The notes under the pieces: model-generated | Seen by the model: the letters and a program-made list of their open reading frames with translations, nothing else | Told to the model about the DNA's origin: nothing | Database searches by the model: none | In this document: piece by piece, positions 1 to 64,000 of the stretch | Position numbering within the stretch: the first letter of the stretch is position 1 | Layout of the letters: every line of letters begins with the position of its first letter | DNA from: an uncultured Acidobacteriia bacterium | GTDB lineage: Bacteria; Acidobacteriota; Terriglobia; Bryobacterales; Bryobacteraceae | Length of the DNA: 64,000 bases | NCBI GenBank assembly: GCA_903851195.1 | Contig: CAINNJ010000012.1 | Location: 62,001 to 126,000, forward strand | Direction: 5' to 3' | Program-made: the position numbers and the translations under genes

Positions 1-107
1 GTACAGGGTGTTTTCGACATCTTATTGTCACCTTGGTGGCGCATAATGACCATGGAACGGGCCCCTCAGCCGTTTCACAAATCCCCGATTCGCTTCCAAG
101 GAGTGCC

Positions 108-2561
108 ATGCATCCCGATCTCGCTGAATACGGCCCGGTTACTTTCCACGGCGATCCGAACTCCCTTTATGACCGACATCTGGTCTTCGATTATGCGATC
201 GATCCGGATCGGGCAACTCCGCGCGAGCGGTACGAAGCGGTGGCGCGATCTCTGCGCGACGTGCTGGCTTTGCGCTGGCTGAAAACGAGACAGTCTTACG
301 ACCGGGTGGATCCGAAACGCGTGTACTACCTGTCGATGGAATTCCTCATCGGGCGGTCGCTGGCGAATAATGTGACCAACCTGCTGCTCGATCCCGCCAT
401 GAGGAAAGCCAGCAGGGAAAACAACGTCGACTGGTACGAATTGCTGGAACAGGAACCCGACGCGGGGCTCGGCAACGGCGGCCTGGGCCGTCTGGCCGCG
501 TGCTTTATCGAATCGATGGCGACGATGCAGATTCCCGCCATGGGTTATGGCCTGCGGTATGAGGACGGCATCTTCCGGCAGGCAATTCGCGATGGCTGGC
601 AGGACGAACAGCCCGACAACTGGCTGCGAAGGCCCGATCCCTGGGAGATTGTGCGGCTCGACCATGTGATCGAGGTTGGTCTGAACTGCACCTTTCAGAT
701 GCGCGGCGGTCTGCTGATTCCGGTGCCGGGAAAACCTTCGAAGCTGCTCGGTATCCCGTTTGACCGGCCGGTGATCGGCTATGGCGCCCATACCATCAAC
801 ACCCTTCGTCTGTGGGCCGCCGGGGCGCCGGATTTCTTCGACTTCGGCGAATTCAGCCACGGGGATTTTGTCGGCGCGGTTACCGAAACGCTCGCGGCCG
901 AATCGATCACGCGGGTTTTGTATCCGGACGACTCGACCGTGGTGGGGCAGCAACTGCGTTTCCTGCAGGAGTATTTTCTTTCAGCGTGCTCCGTCAGAGA
1001 TATGACACGGCGCTTTCGCGAGGCTCATTCCGACTGGAGTCTGCTGCCCGAAAAGGCGGCGGTGCAGCTGAACGATACGCATCCGACAATGGCCATCGCC
1101 GAACTGATGCGGATCCTGCTGGACGAGGCGGAACTGGGATGGGACCAGGCCTGGTCCATCACGCAGCGAACGTTCGCCTATACGAATCACACGCTGTTGC
1201 CGGAGGCGCTGGAGAAGTGGCCCGTTTCCTGGTTCGAGGACATTATTCCGCGGCACCTCGAAATTATTTATGAGGTAAATCGCCGTTTTCTGGATCAGGT
1301 TCGCGGGCGTTATCAGGGGGACAGCGGCCGGGTTCAGCGGATGAGTCTGATCGAGGAGGGCGCCACGAAAAAGGTGCGCATGGCGAACCTCGCTATCGTG
1401 GGCTCGCACAGCACGAACGGCGTGGCGGCGATCCATTCCGAGTTGCTGCGCACCAAACTGGTTTCCGACTTCGCGGAAATGTATCCGGAGCGGTTCAATA
1501 ACAAGACCAATGGCGTGACGCCGCGCCGCTGGCTGCTGGTGGCGAATCCGTTTCTCTCGTCCCTTGTGACGGAGGCGATCGGCGACGGGTGGATCGCGGA
1601 CTTCAGCCAGATCTCGAGGGTAAAGCCGATGGCGGAAGATCCGGAGTTCCGGCGGCTGTTCCGGAACGCGAAGCGGGCGGCGAAGCTGCGCTTTGTCGAC
1701 TGGCTGGGGGTCTCAACCGGGATCCGCGTGGACCCGGAGGCCATTTTCGACAGTCAGATCAAGCGGATACACGAGTACAAACGGCAACTGCTGAACGCGT
1801 TGCATATTGTTATCCTTTACAACCGGCTCCGTGAGAATCCCGGCGCGGAGATGCCGAAACGGACGTTCTTTTTTGCGGGAAAAGCCGCGCCCGCTTATCG
1901 GCTGGCCAAACTGATCATCAAATTCATCAACAATCTGGCGGAGGTGATCGACAACGACCCGATCGCGCGCGACCGCCTGCAGGTGGTGTTTCTCCCCGAT
2001 TACAGCGTTTCGATCGCCGAACGGCTCATCCCGGCGAGCGACGTTTCCGAGCAGATTTCGACCGCCGGTTACGAGGCGAGCGGCACCAGCAATATGAAGC
2101 TCATGATGAACGGCGCTCTGACGATCGGGACGCGGGACGGCGCCACCATCGAGATGGCCGAGGAGTGCGGCGAAGAGAACTTCTTCCTGTTCGGCCTGAC
2201 CGCCGCGCAGGTGGCCAACACACGCCCCTGGTACAACCCGCGCTGGCATTACGAGAACGAACCGGAGACCCGCGCCGCGCTGGACCTGATCTTTTCGGGA
2301 CACTTCAGCCAGGGCGATGCGGGCGTCTTCGACCCGCTGCGAGCGACCCTTCTCGATAAGGGCGATTTCTACATGCATCTGGCCGACCTGCGCGCTTATT
2401 CGGACGCCCAGGCGAGAATCGGGCAACTCCATGCGGATCCGGAACAGTTCGCGCGGAAGGCGATCCTGAACGTGGGGAGTTCGGGCAAGTTTTCGAGCGA
2501 CCGGACGATCGCACAGTATGCAAAGGAAATCTGGGGTGTGAACCCCTGTCCGACGATCTGA
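108..2561 (+). CDS. glgP: Glycogen/starch phosphorylase
   Basis: Family GT35 phosphorylase, which releases glucose-1-phosphate from alpha-1,4-glucan using a pyridoxal-phosphate cofactor in the cytoplasm. The signature EASGTSNMKLMMNGA is present; the lysine at about residue 664 is the expected PLP-binding residue. The N-terminal glucan-phosphorylase stretch YYLSMEFLIGRSL and the GNGGLGRLAACF loop are also clear. Length from this start is 817 aa, matching bacterial GlgP (about 815). The frame is open back to 33, but ATG at 108 follows AAGGAG at 98-103 and begins at the usual family N-terminus, so it was preferred. Positions 1-107 show no gene. It is followed after 39 bp by a glycosyltransferase that is probably functionally separate. 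Confidence 0.95.
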   Translation: MHPDLAEYGPVTFHGDPNSLYDRHLVFDYAIDPDRATPRERYEAVARSLRDVLALRWLKTRQSYDRVDPKRVYYLSMEFLIGRSLANNVTNLLLDPAMRKASRENNVDWYELLEQEPDAGLGNGGLGRLAACFIESMATMQIPAMGYGLRYEDGIFRQAIRDGWQDEQPDNWLRRPDPWEIVRLDHVIEVGLNCTFQMRGGLLIPVPGKPSKLLGIPFDRPVIGYGAHTINTLRLWAAGAPDFFDFGEFSHGDFVGAVTETLAAESITRVLYPDDSTVVGQQLRFLQEYFLSACSVRDMTRRFREAHSDWSLLPEKAAVQLNDTHPTMAIAELMRILLDEAELGWDQAWSITQRTFAYTNHTLLPEALEKWPVSWFEDIIPRHLEIIYEVNRRFLDQVRGRYQGDSGRVQRMSLIEEGATKKVRMANLAIVGSHSTNGVAAIHSELLRTKLVSDFAEMYPERFNNKTNGVTPRRWLLVANPFLSSLVTEAIGDGWIADFSQISRVKPMAEDPEFRRLFRNAKRAAKLRFVDWLGVSTGIRVDPEAIFDSQIKRIHEYKRQLLNALHIVILYNRLRENPGAEMPKRTFFFAGKAAPAYRLAKLIIKFINNLAEVIDNDPIARDRLQVVFLPDYSVSIAERLIPASDVSEQISTAGYEASGTSNMKLMMNGALTIGTRDGATIEMAEECGEENFFLFGLTAAQVANTRPWYNPRWHYENEPETRAALDLIFSGHFSQGDAGVFDPLRATLLDKGDFYMHLADLRAYSDAQARIGQLHADPEQFARKAILNVGSSGKFSSDRTIAQYAKEIWGVNPCPTI

Positions 2562-2600
2562 GGCTTCTCCGGATTCGAGTGCGCTAAGATACAAGATCGT

Positions 2601-3782
2601 TTGCAGGCTACTGACGGGCGCTCTCGCATTCTCTATTACGTACCGTGCCTCGAAGTGGGTGGCACCGAAAAAAACGTCCACGATCTCGCGATGCATCTGC
2701 CGCGCGACCGTTTCGATCCCGTCGTGATCTGGTCTTGCTACTGGGGGCCGCTCGGCGACAGCCTGCTGCGCGCCGGCGTTCCGGTTCACCACCTGCCGCT
2801 CAACCAAGCGCGGCGGCTGCCCGAGGTGGTGAGCGGCATTCGCGAAATCCGTCCCGATATTTTCCATTCCTTCAGCTATCGCAGAGATGACAATGATGTC
2901 CGCGCGGGGGCCGAAGCGGCTGTTCCTTCGATTATCACGTCGCGCGGCGACCTCCGTTTTTGGGACCCGGCGCAGACGGCGCAGCCCTGGGAGCGTTACC
3001 GCAACGCAGGTACCGGGAAAATTACGGTGTGCAGCGAAGCCATTGCCGCGACGGTCCGGGAGGTGGAAGGCGTTCCGGACGAGAAGATCCGGGTAATTCA
3101 CAACGGCGTGGCGCTTCCCTGGCCGGGGCGGGAAGCGAGAGGAGACAGGGAAACCTGCGGCATTCGTCAGGAACTGGGCGTCGGCGCGGGGGCTCCGCTG
3201 GTCGGGTACGTAGGGAACTATCGGCCGGAAAAGGGCCATCAGACGCTGCTGCGCGCTTTCCGCATGCTGCTGGAGGCGGAGCCTTCGGCCCGTCTGATTT
3301 GTTGCGGCGGCAGTAAGCCCGGCTGGAAGCCCGTGGTTGAGGCGCTCGCCCGCGAACAGGGTTTGGACGGGCGCGTGTTCCTGCTCGATTTGCAACTCGA
3401 CGTGGGCCACGTTTTGCGCGGCCTCGATCTGTATGTGCAGCCATCCGATACGGAGGGCTTTTCCAATGCGCTGCTGGAGGCAATGGCTCACGGAGTTCCC
3501 GTGGTGGCCACCCGTGCGGGGGGAAATCCGGAAGCCGTGACGGACGGCGAGACGGGCCTGCTGGTTCCGCCGGGAGATCCGGAAGCACTTTGCGCGGCGA
3601 TGCTGCGAATGCTCCGTAATCGTGAAATGGCCGACCGGCTGGGCCGTGCCGCACGCCAAACGGTGCGCGAGCGATTTCAGTTCCACCACATGCTGAGTGG
3701 CTACGCGGGGCTTTATGAGGAGGAGTTGCAGGGTACCAGGACCCTGCTGACGTCCAGACAGGCTGTAGTAAAATTTACATAA
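2601..3782 (+). CDS. GT4 family glycosyltransferase
   Basis: GT-B fold glycosyltransferase with the GT4 layout. The N-terminal acceptor half begins [18 protein letters not shown] (the GG-E loop). The C-terminal donor half has [17 protein letters not shown] and the nucleotide-sugar motif [18 protein letters not shown] (E-x7-E type). It probably adds a sugar to a lipid-linked surface glycan. 393 aa is normal for the family. The start is TTG at 2601; no ATG lies near it and no strong ribosome site is visible. The stop at 3782 directly abuts the GTG start of the next gene, so translation is probably coupled. Substrate cannot be inferred. Confidence 0.88.
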
Positions 3783-4868
3783 GTGAAATCTGTTGCACTT
3801 GCGTCGGAATCCGGCGAATCCGACGGCCAAAGCGGTTTTTCGCCGTCCCGAACCAGAAGCTTCAATGTATACGGTTATCGGTTCAACGTGCGCAGTTCGG
3901 TGGAAGAACCCCTGCGCGGGATCGCGGAGGATTTTGGTTTTTTCGCGGCGGAAGCCACGACCGAAGGGGTGACGATCGAGCTTTTCGCCGAAGCGCCGCC
4001 TCCGGAAATGCGGCCCACCACAACGGCCATTGCCTACACTCCGCGCAATGTGGCGTACCGGGAGCGGGGCCAGCGTTTCATCGATTATCACGGCCGCGCG
4101 CTCGGGATTCAGGACGAGGCGACCGCGAACTTTCGGCTCTACAGTCTTGACGAAGGACTGCTCTACGAGGCTACGTATCTCTATTTGCTCTCGCAGATCG
4201 GACAGAATCTGGACGAGGCGGGCCTGCACCGGATGCATGCGGTTGGAGTGGTGATATCGGGCCGGGCCGTTCTGGTGATGCTGCCGATGGGTGGCGGCAA
4301 GAGCACCGTCGGGCTGCACCTTCTGCGGCACCCCGAGGTCAAGATCCTTTCCGACGATTCTCCCTTTATCGACCGGCGCGGGCGGGCGCTGGCCTTCCCG
4401 CTGCGACTGGGCCTGCTGCCCGGATCCGAACATGCCGTGCCGCCGGAGAGCCGGCGCACCATTCAGCGCATGGAGTTCGGCCCGAAACATCTGGTGAACT
4501 ACAGCTATTTCCGGGATCGGGTTTGCGCGTCCGCGGAACCGGGCATTCTGTTCGTGGGGGCGCGGACGATGGCGGAGGGCTGCCGGATTGAAAAGATCAG
4601 CCGGCTGGAGGGCATGCGCAGCTGCATCACGAACTGCGTGGTGGGCGTGGGTCTTTTTCAGGGCCTCGAGTTCATTTTGCAGTCGAGCCCGTGGGAATTA
4701 TTCTCGAAGGGCAAGCTGGGAATCTCCAGGGCCTGGAACTGCTGGCAGTTGTTGCGGCGCGCACAGGTCTGCCGTATTTATCTGGGTCGCGACCCGGAAC
4801 GTAATGCGCTCACGCTGCTGCGGTATGCGGAGAAAACGTTCGCGTCGGGCCTCGCGAACGGAAATTGA
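3783..4868 (+). CDS. HprK-like P-loop kinase of a glycan cluster
   Basis: 361-aa protein with a Walker A motif, LPMGGGKSTVGLHLL (about residues 172-186), followed by ILSDDSPFIDRRG, which resembles the aspartate-containing loop of the HPr kinase/phosphorylase C-terminal domain. The N-terminal ~140 residues have no recognised domain. HprK-related P-loop proteins are recurrent in exopolysaccharide clusters, usually with unknown substrate; that is family knowledge, and kinase activity here is inference. The start is GTG at 3783, directly after the preceding stop. The downstream gene begins 18 bp beyond the stop. It could instead be a nucleotide-binding regulator without kinase activity. Confidence 0.6.
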   Translation: MKSVALASESGESDGQSGFSPSRTRSFNVYGYRFNVRSSVEEPLRGIAEDFGFFAAEATTEGVTIELFAEAPPPEMRPTTTAIAYTPRNVAYRERGQRFIDYHGRALGIQDEATANFRLYSLDEGLLYEATYLYLLSQIGQNLDEAGLHRMHAVGVVISGRAVLVMLPMGGGKSTVGLHLLRHPEVKILSDDSPFIDRRGRALAFPLRLGLLPGSEHAVPPESRRTIQRMEFGPKHLVNYSYFRDRVCASAEPGILFVGARTMAEGCRIEKISRLEGMRSCITNCVVGVGLFQGLEFILQSSPWELFSKGKLGISRAWNCWQLLRRAQVCRIYLGRDPERNALTLLRYAEKTFASGLANGN

Positions 4869-4885
4869 CCGCAGGAACCGACCCT

Positions 4886-5848
4886 ATGCTTCGGCAGGAT
4901 GCCACCTGGGCAATCACGACGTATTTCGATCCTTCCGGAACGCGCAAGCGCCTCGAAACGTACCGTACGTTTCGCCGCAACCTGAGTATTCCTCTGGTCG
5001 CCGTGGAGCTTTCCTTTCAGGAGCGCTTCCAACTCGGGGAGGCTGACGCGGATATCCTGATTCAGTTGCGTGGCGAAGACGTGCTGTGGCAGAAGGAACG
5101 GCTGGTGAACATCGCGCTCCAGGCGCTGCCCGACCACTGCGATGCCGTCGCCTGGCTGGATTGCGACATTATTTTCCTTCGCGAAGACTGGGCGGCGGCG
5201 GCCCGCGGTCAGCTGGAGCATTACGCTCTGGTGCAGCCTTTCGAGCGTGTCCACTACATGGAGAGGCTGGATCCGCCGAAATTTCCGGACTGGCGTCCAC
5301 CGGACTATTTCGAGTCCTTTGGCGCCCGCTATGCCAGGGGCGAACTGCGCGACGAGATGTTTGCGACGACGGGCGCCAGCCGCCTGCTCCGCTATGCTCC
5401 GGGCATGGCCTGGATGGCGCGGCGCTGCACGCTGGCCGAGCACGGCCTCTACGACGCCGGGGTGGTGGGCGGAGGCGACGCGCTTCTGGTGGCTGCCGCC
5501 TGCGGACGCGGCGATGAGAAAGCCAGCGCTTTTCAGATGAGCGGGCAGCAGCGCCGTCACTACAACGCCTGGGCGAGCCGTTTCCACGGGGACGTGCGGG
5601 GGCGAATTTCGTTTGTGGAGGGCGATCTTCTGCACCTCTGGCACGGCGATCCGACCCAGAGGCGTTACACGGAACGGTTCAAAGACTTCCACCGCTTCGA
5701 GTTCGATCCGCAGGCGGATCTTGCCCATGCGGCGGAAGGTGTCTACCGCTGGAACAGCCACAAACCGGAACTGCACGATTACGTCCGCGGGCATTTCGAA
5801 CTGCAGGATCGGGCCTGGCAGATCAGCCTGACCTGTGCGAACGACTGA
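4886..5848 (+). CDS. Putative GT-A-like glycosyltransferase
   Basis: About 320 aa. The central motif AVAWLDCDIIFLREDW (DCD) resembles the metal-binding DxD of GT-A fold transferases. Further conserved-looking blocks are GVVGGGDALLVAAACG and LLHLWHGDPTQRRY, whose histidines and aspartates fit the C-terminal active-site part of such enzymes. I do not recognise a named family with certainty. A TTG start at 4865 overlapping the previous gene is possible, but ATG at 4886 has AGGAA about 10 bp upstream and is preferred. It sits between an HprK-like protein and a GT4 enzyme, so a role in surface glycan synthesis is likely. Confidence 0.55.
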   Translation: MLRQDATWAITTYFDPSGTRKRLETYRTFRRNLSIPLVAVELSFQERFQLGEADADILIQLRGEDVLWQKERLVNIALQALPDHCDAVAWLDCDIIFLREDWAAAARGQLEHYALVQPFERVHYMERLDPPKFPDWRPPDYFESFGARYARGELRDEMFATTGASRLLRYAPGMAWMARRCTLAEHGLYDAGVVGGGDALLVAAACGRGDEKASAFQMSGQQRRHYNAWASRFHGDVRGRISFVEGDLLHLWHGDPTQRRYTERFKDFHRFEFDPQADLAHAAEGVYRWNSHKPELHDYVRGHFELQDRAWQISLTCAND

Positions 5849-5852
5849 GCGG

Positions 5853-7034
5853 ATGCGTACTCTGCATCTTCTGACGCCCGGCGTCTTTCCGATGCGCGGG
5901 GGACTTGAGGAGACCGTGCTGCGCATTGCCCGCGCTCTCAATAGTGCAGGGGATCATCGGGTGATTGTCTATACCAGGCGGCAGGCGGCGGACGGTATGG
6001 CTCCGGTCGCGGCGCATGGTTCGCTGGAAGTCGTCCATCTGGGCCGGGACAAGGCGTTCCTGCTGGAGCCGCTGAGCGCGGACGCGGCCAACACGGAAGG
6101 CGTGCCGAGCGGCTGGCTGGCGGAAAGTCTGCGTCTCGATTATCTGCTGCTGGTTTCCGAGCTGGAGGCGCGGATCGCGGCGGAGCCCGGGAGCCGGCAT
6201 ATCCTGATTTCGTTTCTGATGACCACCAACGGGTTCATCGCGCAGCAGGCGGCTTTTACGCTGGGAATTCCGCACATCGCTTCCGTGCAGGGATCGGATT
6301 TCTCCCGGGATTTCCGAAGTCCTTATCATCTGCAGGCGATTCGGTTCGTGGTGGAAAACGCGCGCTGCATCGTCACCAACAATCGCGAACAGGCGCGAAC
6401 TCTGGGCGCGGCGTTCCCCGCGGCGCGCGCTTTCCGCACGGTTCACAACGCGCTGCCGGAAGGCGTCACCGTTGCCCCCTGGGCGCCCACGCCGTCCCCC
6501 GTCTGGCGTCTGGCGGCCGATTGCGGATTCTCGTTCAAGAAGGGAACGCATGTTCTGCTTCGCGCCGTGGCCGAACTCCGCCGGGAGGGACATCCGGTTT
6601 GCCTCACCGTGGCCGGCGAGATTGCCCCGAAGGAAAAGGCCTATTGGGAAGAATGCCGGCGCAATTCCCCGGAGCATTTTCCCGGCTGGCTGGATTCGGC
6701 CAGCCTGGACGCGCTCTTTCTATCCTCGGATCTTTACGTTTCCGCTTCGCTCGGCGAGGGGTGTTCACTCAGCCATAACCGCGCGATGGCGCTGGGCATG
6801 CCGATGGCCGCCACGCGCACCGGGGCGCTGCCGGAACTGGCCGGCGACGCCCCGCACATCCGTCTTTGCGCGCCGGCGAATGTGGAGGCTCTGGTTTCGG
6901 CGATTCGAACGTCGATGCAAAGCCTGCGCGCCGGAACGCTGGCGATTGACCCGGACCGGGTGCGGCGGTGGCGGCAATACTTTGCGCCCGAGCGGGAGAG
7001 CCGCGAATGGGCCGAAATGGTGGCGGAGATCTAA
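5853..7034 (+). CDS. GT4 family glycosyltransferase
   Basis: GT-B glycosyltransferase. The N-terminal acceptor domain starts MRTLHLLTPGVFPMRGGLEE (GG loop). The donor half includes GFSFKKGTHVLLRAVAELRR and the family motif SASLGEGCSLSHNRAMALG. The usual E-x7-E is modified (GEGCSLSHNRAMA), which may reflect a divergent donor. About 393 aa from ATG 5853; GTG at 5835 overlapping the preceding gene is an alternative. It is the last plus-strand gene of the 2.6-7.0 kb run, and the next gene converges on it with an 85-bp gap in which no clear terminator was seen. Confidence 0.85.
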   Translation: MRTLHLLTPGVFPMRGGLEETVLRIARALNSAGDHRVIVYTRRQAADGMAPVAAHGSLEVVHLGRDKAFLLEPLSADAANTEGVPSGWLAESLRLDYLLLVSELEARIAAEPGSRHILISFLMTTNGFIAQQAAFTLGIPHIASVQGSDFSRDFRSPYHLQAIRFVVENARCIVTNNREQARTLGAAFPAARAFRTVHNALPEGVTVAPWAPTPSPVWRLAADCGFSFKKGTHVLLRAVAELRREGHPVCLTVAGEIAPKEKAYWEECRRNSPEHFPGWLDSASLDALFLSSDLYVSASLGEGCSLSHNRAMALGMPMAATRTGALPELAGDAPHIRLCAPANVEALVSAIRTSMQSLRAGTLAIDPDRVRRWRQYFAPERESREWAEMVAEI

Positions 7035-7119
7035 GGAGCAGAATCAAGGCCCTAATGTCGGGGTTTCGAATTCCGGCTCCGCGGGATCACGCGAAGCAGA
7101 TGCCGGGGTCGCGCCGGTG

Positions 7120-8325
7120 TTACGAGTTCACCCCGGCAGGGAGACGATGGGGGTTAGCCCGGATGATCCCAAGCAACAGTTCTTCATAAGCATCCGCCAT
7201 CTGGCCGGTAGAATTCCGAAGTGCCCGGGAACGAGCGTTGCGGCCGAGAGTGGCGCGAAGTTCTTCATCGGCCGCCAGCCGGACGATACTGCGGGCGAGT
7301 TCCGCGCGGTCATGAACGGGGACGAGCAGACCGTTCTTCTCGTGCTCGACAAGGCCGCGGCTCGCGGGAATATCGGTCGTGACGAGCGCCCTGCCGCTGG
7401 CCAGTGCCTCGAGACACGCGAGAGAGCGCGCCTCTGTCTCGGAGGGCATAACGACGATGTCGGCGAGCCGCATGTATTTCGGCACTTGCACGTGATCGAC
7501 CCAGCCTGAGAAACGGACGCGGCCGGCGATGCCCAGCGCGCTGGCGGTGGCCTGCATCTCCTGCCTGCACTCTCCATCTCCGACAACAAGAAACATCAGG
7601 TCGGGTCGGCTCCGCAAGGACAGAGCCGCCGCGTGGATAAAGTCGAGCGGCGCTTTCACACGCTTCAGATTGGAGACGTGTGCCACAACGATATCTTCCG
7701 GGCGGATAGCGAGGAAGGCGGCGAGGTCGGCGTCGCGAGGGCCCGGCCGGAACGAAATGGTGCTGGAAGCGTTCGGGATGACGTGGCACCGGGTGAGACC
7801 CAGCGGTTCGATCACTTCCTCAACCATGTTCGGCGACACAGGCACGACAAACGCGCTGGCTTGCAGCGTCCGTTTCTGCGCGGTTGCCAGAGGTTCCCCT
7901 GTACGGCCCGAGGCCAGAGACCTGATGATCCCTCCGTGAAGAATGGTGATGAACGGAATTTTTCGGCTGGTGAGTTCGTTCATGGGACCGCAAGTGCCGG
8001 GTTCCCGTCCGAGGATCACGGCGTCCGGTTCCGACCTGTCCAGTTCCTCAATAAGGAGCGGCTGTAACTTCTCCGACTCCGTTTTCAGTGCAACTTCGTC
8101 GGGCTTCTCATTGACCAGCAGGTAATTGGGCACGGAAACCCGTCGGACGACAATGGCGGGATGCTGCAAATCGAATCGTTCGGCGTCGCCGCGTGTCTGT
8201 TCGGTGCAGGAACTCAGGATGCGGATGGAATGGCCGCGATCCGCGAGATTCTGCGCCAGCACGGCATTGAGGATGGCCGCGCCGCCCTGGAATGGCGGAT
8301 ACGGCCCTGCCAGAATGATGTTCAT
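7120..8325 (-). CDS. GT4 family glycosyltransferase
   Basis: GT-B enzyme of about 401 aa. The N-terminus MNIILAGPYPPFQGGAAI has the GG loop of retaining GT4 enzymes. The donor half contains VVAHVSNLKRVKAPLDFIHA and MPSETEARSLACLEALASG (E-x7-E type: E-ARSLACLE). The frame stays open 47 codons upstream of ATG 8325, but that part overlaps the neighbouring gene and does not resemble the family, so 8325 was chosen. Its ATG lies 2 bp after the stop of the upstream minus-strand gene, indicating a two-gene operon with coupled translation. Sugar specificity is unknown. Confidence 0.87.
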   Translation of the reverse strand: MNIILAGPYPPFQGGAAILNAVLAQNLADRGHSIRILSSCTEQTRGDAERFDLQHPAIVVRRVSVPNYLLVNEKPDEVALKTESEKLQPLLIEELDRSEPDAVILGREPGTCGPMNELTSRKIPFITILHGGIIRSLASGRTGEPLATAQKRTLQASAFVVPVSPNMVEEVIEPLGLTRCHVIPNASSTISFRPGPRDADLAAFLAIRPEDIVVAHVSNLKRVKAPLDFIHAAALSLRSRPDLMFLVVGDGECRQEMQATASALGIAGRVRFSGWVDHVQVPKYMRLADIVVMPSETEARSLACLEALASGRALVTTDIPASRGLVEHEKNGLLVPVHDRAELARSIVRLAADEELRATLGRNARSRALRNSTGQMADAYEELLLGIIRANPHRLPAGVNS

Positions 8326-8327
8326 CT

Positions 8328-9467
8328 TCAAACTTTCATCCCGGCCGGCGCGAGCGCCGCATTTGCGGGGCCGAAACGGCGCCTGAGCAGGGAGTCGTAG
8401 ACAGCGGCCCGGTGGCGCCATGTGTGGTTCCGGAGAATATAGTTCCGGGCGCGCTGGCCGTCCCACTGCATGGTTGAAGCGGTGACGATTCGGTTCGCCA
8501 TTTCGTCTAAATCATCCGCCGCGACCACGAAGCCATGGCCCGTCTTACTGACCAGAGACTCATTGGGGAAGCCCGACTCGGTAACCACGGGGAGTCCGAC
8601 CCGCAGATAGCTGTAAATCTTGGTGCTCTCGTTATTGTGGTGGACCCGGCCGGCGGCGACCACAATACCCACATCGGCATGGCGCAGGTAATCCCAGCTG
8701 CGGTGGCAAGGCACCGCACCGAGCCACGTCACGTGCCGGCCGTCGAGAGCGCTGATATCGCCGTCGCCCATGAGAAACAGACGGCACCCGCGTGAACCAA
8801 TCATTTGCCCCAGAGCATTCAGTTTCCGGACGAGCGTTCGGTTCGCTTCCGGTTGCTGCGCATCGGAGTAGACGGTTCCGGCGAAGAGAACCCGTGCCAC
8901 GCCACCCGATTCAGGATAGGGGTCCGGCCCGACAGACGGGAGGGTGGAGTCCACCGCGCCAGGTATGCACAGAATATTGGTGGCGCGGCCATGAGATTCG
9001 GCGAACAGTTGCCGGCCCTGCTCATTGAGCACCGTCACGAATTGCGATACGGCCGCGATACGGGCCTGGGTTTCGTACAACCGTTTGCGAACGTCGCCGT
9101 AGAAGTAAATTCCCTCTCTGTCCTGTTCGGCGACGACCGAACCCAGCTTTGAGATTAAGAACGGGTGTCCCGCGCCGCCGTATCTGGAGAGCGTATCGAA
9201 TCCGCGGTGCATGTAGGTCTTTACCACGTCATACTCGTCCCACCTGGCCGCCGAAAGAGAGACGTATTTCAGGCGGCTGGAAACTCCGGCGGGCGCACGA
9301 AGAGGAACGCCATCCGGCAAAGCCATGGTGACCGAGTGGCCGAAGGCGGCCAATTCGCCAGCCATTCGAAACCAGCGAATGTATGCCATGTTGACCAGGC
9401 TGGGCGGTTCGCCGGGTAGATCGCCCACCCGAGGATCAGGCCGGTAAACAAAAATGATGGAAGCCAA
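8328..9467 (-). CDS. Glycosyltransferase, GT4/GT-B type
   Basis: GT-B-like protein of about 379 aa. ARVLFAGTVYSDAQQPEANR begins the donor half. HADVGIVVAAGRVHHNNESTKIYSYLRVGLPVV is the equivalent of the sugar-nucleotide-binding segment, with E followed by KIYSYL as in many low-similarity GT4 enzymes. Two TTG starts are possible: 9488, and 9467, which has GGAAGAGGAA just upstream and is preferred. It is first in a two-gene minus-strand operon with the next GT4 (stop to ATG gap of 2 bp). It probably acts on the same surface glycan as its partner. Confidence 0.78.
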   Translation of the reverse strand: MASIIFVYRPDPRVGDLPGEPPSLVNMAYIRWFRMAGELAAFGHSVTMALPDGVPLRAPAGVSSRLKYVSLSAARWDEYDVVKTYMHRGFDTLSRYGGAGHPFLISKLGSVVAEQDREGIYFYGDVRKRLYETQARIAAVSQFVTVLNEQGRQLFAESHGRATNILCIPGAVDSTLPSVGPDPYPESGGVARVLFAGTVYSDAQQPEANRTLVRKLNALGQMIGSRGCRLFLMGDGDISALDGRHVTWLGAVPCHRSWDYLRHADVGIVVAAGRVHHNNESTKIYSYLRVGLPVVTESGFPNESLVSKTGHGFVVAADDLDEMANRIVTASTMQWDGQRARNYILRNHTWRHRAAVYDSLLRRRFGPANAALAPAGMKV

Positions 9468-9835
9468 TGTGTTCCTCTTCCGCCGCAATCAGCGGCGTCA
9501 GGCATGTCCGGAGCGCGCCAATCTCAACGGCTGTCCGAAGGTGTTTTGAGGACGGGAAAACGCTGCAAGCACGCTGGAATGGGTCGAACAATATATCCAC
9601 TGTAATATACCTTCACCGCATCTCCGATACAGCCAGAGCGGGTGTCCGGGTCGACCCCGTCGCGACGTTCTTCCTGGCGGCAGCCCTGCGCCGGCGCCCG
9701 TTCGGCGAGCCGACACCGGAATTTTCCGGATGAGATTTGGTCTGTAATGTTCCGTGGTTATTTCCCACTAATTCATGGATGCCGACATTGATTTTCAGCG
9801 CTTGCCCGCATCCTTGCCTTTAGGAGGGCTTCGTC
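9468..9835 (+). other. Divergent intergenic region
   Basis: 368 bp between a minus-strand glycosyltransferase operon and the plus-strand M4 protease gene, so it should hold promoters for both. I see no convincing gene. A 14-bp near-palindrome, CCGGAATTTTCCGG, lies at 9716-9729, and an AT-rich stretch with TATATT-like hexamers on the minus strand lies around 9592-9610. The ribosome site of the protease gene (AGGAGGG, 9822-9828) ends the region. No exact sigma-70 pair could be fixed by eye. Confidence 0.5.
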
Positions 9836-10882
9836 ATGAGCTGTAAATGTTTCATTATTCCGCAAGACGTACTCGACCGATTTGCCGCGGACCCCGAACT
9901 GTCCGACGCAATCCGTCAGAATTTCCACCACAGCGCGGCGATCAGCCGCGAGGTGCGCGCATTGCGCGAACAGAACGCCCGGCTGACCCTGACCGCGATC
10001 AGCCTGCCGTTTCCCGTTCCGCCGATTCCGCTTCCGGTGCCGCACGTCCTGCCGGTGGGCCAGGTGTTCGACTGCCATACCGGCATGACTCTGCCCGGAA
10101 CGGCCGTGGCGAACCCCGGCAGTTCGGCCGACGCGACCGTGAAACGCGCCTATAATGAGGAGGAGTCGGTCGCAAAATTCTACTGGGACCTGTTCCATCG
10201 CGATTCGATCGACGGCAACCACATGACCCTTATCTCGTCCGTCCATTACGGGGTGAAATACAACAACGCCTTCTGGAACGGCGCGCAGATGACTTACGGC
10301 GACGGGGACGGTCAGGTGTTCGCCGATTTCACTCTGGGCGACGACGTGATTGGCCACGAACTCACCCACGGCGTTACGCAGCACAGCCTCGGGCTGAACT
10401 ATTCGGGTGAGGCCGGCGGGCTCAACGAGAGTTTGTCGGACGTGTTTGGTTCGATGTTCCGCCAGTGGGAAAAGAACCAGACCGCGGCGCAGGCCGACTG
10501 GCTGATCGGAGCCGACATCATGGGGCCGGTTTCCAAACAGAAAGGCTACACATGCCTCCGCAACATGGCGAATCCCAAGGATACGCACGCGCTGGCGCCG
10601 CAACCCGATCACTACTATCCCGGCATCGGCAATCTCGATCCGCATTATTCGAGTGGCGTTCCCAATCTGGCTTTTACAAAAGCCAGCAAGCAGATTGGCG
10701 GACACAGCTGGGAAAAGGCAGGCCAGATCTGGTACAAAGCCCTGACGGGATTCGGCCCCAGCCCCAACATGACCATGTCCCAGTTCGCCGCGCGGACCCG
10801 GTCGCTGTCCACCAGCATGTATCCCAATGACGCTTCAATCCATACCGCCGTTGATAGCGCTTGGACTGCTGTCGGCCTGTAA
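9836..10882 (+). CDS. Protealysin-like M4 metalloprotease
   Basis: Thermolysin-family (M4) zinc endopeptidase of 348 aa. HELTH at residues 174-178 supplies two zinc histidines and the catalytic glutamate; GGLNES supplies the third ligand, Glu at about 198, at the canonical spacing. YSSGVPNLAF matches the catalytic-histidine region. There is no signal peptide and no long prodomain. The short N-terminus CFIIPQDVLDRF matches the short propeptide typical of protealysin-type M4 enzymes, which are often cytoplasmic or exported without a Sec signal. AGGAGGG precedes the ATG. It is followed by a probable proteinaceous inhibitor gene, the arrangement known for protealysin and emfourin. Confidence 0.93.
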   Translation: MSCKCFIIPQDVLDRFAADPELSDAIRQNFHHSAAISREVRALREQNARLTLTAISLPFPVPPIPLPVPHVLPVGQVFDCHTGMTLPGTAVANPGSSADATVKRAYNEEESVAKFYWDLFHRDSIDGNHMTLISSVHYGVKYNNAFWNGAQMTYGDGDGQVFADFTLGDDVIGHELTHGVTQHSLGLNYSGEAGGLNESLSDVFGSMFRQWEKNQTAAQADWLIGADIMGPVSKQKGYTCLRNMANPKDTHALAPQPDHYYPGIGNLDPHYSSGVPNLAFTKASKQIGGHSWEKAGQIWYKALTGFGPSPNMTMSQFAARTRSLSTSMYPNDASIHTAVDSAWTAVGL

Positions 10883-10952
10883 TCACTTGCCGCCTGCGAC
10901 TGGCATGTCGCAGGCGGCAAGCCGCAACGCGGGGGAGAGGAGCACGTCCGGA

Positions 10953-11225
10953 ATGAGCGATGTGACGATCGAAGAAGTTGGCGGATTCGTGGGCGCGGGC
11001 ACTCCCGGCGGGCATATCCACATGCGCGGCACCGTCACGTGGTCCAGCCTGTCCGAAGGCGACCGCGCGGCGGTCGACCGGCTGTTCGCGGCGAAAACGC
11101 CCGTCAATGCCAACCATTACTACCGGCTGACGCGCACCGGACCGAAGGGCGCGGAGACCATTGATGCGGCCGATGGAACGGTGCCGGCGGCGCTGCTGGC
11201 AAGTGTGCGGACCACGCTCGACTGA
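10953..11225 (+). CDS. Emfourin-like M4 protease inhibitor
   Basis: Small protein of 90 aa beginning MSDVTIEEVGGFVGAGTPGG. The N-terminal strand followed by GGF and a beta strand, then DRAAVDRLF and HYYRLTRTGPKG, agree with my knowledge of emfourin, the inhibitor encoded beside protealysin in Serratia. Its position directly downstream of a protealysin-like gene supports that reading. The frame is open from 10827 inside the protease gene, but ATG 10953 has GAGGAG 10 bp upstream and begins at the conserved domain. Inhibition of the neighbouring enzyme is inference. An untested alternative is an unrelated small beta protein. Confidence 0.72.
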   Translation: MSDVTIEEVGGFVGAGTPGGHIHMRGTVTWSSLSEGDRAAVDRLFAAKTPVNANHYYRLTRTGPKGAETIDAADGTVPAALLASVRTTLD

Positions 11226-11268
11226 ATCGGCTTTTCCGGAAAATTCGTGCGCAGCGGGATAATGCTGT

Positions 11269-12471
11269 ATGGCACCGAAGCTTCCCGGCATTCTGATCCG
11301 GCTCGCCGCTGTCGGACTGGCGCTGGCGCTCCCCAAACCGCTGCAGACGGATGACGTGCCGGCCGGCAGCAGGATCGACCCGGTGCCGGAGTGGCGGCTG
11401 AGCCTGTATCCCGACGCGCATCCGTTTGCGTTCACCATCGTCAGCGATGCCGATTCGTCCTACAGCCGGCGTCTGGCCCCCCTTTTCGAAGAATTCGACT
11501 CCGATCGGCTGAAAATCACCGTTACTGCGTTCGTCTTTTGGGCGGACTGGGCGAAGAAGGGCAAAATCTGGTCGGACTGGGCCGCTCCGGCGGGTTCCGA
11601 GCGGGCTTTTTTCGCTCCGGTCGCGGTTCCTCTGGAGGATGCCGCCGAGCGGGCGTTTTACCTGGGGCTGGCCGCCCGGGGACACGAAGTGGGCATGCAT
11701 ACGCCGAGCGACAATTCGGACACCACCGAAGATCTGGCGCGCGCGTTCGTCCGGTTTGAAGAGATATTCGGGCATCCTCCCTCGGTTTACGTGGAACATT
11801 CCGGTCAATCCAACAAAGAAACTCTGGAAAACGAAGGCTCAGATCCGCGCAGCCGCTATTACAGCCTGGGGATTCTGAACCGTTACCGCCCGTGGGTCTG
11901 GGTGGATGGCTCGATGGCTTTGCCTCGGCGTTCCAACCCGCGATATTTCGACCTGGCCGCGGTAAAAGGCCCGCCGTTCACCGACGATGCCGTCCGGCAC
12001 TACGGAATCCCCAAGGTGTTCATGCGGACTGGTAAGTGGAAATCCGCGGATGGTGACGGTTTTCTGGAGTGGTATTCCAAGGCCAACATCGACGCGCTCG
12101 AGGCGCATCGCGGGCTGGCGATTGTCTATACGCACCTGAATGAGAAGTGGCTGGACAGGAAAACACGGAAAATGCGCGATCCGCTGCGCGCGCGACTCGG
12201 CTATCTGGCGTCGAAGGACGGATGGTTTGTTCCGGCGGGAACGATTCTGGACCGCATTGCGCTGATGAAGAAGGTAGTCCTGCGCCGGGAGGACCTGCGC
12301 GTGATCGTTGAGAACCGGAACACATCCGCGGTGGCGTCGGTAAGCGTGATTTCGCCGAAAGGCAGAAGCCTGTGCAACGAAACGGGTGTTTTTCGGCCGC
12401 GCGCCACCGGAGATATCCTGCTTGGCGAATTGCAGGCGGGAGAAACGCGCCGGTTCGGGATTTGCCGCTGA
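11269..12471 (+). CDS. NodB-like polysaccharide deacetylase family protein
   Basis: 400 aa. A hydrophobic N-terminus (ILIRLAAVGLALALP) suggests a weak signal peptide or membrane anchor. FAFTIVSDADSS aligns with the first NodB motif (usually TFDDG), and GHEVGMHTPSD with the second, metal-binding motif (HxxxH). The C-terminal ~90 residues (MKKVVLRREDLRVIVEN onward) form a separate beta-rich tail. The family removes acyl groups from cell-wall or secreted polysaccharides. The replacement of the DD pair by DAD makes catalytic activity uncertain. No operon partner overlaps it. Confidence 0.65.
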   Translation: MAPKLPGILIRLAAVGLALALPKPLQTDDVPAGSRIDPVPEWRLSLYPDAHPFAFTIVSDADSSYSRRLAPLFEEFDSDRLKITVTAFVFWADWAKKGKIWSDWAAPAGSERAFFAPVAVPLEDAAERAFYLGLAARGHEVGMHTPSDNSDTTEDLARAFVRFEEIFGHPPSVYVEHSGQSNKETLENEGSDPRSRYYSLGILNRYRPWVWVDGSMALPRRSNPRYFDLAAVKGPPFTDDAVRHYGIPKVFMRTGKWKSADGDGFLEWYSKANIDALEAHRGLAIVYTHLNEKWLDRKTRKMRDPLRARLGYLASKDGWFVPAGTILDRIALMKKVVLRREDLRVIVENRNTSAVASVSVISPKGRSLCNETGVFRPRATGDILLGELQAGETRRFGICR

Positions 12472-12541
12472 GAAGTTCCCCGCGGGCTGTCCGCGGCTTC
12501 GCGCACCGCGGAATACCGCCGGTTCCTCACAACGCGTCTTT

Positions 12542-12584
12542 CGACGCGTGACGCGGGTATTGCGCCATTCCGACGCGTGACGCG
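12542..12584 (+). repeat. Direct repeat of CGACGCGTGACGCG
   Basis: Two perfect copies of the 14-mer CGACGCGTGACGCG, at 12542-12555 and 12571-12584 (29-bp period), in the 211-bp gap between the deacetylase and the stress-protein gene. A third partial ACGCGT lies at 12532. A hexamer TATAAA at 12650-12655, 28 bp before ATG 12683, could be a -10 element for the downstream gene; a matching -35 is poor. Function unknown. Confidence 0.5.
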
Positions 12585-12682
12585 CGCGTTGCCACCGATT
12601 AAACCCGCACGCGGCGCCGCTGCGCGAGTTCGGCCATCCCCCTGCACTGTATAAATCAGGACGCGGAAGGATCTATCACAAA

Positions 12683-13222
12683 ATGAGCGAAAAAAACGCG
12701 GTGGTCGCCGTTTATGCCACCCACGCCGAAGCGGAAGAAGCGGTCAAAGAACTTCAGCGAGGGGGAATCGATATGGCTTCTCTTTCCATCGTGGGCAGGG
12801 GCACTCACACCGACGAGCAGGTGGTCGGGTATTACAACACCGGGGACCGCGTGAAGTACTGGGGCGGAGCCGGCGCGGCGTGGGGCGGTTTTTGGGGTCT
12901 CCTGTTCGGCTCGGCTCTCTTTGCGATACCGGGTTTCGGCCCGCTGCTGCTGGCCGGGCCAATCGTCGCCTGGGTAGTGGGCGCGCTCGAGAGAGCTGCC
13001 TTACTGGGAGGCCTCAGTGCGCTGGGCGCGGCACTGTACAGCATCGGCATTCCGAAAAACAGCGTCGTCGAATATGAACTGGCTCTCAAGACGGATCAGT
13101 ACCTTCTCCTGGTGAACGGCTCGGAGTCGCAGGTGGAAAAAGCGCGGGACGCCATCGTAAACACCGGCCCGGTGACCGTCGCCGTGCACCTGAACGAGCA
13201 GGCCGCGGCGCTGGCCATTTAG
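12683..13222 (+). CDS. YflT-like general stress family protein
   Basis: 179 aa. The N-terminal ~45 residues (AVVAVYATHAEAEEAVKELQ) match the heat-induced stress protein YflT/GsP17M ferredoxin-like domain. A glycine-rich hydrophobic middle (WGGAGAAWGGFWGLLFGSAL, then PLLLAGPIVAWVVGALERAA) could insert in or lie on the membrane. The C-terminal VEYELALKTDQYLLLVNG resembles a second small alpha/beta domain. A weak AAGGA precedes the ATG. It is followed 24 bp later by a PRC-barrel gene and may be co-transcribed with it as part of a stress response. Molecular activity is not known. Confidence 0.7.
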   Translation: MSEKNAVVAVYATHAEAEEAVKELQRGGIDMASLSIVGRGTHTDEQVVGYYNTGDRVKYWGGAGAAWGGFWGLLFGSALFAIPGFGPLLLAGPIVAWVVGALERAALLGGLSALGAALYSIGIPKNSVVEYELALKTDQYLLLVNGSESQVEKARDAIVNTGPVTVAVHLNEQAAALAI

Positions 13223-13246
13223 CCCCGACCTCTCAGGACAATCACG

Positions 13247-14056
13247 ATGCTGATCAATCTGAAGCAGTTCAAAGGCTTTGCCATCCACGCGCTGGACGGC
13301 AATCTGGGTGTTGCGCAGCAGTTTTACTTCGACGATGTCAGCTGGGCTATCCGGTATTTGACCGTCGATACCGGCGGCTGGCTCAGTGGCAAGCGGGTTC
13401 TGATCTCACCCTATTCGGTCACCGGTATCGACTGGCAGGCCAGGCGGATCAACGTGTCGCTCACGAAAAGCCAGGTGGCCGGCAGTCCCGAGGTCGATAC
13501 GCACCTGCCCGTTTCGAGACAACATGAAGCCGCATTCCTCGGGTACTACGCGTATCCCTATTACTGGGGCGGTCCGTCGTTATGGGGACCGGAGTTCTTT
13601 CCCGTCGTTCTGACGGCGCCGATCGCGGCGGCTCCGGCAGTGGCGGATACAAACAAAAAAGAGGAATCGCCCGATTCGCACCTGCGAAGCTGCGACGTCG
13701 TCACCGGGTATTTCATGGAGGCGACCGACGGTGAAATTGGCCATCTCGCCGGTTTTCTGATGGACAGTGAAACGTGGGCGATTCGTTATCTCGAGGTCGC
13801 GACGCGAAACTGGTGGCCGGGAAAAAAGGTGCTGGTTTCCCCGTCGTGGATTGAAAGCCTGAGCTGGATGGATTCGGAAATACGCACCGGACTTTCCCGC
13901 ACGGTCATTAAATCCGCTCCGGAATATGACGAAAGTCTGCCGGTTACGCGCGAATATGAATCGGAATTGCACCGGCACTACGGGCGGCCGCCGTGGTGGC
14001 TGCACGAACCTTCCCACAGTTCGCCGTTCGCCGCGGTTCTGGCGGTTGCCCGATGA
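13247..14056 (+). CDS. Protein with two PRC-barrel domains
   Basis: 269 aa with a clear internal duplication. Residues about 5-85 (FKGFAIHALDGNLGVAQQFY ... WLSGKRVLISPYSV) and 155-230 (VTGYFMEATDGEIGHLAGFL ... WWPGKKVLVSPSWI) are both PRC-barrel repeats, a beta-barrel found in ribosome maturation and photosynthetic reaction-centre proteins and common in stress-induced proteins. A tyrosine/tryptophan-rich linker (YYAYPYYWGGPSLWGPEFF) separates them. AGGACA precedes the ATG. Its stop overlaps the start of the alcohol dehydrogenase gene (ATGA at 14053-14056), indicating coupled translation. Confidence 0.8.
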   Translation: MLINLKQFKGFAIHALDGNLGVAQQFYFDDVSWAIRYLTVDTGGWLSGKRVLISPYSVTGIDWQARRINVSLTKSQVAGSPEVDTHLPVSRQHEAAFLGYYAYPYYWGGPSLWGPEFFPVVLTAPIAAAPAVADTNKKEESPDSHLRSCDVVTGYFMEATDGEIGHLAGFLMDSETWAIRYLEVATRNWWPGKKVLVSPSWIESLSWMDSEIRTGLSRTVIKSAPEYDESLPVTREYESELHRHYGRPPWWLHEPSHSSPFAAVLAVAR

Positions 14057-15147
14057 GCATCGCTCTGATGGAAAGGCCCGTTGCCGGCCCCAGGGACGCA
14101 TCCACCATGCGCGCGCTGGTCTATCACGGTCCGGGTAAGCCGAGTTGGGAAACGCATGCCCGGCCCGCGCTGCTGGCGCCCTCCGACGCTATCGTCCGCA
14201 TCACCACTTCCACCATTTGCGGATCCGACCTGCACATTCTGAGGGGCGACGTTCCCACCGTCGCGGACGGCCGGATTCTGGGGCACGAAGGCATTGGATT
14301 TGTAGAGGACGCGGGCTCCGCCGTCTCGGCCTTTCGCAAGGGCGACAAGGTGCTGATTTCCTGCATCACGAGTTGCGGGAAGTGCGATTTCTGCAGGAAA
14401 CAGATGTACTCGCATTGTCGCGACGGAGGCTGGATTCTGGGCAATACGATCGACGGGACGCAGGCCGAGTACGTGCGCATCCCGCATGCCGATACCAGCC
14501 TGTATCCACTGCCTGCCGGCGCCGACGAGGAGGCCGCGGTGATGCTCAGCGACATTCTGCCGACCGGCTTTGAATGCGGTGTGCTGAACGGCCACGTTCA
14601 GCCAGGCGACACCATCGCGATTGTCGGCGCGGGCCCGGTTGGACTGGCGGCGATGATGACAGCCCGTTTCTATTCACCGGCGGTGATCATCTCCATCGAT
14701 CTCGACGACAACCGTCTGCAGGTGGCGAAAACGTTCGGGGCAACTGTCCTGATCAACAGCGCCGATGGCAAAGCCGTGCAGCGCGTCATGGAGACAACCG
14801 GGGGACGGGGCGCAGATGTCGCCATTGAAGCCGTCGGCATGCCGGCCACCTTCGACATCTGCCAGAACATTCTCGCGGCGGGCGGCCACCTCGCCAATAT
14901 CGGGGTTCACGGGAAGCCCGTGATGCTCCACATGGAAAAGCTTTGGGATCGCAACGCCACGCTGACAACGCGGCTGGTGGACACGGTGACAACGCCCCTG
15001 CTGATCCGGTCTCTGGAGTCCGGTTATCTGGAGCCGGGCCGACTGGTAACGCACCGGTTTACCCTGGACAACATTCTGCAGGCCTACGAAACGTTCGGCA
15101 ATGCAGCCCGACACAAAGCGCTGAAAGTGCTTCTGACGGCGCGCTGA
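14053..15147 (+). CDS. Zinc-dependent alcohol dehydrogenase
   Basis: Medium-chain dehydrogenase/reductase of 364 aa. Catalytic zinc region: TICGSDLHILRG and GHEGIG. Structural zinc cysteines: CGKCDFCRKQMYSHC. Rossmann nucleotide-binding loop: IVGAGPVGLAA, followed by IDLDDNRL, whose acidic residue suggests NAD(H) preference. The sequence resembles the formaldehyde/alcohol dehydrogenase branch, but the substrate cannot be fixed. The frame is open from 13993, but ATG 14053 overlaps the stop of the PRC-barrel gene (ATGA), so 14053 was chosen. The coupling to a PRC-barrel protein is unusual. Confidence 0.9.
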   Translation: MSIALMERPVAGPRDASTMRALVYHGPGKPSWETHARPALLAPSDAIVRITTSTICGSDLHILRGDVPTVADGRILGHEGIGFVEDAGSAVSAFRKGDKVLISCITSCGKCDFCRKQMYSHCRDGGWILGNTIDGTQAEYVRIPHADTSLYPLPAGADEEAAVMLSDILPTGFECGVLNGHVQPGDTIAIVGAGPVGLAAMMTARFYSPAVIISIDLDDNRLQVAKTFGATVLINSADGKAVQRVMETTGGRGADVAIEAVGMPATFDICQNILAAGGHLANIGVHGKPVMLHMEKLWDRNATLTTRLVDTVTTPLLIRSLESGYLEPGRLVTHRFTLDNILQAYETFGNAARHKALKVLLTAR

Positions 15148-15325
15148 CGGCCTTTCTCAGGGCTTGACTCAACCGTAATCCGGACATTCGGCGAAAGCAG
15201 AGGCTTGCCCTGTCCACACGGCACGAAACGAATCGAAGGAGCGGAATGCATCGGGAACATAACGGGACGTTAAGTGAAAAGCAAGGTTTCTGTTCAGAAG
15301 CCGCACGACAGCCGGCGGCGCAGCA

Positions 15326-16609
15326 ATGAGGGGCACGCTTCGGCACTTCGGGAAGGGTGCGCTGTTCTGCGCGGCGTTATTCGCGGCGTTATTCGCCACC
15401 ATGCAGGCGGGACGGTTGCGGGCACAGCAATCGCCCCAGCCTCCTCCACCGGGCCAGTACCTGGCACCGAATCAGCTGGACGATCTGACAGCGCCGATTG
15501 CGCTTTATCCGGATCCCCTGCTCAGTCAGATCCTGGTGGCGAGCACGTATCCGCTGGAACTCGTCCAGGTTTCGCAGTGGCTGCAGCGAAATCCGGGTCT
15601 CTCCGGCGCGGCCGTCACGCAGGCGGCGCAGCAACAGAACTGGGATCCGAGTGTTCAGGCACTGGCGGTCTTTCCGGATCTTGTCAAACGGCTGAATCAG
15701 GACATCACCTGGACAACGGATCTGGGCAACGCCTTCCTGAATCAGCAGGGCGATGTGATGGATGCCGTGCAGCGCATGCGGCTGAAAGCGCAGCGGGCGG
15801 GTCGGCTGGCCTCTACGGCCCAGCAAACGGTAACGGTGCAGGATGGCTCCGGAACGACTGTCATTGAAATCGAGCCGGCCAATCCGCAGGTCATCTACGT
15901 GCCCGAATACGATCCCGGATCGATCTGGGGCCCGCCTCTCTATTATCCGTACGCGAGCTGGTATTATCCGCGATTCGGCGCCGGCGCGTACTTTGGATGG
16001 GGACCCGGAATTCCGATCGGCGTCTATTTTGGCGGCGGCTGGGGCGGGTGGGGTGGCTGGGGATGGCATCCCGGCTGGGGAGATCACCGCATCGTGGTGA
16101 ATAACAATTTCATCCACCGTTACAACTTCAACGCGGGACGCGCGGGCGCTTTAAGCGGAAACAGCAACTGGGCGCATGACGGCTCCCATCGTCAGGGCGT
16201 GCCGTATCCGACGGCAGGCTTGTCGAACCGTTTCGGGGCCGGCCCGCGCCAGAATCTGCAGACCCGCCCGGGAGCCGGTCAGCAACAGAACCGGCCGCCG
16301 CAACCGCAGGCAGCGAATCCGCAGCGAAACGTCAGTCCTCAGCCAGGCACGCAGCGGATGGGAAACCGGCAGATTGCGCCTTCCGCGCCCGCCGCGAACC
16401 GCAGCGCTTTTGGCGGCGTTCGCGAGGGCGGAGCGGCAAACTCGCACAGCGATCACGGGTTCTCAAGCCTGGGCGCGGCGCGGAGCGGTGGCAGCAGGGC
16501 GGGCGGTGGAGGAGCGCCTCGTGGTGGCAGCGGGGCGGGCGGTGGAGGAGCACCTCGTAGTGGCGGTGGCGGGGCAGGCGGCGGGCACGGCGGAGGGCGA
16601 GGGAAATGA
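15326..16609 (+). CDS. DUF3300 domain exported protein
   Basis: 427 aa. An N-terminal signal peptide (FCAALFAALFATMQAG, then AQQ) is followed by the DUF3300 domain (LDDLTAPIALYPDPLLSQIL ... NPQVIYVPEYDP). The middle is tyrosine/tryptophan/glycine-rich (WGPPLYYPYASWYYPRFG; GWGGWGGWGWHPGW), and a low-complexity arginine/glycine/serine tail ends the protein. The family is widespread in Gram-negatives with no assigned function and is often encoded next to DUF2950. Here the two genes overlap by 4 bp (ATGA at 16606). The 178-bp gap upstream shows TTGACT at 15163-15168 but no well-spaced -10. Confidence 0.85.
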   Translation: MRGTLRHFGKGALFCAALFAALFATMQAGRLRAQQSPQPPPPGQYLAPNQLDDLTAPIALYPDPLLSQILVASTYPLELVQVSQWLQRNPGLSGAAVTQAAQQQNWDPSVQALAVFPDLVKRLNQDITWTTDLGNAFLNQQGDVMDAVQRMRLKAQRAGRLASTAQQTVTVQDGSGTTVIEIEPANPQVIYVPEYDPGSIWGPPLYYPYASWYYPRFGAGAYFGWGPGIPIGVYFGGGWGGWGGWGWHPGWGDHRIVVNNNFIHRYNFNAGRAGALSGNSNWAHDGSHRQGVPYPTAGLSNRFGAGPRQNLQTRPGAGQQQNRPPQPQAANPQRNVSPQPGTQRMGNRQIAPSAPAANRSAFGGVREGGAANSHSDHGFSSLGAARSGGSRAGGGGAPRGGSGAGGGGAPRSGGGGAGGGHGGGRGK

Positions 16610-17541
16610 GCAGGTATTTGAATAATCGTGTTTTTTGTGTGCTGGCCGGTGGTCTTCTGATCGGCGCGGCAGCCCGGCCTGGCACCGGCACTAACGCCCA
16701 GCGGACATTCGCGACGCCCGAGGAAGCCGTGCAGGCTACTGTCGACGCGGCTGCGCGTGACGATCGCGAGGCGCTCCTCCTGATCTTCGGCCCCGGCGGA
16801 AAGGACATCGTGGAATCCGGCAATGCAGCGGAGGACAAAGACCTCCGGGCTGAGTTTGCCCGCTCCGCGAGAGAGAAACTGCAGTTCGATAAGGACCCGC
16901 TCCGGCCCGACAAGGTGTCCTTCACGGTGGGAGACCGGGAGTGGCCGTTTCCCGTTCCCGTTGTTCTCAGGAACGGAAAATGGCAACTGGATTCGGCCAG
17001 CGGAAGGCTCGAAATTCTGGCACGCCGGATCGGGAGAAACGAACTGAACGCGATGGAAGTCTGCCGCGGCTACGCCGAGGCGCAGTTCGAGTATGCGTCC
17101 GAAGCGAGGGACGGGGATCACGTGTTGAAATATGCGCGGAAAGTTGCGAGCACACCGGGCAAACACGATGGTTTGTATTGGGAGGGCGCTCCGGAGAGCC
17201 TTGTGGCGCAGGTCTTCGCCACCGCCGTGCCCACCGCTTCGACGGCGTTGGCGGGCGGCAAGGCAGAACCTTACCACGGCTACTATTTTCGGATCCTGAC
17301 GGCCCAGGGTCCGGACGCCGCCGGAGGCCAATCCGACTATGTGGTGAACGGCCGCATGGTCGGTGGCTTCGCTCTGATCGCCTGGCCCGCCGAATATGGC
17401 GTATCCGGAATTCAGACTCTGATGATCAGCCATGAAGGCGTGGTGTACGAGCGGGACCTCGGACCGGCGACAGCATTGCAGGCGCGCCAGACGACGCGCT
17501 TTAATCCCGGTAAGTTGTGGCGGCCGGTGGTGCTGGAATAA
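16606..17541 (+). CDS. DUF2950 exported protein
   Basis: 311 aa. The N-terminal hydrophobic segment VFCVLAGGLLIGAAA acts as signal peptide. DUF2950 features follow: TFATPEEAVQATVDAAARDD, KDPLRPDKVSFTVGDREWPF, YEVELAR-type middle, GLYWEG, GYYFRILTAQGPDA and GGFALIAWPAEYGVSGIQT. The function is unknown; the domain combination and the ATGA overlap with the DUF3300 gene show that the pair forms one transcriptional unit and probably acts in the same envelope process. It converges with the minus-strand fusion gene, whose stop is 70 bp away; no strong terminator hairpin is seen in that gap. Confidence 0.85.
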   Translation: MSRYLNNRVFCVLAGGLLIGAAARPGTGTNAQRTFATPEEAVQATVDAAARDDREALLLIFGPGGKDIVESGNAAEDKDLRAEFARSAREKLQFDKDPLRPDKVSFTVGDREWPFPVPVVLRNGKWQLDSASGRLEILARRIGRNELNAMEVCRGYAEAQFEYASEARDGDHVLKYARKVASTPGKHDGLYWEGAPESLVAQVFATAVPTASTALAGGKAEPYHGYYFRILTAQGPDAAGGQSDYVVNGRMVGGFALIAWPAEYGVSGIQTLMISHEGVVYERDLGPATALQARQTTRFNPGKLWRPVVLE

Positions 17542-17611
17542 CCACGTGCCGAAAAGGGTGCATCACTTCAGGCAGTAAGACCTGAGAATTCTGCCGCCGC
17601 TGCTCCCTGTC

Positions 17612-19513
17612 TTAGCCATACAACCACGAGGGAAATCGACTCACCGGCAGATCCTCTTTTCTTCCAACGGCAAAAATGCACTCCCCGCGGAGTTCCCGCG
17701 GGAAGCCCCCTCGGCCGAGCGCTTGTTCGGCCGAGGAGAACCGATCCGCCGTTCCCTCATACGGTCCGGTTTCGATACGCAGCGGGACGAAACCGCATTC
17801 CGATAAAAGCAGACGAATTTCATCCGGCGTGTATTCGCGGGAATGTGCGGGCGCCATCGGGTCCCTTGAATACCGGTGGAACGATTCGGGATGTTCGCCT
17901 CGCAGGACTTTCGCGACTGCGCGCAAAGACGCAATGTTCGGCGTTGTAAGAACAAAAATCCCACCGGTCCGGAGAATCCGGTGAATTTCCGCCATCATGA
18001 AAACCGGATCGCTCTCCAGATGCTCCAGTACTTCCCCGCAGATCACCGTGGCGAAATGTCCGTCGGGATAAGGAAAGCGGTCGCGTTCGACATTGAACAG
18101 ATCGATCTCGCATTCGAATATTTTCCCGCCGGCGGCAAATGCGGAGCGTCTTTCCGTGGCGCCCGCACTGCCGAGATAGCTTCCGCGCACTTCGGCGTAG
18201 CCCAGCGATGTGCCCAGCACGGGCGCGATCTGCAGGTAGCATCCGAGTTCCAGAACGCGGTCGCCCGGATTGGCCTCCGGCGTCAATTCGAGTGTCCGCA
18301 GCAGGCGGGCCCGGTGCATGCGGAAATATTCGGCCGCGTCCGCGTCGGCGGACTGGTTCCAGAGCGACAGGGTTTTGTTCAGGTCCCGGTGAACGGACGG
18401 TTCGGCGGCAAGCGATTCCGCGAAGTCCCGGTACATGCGAGCCGCATGAGACCAGGTCCAGTTCGCCGTCACCCGCTCGCGGGCGCGCTGCCCGATCTCC
18501 CGGGCGCGCGAGAGGTCTTCAAACAGCCAGTCGAGACACTTCGCCAGGACGGCCTCCTCGTACGGATCCACGCCGATTTTGAGGCAGATGTCGTCCGGCA
18601 TCTCTTGAAACGAGCCGGCGTCGGAAACGATCACGGCGCGCCCGAGACCGAACGCGCGCAGCATCGTCCCGGAGGTCTCGCCACAGGTCGGGTGCCGCAG
18701 GTTCAGCACGACGTCGCAGGCGGCGATGCAGTTGTCGAGCGACTCCGCGCTGTCCTGAAATCCGAGCATGCGAATTCGGTCATCCGTCGCGCGCGACAAC
18801 GGCACATCCGGATGAGGCTCGCCGGCGACCACCAGCAGCGCACCCGGATGTTTGCCGGAGATCCGGCGAAACGCGCTCACGCAGACCGCGGCGCGTTTGT
18901 CGGGGCGCTGGAAGCCGAAAAGACCCGCAACCGGTCCCGCGATATCCAGCCCCAGCGCCCGGCGGCAGTCTTCCGCGGACAAGTTTCCCGCGACCGCCCC
19001 GTGAGGGATCACGGCAACGGGGCAGCGGCCGTTCTTCACCCGGACTTCGCGCGCCGCATAACGGCTATGGACAATACAGCCGCGGCTTGCGTCGAGTAGT
19101 CTCCGGATCATCGGAAACGTGCGGGGTTGTGGGGTGCCGATGGCCTCATGGCGGGGGTCGGCGCCGGGCGTATCGTGTCCGAAGATTTCGTACATCACCT
19201 CGTGAAGGTAGGCGGCCTCGTCTCCCCGGTTGAGCGTCATGCCGCGGATCAGATCGTGAAGACTGGTTTCGTGAAGCACCACAATACCCGGCTGTTGGAG
19301 CGCCAGGCGGTAAAACTCTTCATGCCATGGATTGTTCGCGATCTGGTAGATGACGGTGTCGAACTCACTCGCCCGGAAGCCTCGCGGTACCGAGGTGAAG
19401 ACGCTCAGGCTTACGAGATTCCGCAGTTCCCGAATCAGGGCTTCGGCATAATCGGCCGTGCCGGTTTTCGCCGGCGGCAACGGCGTGAACATTGCGACGC
19501 GGGCGAGACTCAT
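17612..19513 (-). CDS. Glycosyltransferase-methyltransferase fusion
   Basis: 633 aa, two domains. The N-terminal ~365 residues form a GT-B glycosyltransferase (RVAMFTPLPPAKTGTADYAE start; donor motif NLRHPTCGETSGTMLRAFG, with the GE-x-S signature intact). The C-terminal ~260 residues form a Rossmann methyltransferase with DRVLELGCYLQIAPVLG as motif I, GHFATVICGEVLEHL as motif II and RILRTGGIFVLTTPN. The usual GxGxG is replaced by GCYLQ, as in its paralogue at 38072-39880. The ATG overlaps the stop of the upstream gene (ATGA at 19510-19513). This is the last gene of the minus-strand run that begins with the O-ligase. A role in building a capped or methylated glycan is inferred. Confidence 0.82.
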   Translation of the reverse strand: MSLARVAMFTPLPPAKTGTADYAEALIRELRNLVSLSVFTSVPRGFRASEFDTVIYQIANNPWHEEFYRLALQQPGIVVLHETSLHDLIRGMTLNRGDEAAYLHEVMYEIFGHDTPGADPRHEAIGTPQPRTFPMIRRLLDASRGCIVHSRYAAREVRVKNGRCPVAVIPHGAVAGNLSAEDCRRALGLDIAGPVAGLFGFQRPDKRAAVCVSAFRRISGKHPGALLVVAGEPHPDVPLSRATDDRIRMLGFQDSAESLDNCIAACDVVLNLRHPTCGETSGTMLRAFGLGRAVIVSDAGSFQEMPDDICLKIGVDPYEEAVLAKCLDWLFEDLSRAREIGQRARERVTANWTWSHAARMYRDFAESLAAEPSVHRDLNKTLSLWNQSADADAAEYFRMHRARLLRTLELTPEANPGDRVLELGCYLQIAPVLGTSLGYAEVRGSYLGSAGATERRSAFAAGGKIFECEIDLFNVERDRFPYPDGHFATVICGEVLEHLESDPVFMMAEIHRILRTGGIFVLTTPNIASLRAVAKVLRGEHPESFHRYSRDPMAPAHSREYTPDEIRLLLSECGFVPLRIETGPYEGTADRFSSAEQALGRGGFPRELRGECIFAVGRKEDLPVSRFPSWLYG

Positions 19514-20388
19514 GGCCGACGAGCCAGCAGGAAGTACTCTCCCCTTGGAAGGTATCTGACGTCCGGATTGCGGAATCCGGCATGCTCCAGCATCGCTCGC
19601 AGGACCGGAAGCGGCGCGGGGCTCACGCGGCAGGGATCCTTGGGTATGTCGCTTCCGCCCTCCGCGCCTGTCAGCAGCAAGGTTCCGCCGGGCGCCAGAC
19701 ACCGGGCGCATTGCCGGATCAGGTCCAGATTCCAGGGCATCGGGTGACGCTCCGCGACCCGCAAAGCCGTGATCACCGCGAAGCTGCCGGCCGGTTCGCC
19801 GGAGAGAAAACGGAGAGGATCCATGACGTTCGGTTTGAGACCAGAGGCTTCGCAGAGCGCCGCTTCCGCGCTGTTGGGCTCCACGGCCCGGATATCCGGG
19901 CAGAGGTCTGTCCGGATAAACTGCAGCCACTGGCCCGAGCCGCATTCGATGTCGAGCCAGAGCCCGGGGGCGATTCCGCTCTGCATCAGCGCCTCGCGGA
20001 GTTCAGCAAACACCAGATCGCGATCCGGAAGGGGATGATTCTGCCGGTACTCCGAGACGAAAACATCGAACGCCGTGTCGTCCTGGGGGGCCGAAAGCTT
20101 CTCCAGCGTGACGCAGGTCTGTGCCGCGAATGCCGTAGCCGCCTCGTTGAACCGGACAATCTGCGGCGTGTACCAGAACAGCATCCGCCGCACGAGGCGC
20201 ACCAGGTATGCGCCCGCCTTCCCGCGCGGAGTGCCGGGATTCGGCGGCATTCTCCCGATGCCTGCGCTGCTCGACCGCATGTCGCCGGCGGCTACCCGAA
20301 GACGAACCAGATCCTGATTGGACCCGCCCCGCCTCGACTCCTCTATCGCCTCACGCCGAAATGCACTCACCACTTCCCGCAGGTTCAT
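19510..20388 (-). CDS. WbdD-like methyltransferase, SAM motif altered
   Basis: 292 aa. The N-terminal segment with MLFWYTPQI and a helical stretch is shared with the gene at 37030, so the two are paralogues. The Rossmann part has LWLDIECGSGQWLQFI, where the first glycine of the GxGxG SAM loop is Glu, and the post-II motif reads RVAERHP where the paralogue has QVAEHFP. Both changes suggest weakened or lost SAM binding. The start is ATG 20388, 3 bp after the stop of the giant gene, so the genes are almost certainly co-transcribed. It could be a structural partner of the downstream fusion rather than an enzyme. Confidence 0.78.
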   Translation of the reverse strand: MNLREVVSAFRREAIEESRRGGSNQDLVRLRVAAGDMRSSSAGIGRMPPNPGTPRGKAGAYLVRLVRRMLFWYTPQIVRFNEAATAFAAQTCVTLEKLSAPQDDTAFDVFVSEYRQNHPLPDRDLVFAELREALMQSGIAPGLWLDIECGSGQWLQFIRTDLCPDIRAVEPNSAEAALCEASGLKPNVMDPLRFLSGEPAGSFAVITALRVAERHPMPWNLDLIRQCARCLAPGGTLLLTGAEGGSDIPKDPCRVSPAPLPVLRAMLEHAGFRNPDVRYLPRGEYFLLARRP

Positions 20389-20391
20389 GGA

Positions 20392-23300
20392 CTACTGGTG
20401 TACGGGAAGGATAGCAGGATTGCTGGCCATATCGGCCTGGGAGACGACCACCGGCAAGTTGCCGTCCGGCGCGTCCGGCGGGACCTGGAAGTTCATCTGG
20501 TAGAGGCCGACCAGACCGGGCGTCAGGCCCGCGAACGCAACGGGCGACGGATTTCCCCCGATGGTCAACACCGGCGCAATCGCGGGACGAGCGAGCGGAT
20601 CGCCCGGAGAAGCCGAGCCCGAAGGTACCGGCGTATCGGTAGCGCCCATGCCCAGGAGGTAGGCGACGACGAACTCACCGGGACGGGCGGGCGACGACGG
20701 CGAGACCAGCGATCCATCCCCGTGCTGCGCGAGAAGCGTGCCATCGCCCAGCACGGCCAGTGAGGGCGCAGCGGGGGTAAGCTGGATCGACTCCGGAGTT
20801 GTCAGTGCTCCGCCGGACTGCACCACCACCTGGTAGTTTTTCGCCGGATCGAGCTCGAACGGAACCTGCGCGTTGATCTGTCCGGGACTTACGTAGAAGA
20901 GAGGCGCCGGCAGGCCAGCGATCAGAACGCTCGAACCGGCAAGAGCGGCTGGTAAGGGGATGGAGTCCGGCTGAGCCGTGCCGGAACTGAGATTGGTGCC
21001 GTAGATGGCGATGATTGTGCCGGGCGCCAGCCCGCCTCCCACCTGCGGGTTGAACGCGTTGACCGTTCCGTGGGGCGCGAGTTGCGGGCCGGTCCCCGCA
21101 GTGACGGACCCGCTGACCAGTACGGAGGCCGCCGACAGGCCGACGGCGGTGGCGCGGGTGGTGACGGTGACCTGGGACGCCGCGTTTCGGGGCACCCAGG
21201 TTCCGGCGTAAATTCCGGAAGCGGTATCGACCGCGGCCAGCACCAGGGGCGCGTCGCCGTTCGAGAAAGTCGCCGTGACCCCGCCGCCCGCGACCGCGGC
21301 GCCGCAATCATTCACCAGGCGTACCAGCATCGGAGCGGGCCGGCCGGTGACGGCCGTGAAGTTGCCGGGCAGACCGGTCTGCGCGGGCGCCAGCAGGGAA
21401 GGCCCACAGGCGACGTTCGCCCTGTCAAGCGATTGTGCTGCCGAACCGGAAGCCGCCGCGGAAGTGCCGGAGACCACCAGCATCACGCTCACGGTGCGGA
21501 CGGTGGCGCCGCCGAGAGCGTAACTGACACCTCCGCGATAAATACCTGGCGCGAGACCCTGCGCGTTCACGGCAACGGTGGACCCGCCGGCGGACGCCGC
21601 CGAGGCGAAGCCTGTCGACGGCGTTACCGACAGCCAGGGGGACCCGTCCGTGGCCGCCGTCCAGGCGAGCGCGGTTCTCGAAGCCACGTACACGCTTACC
21701 GGTTGAGAAGAGGGCGAGGCTCCGCCAGCCGTCAAGAAGACGAGGCCGGCGGGCTGCGGATCGGGCCGAACGGGATCTTCCGGCGCGTGCACCGTCAGAA
21801 TCACCTGGAAGTCCTGCGGGGCGTTCACCACTCCCGCCGCGTCGATTCGGATAACGCCATAGTACGTCCGCGCGGCCAGCGAGGACGCGACTGCGGGGTT
21901 GATGGAGAAGCTCAACGTTCCCGGCTGTGCGGGCGTGGACGCGCCAGAGAGCGTGCCCAGCGTCAGCCAGTCGGCGCCCGGCTGGACGGTTGCCGTCCAA
22001 CTGATGGCGGAGCCTGCTGTGCCGATCAGAACGGAACCGGAGAGGTTCCCCGTAGCGGTCCCTTGCTGCATGGGGAACTGCGCGCCGGAGGACGAGAGCG
22101 TCATGCCGGAAATCCTGGACACCAGGAATGTGGCGGGGACAATCGCGTGCCCGCCCGAGGTGGAGACATCGATGGAAGTCCGGTAGAATCCGGAGGCGAG
22201 CCGGGAGGGGTCAGCAGTGACCGTAACGGCTGCGCTCGCGCCGCCGGTGAGCGCGGAAGGCAGTCCGGATACGGAGCACCAGGGCGCGCCGCAGGAGACT
22301 GCGTTGACCGTGAGCCTGCCACCGCCAATGTTCTGCAGCGTAAGATCCTGACTCTGTGACTGCGGCGAGGCTGCCGTGGAGGAGAACGAGAGAACCGTTG
22401 CCGGAACGTTCAGCAGCGCCGGCGAAGCGGTCACCGTGAGGCTCACCGCGACCGTTTGCGTTTTGCCCGAGCAGGTTGTCGACATGCACGTCAGGACGAC
22501 ATTGGCCTGATAGCTGCCGATGGGGAGCGCGAGCGCCGGATTCGCGAGGCCGACGCTCAGCACGCCGGGAGTGGTGCCGGTCTGCGAAAAGCTCAGCCAC
22601 GGAGACGCGGGGCTGACGGCCGCCGTCCACGCGAGATTTTGGGAGACGACCGTCGATTGAACAGCGACGTTCTGCGATGGCGGCACGGAACCCGCACCTG
22701 CAGCCACGGAGAGCGAGAGATTGCCGGTGCTCAGGGTCAGGTCTGGCCCGCCGACACGAACATTCAGAGAAAGGTTCGCCACGGCTGTCGCGGCGGGAGT
22801 GGCCGAGTCCGATACGGTGACCGTGATGGGGAAGTCGCCCGGCGCGCCGGGAGTACCGCTGATCAAGCCGCCGGTGAGACTCATTCCGGAGGGCAGGCTT
22901 CCGCTGGTCAGGACAAACGTGTATGGGGGCGTGCCGCCACTCGCCCCAAGTGTCTGGGACGGGAACTCCAGCCCGGTGACGCCCGAGGGCAGGGGCGACC
23001 GCGTCGTGAAGGTCAGAGGCGCTGGTCTGATGGTCAGAGTCGCCATGACGGTGGCGACACCGCCGGAACTGTCCGCAGCTTGCACCGTGAAAGCGGCCGG
23101 GCCCGGTGCTGCCGGCATTCCGGCAATGGTGCCTGAAGCGCTCAGCGATAACCCGGCGGGCACGGCGCCGCCCGTCACGGACCACATGTAGGGAGGGTTG
23201 CCGCCGCTCGCCGTGAACGTCTGCGAGTACGGAGTGTTGACGACCCCGTCCGGCAGAACGCCGAAGGAGATGACGATCGGAACGGGCGCGCTGAAGGTCA

Positions 23301-26300
23301 TCGTATAGGTCGCGGAAGAGATCTGGCCCTTGCTGTCCGTTACGGTGACGGTGACCGAAATCGGCGCGGCGGGCGCGGTTCTCAGCGATCCGCTCAGCAC
23401 GCCGGAGCCGCTGAGCGAAAGACCGGTGGGCAGCCCGGCCGCGGCGAACAGGTAGGGCGGTGATCCGCCGGCGGCGGCAATCGTCGTGGAATAGTTCTGG
23501 AATATCGCGCCCGGTGGGAGCGAGGACGTGATCAGTCCGAGGACGTTTACCGTCACGGAGGCGACACCCGTTGCACCCAGGGAGTCGGTCGCCGTCACCG
23601 TCGCAGTCGCGCTTCCGGCCTGGGTGGGGGAGCCGCTCACGGAACAATCCGTGTTGAGCGAAACTCCCGCCGGCAGGGAACCGGTTTTGATGGCGCACTT
23701 ATAGGGACCCGTTCCGCCGCCGGGCGCGAGCGCTCCGGAGACCGGCTTTCCGGCCGATGTGGAAAGAACCAGATCCGGGACTCGCAAAACAGCCGGGATC
23801 ACATTCATCAGGACGGATACGGGAGCGGCCAGGCCGCCCGCAACGATGGTTACCGTCCCCGGGTAGTTGCTCCCCGCAGCGATTCCGGCAGGGTTGACTA
23901 ACACGTTCACTGTCGCCTGATAGGTATAGACCGAACTGACAGAAGAGACCTGAACCATGCTTCCGGACGGGGGCGAAGTGTAGAGCCATCCGGAGCCCAG
24001 CACCGTGCTGAGGTTCAGCGAGTAGGTGGGGATAACGGGCGAGGCACTCTGGTAAGTGAAGGTGAGCGACTGTGTGGCGGGCGTGCTCCCGGCCGGCACA
24101 TTAAACGTAAGACTGGTCGAGGCCGCTGTCAGGGTGCTGGTGAAGCCGCCTCCCGGTATCCCTCCCCCGCCACCGCCCCCCGTCGGAGGAGTTACCGGCT
24201 GGATCGAAAGTGACGAGGCCGCGGAGGTTGTGCCGTTCGGATTCAATACCGTCACGGCGGCACTCCCCTGCGACGTAAGGAGATTCGCGGGAACGGTCGC
24301 GGTGAGCTGCGAAGGACTGACGAAAATAGTCGCAAGGGCGGCGCCGTTCCAGCGAACCGCGGCGCCGAGCGCAAACCCTTGTCCGTAGACGCTTAGCGTG
24401 AAAAGGGATCCGCCGACAGTCGCCGTGGAGGGCGAAAGGCTGCTGATGGTGACGGCGGCATTGGGGTCGCTCAGGGCCCAGACATCGCTGAATGTGTTCG
24501 CCTGGTCCGTGCCACCGAACACGAGCATCCGGTTGGCGGTTGCGTCGTACACCGAGGAATGGCTGTTTCGGGGGGCCGGAGGGGTTCCCGCCGGCGCCAG
24601 TCTGGACCATGACGGTGACGCCGACCCGTTCGCGGCCGTCAACATCCAGGTATCCGCCAGGGCATTCGATGCGTCACGGCCGCCGAAGACGGTCATCCGG
24701 TTCGTCCCGGAATCGAGGATGGCCGTATGGCCCGACAGCGCGGGCGCGGCCGTTCCTCCGGGGGCTTCCGCAGCCCACGTTGGCACTCCGCCCAAGCCAT
24801 TGGCATTCGAGAGCACCCATACGTCATTCGAAGACGAGGCCGGGCCTGCGCCCGCGTAAACGATGAGCTGATTTGCCGCTGCGTCGAAAACAGCGCTGAA
24901 GTTCGCACGCGCGGAGGGTGCCGTGCCGCCGGGCGCCAATTGCGTCCACGACGGGGTTCCACCCGACCCATTCGCATTCGAGAGCACCCACACATCGTTC
25001 AGGAGGCCGTTGCCGCAACCGTTGCCGCCGAAGACGATGAGGCGGTTCGAGGCTGCATCATACGCTGCCTGATGGAAAACGCGAGGGGCCGGGGCAGTCC
25101 CGACGGGATTCAGCGGAGTCCAGGACGGGGTTCCGCCTGAACCGCCGGCGTTGTTCAGCACCCAGACATCGTTGTTGCAGGGCGCGAGCGCCGTACCGCC
25201 ACCGAAGATCATGAGATGCGATCCGGCACTGTCGTAAGCGGCGGACATCCCGGTACGCGCCGCCGGCGCGGTTCCGCCCGGAGTTCCCTGCGACCACTGA
25301 TTCGTCGCGGTCTTCAGGGTCCAAAGGTCGTTGAAGAGCGCGCCGGAGCCCGCGCTTCCGCCGAATACAAGCATTTGGCCCGCAGAGGCGTCGTAGACGG
25401 ACGCATGGCCGTATCGGGGAGACGGCGGGCCTCCCGTTGGGTTGAGTTGTGTCCAGATCTGGCCGGTGGGAGCATCGACTGGCAGGGTGAAAGGCACGGG
25501 CCCGGTTGACAGCACGCCATCGGTCAACGTCACGATGAAGTTGACCGTGGTCGCCGAGGCCGGCGTTCCGGAAAGAAGACCTGCGGCGGAGAGCGTCAGC
25601 CCGGCGGGCAGTCCCGTGGCACTCCAGCGGTAGGAGGCGGTTCCGGCGCCGCCGATTCCGGCCAGGTTCAGCGAATAGAGTTGGGTCGCGAGCGCCGGAC
25701 GAAGCGGTGAGGTCGTCGTGATGGTGAGCCCGGAATAGATATTCAGAGTCAGTTGGCGGGTGGCGGTATTGCCTGCCAGATCGGTCACCTGCACGGTGAA
25801 TGTGTACGAGCCCGCGTTGGCCGGCAGGAATGAGGCGCCCGCCGCCGGCGTCAGCGCGCCACCGGGCGAGAGGGCGAGGAACGAGGGTGGCGGCGAAACA
25901 AACTGCCAGGTATACGGCCCGAGAGCACTCCCGCCGGCGGCGCTTAGAGTCGCGCTGTACGGGGTGCCCGTCAGCGCGGGAGCCAGCGACGTGGTCCGGA
26001 TGGAAAGCGGGTCCAGCGGAGCGATGGTGAAGGGCAGTGCGTTCGAGCGCCCCGCCGAGTTCGAGATCGAGAGCAGCGCGGTGCCGGGAGTGGCAAGCAG
26101 CGTTGCCGGCACGGTCACCAGCACTTGCGCGGTCCCCTGCTGAGTCAGTGGCACATTGGTACTGGAGCCATCGGGCCCGGTCCAGTTCAGTGTGTATGCG
26201 GTGCCGAGGTTGGAACCGTTGATGGCGATCTGAACCGAGGGATCACTGGTGGAGGCGCTGTTCGGCGTCACGGACGTGATGGTGAACGGGGAGATGCTGA

Positions 26301-29300
26301 ACGGCAGCAGATTCGAAAGCGCCCCCGCGCCGTTCATTACGGACACCTGTGCGGTTCCGGCGGAGGTAAGCAGCGAAGCCGGCAGAGTCGCGGCAATCTG
26401 CGCCGCCTGAATCAGCGTGGGGCTGATGGAAGCGTTTTGGCCGTCCGGACCAGACCACTTCACGACCGAGCCGGGCGTGAAGGCCGATCCGGTTATGGTG
26501 ACCGGCGTATTGCCGCTGCCGATCAGAGTCTGGCTCGGCGCGATTGCGGTAACGGGAACACTGCTGGAGACGATGAACGGCAGAGTGTTCGAGAGCGTGC
26601 CGTTGGCGCTCACCGCGATTTGGGCGGTGCCGGCCGACGTCAAAAGCGACGGCGGCAGCGTTGCGGCAATCTGTGCCGCCTGCACCAGGGTTGGCGTAAT
26701 GGGCGCATTGCCGCCGTATGGCGCCGTCCAGAGGAGCGTCGATCCGGCGGCGAAACCCGATCCGTTGATGGTCAGCGAGGTTGCGGGGCTGCCATAGGGA
26801 ACGCTGGCCGGTGTGACGGAAAGGGCGACCCGCTGGATCAGAATCTTTCCCGGGTTCGAGCTGTTCCCGGAAGGATCCACGACCCGTACCAGCGCGGTAC
26901 CAGTGGAAGGCAGACTTGCCGGACCGGTCGCGGTAATGAGGCCGGGCTGCACCAGGGTTGGAATCAGGGGGGTGATCGTGCCACCCGGGCTAGTCCAGGA
27001 AAGCGTGGAACCAGGCAGGAAATTCCGGCCCGTTACGGTAATTGTCGCCGGGGCGCTGCCCGCGGAGAGCACGCTCGGCGTTACCGACGTGATCCATTGG
27101 GAGGAGGTCACGGTGAACACGGCAGTGTTCGAGGTCTGCCTGCCGATAACTCTGACCTGAACGGGACCGGCGTCGGCGAGGAACCGGAGCGGAATGGTCG
27201 CCGTCAGCTGGTTCGCCGTAATCGTGTCAGGCTGAAAATAGGTCCCGGATCCATTGGGGAGCGTCAGGTAGATGTAGTCGGTCGGCGTGAAATTTCTGCC
27301 GCTCACCCTGACCTGGGTATCCGGGCTGCCCACTGGCGCCAGGGCCGGGTCTAACGAGGTAATAACGGGTGGCGGGGCGGCACTTTCCGATGCCTGCACG
27401 TAAAGCAGTTGCGATGCGCCGGCCACGCCGTTTGCGGTAATGACAAGCGGGTAGACTCCTGTGGGCAGAGCGGGAACCCTGATCTGCACGATTCCCCAGC
27501 CGGGGGGATTTGTGGGATACGCTCCGGCGAACGATACGGGAGCATCGACGGCGCCCACTGTGGCGGTCGCCGTCACCACTGCCCGGAGATACGCGGGCGC
27601 ACTTACTCCGTCAGCCGCAGCAGGGGTCACAGAGCCGAGACCGGTAACGAGTATCGCAATCCGGATTCCGGCATCGGCAGGTCTCGCGAGGCTTGTTTCC
27701 GTGGCGTGACCCGCGCCGTCGTTGAAGATTCCCACCGCGGCGGGGACTACCTGGAACTGCAGGGTATTGCTCAATATGCCCAGATTACTCACCACCACGG
27801 AGGCAGTCCCGAGGCCGGTTGCGTAGGGGATCTGGATGAGCAACTGGCTGGCACTCGTGGACGAGATCGGGGTCGGTATCCCGTTCACCGTGACGGTGAC
27901 ACCGCCAAGGGTGAACGGGAGGTTACCGGCGGCGACACCGGTCGTGCCGGTCGCGAGTCCCGTGCCATTGAGATATGCGAGCGAACCGGGCGCCAGCGGG
28001 GCCGGCGTGGAATCCGCGCCGTTCGTGATGCCGGTAAGAATGACCTGCGGGAGCACCTGCAACGTCAGTGCCTTCGCGACGCTTCCGCCAAGCTGATCGG
28101 TTACCGTGACGCTGAAAGACAGCGTACCCGAGGTGGCCGGAGTGCCACTCAACACTCCTGTGGCGCTGTTGAGCGCCAGTCCGGTGCCCGCGAGCGAGCC
28201 GCTCGTAACCGCCCAGGTATAGGGAGCAAGGCCGCCCTGTACGTTGATGGGTTGACCATAGGACGTGGTCACACCGCCTGCCGGGAGGGTGGTGGTGAGA
28301 ATATTCAGTGGTGCCGCGGCGAGAACCTGAAGCGTCACGGGCAGATGCTCGGTGAGGGCGCCGTTATCGGTCACCGTCACGGAGCCGGAGAAACTGGTGC
28401 TCGCCATGGTGGGAATGCCCGTAATCAGGCCGCCGGGGCTGATGGAAAGACCAGCCGGAAGGACGGCCGCCCCGAACGTATAAGGCGGGGTTCCGCCGGA
28501 AGGCGTGACGCTCGCGCTGTACGGAACTCCCACCTGAGCGGCGGGAAGTGTCGAACTGACGAGGCAGTAGCTGAAGGAACTCCCCGTAAGTGGTGTGGTG
28601 GACGAGGTGACGGCGAAGTCGGGAAAGTTGGACGCCGCGCCGAGCGGAGCCAGGCTCGTGGACACGGTCATCGGCAAATGGAGCGCCACGACTCCGGCGG
28701 TGGTTCCCACATAGACGGGAACTGAGTAGCTGTCGATCGCGGTGAAGTCCTGCGCGGTCACTTCGTAAATCGCGGTCCCCGTGCCGCCGGACACCGCCAG
28801 GCGGCCCAGTTGCAGCGAGGCGGGAAGGGAATCATCGGTCGAGGCTGCCACGGCAGAGAATTGTCCCGATTGCGACGCGGTCAGCGTAATGACTCCGGCC
28901 CCGTTAGCCGACCCCGCCGTGAGCGGAACGTACAGGTTCAGGCCTGCCGGGATGTTCTGGAAGAGAATCCGCAGCCGGGTGCCTGCGTTGGCCGTATTGT
29001 CCTGGGTGCCATTGTTGATCGGCGTCCCCGTTTCTCCGGCCTTCGTTTTGAACGCGCTCTGAAAACTTTCCGTAATCCCGAGAGTAAAGGCCGGGCTTCC
29101 GGATGCAAGGATGGGTGCGCATACGGAGTAGTTGGCGACTCCGGATATCGATTGCGTTCCCAGTCCGCTGAACGCGAAGGCAACGTTGGCCGAAGGCAGG
29201 CCAGCCGCTACGACGCCCGGGCCGGTGACAAATACCTGCTCGCTGACCTGCTGCGGCGCCGAGCCCGGCGCACCGGCCAAGGCGGAAGCATTCACACGAA

Positions 29301-32300
29301 CGTTTGTGATCGTAATGGTGGAAGTACCGGGTGGCACCAGAACACCGGAGAAAACAACGTTGGAACCGTTCACTATACCCGGAACGGAGCCCGCGCTGGT
29401 GGTGGCCAGAGCCTCCGTCGCGCCCGTCACGACGTTCAGCACCCTGCTGGTCACATTCAGACTCGGACTGATATAAACGGTGATATCGGCGGCTCCGCCA
29501 TTTCCCGTGCAGGTCAGTTGCAGATCGGGCAGCAGTTCCGTTACGCCCTCGCTGCGGATGAACGCTGCGTATGCGGAAGGATTGCTGCAGACGGAACCGC
29601 CCGCCGCGTAAACCGCGAGCTGAACCGGGACCTGTCCGGTGACACCGGTGCTGTCCGTGGCGGTGACGGACCCGGTGAAGGAGACGGCGGCAGTTGTCGG
29701 TGTTCCGGTGATTTGGCCCGCGGCGGAGATGCTCAGCCCGGGCGGCAGCACGGCGGTAGTCGAGAAGGTATAAGGGGTTGTCCCGCCGGAGGGAACGACA
29801 GCGGCGCTGTATGGCACGCCCACCTTGGATGGCGGCAGGTTGACGGTGGTCTGGCAGAAAGCGCGAAACGAACTGGCGTAGATCACCCAGGGAGTGGAGA
29901 CAAAGTTGGGCAGGTTTCCGGGAGTATTAAGGGGGGCAAGATCTGCCGCCACGCTCATGGGAACGCTGAGCGGGACGACCGATCCGGTGGTTGTGCCCAC
30001 GAACACCGTAACGGAGAAGTTCGCGGCGGTCAGGTCCAGCAGGTTCCGCACCGTCAATTCGTAAAAAACCGCGCCGCTGCCCGCTGATACCGGTACGGAA
30101 GCGAGGGCGGGACCAGCGGGGAGCGAATTCACCGAATCTGGCGTCAGGGCCGGAACCGCGGCGAAAGGTCCGGTTTCGGATGCGGTCAGCGTGAGGACTC
30201 CGTTCACTGCGCCACTGGTAGCTGAAACGGAAGTCGGCACGTACACGTTGAGGCCCGCGGGGACGTTCCGGAACAGAAGCCGGAGCCTGGTGCCGGCGCT
30301 CGCCTGGTTGTTTACGCCGCCTGAAGAAGTGAAATAGCCGGTTTCGGTATCGTTGTTCAGCCAGGACAGCAGCGTGGAATTCGCCGGGCCGCCCCGTAGT
30401 TTCAGAGCGCCCCGAAAGTTTTCGCTGATTGTCACCTGGAACGCGGGGCCACTCGCGGGAGTGATGGGATCGCACACCGAGTAGTTCTTTGTTGCCGTGA
30501 CAGTTTCGGAGATTGCCAAAACGACCGGCGTAGCGCCGGAGGAAGCGAGTGTCGCCGCAGTGATCCCGGTTCCGGACACACTGACTACTTCCTGGACGGC
30601 GCCGGTCGCCTGCGAAGCGTTCACACGGATGTTCGTGACGGTTACGGTGGAAGTACCGGACGGAATCGTCAGGCCGGAGAACATCATGGTGGTGCCGGTG
30701 AGAATACCGGAAACCGTGCCCGAAGAACTGATAGCGAGTGCTTCCGTTCCGCCTGTAACGGCGTTCAGCAACTTACTGGTAATCGGAATTCCGCCGGCAA
30801 TGTCGATCGAGATGTTGGCTACGCCTCCGCTGCCGGTGCAGGTGAACGTCAGGTCGCCCAGTTGTTCGGCAAGCCCCTGACTCCGAATGAGATTCGCGAT
30901 GATGGTGGGCGACGCGCAACTGGTCGTATTCGCCGGGATCACCTGGATCGCGATCGGGACGGACCCGGTTACGCCATTGTTGTCCGTCACCGTGACCGAA
31001 CCGGAAAAGCTGCCGCTCGGCGATGTCGGCGTGCCGGTGATCAGACCCGCGGTATTGACAGCGAGTCCTTGCGGCAGGGTCGCCGTCGGCGAGAAAACAT
31101 AGGGTGGCGTGCCGCCGGAGAGAGACACGGTCGCATTGTAGGCAACCCCAACCTGCGCAATGGGCAGAGCTGAAGAAACGAAACAACCGCTCAAGGCGCT
31201 TCCGGTGTAGGACAGCGAGATCGGCGAGAAATTCGGAACGTTCCCTTGCACGCCCACTGGCGCCAGGTCCAGCGTGGCGGTGATGGGGACGTTAAGGGGC
31301 ACCACACCACTGGTCGTCGAAATGTAGACCGGAAGCGAGTAACTTTCCAGCGCGAGGGGGTTCTGGAGTGTCACCTCGTAGAAGGCCTGGCCGCTGCCCG
31401 ATGTAATTGCCACCTGAGCCAGGGCGGGCGAGGCCGGCAGCGTGTTGCCTGCAGTCGGCGTCAAAGCCGGAACGGCGGAGAAGGCGCCTGCCTCGGAAGC
31501 CGTCAGCGTGAGAACTCCGTTTACCGCTCCCTGTACGGCAGAGACGGACGTCGGAATATACACGCTTACTCCCGCCGGCACGTTCTGGAAAAGGATCCGC
31601 AGTCGAGTGCCCGAGTTCGCCTGATTGTTCACGGCGCCGCCGACATAAAATCCGGTCTCCGTGTTCGCGGAGAACTCCCAGCCGAGCGTGGAATTGGACG
31701 GTCCGCCTTGCGTCTTGAATGCGGAGGCGAACGCCTCGGAGAAGCCCAGCCTGAAAGCAGGGCCCCCGGACGCGGTGACGGGCGAGCAGAGTATGTAGTT
31801 GGTCGCGCTCTCACCGGCTTCGACCACACCGGCGGACACGCTGGCCAGGACGGTACTCAACGTTGTCGCGACTACTCCGGCCCCGCTGATGCCGACGGCC
31901 GCCGTGAGGCTGACACCGCTTGCCAGGGTGGTGGCGTTGACCCGGATGTTCGTGATGGTCACGGTCGCCGCGCCGGACGGGATCTGCACCCCGGTGAAGG
32001 TCATCGCGGATCCGGTTACAATTCCTGCCACCGAACCCGAGGAGGTGATGGCCAGAGCCTCGGTCGCTCTCGTCGTCGTGTTCAGGACTTTGCTCGCGAA
32101 GGCGGGCGTGGGGGCCAGGGCGACCTGCAGGTTCGCGGCGCCTCCGGACCCCGTGCAGGTGAATTGCAGGTCGGCCAGTTGCTCACTCCCGCCGGTGTTC
32201 CTGATGTAGACCGGAGTGGCGGTCGCATTTGTGCAGGTTGACGGGCCATTGGGAAACACGGCGATGGAGATGCCGAAACTCTGCGTAACACCGGCTGAAT

Positions 32301-35001
32301 CCGTTACAGTTACCAAACCAGGGAAGCCGGTCGCGGCCGCGGTGGGAGTTCCGCTGATCGCGCCCGAGGCGGAAATGTGCAGCCCCGCCGGCAGCACCGC
32401 AACCGTCGAGAAGGTGTAAGGCGCAGTGCCGCCCGAGGGTGACAACGTAGCGTTGTAGGCGGTTCCCACCTGTGCGGCCGGAGGCAGGTAACTTGTAAGG
32501 CAGTAGCTAAAGCGGCTCCCGGTGAGAGCCGAGGAAGAAACCGTGAAGTTCGGGATCTGCGCGGATCCGATCGGGGCGAAATCAACCTGGGCGGTGATCG
32601 GGAGTGCCAGGGGCACGATGCCCGCCGAGGTCCCCAGGTACACCGGCACCGAGTAGTTCTCGATGGAATTGGGATTTTGTACGGTGACTTCGTAAACCGC
32701 TTCCGCGATGCCCGAGGCAACTGTCAACTGCGCGAGGCCCGAGGCTGAAGGCGTTACAGCCGAAAACGCGCCGGTCTCAAGCGCGGTCAAAGCCATCACG
32801 CCGTTTACGGTGCCCTGTACGGCCGACACCGATGTCGGGACATAGATATTCAGTCCCGCCGGGATATTCCGGAAAAGCAGCCGGAGTCTCGTGCCGGCGG
32901 CTGCCTGATTCGAGATTCCGTTTGCGGATACGAAATAGCCGGTTTCCGTGTTGGCGGTGAACTCCGACCCGAGCGTGGAATTCGAAGAGCCGCCCTGAGT
33001 TTTGAACGAAGTCGGAGTGTTCTCCGCGAAATTTACCGAAAAGGCCGGACCGTCCGATGTCTGGATTGGACTGCATGTGGAGAAGGTGCGAATTCGGGAG
33101 GTGGATTGTACCCCCAGTCCAGTGGTGGAGTAGGCGACGGTTGTGGCCGGCAGAACGGTGGTTATCACGCCGCTTCCGCTGATGTAGGTCGTCTCCTGTA
33201 TTCCCACCGGCACGCCGGTGAGAGACAACGAACTCGGGTCGACGCGGACATTGGTCAGGGTAACAGTCGAATTGCCGGCAGGAATCTGTACCGGGAAATT
33301 CAGCGAACGTCCGGAGACAATGCCCTGCACGGTCACGCCGCCGATAACGGCTGTTGCTTCCGTAGTTCCGGTGGAAAGGTCGAGAACTTTACTCGTGAAG
33401 GTGAGGGCGGGCGACACGAATAACTGAATGGTGGCCGGCCCGCCTCCCCCCGTGCAGGTGAACACGAGATCGGCGACCTGCTCCGACGTGCCTTGCCCGC
33501 GAATAAAATTGGCAGTGGCGGAAGGCGACGAACAGACGGAGGGATTGACGATGGCCGGCAGTGGCGCGTTCACCTGTAGCGTGAACTGACGGGAGGCTGT
33601 GCCGGTCAGTGTGTCGGTAACGTTGGCCGTGAAGGTGAAATTGCCGGCGACGTTGGGAGTGCCGCTGATCATCCCGGTGGAAGCGCTGATCGATAAGCCT
33701 GAGGGCAACCCGGTGGTCACACTCCATGTCCGCGTTCCGGCATCGGGACCGGCGGTGAGCTGTTGTGTATAAAATCCACCCTGGGTGGCGGAAGGCAGCG
33801 TGCCGGGGCTGATTGAGAGGGGAAAGGGACAACCGGAAGATGCCGTCGCGGTGAACGTGCGGGAGCCCGCGAGCGCGAAATCGGGAATGTTCGCCGGCGC
33901 CGCGACGGGGGCAAGGTTGACGATGGCGGTGATTGGTGAAGTCGTCAGAGCCGCCGCGGTTCCGGCGAGGTAAACCGGGATAGAGAACGAGTCGAGCCCC
34001 TGGGGATTTTGCGCGGTCACTTCGAAAACCGCGGTTCCGGACCCGCCGGAAAGAGCCACTTGCGCCATAGCCGGAGAAGCCGGAATGCCGGCGCCGGTAG
34101 CGGCCGTAACCGGCACGAACGCGCCGGTTTCCGAAGCCGTCAACTGGAGCGACGGCGCGGTGGCCGATTGACTGCTGCCCGTGACGATGAGGGGAACATA
34201 AACCGATACGCCGGCCGGCACGTTGGTAAACAGAACACGCAGGCGCGTGCCGGAATTCGCGAGATTCGTCGTGCCAAGGGCGTCGTAATCGCCGGTCTCG
34301 GTGTTGGCGGTGAGCGCGGAACCCGGCGTGGAGTTGGATGCGCCGCCCCGGGTTTTGAAGGCAGCGGCAAAGCCTTCGGCGAAGCGGAGTGAAAAGGCCG
34401 GTCCGGACGAGGGCGCCAGCGTGGAACAGCCGGGGTAGGTAGTGCTCAACCCGGCCTGTTGGGCCAGTGCGGCAGAGACGAAGGCAACAGTCACGGCCGG
34501 TGTCGCTCCAGGGGTAATATTGGTGCCAGAGATAAATGCCTGTTCGGTGACTGAAACCGGAATTCCCGCGCTGACCGACATAGCCGTTGCGTCCACGCGG
34601 ACATTCGTCACGGTGATGGTGCTGGTTCCGGCAGGTACCGGAATTGCGGTGAACTGCATACTGCTTCCGCCTGTCAGCACGCCGCGGACGCTTCCGCCGC
34701 TGGTAATGGCCTTTGCTTCAGTCGCGCCTGTAGTCGCGTCGAGGAGTTTGCTGGTCAGGGGAACGGTCGGTGAGAAGTAGAGCTGGAGGTTTGCCGATCC
34801 ACCGGAACCCGCACAGACGATCTGAAGGTCGGCGACCAGCTCGGTAACGCCTTCGCCGCGGATCATCGCCGGGGAGGCGGAGGCCTGATAGCAGGTGGTT
34901 TGTGCATTCAGCAGGCCCGGAATGCACAACAGCCCGAGGAGCGCCAGGGGCAAGCGCGCAGCCCGGGAGATGTGACCGGAACATCCGGGAATTCTTCTCA
35001 T
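20392..35001 (-). CDS. Giant secreted Ig/Kelch surface protein (4869 aa)
   Basis: Sec signal peptide (PLALLGLLCIPGLLNAQ). Modules in order: five ~440-residue repeats, each a ~300-residue unit (motifs IRGEGVTELVADL, FKTRGG-SNST, NTETG, GTRLRVLFTNVPAG) plus He_PIG-type Ig; a TIGR03437-like module (about 2320-2535); five IPT/TIG repeats (about 2540-3000); two Ig units; six Kelch repeats (about 3180-3505; SPRYGHASVYDASAGQMLVFGG); an IPT module; a Gly linker; He_PIG and BACON-like modules (PWLSVTPSTG); and a C-terminal TIGR03437 domain (PLFYVSPGQINAQVPFEL). This suggests a rod-like surface adhesin or matrix protein. It follows an O-ligase gene (90-bp gap) and precedes methyltransferase genes. A CATAAT hexamer upstream (minus strand, 35024-35029) may be its own -10. 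Confidence 0.9.
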   Translation of the reverse strand: MRRIPGCSGHISRAARLPLALLGLLCIPGLLNAQTTCYQASASPAMIRGEGVTELVADLQIVCAGSGGSANLQLYFSPTVPLTSKLLDATTGATEAKAITSGGSVRGVLTGGSSMQFTAIPVPAGTSTITVTNVRVDATAMSVSAGIPVSVTEQAFISGTNITPGATPAVTVAFVSAALAQQAGLSTTYPGCSTLAPSSGPAFSLRFAEGFAAAFKTRGGASNSTPGSALTANTETGDYDALGTTNLANSGTRLRVLFTNVPAGVSVYVPLIVTGSSQSATAPSLQLTASETGAFVPVTAATGAGIPASPAMAQVALSGGSGTAVFEVTAQNPQGLDSFSIPVYLAGTAAALTTSPITAIVNLAPVAAPANIPDFALAGSRTFTATASSGCPFPLSISPGTLPSATQGGFYTQQLTAGPDAGTRTWSVTTGLPSGLSISASTGMISGTPNVAGNFTFTANVTDTLTGTASRQFTLQVNAPLPAIVNPSVCSSPSATANFIRGQGTSEQVADLVFTCTGGGGPATIQLFVSPALTFTSKVLDLSTGTTEATAVIGGVTVQGIVSGRSLNFPVQIPAGNSTVTLTNVRVDPSSLSLTGVPVGIQETTYISGSGVITTVLPATTVAYSTTGLGVQSTSRIRTFSTCSPIQTSDGPAFSVNFAENTPTSFKTQGGSSNSTLGSEFTANTETGYFVSANGISNQAAAGTRLRLLFRNIPAGLNIYVPTSVSAVQGTVNGVMALTALETGAFSAVTPSASGLAQLTVASGIAEAVYEVTVQNPNSIENYSVPVYLGTSAGIVPLALPITAQVDFAPIGSAQIPNFTVSSSALTGSRFSYCLTSYLPPAAQVGTAYNATLSPSGGTAPYTFSTVAVLPAGLHISASGAISGTPTAAATGFPGLVTVTDSAGVTQSFGISIAVFPNGPSTCTNATATPVYIRNTGGSEQLADLQFTCTGSGGAANLQVALAPTPAFASKVLNTTTRATEALAITSSGSVAGIVTGSAMTFTGVQIPSGAATVTITNIRVNATTLASGVSLTAAVGISGAGVVATTLSTVLASVSAGVVEAGESATNYILCSPVTASGGPAFRLGFSEAFASAFKTQGGPSNSTLGWEFSANTETGFYVGGAVNNQANSGTRLRILFQNVPAGVSVYIPTSVSAVQGAVNGVLTLTASEAGAFSAVPALTPTAGNTLPASPALAQVAITSGSGQAFYEVTLQNPLALESYSLPVYISTTSGVVPLNVPITATLDLAPVGVQGNVPNFSPISLSYTGSALSGCFVSSALPIAQVGVAYNATVSLSGGTPPYVFSPTATLPQGLAVNTAGLITGTPTSPSGSFSGSVTVTDNNGVTGSVPIAIQVIPANTTSCASPTIIANLIRSQGLAEQLGDLTFTCTGSGGVANISIDIAGGIPITSKLLNAVTGGTEALAISSSGTVSGILTGTTMMFSGLTIPSGTSTVTVTNIRVNASQATGAVQEVVSVSGTGITAATLASSGATPVVLAISETVTATKNYSVCDPITPASGPAFQVTISENFRGALKLRGGPANSTLLSWLNNDTETGYFTSSGGVNNQASAGTRLRLLFRNVPAGLNVYVPTSVSATSGAVNGVLTLTASETGPFAAVPALTPDSVNSLPAGPALASVPVSAGSGAVFYELTVRNLLDLTAANFSVTVFVGTTTGSVVPLSVPMSVAADLAPLNTPGNLPNFVSTPWVIYASSFRAFCQTTVNLPPSKVGVPYSAAVVPSGGTTPYTFSTTAVLPPGLSISAAGQITGTPTTAAVSFTGSVTATDSTGVTGQVPVQLAVYAAGGSVCSNPSAYAAFIRSEGVTELLPDLQLTCTGNGGAADITVYISPSLNVTSRVLNVVTGATEALATTSAGSVPGIVNGSNVVFSGVLVPPGTSTITITNVRVNASALAGAPGSAPQQVSEQVFVTGPGVVAAGLPSANVAFAFSGLGTQSISGVANYSVCAPILASGSPAFTLGITESFQSAFKTKAGETGTPINNGTQDNTANAGTRLRILFQNIPAGLNLYVPLTAGSANGAGVITLTASQSGQFSAVAASTDDSLPASLQLGRLAVSGGTGTAIYEVTAQDFTAIDSYSVPVYVGTTAGVVALHLPMTVSTSLAPLGAASNFPDFAVTSSTTPLTGSSFSYCLVSSTLPAAQVGVPYSASVTPSGGTPPYTFGAAVLPAGLSISPGGLITGIPTMASTSFSGSVTVTDNGALTEHLPVTLQVLAAAPLNILTTTLPAGGVTTSYGQPINVQGGLAPYTWAVTSGSLAGTGLALNSATGVLSGTPATSGTLSFSVTVTDQLGGSVAKALTLQVLPQVILTGITNGADSTPAPLAPGSLAYLNGTGLATGTTGVAAGNLPFTLGGVTVTVNGIPTPISSTSASQLLIQIPYATGLGTASVVVSNLGILSNTLQFQVVPAAVGIFNDGAGHATETSLARPADAGIRIAILVTGLGSVTPAAADGVSAPAYLRAVVTATATVGAVDAPVSFAGAYPTNPPGWGIVQIRVPALPTGVYPLVITANGVAGASQLLYVQASESAAPPPVITSLDPALAPVGSPDTQVRVSGRNFTPTDYIYLTLPNGSGTYFQPDTITANQLTATIPLRFLADAGPVQVRVIGRQTSNTAVFTVTSSQWITSVTPSVLSAGSAPATITVTGRNFLPGSTLSWTSPGGTITPLIPTLVQPGLITATGPASLPSTGTALVRVVDPSGNSSNPGKILIQRVALSVTPASVPYGSPATSLTINGSGFAAGSTLLWTAPYGGNAPITPTLVQAAQIAATLPPSLLTSAGTAQIAVSANGTLSNTLPFIVSSSVPVTAIAPSQTLIGSGNTPVTITGSAFTPGSVVKWSGPDGQNASISPTLIQAAQIAATLPASLLTSAGTAQVSVMNGAGALSNLLPFSISPFTITSVTPNSASTSDPSVQIAINGSNLGTAYTLNWTGPDGSSTNVPLTQQGTAQVLVTVPATLLATPGTALLSISNSAGRSNALPFTIAPLDPLSIRTTSLAPALTGTPYSATLSAAGGSALGPYTWQFVSPPPSFLALSPGGALTPAAGASFLPANAGSYTFTVQVTDLAGNTATRQLTLNIYSGLTITTTSPLRPALATQLYSLNLAGIGGAGTASYRWSATGLPAGLTLSAAGLLSGTPASATTVNFIVTLTDGVLSTGPVPFTLPVDAPTGQIWTQLNPTGGPPSPRYGHASVYDASAGQMLVFGGSAGSGALFNDLWTLKTATNQWSQGTPGGTAPAARTGMSAAYDSAGSHLMIFGGGTALAPCNNDVWVLNNAGGSGGTPSWTPLNPVGTAPAPRVFHQAAYDAASNRLIVFGGNGCGNGLLNDVWVLSNANGSGGTPSWTQLAPGGTAPSARANFSAVFDAAANQLIVYAGAGPASSSNDVWVLSNANGLGGVPTWAAEAPGGTAAPALSGHTAILDSGTNRMTVFGGRDASNALADTWMLTAANGSASPSWSRLAPAGTPPAPRNSHSSVYDATANRMLVFGGTDQANTFSDVWALSDPNAAVTISSLSPSTATVGGSLFTLSVYGQGFALGAAVRWNGAALATIFVSPSQLTATVPANLLTSQGSAAVTVLNPNGTTSAASSLSIQPVTPPTGGGGGGGIPGGGFTSTLTAASTSLTFNVPAGSTPATQSLTFTYQSASPVIPTYSLNLSTVLGSGWLYTSPPSGSMVQVSSVSSVYTYQATVNVLVNPAGIAAGSNYPGTVTIVAGGLAAPVSVLMNVIPAVLRVPDLVLSTSAGKPVSGALAPGGGTGPYKCAIKTGSLPAGVSLNTDCSVSGSPTQAGSATATVTATDSLGATGVASVTVNVLGLITSSLPPGAIFQNYSTTIAAAGGSPPYLFAAAGLPTGLSLSGSGVLSGSLRTAPAAPISVTVTVTDSKGQISSATYTMTFSAPVPIVISFGVLPDGVVNTPYSQTFTASGGNPPYMWSVTGGAVPAGLSLSASGTIAGMPAAPGPAAFTVQAADSSGGVATVMATLTIRPAPLTFTTRSPLPSGVTGLEFPSQTLGASGGTPPYTFVLTSGSLPSGMSLTGGLISGTPGAPGDFPITVTVSDSATPAATAVANLSLNVRVGGPDLTLSTGNLSLSVAAGAGSVPPSQNVAVQSTVVSQNLAWTAAVSPASPWLSFSQTGTTPGVLSVGLANPALALPIGSYQANVVLTCMSTTCSGKTQTVAVSLTVTASPALLNVPATVLSFSSTAASPQSQSQDLTLQNIGGGRLTVNAVSCGAPWCSVSGLPSALTGGASAAVTVTADPSRLASGFYRTSIDVSTSGGHAIVPATFLVSRISGMTLSSSGAQFPMQQGTATGNLSGSVLIGTAGSAISWTATVQPGADWLTLGTLSGASTPAQPGTLSFSINPAVASSLAARTYYGVIRIDAAGVVNAPQDFQVILTVHAPEDPVRPDPQPAGLVFLTAGGASPSSQPVSVYVASRTALAWTAATDGSPWLSVTPSTGFASAASAGGSTVAVNAQGLAPGIYRGGVSYALGGATVRTVSVMLVVSGTSAAASGSAAQSLDRANVACGPSLLAPAQTGLPGNFTAVTGRPAPMLVRLVNDCGAAVAGGGVTATFSNGDAPLVLAAVDTASGIYAGTWVPRNAASQVTVTTRATAVGLSAASVLVSGSVTAGTGPQLAPHGTVNAFNPQVGGGLAPGTIIAIYGTNLSSGTAQPDSIPLPAALAGSSVLIAGLPAPLFYVSPGQINAQVPFELDPAKNYQVVVQSGGALTTPESIQLTPAAPSLAVLGDGTLLAQHGDGSLVSPSSPARPGEFVVAYLLGMGATDTPVPSGSASPGDPLARPAIAPVLTIGGNPSPVAFAGLTPGLVGLYQMNFQVPPDAPDGNLPVVVSQADMASNPAILPVHQ
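24470..25475 (-). repeat. Six Kelch repeats within the giant gene
   Basis: Codons about 3176-3511 of the giant protein contain six copies of a ~55-aa Kelch unit. Each has a LVFGG/LIVFGG/LMIFGG strand and an NDVWVL strand (first NDLWTL, later NDVWVL, last SDVWAL). Six units can close a beta-propeller. A Kelch propeller inside a bacterial Ig-type surface protein is a plausible ligand- or glycan-binding module. Confidence 0.82.
28300..34880 (-). repeat. Five tandem ~1.3-kb protein-coding repeats
   Basis: Within the giant gene the motif IR-x-x-G-x-x-E-x-x-x-DL recurs near 34868, 33508, 32211, 30898 and 29565, a period of about 1295-1360 bp (433-453 codons). Each copy repeats the same order of blocks: the cysteine-containing head, the TSKLLDATTGATEA-type block, FKTRGG/SNST, NTETG, GTRLR-x-LF-x-NVPAG, and a closing Ig unit. 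Copies are clearly diverged in DNA, so this is an old expansion and not a slippage array. Confidence 0.85.
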
Positions 35002-35091
35002 ATTGTGATATTTGTGACGCCCGATTATGGCAGATCTTTTCGTTTCTGAAAAGCAAAAAATGCGGAGCCGGCATACCGTGGAAAAATCCGT

Positions 35092-36939
35092 CTATCTTTT
35101 CCATCCCCGGTCGATGCTGGCCTGAAATTCGGCGGCGGCTTCCTGATTTCTGTTGACGGATTGCATGATTTGTGCAAGGAGGAGGTGTGGCTTGTGCCAG
35201 TTCGGGGCGAGACGAATAGCTTCACGCGTCTCCCGTTCGCCCTTTACAAGATCGCCGGAGGCGATGCCCAGAATTGCGTTTTGCCAGGCGGCGTTGAAGC
35301 GCTCTTCGCCGCGTGCCTCGGCAAGCGCCGCGGCTTCCGAAGCTTTACTCCAGGCAATGGCGGCATCCGGTGTATTGGCGAGCGCGCGGCCCAGCGTGGC
35401 GAATTTTCTGGAAGCCCACAACTCATAACCCGGCATATTAAGGCTGTACCCGACGGCCGAGGAGTAGGCTTTGACAGCGCCCGGCAGGTTATTGTGGTCC
35501 GCCGCGAAGCCCAGTTCCGCCCACGCGGCGTCCTGCATGCCGAGGGAACTCGCTGTCAGCAGAAATACGGTCCCGAGAAGAATTGCAGGGAAATGCAGCC
35601 GGGCGGGGCGCCAGGCTGGTTCCGGTGTTGCGATCGGTTGGCGAATAAGCGTTGTGAGGCCGGCAAGAAACCAAAGGTACAGAAGAGTAACCGGGGTCAG
35701 CGAGGCAAACGAAGACGTGATAAAAAGGCCCAGCAGTGCGGCGTCCAGCCCTGCCTGCAGCGCAGATTCCGCGTATCGATCAGTGGAGCCGCGAGTCCAG
35801 CCGAGCACAAATAATCCCAGCAGAATCAGCATTCCGGGAATGCCCTGGGCTGACCCGGCATCCAGCAGCGCGTTGTGCGGAGTCTCGTGATAGAAATCCG
35901 GATAAGCGCGGGAAAGGCTGAGAGACTCGGCCTTCCGGAACTCCCCGGCGAAGGTGTCCGGGCCCGTACCGAGCCAGGGATGCTGCAGGATGAGAGCCGG
36001 ACATTCGCTCCACATCTGCAGACGGGGTCCCCCGCCTTCGTTCTTCCACTGGTGCATGCGGTCGCGAAAATTCCGGCCCGCGGGCGACAGGATAAAGAGC
36101 AGAGCCGTGAGGAGGAAACCGGCGGGAAGCAGGGCGGTTCGCAGGGACGGCACTTTGCCTTTAGCGGCGTAAATGCGCCAGGCGAACAGCAGGGAACCGG
36201 CAATTCCGGCGAGGATGGCGCTGCGCGTGGCGGAAAGCACAATCGCGGTGGCTGCGAATACGGCGGCGGCCGCATGCAATCTTTTCCAGAACGGAGAGGA
36301 ATCCCGCCGCGCCGCCGCCATGGCGAGAAACAGTACGGGAACAAGATAGGCGGAGAAATAGAGCGCGTGCCCCATGGTGGCCGGAGGCCGCGCGATACCG
36401 CCGAAATATTCGATCGCGTAAAGTTTCCGATCGAGAAACGGATCGACGCCGAAATACTGAAAAATTCCGTAGAGCGATGCGGTGGCGCCGCAGCAGACAA
36501 TGCCGCGGAGCAGCGCACCGATCCAGCGGGGCGTGGCCGCGGCGGCGCAGACGATGGCTGTAGCGAGAACAAGAACGGCGGTCTGCTCGACCAGTCCGAA
36601 GCGGCGCCACGTGACTCCGCTGAAGGCAAGAGCGAACTCGCGGGAGGCGGCGGTTGAGAGCAGCAGAGAAACGCACTGCGCGGCGACGAGAATCAGAAAG
36701 AGCCGCCCGCGGCGATTGTTCCACAGAATTGCGGGGCCGGCGCCCCAGTGCGGCAGGAGGAACAAGGCAGCGGCAGCGCCGGTGAGGAGGAGGATCGCCT
36801 TCGGAATCACGTCGTGGCTGATAAAGACACCCGTTACGAGAGCTAAAGGCACGGCGGCGGCTACGAATGCGAGAAGGGTCCGCAAAAGGGCGGGGCCGCG
36901 GGTCGCCTCCGGCGGGCCGGAGCGGACGGCATCTGTCAT
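35092..36939 (-). CDS. O-antigen ligase family protein with TPR tail
   Basis: About 615 aa. Roughly ten or more hydrophobic segments in the first 440 residues (for example LAFVAAAVPLALVTGVFIS, AILLLTGAAAALFLLP). A large central loop with the O-antigen-ligase pattern follows (RDRMHQWKNEGGGPRLQMW, HPWLGTGPDTF, YHETPHNALLDAGSAQGIPG; histidine and arginine typical of Wzy/WaaL/PglL). The last ~130 residues form TPR-like helices (AWQNAILGIASGDLVKGERE). Family members join lipid-linked glycans to lipid A or, as PglL-type oligosaccharyltransferases, to protein. The start is ATG 36939; GTG 36975 is an alternative. It lies 90 bp upstream of the giant gene on the same strand, suggesting a protein target. 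Confidence 0.85.
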   Translation of the reverse strand: MTDAVRSGPPEATRGPALLRTLLAFVAAAVPLALVTGVFISHDVIPKAILLLTGAAAALFLLPHWGAGPAILWNNRRGRLFLILVAAQCVSLLLSTAASREFALAFSGVTWRRFGLVEQTAVLVLATAIVCAAAATPRWIGALLRGIVCCGATASLYGIFQYFGVDPFLDRKLYAIEYFGGIARPPATMGHALYFSAYLVPVLFLAMAAARRDSSPFWKRLHAAAAVFAATAIVLSATRSAILAGIAGSLLFAWRIYAAKGKVPSLRTALLPAGFLLTALLFILSPAGRNFRDRMHQWKNEGGGPRLQMWSECPALILQHPWLGTGPDTFAGEFRKAESLSLSRAYPDFYHETPHNALLDAGSAQGIPGMLILLGLFVLGWTRGSTDRYAESALQAGLDAALLGLFITSSFASLTPVTLLYLWFLAGLTTLIRQPIATPEPAWRPARLHFPAILLGTVFLLTASSLGMQDAAWAELGFAADHNNLPGAVKAYSSAVGYSLNMPGYELWASRKFATLGRALANTPDAAIAWSKASEAAALAEARGEERFNAAWQNAILGIASGDLVKGERETREAIRLAPNWHKPHLLLAQIMQSVNRNQEAAAEFQASIDRGWKR

Positions 36940-37029
36940 GGATTTCGGGCGATAAGAATTTCGGCGGGCCGGCACAGTTCATTTATTGTGGCCTGGAAAA
37001 GCGTTTCCCGTGCTAGCATTTAACCTGTC
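36940..37029 (+). promoter_or_regulatory. Divergent promoter region of the glycosylation locus
   Basis: The only spacer between the minus-strand run (O-ligase, giant gene, methyltransferases) and the plus-strand run (methyltransferase to GT4). It must carry or border the promoters of both. TAGCAT at 37014-37019 and TTGTGG at 36986-36991 are the best plus-strand hexamers, but they are 22 bp apart. No clear consensus pair could be assigned by eye. Confidence 0.4.
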
Positions 37030-38079
37030 TTGAACGTAAAGGCCGTTATTTCCCAGATTCACGAGAAGGTCCGGCGCGGGAAATCGGCGGCAATCTCACC
37101 TCTTCCCCCGGATCACCCGACGACTTCGCTGCAGCAAGCCTGCCGCCGTCTTTACGAAATCCGGAACCAGGTGGGAGAAATGCCGCCTTCTCCGGCTACC
37201 TGGAGGGCGCGGGTCGGCGCGAAGCTCATCGCCGTAGTCCAGCGGATGTTGTTCTGGTACACGCCGCAGATTCGCCAGTTTCACTGCGAAACCGCCGCAA
37301 TACTCGGAAAAACGAGCGAACTGCTGGAACAGCAGTCCCGCCAGATCGCGGACTTACAAAGAGAAATACGGACTTTGCGTGCCGGGACACCCGTGATTGC
37401 GGCCACGCCTGGCGATGGCGCGGGGCTGCCGGCCTCGTTCGAGTTTGCCCTGCAGGATCACTTTCGGGGTACCGAGTGCGACACCTCGGCGAAGCTCGCC
37501 GTGTGGTTCGATGCGATCGGCAAAGCCGATGGGCCGTGGCTCGACGTGGGTTGCGGGCGGGGTGAATGGCTGGCGATGGCTGCGCGGCGAAAGCAACCCG
37601 TGAAAGGGATCGACCCGAGCGGCATTGCCATCGGGTATTGCCGGGAACAGGGACTTGATGTGGAACAGACCGGGGCGCTCGAATATCTTGAGAAGCTGGA
37701 AGACGGATCCCTGGCCGTCGTCACGGCGTTTCAGGTCGCGGAACATTTTCCCATTCATTATTTGCTCGCTTTCGTGCAAATGGCCGCGCGAAAGCTGCGT
37801 CCCGGCGGAATGCTTGCTATCGAGACTCCCGACCCCGCGAATATTCTGATGGGCTCGCACTTATTCTGGAACGATCCGACTCATCAGCGTCCTGTTCCGC
37901 TGCCTTTGATGGAATTTATCTTCGGCCACTACGGGCTGAAAGTTGTCAGAAGCCTGCATCTGAATCCTTTTCCGGCGGCGCAGCACCTCCCCTATACCGA
38001 AATCGGGCTGATTAAAAGCGTGGACGAGTTGCTTTACGGGGCCCGGGATTACGGGCTGATCGGGCGGCGGGATGGGTAA
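37030..38079 (+). CDS. WbdD-like SAM methyltransferase with coiled coil
   Basis: 349 aa. The N-terminal region contains the MLFWYTPQI motif and a predicted coiled coil (LEQQSRQIADLQREIRTL). The methyltransferase domain follows: WLDVGCGRGEWLAMA (intact GxGxG), VKGIDPSG, FQVAEHFP and LRPGGMLAIETPDPANILMG. The later block WNDPTHQRPVP is typical of methyltransferases in O-antigen clusters, such as the chain-terminating WbdD type. The start is TTG 37030; no good ribosome site is seen. The stop overlaps the next gene by 8 bp. It is the intact paralogue of the gene at 19510-20388. Methylation of the non-reducing end of a glycan to stop elongation is inferred. Confidence 0.85.
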   Translation: MNVKAVISQIHEKVRRGKSAAISPLPPDHPTTSLQQACRRLYEIRNQVGEMPPSPATWRARVGAKLIAVVQRMLFWYTPQIRQFHCETAAILGKTSELLEQQSRQIADLQREIRTLRAGTPVIAATPGDGAGLPASFEFALQDHFRGTECDTSAKLAVWFDAIGKADGPWLDVGCGRGEWLAMAARRKQPVKGIDPSGIAIGYCREQGLDVEQTGALEYLEKLEDGSLAVVTAFQVAEHFPIHYLLAFVQMAARKLRPGGMLAIETPDPANILMGSHLFWNDPTHQRPVPLPLMEFIFGHYGLKVVRSLHLNPFPAAQHLPYTEIGLIKSVDELLYGARDYGLIGRRDG

Positions 38080-39880
38080 GAACAGCGCGGGCACGTTTGC
38101 CGTTTTCACCGCGTCCACGTCCGGGCTAATCCCTGAACTGAGCAGACTCCTCTCGCTGCGGATATTCGATCACGCTCCCCCGCGGTTCAAACCGGAGGAA
38201 TTTGCCGGGATTGTTTACGAAATCGGAAACGAGCCGTCGCAGGCATGGATTTACGATCTGGCAATTCGATTTCCCGGCACGGTCGTTTTGGACGACGCAG
38301 ATCTTCACGAGATCATCCGCGAGCGGACGAAGGGGCAGCCGCGCGAATATCTGCGGGAAATCGCCTACGAGATTTTTGGCCGGGACGATGAACGGTTCGC
38401 CAATCCCGCTCTTGACTTCGGCGGGCAGCAGCCGCGCCGGTTTACGATGATGCGCCGTTTGCTCGATCGCAGCCTGGCGTGTGTCGTGCCGGATCGTCAC
38501 ACCGAATCGTCCGTGCGGATGAAGGGATTTCGGGGCAGGGTAGCGCGAATACCCCGGGGCGCGCATCTGCGCCATTTGGATCCTGCGCCGTTCCGCGCGC
38601 GGCTGGGAATTGACGAGAGCCGGTTCGCCGCCGGAATATTCGCCGATACCTGGCCGGGCGTGGCCGCTACGATACTTGCACGCTTTCCGGACGCCCGAAT
38701 TGTCTGCAAAGGCGATCTTACGAAAGCCGATGACCTGGACGGGTTGCTCGCCGCCTGCGATATCGTGATCAGCGACAGGCCCGCTCTGACAGTGCGGGCG
38801 TTCGGGCTCGGAATGACCGTGGTGCTTCCTGCGGAAGGCGCCGCGAATGAATATCCCGCCGATATCTGCGTCCCGATTCCGGTGGACGAGTTTCGGGACG
38901 AAGTTCTTTTGCAAATTCTGGAATGGCTGCTGACGGATCGCGCGGTCCTTGCGGAAATCGGAGCGAGCGCGGCGCGATGGATTTCGGAATCCTGCGCGTG
39001 GCCGCGAATTGCCCGTGAGTATGCCGGGTTTCTTGCGGAGTCTGCGGGCGTCAGGTCGCCGGTCCACATGGACGCAGAGACTCTCCGGACCTGTCTGCTG
39101 CGCTGGGCCACGCCTGGAACGCCGAATGCGCGATACCTGACGGAGCATACGGATCGTCTGGTGCGGACTCTGCAGCTGATTCCGCCAGGCGGTTCCGAAG
39201 ACCGGATTCTGGAGATGGGCTGTTATCTGCAAATTACCCCGGCTCTCCGGAATCTGCTCGGGTACGGAGAAATTCGGGGCAGTTATCACGGTTCCGGCGG
39301 CTGTGACCGGAAGATGGCGGAATCCACGGAGGGAGACTTCTTCGAGTGCGCCATCGATCTTTTTAACTGTGAACTCGACCGGTTTCCCTATCCGGACGGC
39401 TATTTCTCAACGGTATTGTGTTGTGAACTGCTCGAACATCTGGAACGGGATCCCATGTTTATGATGAGTGAGATCGGCCGGGTGCTTCGGCCCGGCGGCG
39501 TGCTGCTGCTGACGACGCCCAATACCGCATCGCTGCGATCGGTCGCCGCTATCCTTGCAGGTCGTCACCCGGGATTTTATAACCTGTATCCGAACCCGGG
39601 CGCCGGAATTCCCGCCGACTCACGACACCAGCGAGAGTATACGCCCGAAGAAATCGCCGCGCTGTTTTCCGCCGCGGGCTTTACGGCGCTGCACCTCGAA
39701 ACCGGTCCGTACGGCGCGACGGGCGAAGCGGACGCAACAGCGGTCCGGGCGCTTGAAGCGACAGGCAACGACACCGCGCTCCGGGGCGATTGCATTTTCG
39801 CGCTGGGACGCAAAGAAGCGAATATCCTCGATCGCTATCCGTTTTGGTTGTACGATTTTGAACAAACCGGGTTAGAATAG
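38072..39880 (+). CDS. GT-methyltransferase fusion, GT half degenerate
   Basis: 602 aa, paralogue of the fusion at 17612-19513. The N-terminal GT-B-like half is shorter. In place of the paralogue's NLRHPTCGETSGTMLRAFG it reads ISDRPALTVRAFG, so the GE donor-binding signature is deleted. The C-terminal methyltransferase keeps the same features: DRILEMGCYLQITPALR, CCELLEHLERDPMFMM and RPGGVLLLTTPN. The final residues (FPYPDGYF, ECAIDLFN, GDCIFALGRKE) match the paralogue closely. ATG 38072 overlaps the upstream stop by 8 bp. The GT half has probably lost catalysis while the methyltransferase half is conserved. Confidence 0.8.
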   Translation: MGKNSAGTFAVFTASTSGLIPELSRLLSLRIFDHAPPRFKPEEFAGIVYEIGNEPSQAWIYDLAIRFPGTVVLDDADLHEIIRERTKGQPREYLREIAYEIFGRDDERFANPALDFGGQQPRRFTMMRRLLDRSLACVVPDRHTESSVRMKGFRGRVARIPRGAHLRHLDPAPFRARLGIDESRFAAGIFADTWPGVAATILARFPDARIVCKGDLTKADDLDGLLAACDIVISDRPALTVRAFGLGMTVVLPAEGAANEYPADICVPIPVDEFRDEVLLQILEWLLTDRAVLAEIGASAARWISESCAWPRIAREYAGFLAESAGVRSPVHMDAETLRTCLLRWATPGTPNARYLTEHTDRLVRTLQLIPPGGSEDRILEMGCYLQITPALRNLLGYGEIRGSYHGSGGCDRKMAESTEGDFFECAIDLFNCELDRFPYPDGYFSTVLCCELLEHLERDPMFMMSEIGRVLRPGGVLLLTTPNTASLRSVAAILAGRHPGFYNLYPNPGAGIPADSRHQREYTPEEIAALFSAAGFTALHLETGPYGATGEADATAVRALEATGNDTALRGDCIFALGRKEANILDRYPFWLYDFEQTGLE

Positions 39881-39891
39881 CTAAGCCCTAT

Positions 39892-40899
39892 ATGCCCGCG
39901 GTCTCCGTCATTATCCCGACGTTGCTGGGAGGTCAACTGCTGGAGGACTGCCTGCGCGCTCTGGATCGCCAGAACTATCGCGATTTTGAAGTCCTGATCG
40001 TCAATAACGGCCGGACGTCCGTACAGCCGGAAGCGGAGGCTTTCGGTTTTCCGGTGCGCGTTCTTCTGCCCGGGGCAAATATTGGCTTTGGGGCAGCCGT
40101 GAATCTCGCGGTGCGGTCCAGCAGTGCCGCGGTCATAGTCACTCTGAACGACGATACGGAACCGGACGCCGGGTGGCTTGGCGCGCTGGTGCAGGAACTG
40201 CTCGCGGATCCCCGGACCGGCATGTGTGCGTCGAAGGTCCGGTTCTTCGACACCGAGAAACTCGACTCCGCCGGCATGCTGGTCTGCCTCGACGGAAGCA
40301 GCAAGCAGCGCGGCGGCTCCATGGCAGGGAAACTGTTCGACGAGCCGGGAGACGTGTTGTTGCCCAGCGGGTGCGCGGCGGCATACCGGCGAACGTTGCT
40401 TGACGAGATCGGCCTGTTTGACGAGGACTTTTTCCTTTATTGCGAAGACACCGATCTTGGCCTGCGTGCGCGCTGGGCCGGCTGGCGGTGCCGCTATGTG
40501 CCGGGGGCGTCGGTCCGGCATCATTACTCACGCAGCGCCCAGCCGTATTCGCCGCTGAAGGCGCGGTTTGTGGAGCGGAACCGCATGTGGGTGGCGATTA
40601 AGAATTTTCCCGTCGCGCTGCTGCCTGCCGTGGCTTTCGTTGCGGTTGCCAGATACATCTGGCAGGCCGTGGCGGTCAATCGAAAAGCAGGCGCTGCCGG
40701 AAAATTTATAGAATCGGGTGAGTCCCTGAGCGGCGCGCTGCGGATTGTGATTCAGGCGCACGGGGAGACGGTGGCGCAATTGCCGGTGCTGCTCCAAAAG
40801 CGTGCCGCTATCTTTCGCGCGCGGAAGCTGCGTTCCGGTGAATTTATCGGACTTCTGCGCCGGCATCGAATCAGCGCGAAAGATCTGGCTTTCGCATGA
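39892..40899 (+). CDS. GT2 glycosyltransferase, rhamnosyltransferase-like
   Basis: 335 aa GT-A enzyme. Family motifs: VSVIIPTLLGGQLLEDCLRA, VLLPGANIGFGAAVN, LNDDTEPDAGWL (DxD-like DDD), LPSGCAAAYRR and DEDFFLYCEDTDLGLRARWAG (ED-x-D plus the QxxRW-like end). Such enzymes transfer rhamnose or other sugars during O-antigen or capsule assembly. The C-terminal ~100 residues include a hydrophobic segment (ALLPAVAFVAVARYIW) that may attach it to the membrane. It lies 11 bp after the fusion gene, and its stop overlaps the next start (ATGA). Confidence 0.9.
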   Translation: MPAVSVIIPTLLGGQLLEDCLRALDRQNYRDFEVLIVNNGRTSVQPEAEAFGFPVRVLLPGANIGFGAAVNLAVRSSSAAVIVTLNDDTEPDAGWLGALVQELLADPRTGMCASKVRFFDTEKLDSAGMLVCLDGSSKQRGGSMAGKLFDEPGDVLLPSGCAAAYRRTLLDEIGLFDEDFFLYCEDTDLGLRARWAGWRCRYVPGASVRHHYSRSAQPYSPLKARFVERNRMWVAIKNFPVALLPAVAFVAVARYIWQAVAVNRKAGAAGKFIESGESLSGALRIVIQAHGETVAQLPVLLQKRAAIFRARKLRSGEFIGLLRRHRISAKDLAFA

Positions 40900-41639
40900 A
40901 GCAGGTCCGGGTGATGGTCATTGTCCCCGCGTTCAACGAAGAGGCGGCGATTGGCGGCGTGGTTCGCTCCGTGAGAAGAATACTGCCGGGCGCTCCGATT
41001 TTTGTGATCGACGATTTCTCCTCCGATGCCACGGCGCGGCTGGCGCAGGAAGCGGGCGCGAAAGTCGTTCGGCTTCCGGCTCACCGGGGTTTAGGGGAGT
41101 GCCTGCGAACGGGCTACCGGCTCGCCTACGAGGCGGGCTGTGATTATGCCATACGGCTTGACGGGGACGGCCAGCACGAAGCGGCCGATATCCCGCTGAT
41201 GCTGGAAGCGCTCACTTCAAACGGGACTGATGCGGTGATCGGCTCGCGCTTCCTGACCCCTGGCAACTGGGAATCGCCGTTTGCGCGCGCGGTCGGAATT
41301 GCCCTGTTTCGCCGCCTCCTCAAACCCGTCCTTGGCAAGACGGTGCATGATCCCACGTCGGGCTTCATCGGCGTGAATCGCCGGGCACTGGAGGTCTTCT
41401 CCCGGGACTTGCCACTGCATTACCCGGAGATTGGAGGGCTGATGATGCTGAAGCGAAATCGCTTTCGGTTTCATGAGATCTCTTGCAGGATGCACCCGCG
41501 CCGGACAGGGTGTTCTTCGTTTACGTTCACGAAATCGTTTCATTACACTCTGCACGTTTTGCTGGGTATTTTTGTGAATTCTGTCCGGTTCGGCATCCCG
41601 ATCGGGCCCGTTGCGCGGCATGGCTTCGAGGGCGAGTAA
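40896..41639 (+). CDS. GT2, polyprenyl-phosphate sugar synthase (DPM1-like)
   Basis: 247 aa GT-A enzyme. VMVIVPAFNEEAAIGGVV opens the nucleotide-binding fold, VIDDFSSDATARLAQEAGAK follows, then RLDGDGQHEA (DxD) and IGSRFL. KTVHDPTSGFIGVNRRAL is the typical DPM1/GtrB region. The short length with no terminal transmembrane segments fits the soluble DPM1-type synthases that make dolichol- or undecaprenyl-phosphate-linked sugars. The start overlaps the previous stop by 4 bp and the next gene overlaps its 3-prime end, so it is in one operon with the TMTC-like GT-C protein, which would use such a donor. Confidence 0.85.
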   Translation: MKQVRVMVIVPAFNEEAAIGGVVRSVRRILPGAPIFVIDDFSSDATARLAQEAGAKVVRLPAHRGLGECLRTGYRLAYEAGCDYAIRLDGDGQHEAADIPLMLEALTSNGTDAVIGSRFLTPGNWESPFARAVGIALFRRLLKPVLGKTVHDPTSGFIGVNRRALEVFSRDLPLHYPEIGGLMMLKRNRFRFHEISCRMHPRRTGCSSFTFTKSFHYTLHVLLGIFVNSVRFGIPIGPVARHGFEGE

Positions 41640-43326
41640 GCGCGCGGCCCGACCGGTGCCCGCGGTTTCGACTGCCACCGGCCTTGCCTCGTGGCCCCTG
41701 TTATTGGCTGGCATGGCGCTCGCTGTGTTCGTGTATGCGCCTTCCCTGCAAGGTCCGTTTGTTTTCGACGATTTTCACTTGCCTTTTGCGGATCCGAAAG
41801 CGTCCCTGATGCCCGCGCAGTTCTGGATCGGCGGGGTAAGACCGGTTCTGATGGGAAGCTATTGGGCTAATTATCTTTATTCAGGGCCGGGCACTTACTC
41901 CTACCATGCGGTCAACATAGCTTTGCATTTAATCGCGGCCGCACTGGTCTGGCGGATTCTCGGGCGTCTGCTCAGGATGGCTTTTCCCTCCGAAGAGACA
42001 AGATGGACCGCTTTTCTCGGGGCCGGGATTTTCCTGCTGCATCCATTGCAAACCGAGTCCGTGGATTATATTGCGGGGCGCTCTGAAGTATTCTGTGCGT
42101 TCTTTGTTCTCTCCGCGTGGCTGGTCTTCTTGCGCCGGTTTGGGGAAAACACGGGACCCGGAAAGGCAGCCCTGATTCTGGCCTGCACGATGGCCGCGGT
42201 GCTCACGAAAGAAAGCGGGATTTGTGTGGTGGCCCTGCTCGTTGCCACGGACATTTACTGGAACGAGGGGGGCATCGCGGTGCAGCTTCGGAAGCGGCGG
42301 GTACTGTATGTTCCGGTAATGCTTGCATCCTGCGGCGCTGTGTTCCTGATTTTGCGCCGCCTGGCCGATTCCCGGTCAGCGGGCTTTGGGATCGGGGCGA
42401 GTCCGGCCGCTTATGCGCTGACGCAGTGCCGCGTTGTGCTGCTTTATGGCCGGCTTTTCCTCGCGCCCGCGGGGCAGAACGTCGACTGGCAGATCCCGTT
42501 GTCGTCCTTCCGGGATCCGCAGGCCTGGGTGTGCGTCGCGGGTTTCGCGATGCTGATTGCCGCAATCGTGTGGTCGTACAAACGCGCCCGGGAGGTTTCT
42601 TTCGGTCTTGTAATTTTCCTGATCGGGCTGGCGCCCAGTTCTTCGGTTATTCCGCTGCAGGACGCGATGGCGGAGCGACGGATGTACCTGCCGATCATCG
42701 GGCTGAGTCTGGCCCTCGCCGGTGTGGCGCACAGGATCCGGATTCCCGCAGGATTCGCCGTGCCTTCGGGCGTTGCCGTGCTGCTCGCGCTCGCGGCGGT
42801 GACGCATGCGCGGAGTTTGGTTTGGTCCGGCGGGGTGTCGCTTTGGGAAGATGCAGTTGCAAAGAATCCGCGGAACTCCCGCGCCCATGCCAGTCTCGGC
42901 ACGGCACGGATGTTACTCCACGACTGTGGCGGCGCCGCGCGGGATTATAAGGCTGTGATCGCGATCGAAGGGCTGAACGATATGGATGGACGAAATCTCG
43001 CCTCCGCTTATGAGTGTGGTTCGCAGCCGGATCTGGCGCTGGAGATCTACCGCCGGCTGGCGGACAGCAAACCAGCTTCGGACCTTTATACCCGTATCGG
43101 GTATCTGGAGGCGCTCCATGAAAATCTGGAGGGTTCGCTGACTGCGTTCGGGAAGGCACTGCGGCTGGATCCGAACAATGCCGCTGCGTATGCGTTTCGC
43201 GGAGTCGCCCGCCTGGCAACCAACGATGTTGCGGCAGCGCGAGCGGATTTCCGGCACTCACTTGCGATCGACCCTTCCAATGCCGTCGCGACTGCGTGGC
43301 TGGCGAAACTGCCTCCCGAAAACTGA
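41620..43326 (+). CDS. TMTC-like GT-C glycosyltransferase with TPRs
   Basis: 568 aa. The N-terminal ~380 residues hold about ten hydrophobic segments. The first loop contains GPFVFDDFHLPF (acidic pair of GT-C catalytic loops), followed by SYHAVNIALHLIAAALVW and LHPLQTESVDYIAGRSE, the pattern of TMTC-type O-mannosyltransferases. The C-terminal ~170 residues are four to five TPRs (NSRAHASLGTARMLLHD; NAAAYAFRGVARLATND). TMTC enzymes in animals mannosylate cadherin Ig-like domains. Here the gene follows a DPM1-like synthase. The start is ATG 41620 (20-bp overlap); TTG 41611 is possible. Activity is inferred. Confidence 0.8.
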   Translation: MASRASKRAARPVPAVSTATGLASWPLLLAGMALAVFVYAPSLQGPFVFDDFHLPFADPKASLMPAQFWIGGVRPVLMGSYWANYLYSGPGTYSYHAVNIALHLIAAALVWRILGRLLRMAFPSEETRWTAFLGAGIFLLHPLQTESVDYIAGRSEVFCAFFVLSAWLVFLRRFGENTGPGKAALILACTMAAVLTKESGICVVALLVATDIYWNEGGIAVQLRKRRVLYVPVMLASCGAVFLILRRLADSRSAGFGIGASPAAYALTQCRVVLLYGRLFLAPAGQNVDWQIPLSSFRDPQAWVCVAGFAMLIAAIVWSYKRAREVSFGLVIFLIGLAPSSSVIPLQDAMAERRMYLPIIGLSLALAGVAHRIRIPAGFAVPSGVAVLLALAAVTHARSLVWSGGVSLWEDAVAKNPRNSRAHASLGTARMLLHDCGGAARDYKAVIAIEGLNDMDGRNLASAYECGSQPDLALEIYRRLADSKPASDLYTRIGYLEALHENLEGSLTAFGKALRLDPNNAAAYAFRGVARLATNDVAAARADFRHSLAIDPSNAVATAWLAKLPPEN

Positions 43327-43331
43327 CGCCA

Positions 43332-44450
43332 GTGCGTATCGGCGTGAACGCGTTATTTTTAATTCCGGGCGGGGTGGGGGGCACGGAGATCTACCTGCGC
43401 AGCCTGCTGGCCGCTCTTGCATCGGTGGATACGGTCAACGAGTATTTTGTCTTCGCGAATCGGGAGACCGGCCGCGACCTGATGCCTGTCTCGCCGCGAT
43501 TCCATTTCGTCCCGTGCAATGTGCTGGCAAGGTTTCGGCCGTGGCGGATCGTGTATGAGCAGGTGTGTCTGCCGTGGCGCCTGTACGCCCATCGGATCGA
43601 TGTCGTTTTCAATCCCGGGTATACCGGTCCACTTGCGGCGCTGTGTCCGTCGGTAACGGTGTTCCATGACCTGCAGCACAGACGGCATCCGGAGTTCTTC
43701 CGGCGGCATGAGTTGCCATTCTGGAAGCTCATGCTATGGGCCGCTGTGAGACGTTCGCGGCGGTTGATCGCGGTGTCGGCAAATACCGCGAGCGATCTGG
43801 ATTTCTATTTTCCCGGCTCCGCGGCGAAGACATGCGTGGTTCGGCACGGTGTGGACCGTGAGTTCTTCCGAACGGAAGAACGGGAACCGGTGGAGGACCG
43901 CTATGTTCTGACGGTGTCGACGCTTCATCCGCATAAGAACATTGAGCGACTGCTGGAGGCGTTTCAGGTGTTCCGGGAGTCACGGCCGTCATACCGGCTG
44001 GTAATAATCGGGCTGCGGGGCTTCGCGGCGGTAACGATCGAACGGCGAGTCCGTGAACCTGGCATCGCCGACTGTGTGGTTCTCACCGGCTGGATTCCCC
44101 GAACCGAGGTTCACAAACTCTTCGCGAATGCCGACGCGTTCGTGGCGCCGAGCCTGTTCGAGGGTTTTGGATTGCCACTGATGGAGGCACTGGCGTCCGG
44201 CCTTCCCTCCGCGTGTTCGGATATCGCTGTTTTCCGGGAGTTGTCCGGGGACGCCGCGATCCGGTTCGATCCCGGATCCGTTCCCGCGATCGCGGGCGCA
44301 CTGGAACGAATTACCGGCGACGCGGAGTTCCGGGCGCGCGCGGCGATCGCGGGACCGGCGCAGGCGCGGCTTTTCGATTGGAATCATGCAGCTACGCTAA
44401 CCCTGGCGGAACTGGCGCGCGCGGCGGGCGTCAACCCGCGAGATCGTTGA
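43332..44450 (+). CDS. GT4 family glycosyltransferase
   Basis: 372 aa GT-B enzyme. VRIGVNALFLIPGGVGGTEI contains the GG loop. YVLTVSTLHPHKNIERLLEA opens the donor half, and APSLFEGFGLPLMEALASG is the E-x7-E signature. It most resembles mannosyl/rhamnosyltransferases of the WbdA/PimB branch, but specificity is unknown. The start is GTG 43332, right after the upstream stop (43326) and at the usual N-terminus of the family. Its 3-prime end overlaps the convergent gene on the other strand by 20 bp (44431-44450). Confidence 0.88.
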   Translation: MRIGVNALFLIPGGVGGTEIYLRSLLAALASVDTVNEYFVFANRETGRDLMPVSPRFHFVPCNVLARFRPWRIVYEQVCLPWRLYAHRIDVVFNPGYTGPLAALCPSVTVFHDLQHRRHPEFFRRHELPFWKLMLWAAVRRSRRLIAVSANTASDLDFYFPGSAAKTCVVRHGVDREFFRTEEREPVEDRYVLTVSTLHPHKNIERLLEAFQVFRESRPSYRLVIIGLRGFAAVTIERRVREPGIADCVVLTGWIPRTEVHKLFANADAFVAPSLFEGFGLPLMEALASGLPSACSDIAVFRELSGDAAIRFDPGSVPAIAGALERITGDAEFRARAAIAGPAQARLFDWNHAATLTLAELARAAGVNPRDR

Positions 44451-45543
44451 AGTACTGAAAGGACAACTCCGCCGCCTTCCTCCACGTGAAGGCTTGTGCG
44501 CGCTTGCGTCCGGCATCCACAAGGCGCTCCCGCAGGGAGGCCGACTCGCGGACGTTGCGGATGGCGAAGGCCAGGTCCGACTCACTCGCGGGATCAATCA
44601 ACAGGGCCGCGCCGCCGGCAACCTCGGGCAGACAGGAAACGTGGGAAGTGACGACCGGGCACCCCGCGGCCATCGCCTGGGCCACGGGCAACCCGAATCC
44701 TTCGTAGTAGCTGGGATAAAGCAGCGCCTGGGCACCTGCGGTGAGGCCCGGAAGAAGACCTTCGGGGACGTAGCCCAGGTATCGAACACCGGAACGTTCA
44801 CGTGCCAGTTGCGCCAGCCGCCGCATCGTGCCGCCAGAATTCCAGCCGGGCATTCCAGCCAGCACGAGTTGGTTGTCGCGGTGGAAGGCGGGCGGCAACG
44901 ACGCCCAGGCGTCAAGCAACGTGTCCACGTTTTTTCTCGGTTCTATGGTCGAGGTGAAGAGAAAGTACGGAGTGGTCAGCCCGAGGGTCTGCGAGGCGCG
45001 CGAAGCTTCGGCCGGGTTCGGGGAGAAGTAGGAGTCGGGCACTCCCGGGTAAATGACGCGAATCGACTGCTCAGCGGTACCGAGCAGGCGGATTGCATCC
45101 TGCCGTGTATTTTCCGAAACTGCGATCAGGCCGCGCGCATGGCGCCCCACACGACTCGCAAAGGCCTTGTCCGCAGTGACCTGCGCTGTGCGATGGAACT
45201 GCGGCGTAATCCACGCCGTCAGGTCGTGAATGGTCGCGGACACGATGGGAGCCTGCAGACAGTTGCGCAGAAGATTCGATATGTGCAGGATTTCGGGCTT
45301 CTGCATGAAGAGAGCGGTGCAGGCAGACGGAAGGCGATTCACCAGCTGGAGAGCTGCCAGGCGGGCCGGATGAACACCCGGTCCGCCACCGTGGTCAAGT
45401 GTTTTGCCGGGCGGTTCGAGAAAGGTTTGTATGCGTTCGGGATGCATGGCGCGCAGGGCTGCGAGCCAGTGGTGGAGATACGTTTTTACTCCGGCGCTCC
45501 GCACAAGGAGGGGCGAGCAATCGATGCAGATGCGCGGGGGCAA
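44431..45543 (-). CDS. GT4 family glycosyltransferase
   Basis: 370 aa from the chosen start. RICIDCSPLLVRSAGVKTYL is the N-terminal acceptor segment. YFLFTSTIEPRKNVDTLLDA and YPSYYEGFGLPVAQAMAAG give the GT4 donor motif (E-x7-Q, a common variant). The frame is open up to GTG 45654, but TTG 45543 has AGGGGA about 9 bp upstream and begins at the family N-terminus. It converges with, and overlaps, the preceding plus-strand GT4. The 204 bp upstream contain no other gene. Confidence 0.85.
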   Translation of the reverse strand: MPPRICIDCSPLLVRSAGVKTYLHHWLAALRAMHPERIQTFLEPPGKTLDHGGGPGVHPARLAALQLVNRLPSACTALFMQKPEILHISNLLRNCLQAPIVSATIHDLTAWITPQFHRTAQVTADKAFASRVGRHARGLIAVSENTRQDAIRLLGTAEQSIRVIYPGVPDSYFSPNPAEASRASQTLGLTTPYFLFTSTIEPRKNVDTLLDAWASLPPAFHRDNQLVLAGMPGWNSGGTMRRLAQLARERSGVRYLGYVPEGLLPGLTAGAQALLYPSYYEGFGLPVAQAMAAGCPVVTSHVSCLPEVAGGAALLIDPASESDLAFAIRNVRESASLRERLVDAGRKRAQAFTWRKAAELSFQYFNDLAG

Positions 45544-45737
45544 GGATAATGATCCCCTGGGACGGGCTTCGCAGGGAGATACCGCTTGTTCCGCACGCTG
45601 AATGCGACCGTTGAGCAGAGGGCGACCCGACTCCACGTTGTGTGGAACCCCCACCCGCGTTGGGTGCGCGCAGCGCTCCGGCTCAGGCTGTGAACTCCGC
45701 GCTGTGGAAATTGGCGGCTTTGTTGATGGTTGGTGCG

Positions 45738-45761
45738 CGGCGCGCCTTCACTGGCGCGCCG
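45738..45761 (-). terminator. GC-rich hairpin over the response-regulator stop
   Basis: Perfect 9-bp inverted repeat CGGCGCGCC / GGCGCGCCG with a 6-base loop. One arm lies in the last codons of the response regulator and the other just beyond its stop. There is no T-run, so it may slow or stabilise the transcript end and is not a standard intrinsic terminator. Confidence 0.45.
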
Positions 45762-46137
45762 GGTTGAGCGCCGTCTCCATCGCCCTTACAATCGACGCAT
45801 GCGAGAACGGCTTCTCGACAAACCCGCGGATCGAGCCCCGCGCCAGAGCGGCCTGGATAACGGGGTCGTCCTTATAAAAGTAGCCGGAAACCACCAGAAC
45901 CCTCACCAGAGGCGCGGCGTTGCGGATGGTTTCTCCCAGATCGAGCCCGTTCATGTCGGGCAGCTTGGCGTCCACCAGCACCAGGTCGAAGTCGTACAGG
46001 CGCACCGCCTCCAGCGCGCTGCGTCCATCGTGCGTCTGGACGCAGCGCGCCCCCAGCTTTTCCAGCAGATGTTGCAGCGCCCAGCAGATATCGGAATCGT
46101 CGTCGACCACAAGAATCATGCGGTCCGCCAGACTCAT
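45748..46137 (-). CDS. Single-domain response regulator
   Basis: 129 aa receiver domain with no output domain. ILVVDDDSDICWALQHLLE gives the acidic pair, DLVLVDAKLPDMNG the phospho-acceptor aspartate, RVLVVSGY the conserved Ser/Thr strand and FVEKPFS the lysine. The ATG overlaps the histidine kinase stop (ATGA at 46134-46137), so the two are co-translated and almost certainly partners. Lacking a DNA-binding domain, it probably passes its signal by protein contact, for example to the sigma-54 activator gene product 3 kb away. That link is inference from position. Confidence 0.9.
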   Translation of the reverse strand: MSLADRMILVVDDDSDICWALQHLLEKLGARCVQTHDGRSALEAVRLYDFDLVLVDAKLPDMNGLDLGETIRNAAPLVRVLVVSGYFYKDDPVIQAALARGSIRGFVEKPFSHASIVRAMETALNPARQ

Positions 46138-47999
46138 CCCGGCGCGTCCCCGGCGGTGTAAGGCCCGGCAGTGTGCAGCAGAGGCAGTCTCATCGTGACG
46201 ATGGTACCTTTTCCGCTCCGGCTTTCCACGCTGATGGCGCCCCGGTGCTGGTCCACGATCGAATAGCAGATCGACAGGCCAAGCCCGATGCCCTTGCCTG
46301 GCGGCGCTTTGGTGTAGAAAGGATCGAAGATCTTGTCCTGATCCTCCGGCGAGATGCCCACCCCGGTGTCGGAGACGTGAATCAGTACATCGCCCCCGCT
46401 CTCCTCGGCGGAGATGCCGATCGCCCCACCCTCCGGCATGGCGTTCATTGCGTTCAGAAACAGGTTGACGAACACCTGCTCGAGCAGGCTCGGCACGCCA
46501 AGCACGCGAAGGGATTTGTCGGGAAAGCAGGTGCGGATATCGACCTTCTGAATCTTTGCCTGGTTGTCCAGAAACGTGACGGCCTCGTTCACGACATCCT
46601 CGATACGCACCGGCGTCTTGTTTCTGTCCGGCGAGGGATGCGCGAACCGGAGCAGGTTTTCGATGATCGAACTGGCTTTGTGAATGCCGCGATGGATTTT
46701 CTCCGCGCATTCGGAGCGGAACTCGGGACTGACGTCGTCTTCCTGCAGGAACTGCGCGGCCGAGGAGGCCACCGCCAGAGGAGTCCGGATCTCATGCGCG
46801 ATTCCCCTCGCCATCACGCCCAGCGACGCCAGTTTCTGCGACTCCAGCAACTGCAGTTCGAACTTGCGCTGCTCGGTGAGATCCCGCCCCACCGCCACGA
46901 AGCCGACGGTGCGCATGTTGTCGTCGATCATTCGCGAGACCACCCAGGAGACCGGCCGCCAGCCCCCGTTCCGGGTCTTGACGTCGCTTTCGATGCGCCC
47001 CGATCTTTCGCGGTCCGCGCCCACGCAGAACAACTGACGCAGACGGTCCGCGGCGGCGGGATCGCAGGAATCGAAAAAGGGCCGTCCCTTCACTTCGGCG
47101 ATCGCATAACCGGTAATCGACTGCGCCGCTCGGTTCCAGGTCAGAATATCGCCGTGGATATCGGTGGAAACCACCATGTCGCTGGCGCTTTCCACAATGC
47201 TCGCCAGGTGACGTTCCATCAGCCGGATCTCTTCGCCCAGACGCGTCCGCTCCGTAACGTCGTCGAGAACGAACAGCACATTGTCCACCTTGTCTCCCCA
47301 GTCGACCGGGAGCACGCTGTAACGGTAGACCCGAATGGGCACGCCGGGAGCGCGATAAGTCAGGTGCTGGCCCCTGGTGGGATGGCTGCTGGCGAACACG
47401 TTTCGGATCTGCTGTTCCAGCCCCATCTCCGAAAGGATGATCTCGGGAAAGACTTCGCTCAGCCGCTTTCCCACCGTCGTCTCCACGGTGCGGCGGGATT
47501 TCTCCAGAAAATTCCGGTTCGCGAAAACCACGCGCAGTTTCTGGTCGATCAGCAGAACCGACGTCGGAATCGCATCCGTCAGGAACCGATAAAGCCCTTC
47601 CGGTGAGTTTCTCGCGCCCGCGCCGGTGGCGATGGTCAGACAGGCGGCTTCCTCGCCGAGGCGAACGAGGGAACGGACCGCCTCGACGCACACGAGGCTG
47701 CCGTCCTTCTTCCGGTGTTGCCAGACTTCTCTCGCTTCGGAAGCCGAGGGGATGCGGGCGAGGCCGGACAAGCCGGCCGAATCGCCCTCCGCATGCAGTT
47801 GTCTGACCGTCATGGCCAGCAGTTCTTCACGCGTGTAGCCATAAAACGCGGCGGTGGCTTCATTCACCGCGAGGATGGCGAATGTCCGCAAACTCCAGAT
47901 CCACATCGGCAGCGGGTTGTCATGGAACAAGCCCAGCCCGACGGCCGGTTGTGGACCGCCGTCTTTTCCGGGGACGACTTCTTCGGGGACAACCGGCAT
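46134..47999 (-). CDS. PAS-domain sensor histidine kinase
   Basis: 621 aa, no transmembrane segments seen, so probably cytoplasmic. Three PAS-type domains (about residues 20-130, 145-260 and 275-395; for example ILTWNRAAQSITGYAIAEV) precede the HisKA dimerisation helix with H-box GIAHEIRTPLAV. The ATPase domain shows NLFLNAMNAMPEGG, DTGVGIS and GKGIGLGLSIC (N, G1 and G2 boxes). The start is ATG 47999, with GGGAGGA about 8 bp upstream; the frame opens further upstream, to 48044. It is divergent from the gas vesicle locus across a 352-bp region, and is a strong candidate for controlling it. Confidence 0.9.
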   Translation of the reverse strand: MPVVPEEVVPGKDGGPQPAVGLGLFHDNPLPMWIWSLRTFAILAVNEATAAFYGYTREELLAMTVRQLHAEGDSAGLSGLARIPSASEAREVWQHRKKDGSLVCVEAVRSLVRLGEEAACLTIATGAGARNSPEGLYRFLTDAIPTSVLLIDQKLRVVFANRNFLEKSRRTVETTVGKRLSEVFPEIILSEMGLEQQIRNVFASSHPTRGQHLTYRAPGVPIRVYRYSVLPVDWGDKVDNVLFVLDDVTERTRLGEEIRLMERHLASIVESASDMVVSTDIHGDILTWNRAAQSITGYAIAEVKGRPFFDSCDPAAADRLRQLFCVGADRERSGRIESDVKTRNGGWRPVSWVVSRMIDDNMRTVGFVAVGRDLTEQRKFELQLLESQKLASLGVMARGIAHEIRTPLAVASSAAQFLQEDDVSPEFRSECAEKIHRGIHKASSIIENLLRFAHPSPDRNKTPVRIEDVVNEAVTFLDNQAKIQKVDIRTCFPDKSLRVLGVPSLLEQVFVNLFLNAMNAMPEGGAIGISAEESGGDVLIHVSDTGVGISPEDQDKIFDPFYTKAPPGKGIGLGLSICYSIVDQHRGAISVESRSGKGTIVTMRLPLLHTAGPYTAGDAPG

Positions 48000-48351
48000 T
48001 GCGTGTTCCTCCCGGGATGCTGTCCGCGCCGGCCGGCATAACATGAAAAGCCCTGACTAAATCGGGCGTATTTACGGCTATGTCGGGGCGCCGGGCAGAC
48101 ACTTGTCAGTGTGACCGCAAAGTTCAGACAAAGTAAAGCCCAAACCAGGCAAAAAAGACAAGTCTTTGTCCCGGATGTCTACACTAAAATGCTGATTTTG
48201 GATAGTATTTGCCGTTGCGGGCCATTTCGCGTGGTAATGGCCGCTCCGATGTTATATAATCCGGTTTTGGAGTGCTGAAACAAACGGGCGGCAGTTGTCA
48301 CGGGCAGGGCGGAATGTCCCTGTTTTGCCCGTAAATAAAGGCAGGATCTGA
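48000..48351 (+). promoter_or_regulatory. Control region between kinase and gas vesicle locus
   Basis: 352 bp with no gene. TATAAT lies at 48255-48260, 92 bp before the next ATG, and is a good -10 hexamer, but the matching -35 is weak. Related GACAA/TTGTC elements repeat: GACACTTGTC (48098-48107, GACA/TGTC), GACAAAG (48127-48133) and GACAAGTCTTTGTC (48157-48170, perfect GACAA/TTGTC arms). These could be operators for one of the adjacent regulators. No exact sigma-54 (GG-N10-GC) site was found here. Confidence 0.5.
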
Positions 48352-48963
48352 ATGATATATGGAGACATCTCCGGGCGCGATCGGGAGTTGCTCTATCTTC
48401 CGATCGTGCATACGCAGGTGGACATGGGCAGCCTCGGCACCTCCATTGCCGGAGCGAAGGCCTCGGCGATCGGCCAGTCCGGCGCCGCCCGTGCCGCTGC
48501 CCGCGTGCAGCGTTTGTGGGATGAAATCGAGTCTTTCCTGAATAAGCTGCCGGATAATCTTCAATCTGTCCGCGTTTACCAGGATGGCCTCGCGGTGTGC
48601 GGCCGGGAAACCGAGATTGTCACGGAACTGGCCGAAGCGGGAAGCCGGAACTATGCGCTGCTTCTGAAACTCCAGGCGCGCGGGGCGGTGCTGATGGGCA
48701 CCGAGTCGCCCGAACTGCTGGTCGAGGAGTACCGGCTCGCGCTCGCCGCGTTCGCTCCCGGAGCGGTCGCCGGAAGAGGCAAGGACCGATTGCGCGACAG
48801 CCTGCTCGACCGCCGCGACCGGTTTATCGCGGAACGTATCGACCAGACTCTCCTTGCGGGAGAAACAGCCATCCTGCTGATCGGGATGTTACACAAAATC
48901 GGGCGGTGGCTCCCTCCGGGGATCGCCGTGCACTACCCGCTGGCAGGCAGCAGCGGCAAATAG
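48352..48963 (+). CDS. Unknown protein, TraB/ChaN-like C-terminus
   Basis: 203 aa, first plus-strand gene of the gas vesicle locus. No named family is certain. The last ~45 residues (DRRDRFIAERIDQTLLAGE, then ILLIGMLHKIGRWLP) resemble the closing strand-helix of TraB/ChaN-type proteins, including the G-x-x-H after a hydrophobic strand. Middle helices contain VRVYQDGLAVCGRETEIV. It is followed immediately by the sigma-54 activator, whose coding frame starts within 11 bp of this stop. From memory of the Serratia locus, this is the position of gvpY; that comparison is untested. Confidence 0.6.
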   Translation: MIYGDISGRDRELLYLPIVHTQVDMGSLGTSIAGAKASAIGQSGAARAAARVQRLWDEIESFLNKLPDNLQSVRVYQDGLAVCGRETEIVTELAEAGSRNYALLLKLQARGAVLMGTESPELLVEEYRLALAAFAPGAVAGRGKDRLRDSLLDRRDRFIAERIDQTLLAGETAILLIGMLHKIGRWLPPGIAVHYPLAGSSGK

Positions 48964-48973
48964 GGGGCAAGGT

Positions 48974-50419
48974 ACGCCGAACGAAGGCAAGGTTCTAATT
49001 GCGGACGACGATCCGGAAATCGTCAGAATGCTGGCCCACCTGTTATCGCGCAGAGGTCTGAGTCCCATCCAGGCCGGGGGCGGGCGCGAGGCGCTCGAAC
49101 TGGTGCGAAAAGTCAGGCCGGACGTACTGCTGGTGGACTTCCGAATGCCGGAAATGGACGGCATCGAGGTGATGCGGAGGGCACGTGAAATCGAGCCGGA
49201 TCTGCCCGCCATCCTGATCTCCGCTTATGCGGACGTGCCCGGCGCGGTCCAGGCGATCCGGGCCGGCGCGCACGACTACCTGCGCAAACCCTTCGATCAT
49301 GAGGACGTGATCCGCGTCGTGCAGCGAGCTCTGCAGGAGCGCCGTTCCACGCGGGCCGCTCCCTCCCCGAATCGCGCGGATTCCTCCTGCGCGGGCTCGC
49401 TTTCTCTGCGCGAGACTTTCGGGCCCGGCGAGGCGATCTCCAAAGTAATCGCCGCCATCGAACTGGTGGCGAAGGCGAACTTCAGCGTCATCATTCTCGG
49501 CGAGACCGGGTCGGGAAAAGAGGTGGTCGCACAGGCGATCCACCGGGAGAGTCTGCGCCACGCGGCCCCCTTTGTCGCGGTGGATTGCGGCGCCATTCCC
49601 GACGCGCTGATCGAGAGCGAACTGTTCGGTCACGAGCGCGGGGCTTTTACCGGCGCCGACCAGCAGATGGCAGGGAAACTGGAGATCGCCCGCGGGGGCA
49701 CACTGTTCCTCGACGAGATCGCGAACCTGTCGATGGGCGCGCAGGCGAAACTGTTGCGCGTGCTGCAGGAGCGAACGATGCATCGCCTGGGAGGCGGGAA
49801 GTCCATCGGCGTCGACATCCGCGTGCTGGCCGCCGGCAACCGCGATATCGAAGAGCTTTGCCGGAGGGGCTCGTTTCGCAGCGATCTCTACTTCCGGCTC
49901 AACGACTTCACGATTTCGATTCCACCGCTGCGCCGCCGGAAGGACGACATTCCGTTTCTTTCCGCCCGGTTCCTCGCCATGACCAACGCCGAACTCGGCA
50001 AGAATGTGCAGGGTTTCTCGTCCGCCGCGGAGGACGCCCTGCTGGCCTATGAATGGCCCGGCAATGTGCGGCAGCTTCGCTCGGTCATTCGCCGCGCCGT
50101 TCTGCTCAGCCACGACCTGATCGGGGAAGAACAACTTTGCCTGCCGCACGATGGCGCGGAGACTTCGTCCGCTCACGGCGCCGTGCCCGGGCGGAGCGCC
50201 TGTACGGACTGGGAGGGGCTGCCGCTGCGCGATGTCCTGCGCCGCAGTACGGCCTGCCTGGAGCGCAGGGTGCTCGTCCAGGCGCTGCAGCGCAGCGGCG
50301 GCAACAAAGCCAAGGCCGCGCGTCTGCTGCATGTCGATTACAAGACGATGCACTCGAAGGTCAAGGAATACGGAATCGATTTCGTGCACGACGAATCGGG
50401 AGAGGGAGTTCATGAGTAA
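48974..50419 (+). CDS. Sigma-54-dependent response regulator (GvrA-like)
   Basis: NtrC-type activator. Receiver: KVLIADDDPEIV, phospho-aspartate in LLVDFRMPEMDG (about residue 55), DYLRKPFD. AAA+: ILGETGSGKEVVAQAIH (Walker A), GAFTGA, the sigma-54-binding loop (about residues 222-227), and GGTLFLDEIANLS. C-terminal Fis helix-turn-helix: NKAKAARLLHVDYKTMHSK. The first ATG in frame (49028) would delete the conserved DDD, so coding must begin further upstream, where no ATG/GTG/TTG occurs; ACG at 48974, 7 bp after AGGGGG, is the best-placed candidate. The stop overlaps gvpH by 8 bp. In gas vesicle clusters such regulators activate gvp transcription. Confidence 0.9.
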   Translation, partial: TPNEGKVLIADDDPEIVRMLAHLLSRRGLSPIQAGGGREALELVRKVRPDVLLVDFRMPEMDGIEVMRRAREIEPDLPAILISAYADVPGAVQAIRAGAHDYLRKPFDHEDVIRVVQRALQERRSTRAAPSPNRADSSCAGSLSLRETFGPGEAISKVIAAIELVAKANFSVIILGETGSGKEVVAQAIHRESLRHAAPFVAVDCGAIPDALIESELFGHERGAFTGADQQMAGKLEIARGGTLFLDEIANLSMGAQAKLLRVLQERTMHRLGGGKSIGVDIRVLAAGNRDIEELCRRGSFRSDLYFRLNDFTISIPPLRRRKDDIPFLSARFLAMTNAELGKNVQGFSSAAEDALLAYEWPGNVRQLRSVIRRAVLLSHDLIGEEQLCLPHDGAETSSAHGAVPGRSACTDWEGLPLRDVLRRSTACLERRVLVQALQRSGGNKAKAARLLHVDYKTMHSKVKEYGIDFVHDESGEGVHE

Positions 50420-50930
50420 AAAGCGCACTGACGGCAATTCCTCCGGCGGCTTTGAAAGCGGAGCCGGCGGCATCCTCAAAGGACTGGGAGAGCTGATCGA
50501 AAAGCTGGGACACCTGGCCGAAACCGGCGAACAGCTCTCGCAGACCGGCGAGCTTACCGGATCGGGCAAGGACGTGAAAGGCATTTACGGCTTCACCGTC
50601 AAGGTGGGCCTCGGCGGCGACAAACCGCGCGTCGAACCGTTCGGCAACATCCGGCAGGACCGCGAATCCGGCCGCACGGTGGTGCAGGAAGTGCGCGAGC
50701 CGGCCGTCGATATTTTCGAGGAAGACGATCACGTGCTGGTGGTGGCGGAAATGCCCGGCATCGCGGCCGCGGATGTGCAGATTACGGTCGAGGGCGACGT
50801 GCTGACCATCGTCGCCGAGCACGGCGATAAGAAGTACCGCAAAGAGGTCCTTCTGCCCGCGAGCTCCGCTCCGGAAAAGATCCAGGTGACCTGCAACAAC
50901 GGCGTTGTCGAGATCCGGTGCGGAAATTAG
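50412..50930 (+). CDS. gvpH: Gas vesicle protein GvpH (Hsp20-like)
   Basis: 172 aa. The N-terminal half is helical and charged (ILKGLGELIEKLGHLAETG). The C-terminal ~85 residues are an alpha-crystallin/Hsp20-like domain (VREPAVDIFEEDDHVLVVAE, MPGIAAADVQITV, VLTIVAEHGDKKYRKEVLLP). This matches GvpH, a small-heat-shock-like chaperone of gas vesicle clusters. The ATG overlaps the activator stop by 8 bp, and the next gene begins 3 bp after this stop. Confidence 0.87.
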   Translation: MSKKRTDGNSSGGFESGAGGILKGLGELIEKLGHLAETGEQLSQTGELTGSGKDVKGIYGFTVKVGLGGDKPRVEPFGNIRQDRESGRTVVQEVREPAVDIFEEDDHVLVVAEMPGIAAADVQITVEGDVLTIVAEHGDKKYRKEVLLPASSAPEKIQVTCNNGVVEIRCGN

Positions 50931-50933
50931 CAT

Positions 50934-53078
50934 ATGCCTGCCGAACGACCGGAAGTTCCCGCGCTGAAACTCAAAGTCACCGAAGCGCTCAGTAAAGACG
51001 TGGGCCGGGGTATCGCCCGGATGGGTCCCGCCGATCTCGAAACGCTGCAGATTGCGGTCGGCGATATCGTCGAGATCTCCGGCAAGCGCGCGGCCGTGTG
51101 CAAGGCGATGCCGGTCCATAAGGACCTGCGAGGCCAGTCCCGCATTCAGATCGACGGTCTGTTGCGCGAAAACGCGGGCGCCGCGCTCGATGAACTGGTG
51201 ACGGTGCGCAGGATCGCCTGCCGTCCGGCCGAGCGCGTGGTGCTGGCGCCCGTCAACACCCGGCCCTCCGACCGCGACCTCGATTACATCGGCAGCCTGC
51301 TGGACGGCCTGCCCGTGCGCGCGGGCAGCCGCATCCGCGCCACGCTCTTCGGCAGCCGCTGGGCCGATTTTCAGGTGGAAAGCACCACGCCGCCGGGCGC
51401 GGTGATGATCAATCCCACCACGCAGCTGGTGATCGGCAGCCCGCAAAAAAGCGAAGGCCGGACCGCGCGCTCCACCAGCTACGAAGACATCGGGGGACTC
51501 AAACCGCAGCTCCACCGCATCCGCGAGATGATCGAGCTGCCGCTGCGCTATCCCGAGGTGTTCGAGCGGCTCGGCATCGATGCGCCGAAAGGCGTGCTGC
51601 TGCACGGTCCTCCAGGCTGCGGGAAAACGCTGATCGCGCGTGCCATCGCACACGAAACCGACGCCAATTTCTTCTCGGTGAGCGGACCCGAGATCATCCA
51701 TAAATTCTACGGGGAAAGCGAAGCGCATCTCCGCAAGATCTTCGAAGAGGCCGCCCGCAAAGGCCCCAGCATCATCTTTCTCGATGAGATCGACGCCATC
51801 GCGCCGCGCCGTGAATCCACCGTGGGCGAGGTGGAAAAACGTGTGGTGGCACAGTTGCTCGCGCTGATGGACGGCCTCTCGAAACGCGGGCAACTGATCG
51901 TGATCGCTGCCACCAATCTGCCGGACGCGATCGACCCCGCGCTGCGCCGGCCCGGCCGCTTCGACCGCGAAATCACGATCCCCGTGCCCGACCGCAACGG
52001 GCGCGAAGAGATCCTTTCCATCCACAGCCGCGGCATGCCGCTCGCCGAAAACGTGCATGCCGGCCAGCTGGCCGAGATCACGCACGGCTTCGTCGGCGCC
52101 GATCTGGAAGCGCTCTGCCGCGAAGCCGCCATGATCTGCCTGCGCCGCATCATGCCGATGATCGACTTCGCGGTGGCGCGCATTCCTTACGAACTGCTGG
52201 CCACCATCGAAGTTACCAAAGAGGACTTCCTGGAGGCTCTTCGCGAGGTGGAGCCTTCCGCCATGCGGGAGGTCTTCGTGGAAGTGCCGGATGTCCGCTG
52301 GGACGACGTCGGGGGCCTGCTGCAGGTCAAACAGAAGCTGCGGGAGGCCGTGGAATGGCCGCTGCAGTACGCCGCGCTGTTTTCCAGCGCGGGTGTGCGC
52401 CCGCCGAAAGGGATCCTGCTCACCGGGCCTCCGGGCTGCGGCAAGACGCTGCTCGCGAAAGCCATTGCCACCGAGAGCCGGGTGAATTTTATCTCCGTTA
52501 AAGGGCCGGCGCTGCTTTCCAAGTACGTCGGCGAATCGGAGAGGAGTCTGCGCGACATCTTCCGCAAAGCCCGGCAGGCGGCGCCCTGCATCATCTTCTT
52601 CGATGAGATCGATGGGCTCGCCCCGGCGCGCAGCGAAGGCGGCTCGGACGGGCATGTGGCCGAGCGGGTGCTCAGTCAGTTTCTTACCGAGTTCGACGGG
52701 GTGGAGGAGTTGAAGGGCGTGCTCGTGCTGGGCGCGACCAATCGCCGCGACATGCTCGACGATGCCATTCTGCGTCCCGGGCGCTTCGATGAGATTGTTG
52801 AGATCCCGCTGCCGGACATGGAGAGCCGCCGCCAGATCTTCGAAGTCCATATGCGGAACAAGCCGCTCGCCCCCGGCATCTCGGCCGCCGGTCTGGCTGC
52901 GCAGGCCGAAGGTTTCAGCGGCGCGGACGTCCAAAGCGCCTGCACCCGGGCCGCGTTGTGCGCGGTGCGCCGCGCGGTGGCCGCAAGGGTGGCGGACTCC
53001 GAGTCCCTGGCGCCGGCGCTGATCGGCCCGGCCGATTTCCAGCTCGCGCTCGAAGAAGTGCGCGCGCGTCATGACTGA
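50934..53078 (+). CDS. CDC48/p97-like double AAA+ ATPase
   Basis: 714 aa. The N-terminal ~185 residues resemble the double-psi barrel of CDC48 (LKLKVTEALSKDVGRGIARM). D1: GPPGCGKT (about 226), IIFLDEIDAIAPRR and DPALRRPGRFD. D2: GPPGCGKT (about 499), IIFFDEIDG and DAILRPGRFD. Both rings keep Walker A, Walker B and arginine fingers, so both should hydrolyse ATP. CDC48-type unfoldases are common in archaea and sporadic in bacteria. The setting, between GvpH and two GvpF/L genes with 8-bp overlap at the 3-prime end, suggests unfolding or remodelling of shell proteins. Confidence 0.92.
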   Translation: MPAERPEVPALKLKVTEALSKDVGRGIARMGPADLETLQIAVGDIVEISGKRAAVCKAMPVHKDLRGQSRIQIDGLLRENAGAALDELVTVRRIACRPAERVVLAPVNTRPSDRDLDYIGSLLDGLPVRAGSRIRATLFGSRWADFQVESTTPPGAVMINPTTQLVIGSPQKSEGRTARSTSYEDIGGLKPQLHRIREMIELPLRYPEVFERLGIDAPKGVLLHGPPGCGKTLIARAIAHETDANFFSVSGPEIIHKFYGESEAHLRKIFEEAARKGPSIIFLDEIDAIAPRRESTVGEVEKRVVAQLLALMDGLSKRGQLIVIAATNLPDAIDPALRRPGRFDREITIPVPDRNGREEILSIHSRGMPLAENVHAGQLAEITHGFVGADLEALCREAAMICLRRIMPMIDFAVARIPYELLATIEVTKEDFLEALREVEPSAMREVFVEVPDVRWDDVGGLLQVKQKLREAVEWPLQYAALFSSAGVRPPKGILLTGPPGCGKTLLAKAIATESRVNFISVKGPALLSKYVGESERSLRDIFRKARQAAPCIIFFDEIDGLAPARSEGGSDGHVAERVLSQFLTEFDGVEELKGVLVLGATNRRDMLDDAILRPGRFDEIVEIPLPDMESRRQIFEVHMRNKPLAPGISAAGLAAQAEGFSGADVQSACTRAALCAVRRAVAARVADSESLAPALIGPADFQLALEEVRARHD

Positions 53079-53847
53079 GGCGGGGGCCGGGACCGCCTGT
53101 TATCTCTACTGCCTGACGCCGGCGACAACGGCCGGCGTCGCGGTTCCCGGCGCCGGAGTTTGTGAGTGCGGCGACTTTGCCGCTGTGTTCAGCGAGGTCC
53201 GTCTCGCGGATTTTTGCGGAGAAGAGGCAGAGGCGCGCCAGCAGGATCTCGCCTGGCTCGCACCCCGCGTGCTCTCCCATGAGGCCGTCATCGAAGCCGT
53301 GATGCGCGAGGGGCCGGTGTTGCCGGCCCCCTTCGCGACACTGTTCTCCGATGCGGCCAGTCTGCGGCGCTTCGTCCTCGAACACCAGCAGGCGATCGGC
53401 GGGTTTCTCAACGGGCTCGGCGACCGGCGGGAGTGGGCCGTTAAAGGCCTCTTCAAATCCGCCGAGTCGCGATTGCAGGCGCCATCCGGAGCGCTGCCGG
53501 AGCCATCCTCTCCCGGCCTTCGTTATTTCGAACAGAAGCGCATTCAGCTGCAGTTCGAACGGGACTCGAAGGCGCGGCTCAGAGAGTTCTGCGCGCGCGC
53601 CGCCCGCACCCTCGGGGCCCTTTCTTCCGCGTCCCGCGAACGGCGCTGCCCGGCCCCGGCCGACCCCGGCGCGGAAGTTCTCTTTAACTGGGCCTTCCTT
53701 CTCTCTCCCTCTTCTCTGACGGCCTTCCGCGCCGCCGTGGATGCCCTGAACGGCGAAGGTCCCGTCGCGGGTCTTGCTCTTGTGCTGACGGGTCCGTGGC
53801 CCCCCTATAGTTTCGCCCCGGCGCTGCCTCGCGCTTCGGGTACATGA
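53071..53847 (+). CDS. Gas vesicle protein GvpF/GvpL
   Basis: 258 aa member of the GvpL/GvpF family. YLYCLTPATTAGVAVPGAG opens the ferredoxin-like N-terminal domain, HEAVIEAVMREGPVLPAPFATLF is the family core, and LTGPWPPYSF is the conserved C-terminal motif. GvpF proteins are required for gas vesicle assembly and touch GvpA at nucleation. The ATG overlaps the AAA+ stop by 8 bp. The stop overlaps the next GvpF/L by 4 bp (ATGA). It is one of three F/L paralogues here. Confidence 0.9.
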   Translation: MTEAGAGTACYLYCLTPATTAGVAVPGAGVCECGDFAAVFSEVRLADFCGEEAEARQQDLAWLAPRVLSHEAVIEAVMREGPVLPAPFATLFSDAASLRRFVLEHQQAIGGFLNGLGDRREWAVKGLFKSAESRLQAPSGALPEPSSPGLRYFEQKRIQLQFERDSKARLREFCARAARTLGALSSASRERRCPAPADPGAEVLFNWAFLLSPSSLTAFRAAVDALNGEGPVAGLALVLTGPWPPYSFAPALPRASGT

Positions 53848-54527
53848 AGCCACTTCTCTGCTGCATTCTCGACGGCGGCATTCTCGACGGCCGCGCGGGG
53901 AAGCCGCCCGCGCCGCCCGGAACTTACCGGGTCGCGGCCCCGAACGGCCTCATCGCGATCGCGCTCGATACTCCGCCCGCTGACGAAACTTCACCGAATA
54001 CTGCTGAATTACTTGCATTCGCGGAAGTTATCCGAACATTCCATGCATCCCATGATGTAATTCCCCTGCGTTACGGATGCGTCATGGCGAGCGAGGAAGC
54101 CGTCGTGCGGTTGCTCGAGGAAAACGGCCCGCATTACGCGGCGCTGCTGCGGACTCTGCACGGAATGACGGAGATGGGAATTCGCCTGTTGGTCCCCGTT
54201 GCGGAGCCCGCCGCGTCCGCCGCGCCGCTGTCCCCAGGCGCGGGCTATCTGGCGTCCGCGCGCGCACGGCATGGTTCCGGCGCGGCGCCCTCTCCCCGGC
54301 ATGTAAAAGCGGCGGACGCGGTTAGCGCTCTGCTCGAAGGCGCCTTCATCGCGGAGCGCCGGGAGTATTCGTCCACCGCCGGCGGCGCGCTCGTTTCCCT
54401 GTATTATCTGGTTCCCCGATCGGGCGCCGGCCAATTCATGGAGAAAGCCCGCGCGATTTCCCTGCCGGAAGTGAAGATACTCCTGAGCGGACCCTGGCCT
54501 CCTTATAATTTCGCCGATTTAAGCTGA
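53844..54527 (+). CDS. Gas vesicle protein GvpF/GvpL (short paralogue)
   Basis: 227 aa, GvpL/GvpF family. It lacks the usual YLY start but has HDVIPLRYGCVMASEEAV (equivalent of the family core), an alanine/serine-rich middle that may be a loop, and the closing LSGPWPPYNF motif. Shorter and more divergent than the paralogues at 53071 and 57759, which suggests a specialised role in the assembly complex. ATGA overlap with the preceding gene at 53844-53847. The next gene is 214 bp away, past a probable promoter for gvpA. Confidence 0.85.
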   Translation: MKPLLCCILDGGILDGRAGKPPAPPGTYRVAAPNGLIAIALDTPPADETSPNTAELLAFAEVIRTFHASHDVIPLRYGCVMASEEAVVRLLEENGPHYAALLRTLHGMTEMGIRLLVPVAEPAASAAPLSPGAGYLASARARHGSGAAPSPRHVKAADAVSALLEGAFIAERREYSSTAGGALVSLYYLVPRSGAGQFMEKARAISLPEVKILLSGPWPPYNFADLS

Positions 54528-54741
54528 TGCGGGAATGCATTCTATGGATTCATTTCCATATATCCCGGGCGTTCCGATCTTACTCGTCCGGTTTTTCTCA
54601 TCTCTCCTTAGCCATATTCCTTTAAAATCAACGAGATCCGAAGTCCGGAAAGGAGCCGGAAATTATGGCCGCCAGCGTGCTAGAGAGTACAGCGAGGGCA
54701 CAAGGAAAAGGCCCTTGGACTGACAAAGGAGAAACAAAACA
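54528..54741 (+). promoter_or_regulatory. gvpA upstream region, possible sigma-54 site
   Basis: 214-bp spacer before gvpA. TGGCCGCCAGCGTGCTA at 54666-54682 has GG-N10-GC spacing and partial match to the -24/-12 consensus (TGGC at -24; GTGCT for TTGCT at -12). A sigma-54 activator is encoded 5 kb upstream, so this is a reasonable candidate for the gvpA operon promoter, with a start point near 54692 and a leader of about 50 bases. A weak TAAAAT hexamer lies at 54623-54628. It overlaps a possible short reading frame (54665-54754). Confidence 0.4.
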
Positions 54742-54754
54742 ATGGCAAAGGTAA
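54665..54754 (+). CDS. Possible 29-aa leader peptide
   Basis: ATG 54665, preceded by AAAGGAG with 9-base spacing, opens a 29-codon frame beginning [18 protein letters not shown]. It ends at TAA 54752-54754, 13 bases inside gvpA in another frame. Either it is a translated leader coupled to gvpA or the frame is accidental; it overlaps the candidate sigma-54 site, and if that promoter is used the peptide would not be made. Confidence 0.3.
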
Positions 54755-54960
54755 ATAAATCCACTGATTCGTCGAGCCTGGCGGAAGTGGTCGACCGCAT
54801 CCTGGACAAAGGCATCGTCATCGACGCCTGGGTCAAAGTTTCACTCGTTGGCATTGAACTGCTCTCGGTGGAAGCGCGTGTTGTTATCGCCTCGGTGGAA
54901 ACGTATCTGAAGTACGCCGAAGCGATTGGCCTGACCGCCAGCGCCGCTGCTCCGGCATAG
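54742..54960 (+). CDS. gvpA: Major gas vesicle shell protein GvpA
   Basis: 72 aa, the usual length. [20 protein letters not shown] and [20 protein letters not shown] are the hallmark GvpA beta-hairpin and helices; [13 protein letters not shown] is the C-terminal helix. GvpA polymerises into the gas-filled shell. AAGGAG with good spacing precedes the ATG. It is followed by two strong hairpins (54970-54988 and 55019-55063), consistent with a highly expressed gene ending or attenuating here. Two other GvpA/J-like minor proteins occur at 60821 and 61481. Confidence 0.97.
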
Positions 54961-54969
54961 ACCTCGCTT

Positions 54970-54988
54970 CTCCGGCTTACCGCCGGAG
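54970..54988 (+). terminator. Hairpin 1 after gvpA
   Basis: Perfect 7-bp stem CTCCGGC / GCCGGAG with a 5-base loop, 10 bp after the gvpA stop. No T-run follows. It may stabilise the gvpA transcript or act as a partial terminator. Confidence 0.5.
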
Positions 54989-55018
54989 CTCAGGCAGGTT
55001 GAATGCATTTCCTCCTCC

Positions 55019-55063
55019 CTCCCGAATGGCGAAACCGGCTAAACGGCCCCGGCCATTCGGGAG
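55019..55063 (+). terminator. Hairpin 2 after gvpA
   Basis: Perfect 12-bp stem CTCCCGAATGGC / GCCATTCGGGAG around a 21-base loop, followed by only three T residues (TTT at 55064-55066). It is a likely terminator or attenuator between the abundant gvpA transcript and downstream minor genes. Confidence 0.6.
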
Positions 55064-55111
55064 TTTGGGGCTTCGAAACTTCAATCGTAAGGAAAAGGAG
55101 AATTGGCTCTT

Positions 55112-55396
55112 ATGCTGGCAGATGACATGACGCGGCTGTGCGGCGAGATCGTCGGACTGCGCAGATCGCGCGAGGGCATGGTGAAACAGTTGCGCCGTGA
55201 TACCGAAGGCCGGAGGACTGCTGTGTCCGACCTTTGTGCTCACTTCAACCGCTCACGGATGGAACTCGCCAAACAGAACGCCGCTGAACGGAGGGCGAAT
55301 CTGAACGAACTCAGGCGCTCGGTTCAGCGGCAGTGCCTGGATGTTCGCAATGATCTTGCGGGCGCCCGAAGAGGCTGGGCGGGCAGAGGTTCCTAG
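55112..55396 (+). CDS. Small coiled-coil gas vesicle locus protein
   Basis: 94 aa, highly charged and helical (LCGEIVGLRRSREGMVKQLR, FNRSRMELAKQNAAERRANL). The first ~45 residues share a pattern with the start of the protein at 55515 (MxRLxxEIxxLRxxR, then RRxAVxxL and a phenylalanine), so the two look like paralogues. No named family recognised. The ATG at 55112 has AAGGAG 11 bp upstream; TTG 55103 is also possible. Placement between gvpA and gvpN suggests a role at the vesicle surface or in assembly. Confidence 0.7.
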   Translation: MLADDMTRLCGEIVGLRRSREGMVKQLRRDTEGRRTAVSDLCAHFNRSRMELAKQNAAERRANLNELRRSVQRQCLDVRNDLAGARRGWAGRGS

Positions 55397-55399
55397 TGT

Positions 55400-55439
55400 G
55401 AGGCGGCGCGGGCGCCCTGCAGTACTCCCGCGCCGCCTC
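55400..55439 (+). terminator. Perfect 13-bp GC hairpin
   Basis: GAGGCGGCGCGGG (55400-55412) pairs perfectly with CCCGCGCCGCCTC (55427-55439) around a 14-base loop, 4 bp after the small coiled-coil gene. No T-run follows, so it is a stable hairpin of uncertain function, possibly a transcript-processing or pausing site. Confidence 0.55.
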
Positions 55440-55446
55440 TGCATTG

Positions 55447-55486
55447 TTGAATGACTAAGTTCACGGTTGATTGACTAAGTTCACGG
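55447..55486 (+). repeat. 20-bp tandem duplication
   Basis: TTGAATGACTAAGTTCACGG (55447-55466) is followed directly by a copy with one change (55467-55486, TTGATTGACTAAG then TTCACGG). The 20-bp period is about two DNA turns. It lies 29 bp before the next ATG and could be a duplicated protein-binding site or a slippage duplication. Confidence 0.8.
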
Positions 55487-55514
55487 ATAAAGTCGCCGCG
55501 GGGAGGACACAAAA

Positions 55515-56114
55515 ATGGGCATATTAACGGATTCAATGGGGCGGCTGCGGGAAGAGATTGACGCGCTGCGCCGGAAACGTTCGCTTGCCGGGACGGAGTT
55601 GCAGCGTCAGTCGGCCGAGAGGCGCGCGGCTGTGATGGCCCTGCGAACGTCGTTTTCTCGGGACCGGGCACGGGCGCATCGTTCCTGGTTCGGTCCCACC
55701 GCGAGTGAGCGCCGCGCGGCGGAGATGCATCGCCTGGCCGCGCAGGAACTCGAACGCAGGCGCGCCGAAGAAGCTTACGCGCTGGCGAAAGCCGAGCAGG
55801 AGCGCAGGCAGGCGGAAGAAGCGCAGGCGCTCGCGAAGGCCGAGCAGGAGCGCAGGCAGGCGGAAGAAGCCCAGGCGCTGGCGAAGGCCGAGCAGGAGCG
55901 CAGACAGGCCGAAGAAGCCGAGGCTCTGGAGAAGGCCGAGCAGGCTCGCCGGCTCGCCGAAGAAGCCAGGGCTGAAGAAGAAGCGCGCCTGGACGCCGAA
56001 GCGCCCGAAGCTTCGGAACACGAACCGGATTCACCCGCCGGTCAGCCGGGACCAGAGCCCGACAGGTCCGGAGCCCGCCATCACAGGAAACACAAAAGAC
56101 AAGGCTCGAACTAG
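55515..56114 (+). CDS. Coiled-coil repeat protein, GvpC-like candidate
   Basis: 199 aa. The start (MGRLREEIDALRRKR) resembles the 55112 gene product. Residues about 91-154 are four copies of a 16-aa unit (AKAEQERRQAEEAQAL), encoded by a 48-bp repeat at 55785-55976. The acidic/proline tail ends with a basic stretch (RHHRKHKRQG). A repeated amphipathic helix encoded beside gvpA and gvpN is the position and architecture of GvpC, which stiffens vesicles by binding their outer face. The 16-aa period differs from the usual ~33-aa GvpC repeat, so homology is not claimed. GGGAGGAC precedes the ATG. Confidence 0.75.
   Translation: MGILTDSMGRLREEIDALRRKRSLAGTELQRQSAERRAAVMALRTSFSRDRARAHRSWFGPTASERRAAEMHRLAAQELERRRAEEAYALAKAEQERRQAEEAQALAKAEQERRQAEEAQALAKAEQERRQAEEAEALEKAEQARRLAEEARAEEEARLDAEAPEASEHEPDSPAGQPGPEPDRSGARHHRKHKRQGSN
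55785..55976 (+). repeat. Four 48-bp coding repeats
   Basis: Units at 55785-55832, 55833-55880, 55881-55928 and 55929-55976. The first three are nearly identical in DNA and encode A-K-A-E-Q-E-R-R-Q-A-E-E-A-Q/E-A-L; the fourth is diverged. High identity suggests recent expansion and possible copy-number variation between strains. Confidence 0.85.
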
Positions 56115-56160
56115 CCGCGTCAAGCGTTCTTACCGACCGTCACAAGAAAGAGTCATCCGG

Positions 56161-57168
56161 ATGATACAGACAGAGAACAAAGAAGCGGGCGGAGTGGTCA
56201 GAGTGCAAGCGGAAGGCGACAATGTAACGCCCGAAGCCAGCGCGGAGTTTGTGGCGACCGTCCACATACAGACGCTGACCGAACGCGCCATGGCCTATCT
56301 CGAGGCCGGTTATGCGGTTCACTTCGCGGGCCCCGCCGGCACCGGAAAAACGACGCTCGCCTTTCACGTCGCCTCCCGCCTTGGCCGCCCCGTGACGCTG
56401 GTCCACGGCGACGACGAGTTCGGCAGCTCCGATCTGATCGGCAAGGATGCCGGCTACCGGCGCTCCAAGGTGGTCGACAACTATATTCACTCCGTGCTCA
56501 AGACGGAAGAGAATATGAATTCGCTCTGGGTGGACAACCGTCTCACAACGGCGTGCGCGCAGGGCAACACGCTCATCTACGACGAGTTCAACCGGTCCCG
56601 GCCGGAAGCCAACAATGCCCTGCTGAGCGTGCTCGAGGAAAAGATCCTCAACCTGCCCGAACTCGGCCGCAGCGGCCAGGGATATCTTGAAGTGCATCCG
56701 GAATTCCGCGCCATCTTCACTTCCAATCCGGAAGAGTACGCCGGCGTGCACAAAACGCAGGACGCGCTGATGGACCGGATGATCACGCTGAATCTCGGGA
56801 ACTTCGACAAAGAGACCGAAATCCGGATCGGCATGGCGAAGTCCGGTCTGCCGCGCGAGGACATGGAGATCGTGGTCGATCTGGTCCGTGAGTTGCGCGG
56901 CACCGGCGTCAACAACCACCGTCCGACGGTCCGCGCCACCATCGCGATCGCCCGCATTCTAGCGGGACAGCACGCGCATGCCAGTCTGGGAGACCCCGTT
57001 TTCCACTGGGTCTGCCGCGACGTGCTCAACTCGGACACGGCGAAGGTCACGCGGGACGGCGAGTCGCTGATGCCCGACAAGATCGAGGAAGCCATGGCGA
57101 AAGTCTGCGTCCCGGTCCTCGGCGCCCGCAAGACGTCGGCCCGCCATTCCGGCCGGGTCAAGGAGTAA
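56161..57168 (+). CDS. gvpN: Gas vesicle AAA+ ATPase GvpN
   Basis: 335 aa, MoxR-type AAA+ ATPase. HFAGPAGTGKTTLAFHVA is Walker A (about residue 57), LIYDEFNRSRPEANNALLSV is Walker B with sensor region, and AIFTSNPEEYAGVHKTQDAL is the sensor-1/family stretch. GvpN assists growth of vesicles from biconical seeds in known systems. The frame continues 150 codons upstream inside the coiled-coil gene but without family similarity, so ATG 56161 was chosen; its ribosome site is weak. The next gene starts 4 bp after the stop. Confidence 0.95.
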   Translation: MIQTENKEAGGVVRVQAEGDNVTPEASAEFVATVHIQTLTERAMAYLEAGYAVHFAGPAGTGKTTLAFHVASRLGRPVTLVHGDDEFGSSDLIGKDAGYRRSKVVDNYIHSVLKTEENMNSLWVDNRLTTACAQGNTLIYDEFNRSRPEANNALLSVLEEKILNLPELGRSGQGYLEVHPEFRAIFTSNPEEYAGVHKTQDALMDRMITLNLGNFDKETEIRIGMAKSGLPREDMEIVVDLVRELRGTGVNNHRPTVRATIAIARILAGQHAHASLGDPVFHWVCRDVLNSDTAKVTRDGESLMPDKIEEAMAKVCVPVLGARKTSARHSGRVKE

Positions 57169-57172
57169 CGCG

Positions 57173-57511
57173 ATGGCAACGCCGACAAGAGGACTGACGG
57201 GAATTCGGACGCTCTCCGGCCGGGTGGACAAAGGCTCGCTCGCGTACCGAAGCTACATGCAGATCACCTGCCTTGAAATGGAGAAGGCGCGCCGGGACGC
57301 CGAACGCAGAAGCGCCAGCCAGCGGATCGCGATGATCGACGCGCGGCTGCGCGAAATCGAGGCCGCGAAGGCGGAGCTGCTGCAGACCGTGTCCGGCGAA
57401 CCCGCCCCGCCGTCGCGAACTCCGGCCCGAGGCGCCTCGTCCGGAATGGCGCGGCTCGAAGTAAAACCCACGCCGAAACGAAACGGCGGCGGGTTCAAAA
57501 TCCGCTACTGA
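57173..57511 (+). CDS. gvpV: Gas vesicle protein GvpV-like
   Basis: 112 aa. GIRTLSGRVDKGSLAYRSYM and QITCLEMEKARRDAERRSAS, followed by IDARLREIEAAKAELLQ, agree with my memory of GvpV, a small helical protein encoded next to gvpN in several bacterial clusters. The C-terminus is arginine/proline-rich and ends GGGFKIRY. The ATG is 4 bp after the gvpN stop. Function in assembly is unknown. The symbol rests on pattern memory and position. Confidence 0.75.
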   Translation: MATPTRGLTGIRTLSGRVDKGSLAYRSYMQITCLEMEKARRDAERRSASQRIAMIDARLREIEAAKAELLQTVSGEPAPPSRTPARGASSGMARLEVKPTPKRNGGGFKIRY

Positions 57512-57534
57512 TCCGGAATGCGGGAGGAGACCCC

Positions 57535-57762
57535 ATGCTGACCATCAGAACGTGCCCGCACATCCGCACCAGCCGGCATCGCAACAACTTCCGCGCCTGC
57601 GCGGCTTCGACCGGAGTGCCGCTCCGGCACGTGGCCGCGTCGGCCGCGCTGCGCGAAGAGATTCGCCTGTCGAACGCGCTGGAGCGCCGGGCGTGGATCG
57701 AAGAAATGTGGCGGCGTCACGGCGCCAGAATCCAAATCTCGTCGGGAAGGAAAGTCTTATGA
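57535..57762 (+). CDS. Small unknown protein in gvp operon
   Basis: 75 aa, basic, with a helix AALREEIRLSNALERRAWIEE followed by MWRRHGARIQI. No family recognised. It is supported as real by a strong GGGAGGAG 5 bp before the ATG and by an ATGA overlap with the next gene (57759-57762), so it is translated in series with gvpV and gvpF. No equivalent is known to me in other clusters. Confidence 0.65.
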   Translation: MLTIRTCPHIRTSRHRNNFRACAASTGVPLRHVAASAALREEIRLSNALERRAWIEEMWRRHGARIQISSGRKVL

Positions 57763-58565
57763 AAGTCGAACTCAGCGGGACGGCCGTAACCGACACGCCC
57801 GCCGAAAAAAACGCCACCCCGGTTGCCGCGGGACGGAAGTATCTTTACGCCATCGTATCGAGCGGCGAGGCCCGGGGTTACTCCGCGCTCGGCATCGACG
57901 CCGGCGACGTTTATACCATCGACGACGGCAACATCGCCGCCGTGGTCAGCGACTGCGACCGCACCAAAATAAGGCCGGAACGCGCCCACCTGGCCGCTCA
58001 TCAGGCCGTGCTGCGCTCGCTGATGCAGGCCACGTCGCCGCTGCCGATGGCGTTTGCCACGCTCGCGGCGGGCCCGCGTGAAATTCACCGGATCCTCTCG
58101 AAGAACCGCCGCGTTTTCGAACAGCAACTGCACCGGGTCGAGGGCAAGGTGGAGATGGGACTTCGCGTCGGATGGGACGTGCCGAATATCTTCGAGTATT
58201 TCGTGAACGTTCATCCGGAGCTTCGGGTGGCCCGCGACCGCCTGGTCGGCGCGCGCGTCGGCTTCACGCAGGAAGAAAAGATTGAGCTGGGCCGGATGTT
58301 CGACCGCCTGCTGACCAGCGACCGGGAAGAACATGCGCGCCGCGTGAAGCGCGCGCTGATGCCGGTCTGCGCGGAAATCAAAGCCAGCCCCTGCCGCGGC
58401 GAGCGGGAAGTGATGAATCTGGCCTGTCTGATAAAAAGGGACGCCCAGAACGTATTTTCCGACGCCGTCTTCGAAGCCGCCAAGCTGTTCGACAACAACT
58501 TCACCTTCGACTACAACGGGCCGTGGGCGCCTCACAATTTCGTTGAGATCGACATGGCGAGGTAA
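57759..58565 (+). CDS. gvpF: Gas vesicle protein GvpF
   Basis: 268 aa, GvpL/GvpF family. KYLYAIVSSGEARGYSALGI opens the N-terminal domain, HQAVLRSLMQATSPLPMAFATL is the core motif, and NFTFDYNGPWAPHNFVEI is the closing motif, close to the family FDYNGPWPPYNF-like end. Most typical of the three F/L paralogues in the window. GvpF binds monomeric GvpA and is essential for assembly in other systems. The ATG overlaps the previous stop (ATGA). The stop overlaps the start of gvpG (TAATG). Confidence 0.93.
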   Translation: MKVELSGTAVTDTPAEKNATPVAAGRKYLYAIVSSGEARGYSALGIDAGDVYTIDDGNIAAVVSDCDRTKIRPERAHLAAHQAVLRSLMQATSPLPMAFATLAAGPREIHRILSKNRRVFEQQLHRVEGKVEMGLRVGWDVPNIFEYFVNVHPELRVARDRLVGARVGFTQEEKIELGRMFDRLLTSDREEHARRVKRALMPVCAEIKASPCRGEREVMNLACLIKRDAQNVFSDAVFEAAKLFDNNFTFDYNGPWAPHNFVEIDMAR

Positions 58566-58861
58566 TGCTCCTTATCGACGACCTGCTGCTTTCACCCGTC
58601 AACGGAATTCTCTGGGTTTTCCGCGAAATCAACAAGGTGGCGCACGAGGAACTGGCGAACGAAGCCCAGTCCGTCACGGAAAGTCTGCGGCAGTTGTACA
58701 TGGAACTCGAAACCGGGCGCATCGCGGAAGACGAATTCGATGCGCGGGAAAAGCTGCTGCTCGATCGACTGGAAGCCCTCGAAAGCGGCGACGACGCGGA
58801 TTCTGACGAAGCTGATACTGACGAAGAAAGCTCCGACGAAGCGGAGGAGGAGGACGAATGA
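58565..58861 (+). CDS. gvpG: Gas vesicle protein GvpG
   Basis: 98 aa. LLIDDLLLSPVNGILWVFRE is the characteristic GvpG N-terminus, followed by a helix (EAQSVTESLRQLYMELETG) and RIAEDEFDAREKLLLDRLE. The tail is extremely acidic (EESSDEAEEEDE). GvpG is a small essential accessory protein thought to act with GvpF in nucleation. Overlap with gvpF stop (TAATG) and with the ArsA-like gene (ATGA at 58858-58861) places it in the same operon. Confidence 0.93.
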   Translation: MLLIDDLLLSPVNGILWVFREINKVAHEELANEAQSVTESLRQLYMELETGRIAEDEFDAREKLLLDRLEALESGDDADSDEADTDEESSDEAEEEDE

Positions 58862-60819
58862 GCCTGCCCTCGTTCTTCACACAACCCGGCCTGCAGGTCC
58901 TGCTGTTCGGCGGCAAGGGCGGCGTAGGTAAAACGACCTGCGCCACCGCCGCGGCGCTGCGCCTCGCGGCGGCGAACCCCGAACGCCCGATCCTCCTGGT
59001 CTCCACCGATCCCGCCCACTCCCTGCGCGACAGCCTCGCGGGACACATCCCGCCGGCCAACCTCGAAGTTCTGGAACTGGACGCCGCGCAATGCCTGGCA
59101 CGCTTCCACGAACAGAACGACGAAATGCTCCGCGAGATCGCCTCGGCCGGCACCTTCCTCGACGACGAAGACGTCAGCCGGTTCCTCAATCTTTCCATCC
59201 CCGGCATGGACGAGCTGATGGCGTTTCTGACTCTCGCGGAACGCGCCGACGCCCGCCGGCAGGAATGCATCGTGGTCGATACCGCCCCCGGAGGGCACAC
59301 CCTTCGCCTGCTGGCTCTCCCGGAAACGATCCGCCGCTGGCTCGGTATGCTCGATGCCCTGCTGGCGAAACGCCGCTACATGCGGAAAGTCTTCAGCCGG
59401 GCCGCCGTCCCGGACCGGCTCGACAACTTCGTCTCCGACTGGAAGGCCTCCGTCACGCGTATGGAGCGCCTGCTGCATGACGCCTCCCGCTGCCGGTTCG
59501 TGCCCGTCGCCATCGCGGAACCGCTCGCCTTCGAAGTCACCGCCGGTATGCTTTGCCGGCTGAAAAGCCGCGGCATTCCGGTGACCGACATCGTCTTCAA
59601 CCGCTTGCACAGCACGGGCGCCTGCCCGTCCTGTTCCGCGTCCGCGAGGGCAGAGAAGGCGCTGATCCGGCAAATGGCCGGGACGTCCGGCCGCTCCGCC
59701 GCCGTCTGGGGCATCGAGCTGTTCGCCGAGGAGGTTCGTGGAGGCGGCCCGCTGACCCACTTCTGGGACGCGTGCCGGCCGATCCAGATGCAGGAAGTCG
59801 CTCAAGAATCCGTCCCCGTGGCGCTTCCGGAACCGCTGGTTCCTCAGCCCATGGTGGTGGACGCTCCGCCACTGCCCGGCCACCAATATCGACTGCTCCT
59901 GATGGCCGGCAAAGGCGGCGTCGGCAAGACCACGCTCTCCTGCGCGACGGCGCTCCGTCTCGCGCGCCAGTTCCCTCAGAAGAGGATTCTGCTCTTCTCC
60001 ACGGACCCGGCGCACTCGCTCAGCGCCTGCCTGCATATCGAAATCGGGAACCGCATGAGGCACCTGCTGCCCAATCTGACGGCAACCGAAATCGACGCAA
60101 CAGCGGAATTCGAGAAACTGAAAGCCCGCTACGCCGCGGACGTGGCCCGCTTTCTCGAGGCCATCTCAAAGAACTTCGACCTCACCTTCGACCGTATCGT
60201 CTTCGAGAAGCTGATGGATCTGGCGCCCCCCGGACTCGACGAGATCATGGCTCTCACCCGGATCGTCGACCTGACCGCCGGCGACAGCTTCGACCTGTTC
60301 ATTCTCGATTGCGCCCCGACCGGTCACCTGATCCGGCTGCTGGAACTGCCTGAAATCCTCAACGAGTGGCTGAAGAATTTCTTCAATCTCTTCCTGAAAT
60401 ACGAGGGCCTTCTCCGCCTGCCCCACTTCGCCGACGAACTGGTGAGCATTTCGCGCAATCTGAAGAAACTTCGCGCGCTGCTCGTCGATCCGGAGCGTTC
60501 GGCGCTTTACGCCGTGGGAATTCCCACCCGGATGGCGCTGGAGGAAACGCGCGATCTGCTGGCCTCCTGCGACCGGATGAGTCTGTCGGTGCCCGTGGTC
60601 TTCCTGAATCTGATGACGACGCCCGGCGCCTGCCCGCTCTGCGCGCGCGTGGCGCAAAGAGAAGCGCTGCAGGCCGGCGAGTATCGCCGGAGCTTTCCGG
60701 ATCGCCATCTGACTCTGGTGTGCCGCCAGTCCGACGCCGAACTTCCGGATCTGCCGGACCGGCTCGGCTGGCAGCTCTACGCAAGCGAATCCCACGCGGG
60801 AAAAGGGGCCGCGGCCTGA
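58858..60819 (+). CDS. Tandem ArsA/Get3-like ATPase
   Basis: 653 aa with two complete ArsA-family halves. Half 1: FGGKGGVGKTT (about 18), STDPAHSL and CPSC (about 255). Half 2: MAGKGGVGKTT (about 349), STDPAHSL, DCAPTGH and CPLC (about 592). The CxxC in each half resembles the zinc cysteines of Get3, which shields hydrophobic tail segments, more than the arsenite site of ArsA. No arsenic genes are nearby. The gene overlaps gvpG and precedes a GvpA/J gene by 1 bp. From memory, this is the gvpW position of the Serratia locus. A role handling hydrophobic GvpA-type proteins is inferred. Confidence 0.88.
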   Translation: MSLPSFFTQPGLQVLLFGGKGGVGKTTCATAAALRLAAANPERPILLVSTDPAHSLRDSLAGHIPPANLEVLELDAAQCLARFHEQNDEMLREIASAGTFLDDEDVSRFLNLSIPGMDELMAFLTLAERADARRQECIVVDTAPGGHTLRLLALPETIRRWLGMLDALLAKRRYMRKVFSRAAVPDRLDNFVSDWKASVTRMERLLHDASRCRFVPVAIAEPLAFEVTAGMLCRLKSRGIPVTDIVFNRLHSTGACPSCSASARAEKALIRQMAGTSGRSAAVWGIELFAEEVRGGGPLTHFWDACRPIQMQEVAQESVPVALPEPLVPQPMVVDAPPLPGHQYRLLLMAGKGGVGKTTLSCATALRLARQFPQKRILLFSTDPAHSLSACLHIEIGNRMRHLLPNLTATEIDATAEFEKLKARYAADVARFLEAISKNFDLTFDRIVFEKLMDLAPPGLDEIMALTRIVDLTAGDSFDLFILDCAPTGHLIRLLELPEILNEWLKNFFNLFLKYEGLLRLPHFADELVSISRNLKKLRALLVDPERSALYAVGIPTRMALEETRDLLASCDRMSLSVPVVFLNLMTTPGACPLCARVAQREALQAGEYRRSFPDRHLTLVCRQSDAELPDLPDRLGWQLYASESHAGKGAAA

Positions 60820-60820
60820 C

Positions 60821-61093
60821 ATGGAAAACGCATTTACACCGGAACTGGCGGAACTCGGGGCGGACCAGCGCGCCTCCGTCTGTGAGGTGCTCGACCGCGT
60901 GCTGAACAAGGGCGCCGTCGTGGTCGGCGAAATCACCATCTCGGTGGCGAATGTCGACCTCCTGTACCTTGGCCTGCAACTGGTGCTGACCTCGGTGCAG
61001 ACCGCGCGCGATAACTTCACCGACCCGGTGAGCCACGCGCCCGGCGGCGCGGGACTGAAACTCGATCTCGCGAGAAAAGGAAAAACGAGATGA
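60821..61093 (+). CDS. Minor gas vesicle protein, GvpA/J/S family
   Basis: 90 aa. SVCEVLDRVLNKGAVVVGEI, then TISVANVDLLYLGLQLVLTS, is the GvpA-like hairpin, with helices shortened and an added C-terminal glycine-rich tail. Minor GvpA-family proteins (J, M, S) form vesicle tips or nucleation sites. The ATG lies 1 bp after the ArsA-like gene, and the stop overlaps gvpK (ATGA, 61090-61093). J versus S cannot be settled here. Confidence 0.88.
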   Translation: MENAFTPELAELGADQRASVCEVLDRVLNKGAVVVGEITISVANVDLLYLGLQLVLTSVQTARDNFTDPVSHAPGGAGLKLDLARKGKTR

Positions 61094-61461
61094 ACGCGGT
61101 TCTCACGACCCCGATTGAATCGGACTCGATTCGCGACTTCGCTCTGGTCATGCAGCAGGAGGAAGGGCTGCGCCCGCGGCGAAATCCGCTCGGCGGCGGG
61201 GCCCGTCTCGAGCTCGATCCCGACAGCGTCAAAAACGGGCTGGGCCAGCTGGTGCTCACCGTCGTCAAGCTGCTGCACGAGGTGCTGGAGCGCCAGGCGA
61301 TTCGCCGCATCGACGCCGGCGCCCTTACCGAGGAACAGATCGAGCAACTGGGCCTGACTCTGATGCGCCAGGCCGAGGAAATCGAACGCCTGCGACAGCA
61401 GTTCGGACTCGGCGAGGACGATCTGAACCTCGACCTCGGACCGCTCGGCAAGCTTTTTTGA
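61090..61461 (+). CDS. gvpK: Gas vesicle protein GvpK
   Basis: 123 aa. The GvpK core is clear: LELDPDSVKNGLGQLVLTVV, KLLHEVLERQAIRRIDAGAL, TEEQIEQLGLTLMRQAEEIE. The acidic C-terminus (LGEDDLNLDLGPLGKLF) is typical. GvpK is an essential accessory protein of unknown exact role. ATGA overlap with the preceding GvpA/J gene, and the next gene is 19 bp downstream with its own weak ribosome site (GAAGAAAG). Confidence 0.95.
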   Translation: MNAVLTTPIESDSIRDFALVMQQEEGLRPRRNPLGGGARLELDPDSVKNGLGQLVLTVVKLLHEVLERQAIRRIDAGALTEEQIEQLGLTLMRQAEEIERLRQQFGLGEDDLNLDLGPLGKLF

Positions 61462-61480
61462 GAATTGAAGAAAGAACATC

Positions 61481-61792
61481 ATGCCCCAACAATCGGTTAC
61501 ACATTCGATGCAGAGTTCCACCTTGTCCGACGTTCTCGAGCGTGTGCTGGACAAGGGCGTCGTCATCGCGGGAGACATCAAAGTCAAGCTGGTGGATATC
61601 GAGTTGCTCTCGATCCAGATTCGCCTCGTGATCTGCTCCGTGGACAAAGCCAAAGAGATGGGGATGGACTGGTGGGTGAATAACCCCGTCTTCTCCAGCC
61701 AGGCGGCTCAGCCGCAGCTCGAATCGACCCTCTCGCGCATCGACGCGCGTCTGGCGAAGCTGGAAGCGGCGCTGCCGGCCGAACGGGCCTGA
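61481..61792 (+). CDS. gvpJ: Minor gas vesicle protein, GvpJ/GvpA family
   Basis: 103 aa. LSDVLERVLDKGVVIAGDIK, then VKLVDIELLSIQIRLVICSV, is the GvpA-type core; DKAKEMGMDWWVNNPVF and a C-terminal coiled coil (SRIDARLAKLEAALP) extend it beyond GvpA, as in GvpJ-like tip proteins. It is the last gvp gene. A weak inverted repeat GGAGCG/CGCTCC follows the stop (about 61795-61817), and the 127-bp spacer contains TACAAT (61838-61843), a possible -10 for the next gene. Confidence 0.9.
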   Translation: MPQQSVTHSMQSSTLSDVLERVLDKGVVIAGDIKVKLVDIELLSIQIRLVICSVDKAKEMGMDWWVNNPVFSSQAAQPQLESTLSRIDARLAKLEAALPAERA

Positions 61793-61919
61793 CCGGAGCG
61801 AAGACACCGGCCGCTCCAGCCGTATCCGCCGCATCGGTACAATGAACGTTCGCGAGACCGCGTCCGTGACGACGCAGAGACCACTCCCTCCGCCGGGCCT
61901 TTCGATTTGAGGAGGTTTT

Positions 61920-63236
61920 GTGCTTTCCAGACGTTCTTTCCTGCTTACCTCAGGCGCCGCTTCGGCGGGTCTCGCGCCCTTCGCCCGGGCGCAACGGGGC
62001 CGCGGCCGGGGCGAAACCGGGCTCGCCGGCCCTTTGCCGCCTTCCATCGCCGCGCTGCAGCCCATGACCGGCCTGGCCCGGCCCATCACCGATGCCGAGC
62101 GCGAGGGGCGAATTGAACGAGCCCGCGCCCTGATGGCGGCGGAGAAGATCGACGCCATCGTGCTCTCGGGCGGCGCCTCGCCGGACTACTTCACGGGCCT
62201 GCAACTGGGCGGCGGGGAGCGTCTGTGGGCTCTGGTCATTCCCGCAAAATCGAACCCGTTCATCGTCTGCCCGGCTTTCGAAGAAGATCGCGCCACGGAA
62301 CTGATCGCCGGATCGCCGCTGGCGAAAGAAGGCAGCATCCTCACGTGGCAGGAGGATGAGAGTCCCTACCGGCTGCTGATTCAGACGCTCCGGGACCGCA
62401 GGATTGGCGGGGGCCGCATCGGTATTGAAGAGACCGTCAAGTTCGTGTTTGCCGACGGGATCGCGCGGGCGGGCGCCCCGTCGTTCCAGTCCGTCAGCGC
62501 CACGCCCGTCACGGCCGGATGCCGGATGATCAAGGACGCGCATGAGGTGGAATGCCTCCGCCTCGCCGGACAGGCCACCATTCGCGTTTATGAAGCCGTC
62601 TACAAGGCGCTTGCCGAAGGCATGACGCAGCGTGATGTGAGCGCGCTCGTCCAGGCAGCCTACGGCCGCGTCGGCTTCGCCGGCAACGCCAGCCTGAACA
62701 TCGGCGAATATACCGCGTCGCCCCACGGCTCGCGCACGCCGCAGACCATCCGCGAAGGCACGATTCTGATGCTGGACGACGGCTGCCGCGTGGAAGGCTA
62801 CACCTCCGACATCACGCGCACGTTCGTGCTGGGAAAACCAACCGACAAAATGCTCCGCGTGTTCGCGCTGGTGCAGCGCGCGCAGAAGGCGGCGCTGGAT
62901 GCCTCGAAACCCGGCGTGCCCAATGACGCGGTGGATGCCGCCGCCCGCAAGGTGATCGTGGATGGCGGCTACGGGCCTGGCTTCAAATATTTCACGCATC
63001 GCGTCGGTCACGGACTGGGAATGGAGATGCACGAGTGGAGTTACCTCGTGAAGAACGATATGTACGGGTGGCCTCCGCACCCGGTGCTGAAATCCGGCAT
63101 GGTGTTCAGCGATGAACCCGGCATTTATATAAAAGGCGAGTTCGGAATTCGTCTGGAAGACGATCTTCATGTGACGGCGGATGGCGCGGAACTGCTGACC
63201 GAGCCAAGCCCTTCTCTGGAACATCCTTTCGGATAG
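61920..63236 (+). CDS. M24 Xaa-Pro aminopeptidase family, exported
   Basis: 438 aa. The N-terminus MLSRRSFLLTSGAASAGLAP is Tat-like (RRSFL). The pita-bread domain keeps the five metal ligands: the aspartates of LMLDDGCRVEGYTSDITRTF, the histidine of HRVGHGLGMEMHE, and the glutamates of DEPGIY and IRLEDDLHV. The family removes N-terminal residues before proline using two metal ions. GTG start, with GAGGAGG 5 bp upstream. Its last codons fall in a 19-bp tandem duplication. Confidence 0.92.
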   Translation: MLSRRSFLLTSGAASAGLAPFARAQRGRGRGETGLAGPLPPSIAALQPMTGLARPITDAEREGRIERARALMAAEKIDAIVLSGGASPDYFTGLQLGGGERLWALVIPAKSNPFIVCPAFEEDRATELIAGSPLAKEGSILTWQEDESPYRLLIQTLRDRRIGGGRIGIEETVKFVFADGIARAGAPSFQSVSATPVTAGCRMIKDAHEVECLRLAGQATIRVYEAVYKALAEGMTQRDVSALVQAAYGRVGFAGNASLNIGEYTASPHGSRTPQTIREGTILMLDDGCRVEGYTSDITRTFVLGKPTDKMLRVFALVQRAQKAALDASKPGVPNDAVDAAARKVIVDGGYGPGFKYFTHRVGHGLGMEMHEWSYLVKNDMYGWPPHPVLKSGMVFSDEPGIYIKGEFGIRLEDDLHVTADGAELLTEPSPSLEHPFG

Positions 63237-63265
63237 GCGAGTGAAATTCGGATAGGCGAGTGAAA
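63228..63265 (+). repeat. Perfect 19-bp tandem duplication at a stop codon
   Basis: TTCGGATAGGCGAGTGAAA at 63228-63246 is repeated at 63247-63265. The first copy contains the last codons and TAG stop of the M24 gene, and the second copy runs into an ATG (63265) in frame with the next gene. A simple slippage duplication is likely. Confidence 0.9.
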
Positions 63266-63288
63266 TGAGTTATCCTGGACGAAACCCC

Positions 63289-64000
63289 ATGAGCTACAAG
63301 AAATTGCTTTGCGCCGCAGCCCTGCTGGTCTCCGCGTCCCTGTTTCCCGCGGCCGCGCAAATCACGCCGCCCGATAAATTCTTCGGTTTCCAGCTGGGCG
63401 CCGACCGCAAGATGGCGCGCTGGGACAAAATCGTCGAATATTTCGGCGTGCTCGAGAAGGAAAGCGGCGGACGGATGAAGGTGGTGAACATGGGGCCCAC
63501 ATCGGAGGGCAACCCGTTCCTGATGGTCATCATCACCTCGCCCGCCAACATGGCCAGGCTCGACCGCATCAAACAGATCAACGCGCAGATCTGCGACTCG
63601 CGCGGCATTGCGGAAGCGGAAATTAAAAAGCTGATGGCCGAGGGCCGACCCATCGTGGTGCAGTCGATGAGCATGCATGCCACCGAAATCGGAGGCAGCC
63701 AGATGGCGCCCGAACTCGCCTATGACGAGCTGGCGCGCAAGGACGAAGAGTCGCAGCGCATCCTCGACAACGTTATCTCCATTCTGGTTCCGTCGTTCAA
63801 TCCGGATGGTCAGATCATGGTGACGGACTGGTATCGCAAGTACGTCGACACCGAGTATGAGGGCAGCAACCCGCCCTGGCTTTATCAGAAATACGCCGGG
63901 CACGATAACAACCGCGACGCGTTCCAGCTGAACATCCCGGATTCGCGGTACATGGCGAAGATCCTCTTCACCGACTGGAAGCCCGAAGCCTATGTGGATC
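63289..64000 (+). CDS. M14 zinc carboxypeptidase, 3-prime truncated
   Basis: N-terminal 237 residues, cut by the window end. A Sec signal peptide (KLLCAAALLVSASLFPAAAQ) leads to an M14 domain. SMHATEIGGSQM carries the HxxE zinc ligands, LVPSFNPDGQ is the family stretch after it, and GHDNNRDAFQLN supplies the Asn-Arg substrate-binding pair. It is an exported peptidase of the carboxypeptidase type. ATG 63289 was preferred to in-frame ATG 63265 because it starts the signal peptide directly. Confidence 0.85.
   Translation, partial: MSYKKLLCAAALLVSASLFPAAAQITPPDKFFGFQLGADRKMARWDKIVEYFGVLEKESGGRMKVVNMGPTSEGNPFLMVIITSPANMARLDRIKQINAQICDSRGIAEAEIKKLMAEGRPIVVQSMSMHATEIGGSQMAPELAYDELARKDEESQRILDNVISILVPSFNPDGQIMVTDWYRKYVDTEYEGSNPPWLYQKYAGHDNNRDAFQLNIPDSRYMAKILFTDWKPEAYVD

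Follow-up and report, generated by a model that had tools for sequence, protein, structure and literature searches.

Does a member of the Acidobacteriota, a phylum best known from soils, carry a full set of genes for gas vesicles, bubbles made of protein that enable cells to float, and are two ATPases encoded within the cluster additions to it or regular parts of it? We addressed this in a 64,000-nt stretch of DNA from an uncultured Acidobacteriia bacterium (hereafter the window), in which the genes themselves, our source of knowledge here, make it highly probable that we are looking at a complete gas vesicle gene set of the Serratia/Desulfocicer type.

A Pfam scan covered 20 frames of the locus, and gvpA, gvpF/L, gvpG, gvpK, and gvpN were all matched by Pfam/NCBIfam profiles. 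A preliminary description had named three gvpA genes, three gvpF/L genes, gvpG, gvpH, gvpK, gvpN, a sigma-54 activator, and a kinase, and profiles confirmed each of these in its place. The predicted shell, chaperone, and growth genes are as follows (E values after the profile).

53071–53847, plus strand: GvpF2, GvpF/L family (PF06386, 4e-45)
53844–54527, plus strand: GvpF3, GvpF/L family (PF06386, 3e-28)
50412–50930, plus strand: GvpH/Hsp20-like (PF05455, 8e-6; HSP20 PF00011, 5e-7)
54742–54960, plus strand: GvpA1, major shell protein (PF00741, 3e-17; NF006874, 134 bits, cut-off 100)
55112–55396, plus strand: C1, small protein at the GvpC position (alignment with C2)
55515–56114, plus strand: C2, paralogue of C1 with a tail of tandem 48-bp repeats (alignment)
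56161–57168, plus strand: GvpN AAA+ ATPase (TIGR02640, 3e-100, 335 bits, cut-off 267)
57173–57511, plus strand: GvpV-like (position and relatives only)
57759–58565, plus strand: GvpF1, GvpF/L family (GvpL_GvpF PF06386, 5e-63, frame 57552–58565)
58565–58861, plus strand: GvpG (PF05120, 4e-15)
60821–61093, plus strand: GvpA2, minor GvpA paralogue (PF00741, 3.5e-16)
61090–61461, plus strand: GvpK (PF05121, 9e-34)
61481–61792, plus strand: GvpA3, GvpJ-type (PF00741, 1e-16)

All three Gas_vesicle PF00741 matches exceed the cut-off (E 3e-17 to 4e-16), and GvpN keeps its P-loop. The GvpV-like protein is a putative assignment by position and by 35–63% identity to 27 frames of relatives' loci; no Pfam or NCBIfam model matched it. 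The order gvrA-H-CDC48-F2-F3 plus A1-C-N-V-F1-G-ArsA-A2-K-A3 is present in the window, as in Serratia/Desulfocicer-type clusters. The ten genes reported as essential in Serratia have counterparts there (A1, F1, G, A2, K, A3, F2, F3, gvrA, and gvrB; PMC4982088), as do gvrC, N, and V. We propose that GvpA1, with the minor GvpA2 and GvpA3, would form the shell, that GvpF1–3, G, K, and H would chaperone and nucleate it, and that GvpN and GvpV would act in the growth of bicones into cylinders; expressed in this way, the locus would presumably make its host buoyant.

Three genes had been overlooked in the preliminary description, namely C1, C2, and a conserved gene at 48352–48963. C1 had no family match in Pfam or NCBIfam, and C2 matched only TolA, below the NCBIfam cut-off; neither matches a GvpC model in the two collections. 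A comparison of C1/C2 with the PDB returned nine matches up to E 1, none of them a gas vesicle chain. Position and relatives make C1 and C2 candidate GvpC proteins.

The locus also encodes its predicted regulators.

45748–46137, minus strand: GvrC-like single-domain response regulator (35–55% identical to response regulators near gvrB in relatives)
46134–48044, minus strand: GvrB-like PAS histidine kinase (Pfam PAS, HisKA, HATPase_c)
48974–50419, plus strand: GvrA-like sigma-54 activator with REC, AAA+, and Fis HTH (Sigma54_activat, 1e-64)
54666–54681, plus strand: putative sigma-54 promoter TGGCCGCCAGCGTGCT (TGGY-N8-TGC motif match)

The kinase has two possible starts (48044 or 47999), and its stop is overlapped by the start codon of the GvrC-like gene. 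These two had been described as a kinase/regulator pair; Pfam recognizes the kinase, and the receiver partner is recognized by similarity to relatives. The placement of gvrB varies: it lies between gvpF3 and gvpA1, co-directional, in L039, L044, and deltaproteobacterial loci such as L084, L085, and L092, and at the left end, divergent, in L047, L095, and L202. Within 160 bp upstream of gvpA1, TGGY-N8-TGC occurs in 16 of 29 stretches, where chance would give 0.48, although 13 of the 29 are without it and the stretches are mutually related; before eleven other genes it occurs in 0 to 2 stretches. When the search is widened to 300 bp, the motif also precedes 9/15 CDC48 and 7/38 gvpA3 genes, where it probably falls inside the coding sequence of the preceding gene. 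A sigma-54 site has been published for Serratia gvpA1, and an RpoN gene is found in the genome. We suggest that GvrB and the GvrC receiver would sense a cue and feed GvrA, which together with RpoN would switch on the gvpA1 operon.

The gvrA frame contains no ATG, GTG, or TTG between the previous stop and its first ATG at 49028, although the receiver domain begins earlier (the nominal start, 48974, is an in-frame ACG). Possible explanations are an unusual start codon, a shortened regulator, or an assembly error. Among the seven relatives with a complete 5′ end (L039 and L096, cut there, were excluded), an in-frame start stands just 5′ of the [KR][IV]LI[VA]D stretch in every case, ATG/GTG in six and TTG in one. 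One reading is that the locus is silent or decaying, the operon being off because both the start codon of gvrA and part of the encoded receiver domain have been lost. The absence of a start that all seven scored relatives have in canonical form fits this reading, as does the finding of GvpK in 0/18 other genomes of the genus, a count pointing to ready loss or recent gain of the locus. However, the genes other than gvrA have no internal stop and third positions are G+C-rich. The first strand of the receiver and its acidic residues can still be read from the in-frame codons 5′ of 49028, an argument for translation of these codons. A single base change or an assembly error would account for the gvrA start. 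We regard decay as improbable and retain the reading of a complete gene set.

The two ATPases are encoded within the same runs of genes.

50934–53078, plus strand: CDC48-like double AAA+ ATPase, at the GvpZ position in Serratia (TIGR01243, 900 bits, cut-off 803)
58858–60819, plus strand: tandem ArsA/Get3-like ATPase, at the GvpW position in Serratia (PF02374 in two stretches, 4e-99)

Both identities had been proposed from the sequence, and Pfam, NCBIfam, and P-loop motifs bear them out. The CDC48-like protein has AAA in two stretches together with CDC48_N and CDC48_2 (Pfam), two Walker A motifs (P-loops), two Walker B motifs, and two RPGRFD motifs, features that correspond to a CDC48/p97 architecture of an N domain and two predicted AAA+ ATPase domains. 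The tandem ArsA retains both P-loops and matches GET3_arsA_TRC40 (TIGR00345, 332 bits, cut-off 135). What did not hold was their designation as extra, because relatives have the same genes as standard components of such clusters; the preliminary description is right in its observation, and mostly not in its surprise.

Arsenic resistance and general protein quality control are the best-known roles of the ArsA and CDC48 families, respectively, and both genes could be unrelated insertions serving those ends. We noted that six Cys columns, taken from two reference arsenic ArsA proteins (Cys in either), hold Cys in only 0–2 of 43 vesicle ArsA rows; which of the six bind arsenite is presumed here. 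The window protein scores 156 bits against the NCBIfam arsenite-pump model arsen_driv_ArsA (cut-off 650), and no ars gene besides it was matched among the 20 frames scanned. The ArsA gene is absent from the retrieved stretch in 8 of the 24 GvpK-found loci having gvpG and gvpK, as an insertion might be, but the slots of both ATPases are the same over several phyla, and two plasmid-borne gas vesicle operons also include CDC48, as a gene in Methylosinus and as CDC48-like frames in pieces in Methylocella. Native Serratia still forms vesicles after gvpW and gvpZ deletions, as PMC10344784 notes from earlier work; when Serratia gvpW or gvpZ was deleted in E. coli, the ultrasound signal was reduced or eliminated (reported in PMC10344784). 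Taken together, the insertion reading is very unlikely, and we favor accessory assembly or quality-control machines, which would act on hydrophobic shell proteins.

For the ArsA protein, this role can be given a more specific form. In Get3/TRC40 a CxxC is a zinc motif, and the window protein has one CxxC per half, at 256–259 and 592–595. Across the vesicle ArsA rows, the first-half CxxC is complete in 40/43, and both halves have it in 27/43. The second CxxC of the window protein aligns with the CEFC of 3zq6 (listed as M. therm. TRC40). Its halves match Get3 folds, whereas ArsA chains give the best fold matches overall, and Get3/TRC40 is a homodimer, in contrast to the fused tandem here. Because the arsenite cysteines are lacking and the first-half CxxC is Get3-like, vesicle ArsA may be a chaperone of hydrophobic GvpA, a candidate role read from its residues.

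GvpK occurs in 15/237 genomes of the family and 23/396 of the phylum. In an ArsA tree the window belongs to a five-row clade (support 100/99) that holds three rows from the window's family and includes a record labelled Acidobacteriaceae; the acidobacterial origin first proposed is thus likely. No 16S sequence turned up as an independent marker. That the region is a contaminant contig, as a genome in 67 contigs might allow, is barely credible given a contig spanning 136.8 kb, even G+C (0.60–0.67) over locus and flanks, a genome 99.66% complete and 0.99% contaminated, closest ArsA relatives within the same family, a left-flank block kept in the same-genus genomes G009 and G013, and the same cluster in sister genera.

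The locus's one new hint is the unnamed linked gene.

48352–48963, plus strand: unnamed gas-vesicle-linked protein, 203 aa (family alignment; co-occurrence with gas vesicle genes)

This gene tracks gas vesicle genes and is nearly always found with them: GvpK or GvpA is present in 15 of its 16 carriers in the family (the exception, G055, has neither), GvpK in 11/11 carriers in the phylum, and gvpN in 4/4 plasmid records. Its protein has invariant Q-D, T-E, and R-D and a final His, placed on an alpha/beta model. The protein falls below the Pfam cut-off for TraB/PrgY/GumN (PF01963, 17.3 bits, cut-off 26.8); at E up to 0.1, PF01963 matched 8 of 15 members of the protein's family, with a best E of 5e-4. 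In the library searched, no paper contains "gas vesicle", "TraB", and "gvp" together as whole words, though the gene may already be described elsewhere. We tentatively raise the joint possibility, doubtful as it stands, that this protein founds an unrecognized gas-vesicle-specific family and that the tandem ArsA serves as a Get3-like chaperone dedicated to bringing hydrophobic GvpA to growing vesicles. In that case the unnamed protein would probably be an enzyme or sensor working with GvrA and CDC48, and a layer of client delivery and control would be added to gas vesicle assembly in several phyla.

Gas vesicle genes are thus patchy but widespread in the phylum, and the operon type is shared with sulfate reducers, so flotation or other gas vesicle use there becomes testable. 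How hydrophobic shell proteins are handled can be tested concretely through the linked gene and the Get3-like character of ArsA; the Desulfocicer or Serratia cluster, each already functional in E. coli, could serve for such tests.

Among known systems, the gvp operon of Acidobacteria bacterium Ellin345 shares the tandem ArsA with the window, and its reported gene set is smaller (two L/F, J, K, M; PMC2963123); ArsA in gvp operons, one of them acidobacterial, was thus in print in 2010 (PMC2963123). Serratia sp. ATCC 39006 has gvpA1CNVF1GWA2KXA3Y and gvrA gvpHZF2F3 gvrB gvrC (PMC9501494, Table 1), that is, the same two blocks with the same internal order. As the preliminary description had suggested, gene-order comparison finds the blocks exchanged, an arrangement published in 2016 for Psychromonas and Desulfomonile (PMC4982088). 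The window differs from Serratia in its inverted gvrB-gvrC and in an empty slot where gvpX lies between gvpK and gvpA3, and our equations of GvpW, GvpY, and GvpZ with window genes are positional. Other acidobacteria, deltaproteobacteria, and Desulfocicer (Desulfobacterium) vacuolatum DSM 3385 have these genes in an almost identical order; for Desulfocicer, the 201,140-bp contig was read over the cluster in two overlapping stretches. There the order is likewise the unnamed gene, gvrA, gvpH, CDC48, F2, F3, and A1, continuing through C, N, V, F1, G, ArsA, A2, K, and A3; the window differs in its duplicated C gene and in gvrB-gvrC, which lie at the left end of the locus on the opposite strand, whereas in Desulfocicer they run co-directionally between gvpF3 and gvpA1. 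In E. coli, this Desulfocicer cluster is reported to have yielded gas vesicles (PMC10344784).

The window spans bases 62001-126000 of a 136,848-bp contig belonging to a 7.72-Mb genome estimated to be 99.66% complete and 0.99% contaminated, and the host is a probable acidobacterium. Searches against Pfam and NCBIfam confirmed three GvpA paralogues and three GvpF/L proteins in the compact gene run at 45748-61792; family models also matched GvpG, GvpH/Hsp20, GvpK, GvpN, a sigma-54 activator (gvrA), a PAS kinase (gvrB), a CDC48-family double AAA+ ATPase and a tandem ArsA/Get3 ATPase. The gas vesicle gene set of the preliminary description (gvpA, gvpF/L, gvpG, gvpH, gvpK, gvpN, regulator and kinase) is thus upheld, except that the GvpV-like protein, like the small paralogous proteins C1 and C2, has no match to any gas vesicle model in either database. 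These three were identified from position and relatives, with C1 and C2 sitting between gvpA1 and gvpN. The locus is ordinary, complete and probably functional. The charged, repetitive tail of C2 comes from a 48-bp tandem repeat (4.6 copies, 55755-55974), and two 20-bp direct repeats lie between C1 and C2 (55446-55486). The left flank (37024-45654), which by appearance includes two putative glycosyltransferase genes, is a block also found in two genomes of the same genus, G009 and G013, both without GvpK.

Two features are worth following up: a linked, unnamed gene at 48352-48963 and a Get3-like reading of ArsA. The unnamed protein has no named family in Pfam or NCBIfam searches, and its model (built from 3 sequences, mean pLDDT 81.5) had no confident match in the PDB. 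An alignment of 15 members contains 20 invariant columns, including Q77-D78, T117-E118, R155-D156 and H181.

GvpK was found above the cut-off in 15 of 237 genomes of the window's family (a 16th match, below the cut-off, was not counted), in 23 of the 396 genomes sampled across the phylum and in none of the 18 other genomes of the window's genus. The unnamed gene is carried by 16 of the 237 family genomes, 13 of which have GvpK versus 1.0 expected (P = 7e-17, with kinship between genomes ignored). Two of the three carriers without GvpK (genomes G107 and G221) have GvpA, so that 15 of 16 have one or the other. The sole exception is G055 (94% complete, 390 contigs), where the gene adjoins a gvrA relative; neither GvpK nor GvpA was found there. 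Two of the 15 GvpK genomes of the family lack the gene, G101 (58% complete) and G220 (79% complete). In the phylum sample, all 11 carriers among 396 genomes have GvpK (P = 2e-15, kinship again ignored), and the gene is absent from 12 of the 23 GvpK genomes, so it is restricted to some cluster types.

Among 72,556 plasmid records, four match the unnamed gene and all four carry gvpN. On the Methylosinus plasmid it is flanked by gvpH and the CDC48 gene; on the Octadecabacter plasmid it lies about 25 kb from gvpN, surrounded by insertion sequences. The fetched plasmid loci (L170, L171 and L172) comprise Methylocella tundrae and Methylosinus sp. C49 plasmids with gas vesicle genes and the gvpN-bearing Octadecabacter plasmid; Methylocella tundrae and Methylosinus are methanotrophs. 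Of 14 genomes chosen from 24 ArsA-found loci, 10 carry the gene, immediately before gvrA in nine and beside ArsA in the tenth (L095/L203). Because gvpY immediately precedes gvrA in the Serratia gene order, as given in PMC9501494, the unnamed gene may, by position, be GvpY.

For the tandem ArsA, 40 of 43 gas vesicle ArsA rows have a complete CxxC in the first half, and 27 have one in both halves (Cys per column: 42 and 40, then 31 and 37). Six columns have a cysteine in one or the other of two reference arsenic ArsA proteins, and these hold Cys in at most two of the 43 rows. The window's second CxxC aligned to CEFC of archaeal TRC40 (3zq6). An AlphaFold model built from 19 sequences (mean pLDDT 78.7, pTM 0.77) best matches whole ArsA chains, and Get3 chains match it half by half. 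All this fits a fused Get3-like pseudo-dimer for hydrophobic proteins, for which GvpA would be the obvious client. ArsA is nevertheless dispensable: among the 24 loci that were found through GvpK and hold both gvpG and gvpK, 8 have no ArsA in the fetched stretch. At locus L053, gvpG adjoins gvpA2 and the remaining parts of the cluster type are present, the gvrB-gvrC pair excepted. PMC10344784 states that native Serratia retains vesicle formation after gvpW and gvpZ deletions and that, in E. coli, deletions of the Serratia genes reduced or eliminated signal.

We searched for the sigma-54 promoter core TGGY-N8-TGC upstream of gvpA1 in 29 stretches, window included (gvpA1 matches of at least 80% with 300 bp upstream; three loci counted twice for a second gvpA copy). 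In the window the site lies at:

54666-54681, + strand, putative sigma-54 promoter (TGGY-N8-TGC motif upstream of gvpA1)

Within 160 bp the motif precedes gvpA1 in 16 of 29 stretches versus 0.48 expected under a first-order Markov control; for eleven other genes, tested likewise, the count was 0 to 2. When the distance is extended to 300 bp, the motif also precedes 9 of 15 CDC48 and 7 of 38 gvpA3 genes, where the matches probably fall inside the preceding gene's coding sequence. An RpoN gene is present elsewhere in the genome, and published Serratia work describes a sigma-54 site before gvpA1 and a requirement for GvrA, GvrB and GvrC. One doubt concerns gvrA: no ATG, GTG or TTG occurs in its frame before position 49028, although codons ahead of that position already specify the first strand and the acidic residues of the receiver. 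Among the seven relatives whose 5' end was available, the codon at this place is ATG or GTG in six and TTG in one. An in-frame ACG at 48974 (region 48964-49030) lies close to the start position in gvrA relatives.

In a 40-row ArsA tree, the window falls in a five-row clade (support 100/99) with three own-family rows and one record labelled Acidobacteriaceae. This clade is nested in a larger one (13 rows, 98/98) whose members come from the family, the class and Acidobacteriota and which deltaproteobacterial rows adjoin. The ArsA of same-family locus L048 lies far outside, indicating that the family has at least two cluster types. L048 to L051 are same-family loci with more divergent gas vesicle clusters; L049-L051 have no ArsA within the fetched stretch, and the clusters of L049 and L050 are split, with divergent blocks. 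Differently ordered types occur within the phylum (e.g., L054, L055, L058 and L062).

With window proteins as yardsticks, the window's order, gvrB-gvrC placement excepted, recurs in loci of the same family (e.g., L039, L044, L046 and L047), of another family of the class (L063 and L065) and of deltaproteobacteria (e.g., L076, L084, L085, L092 and L093), some of which have a second gvpA copy; the Poribacteria locus L090 differs by inserted frames. The preliminary description had called both ATPases "extra", a label that no longer holds, as both occur in same-order loci of relatives and in Desulfocicer vacuolatum. PMC2963123 already describes tandem ArsA in gvp operons, that of Ellin345 among them, and PMC4982088 reports that Psychromonas ingrahamii and Desulfomonile tiedjei have the two operons exchanged. 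Given these relatives and the three papers (PMC10344784 included), the ATPases, the gene order and the phylum all have precedents. The Desulfocicer vacuolatum DSM 3385 cluster (taxid 1121400; two overlapping stretches of a single 201,140-bp contig) reads unnamed gene, gvrA, gvpH, CDC48, F2, F3, gvrB, gvrC, A1, C, N, V, F1, G, ArsA, A2, K, A3. It has one C gene where the window has two, and gvrB-gvrC lies between F3 and A1, whereas in the window the pair is at the left end on the opposite strand, a placement shared by L202 and, as far as the kinase goes, by L047. According to PMC10344784, E. coli carrying the Desulfocicer vacuolatum cluster produced gas vesicles.
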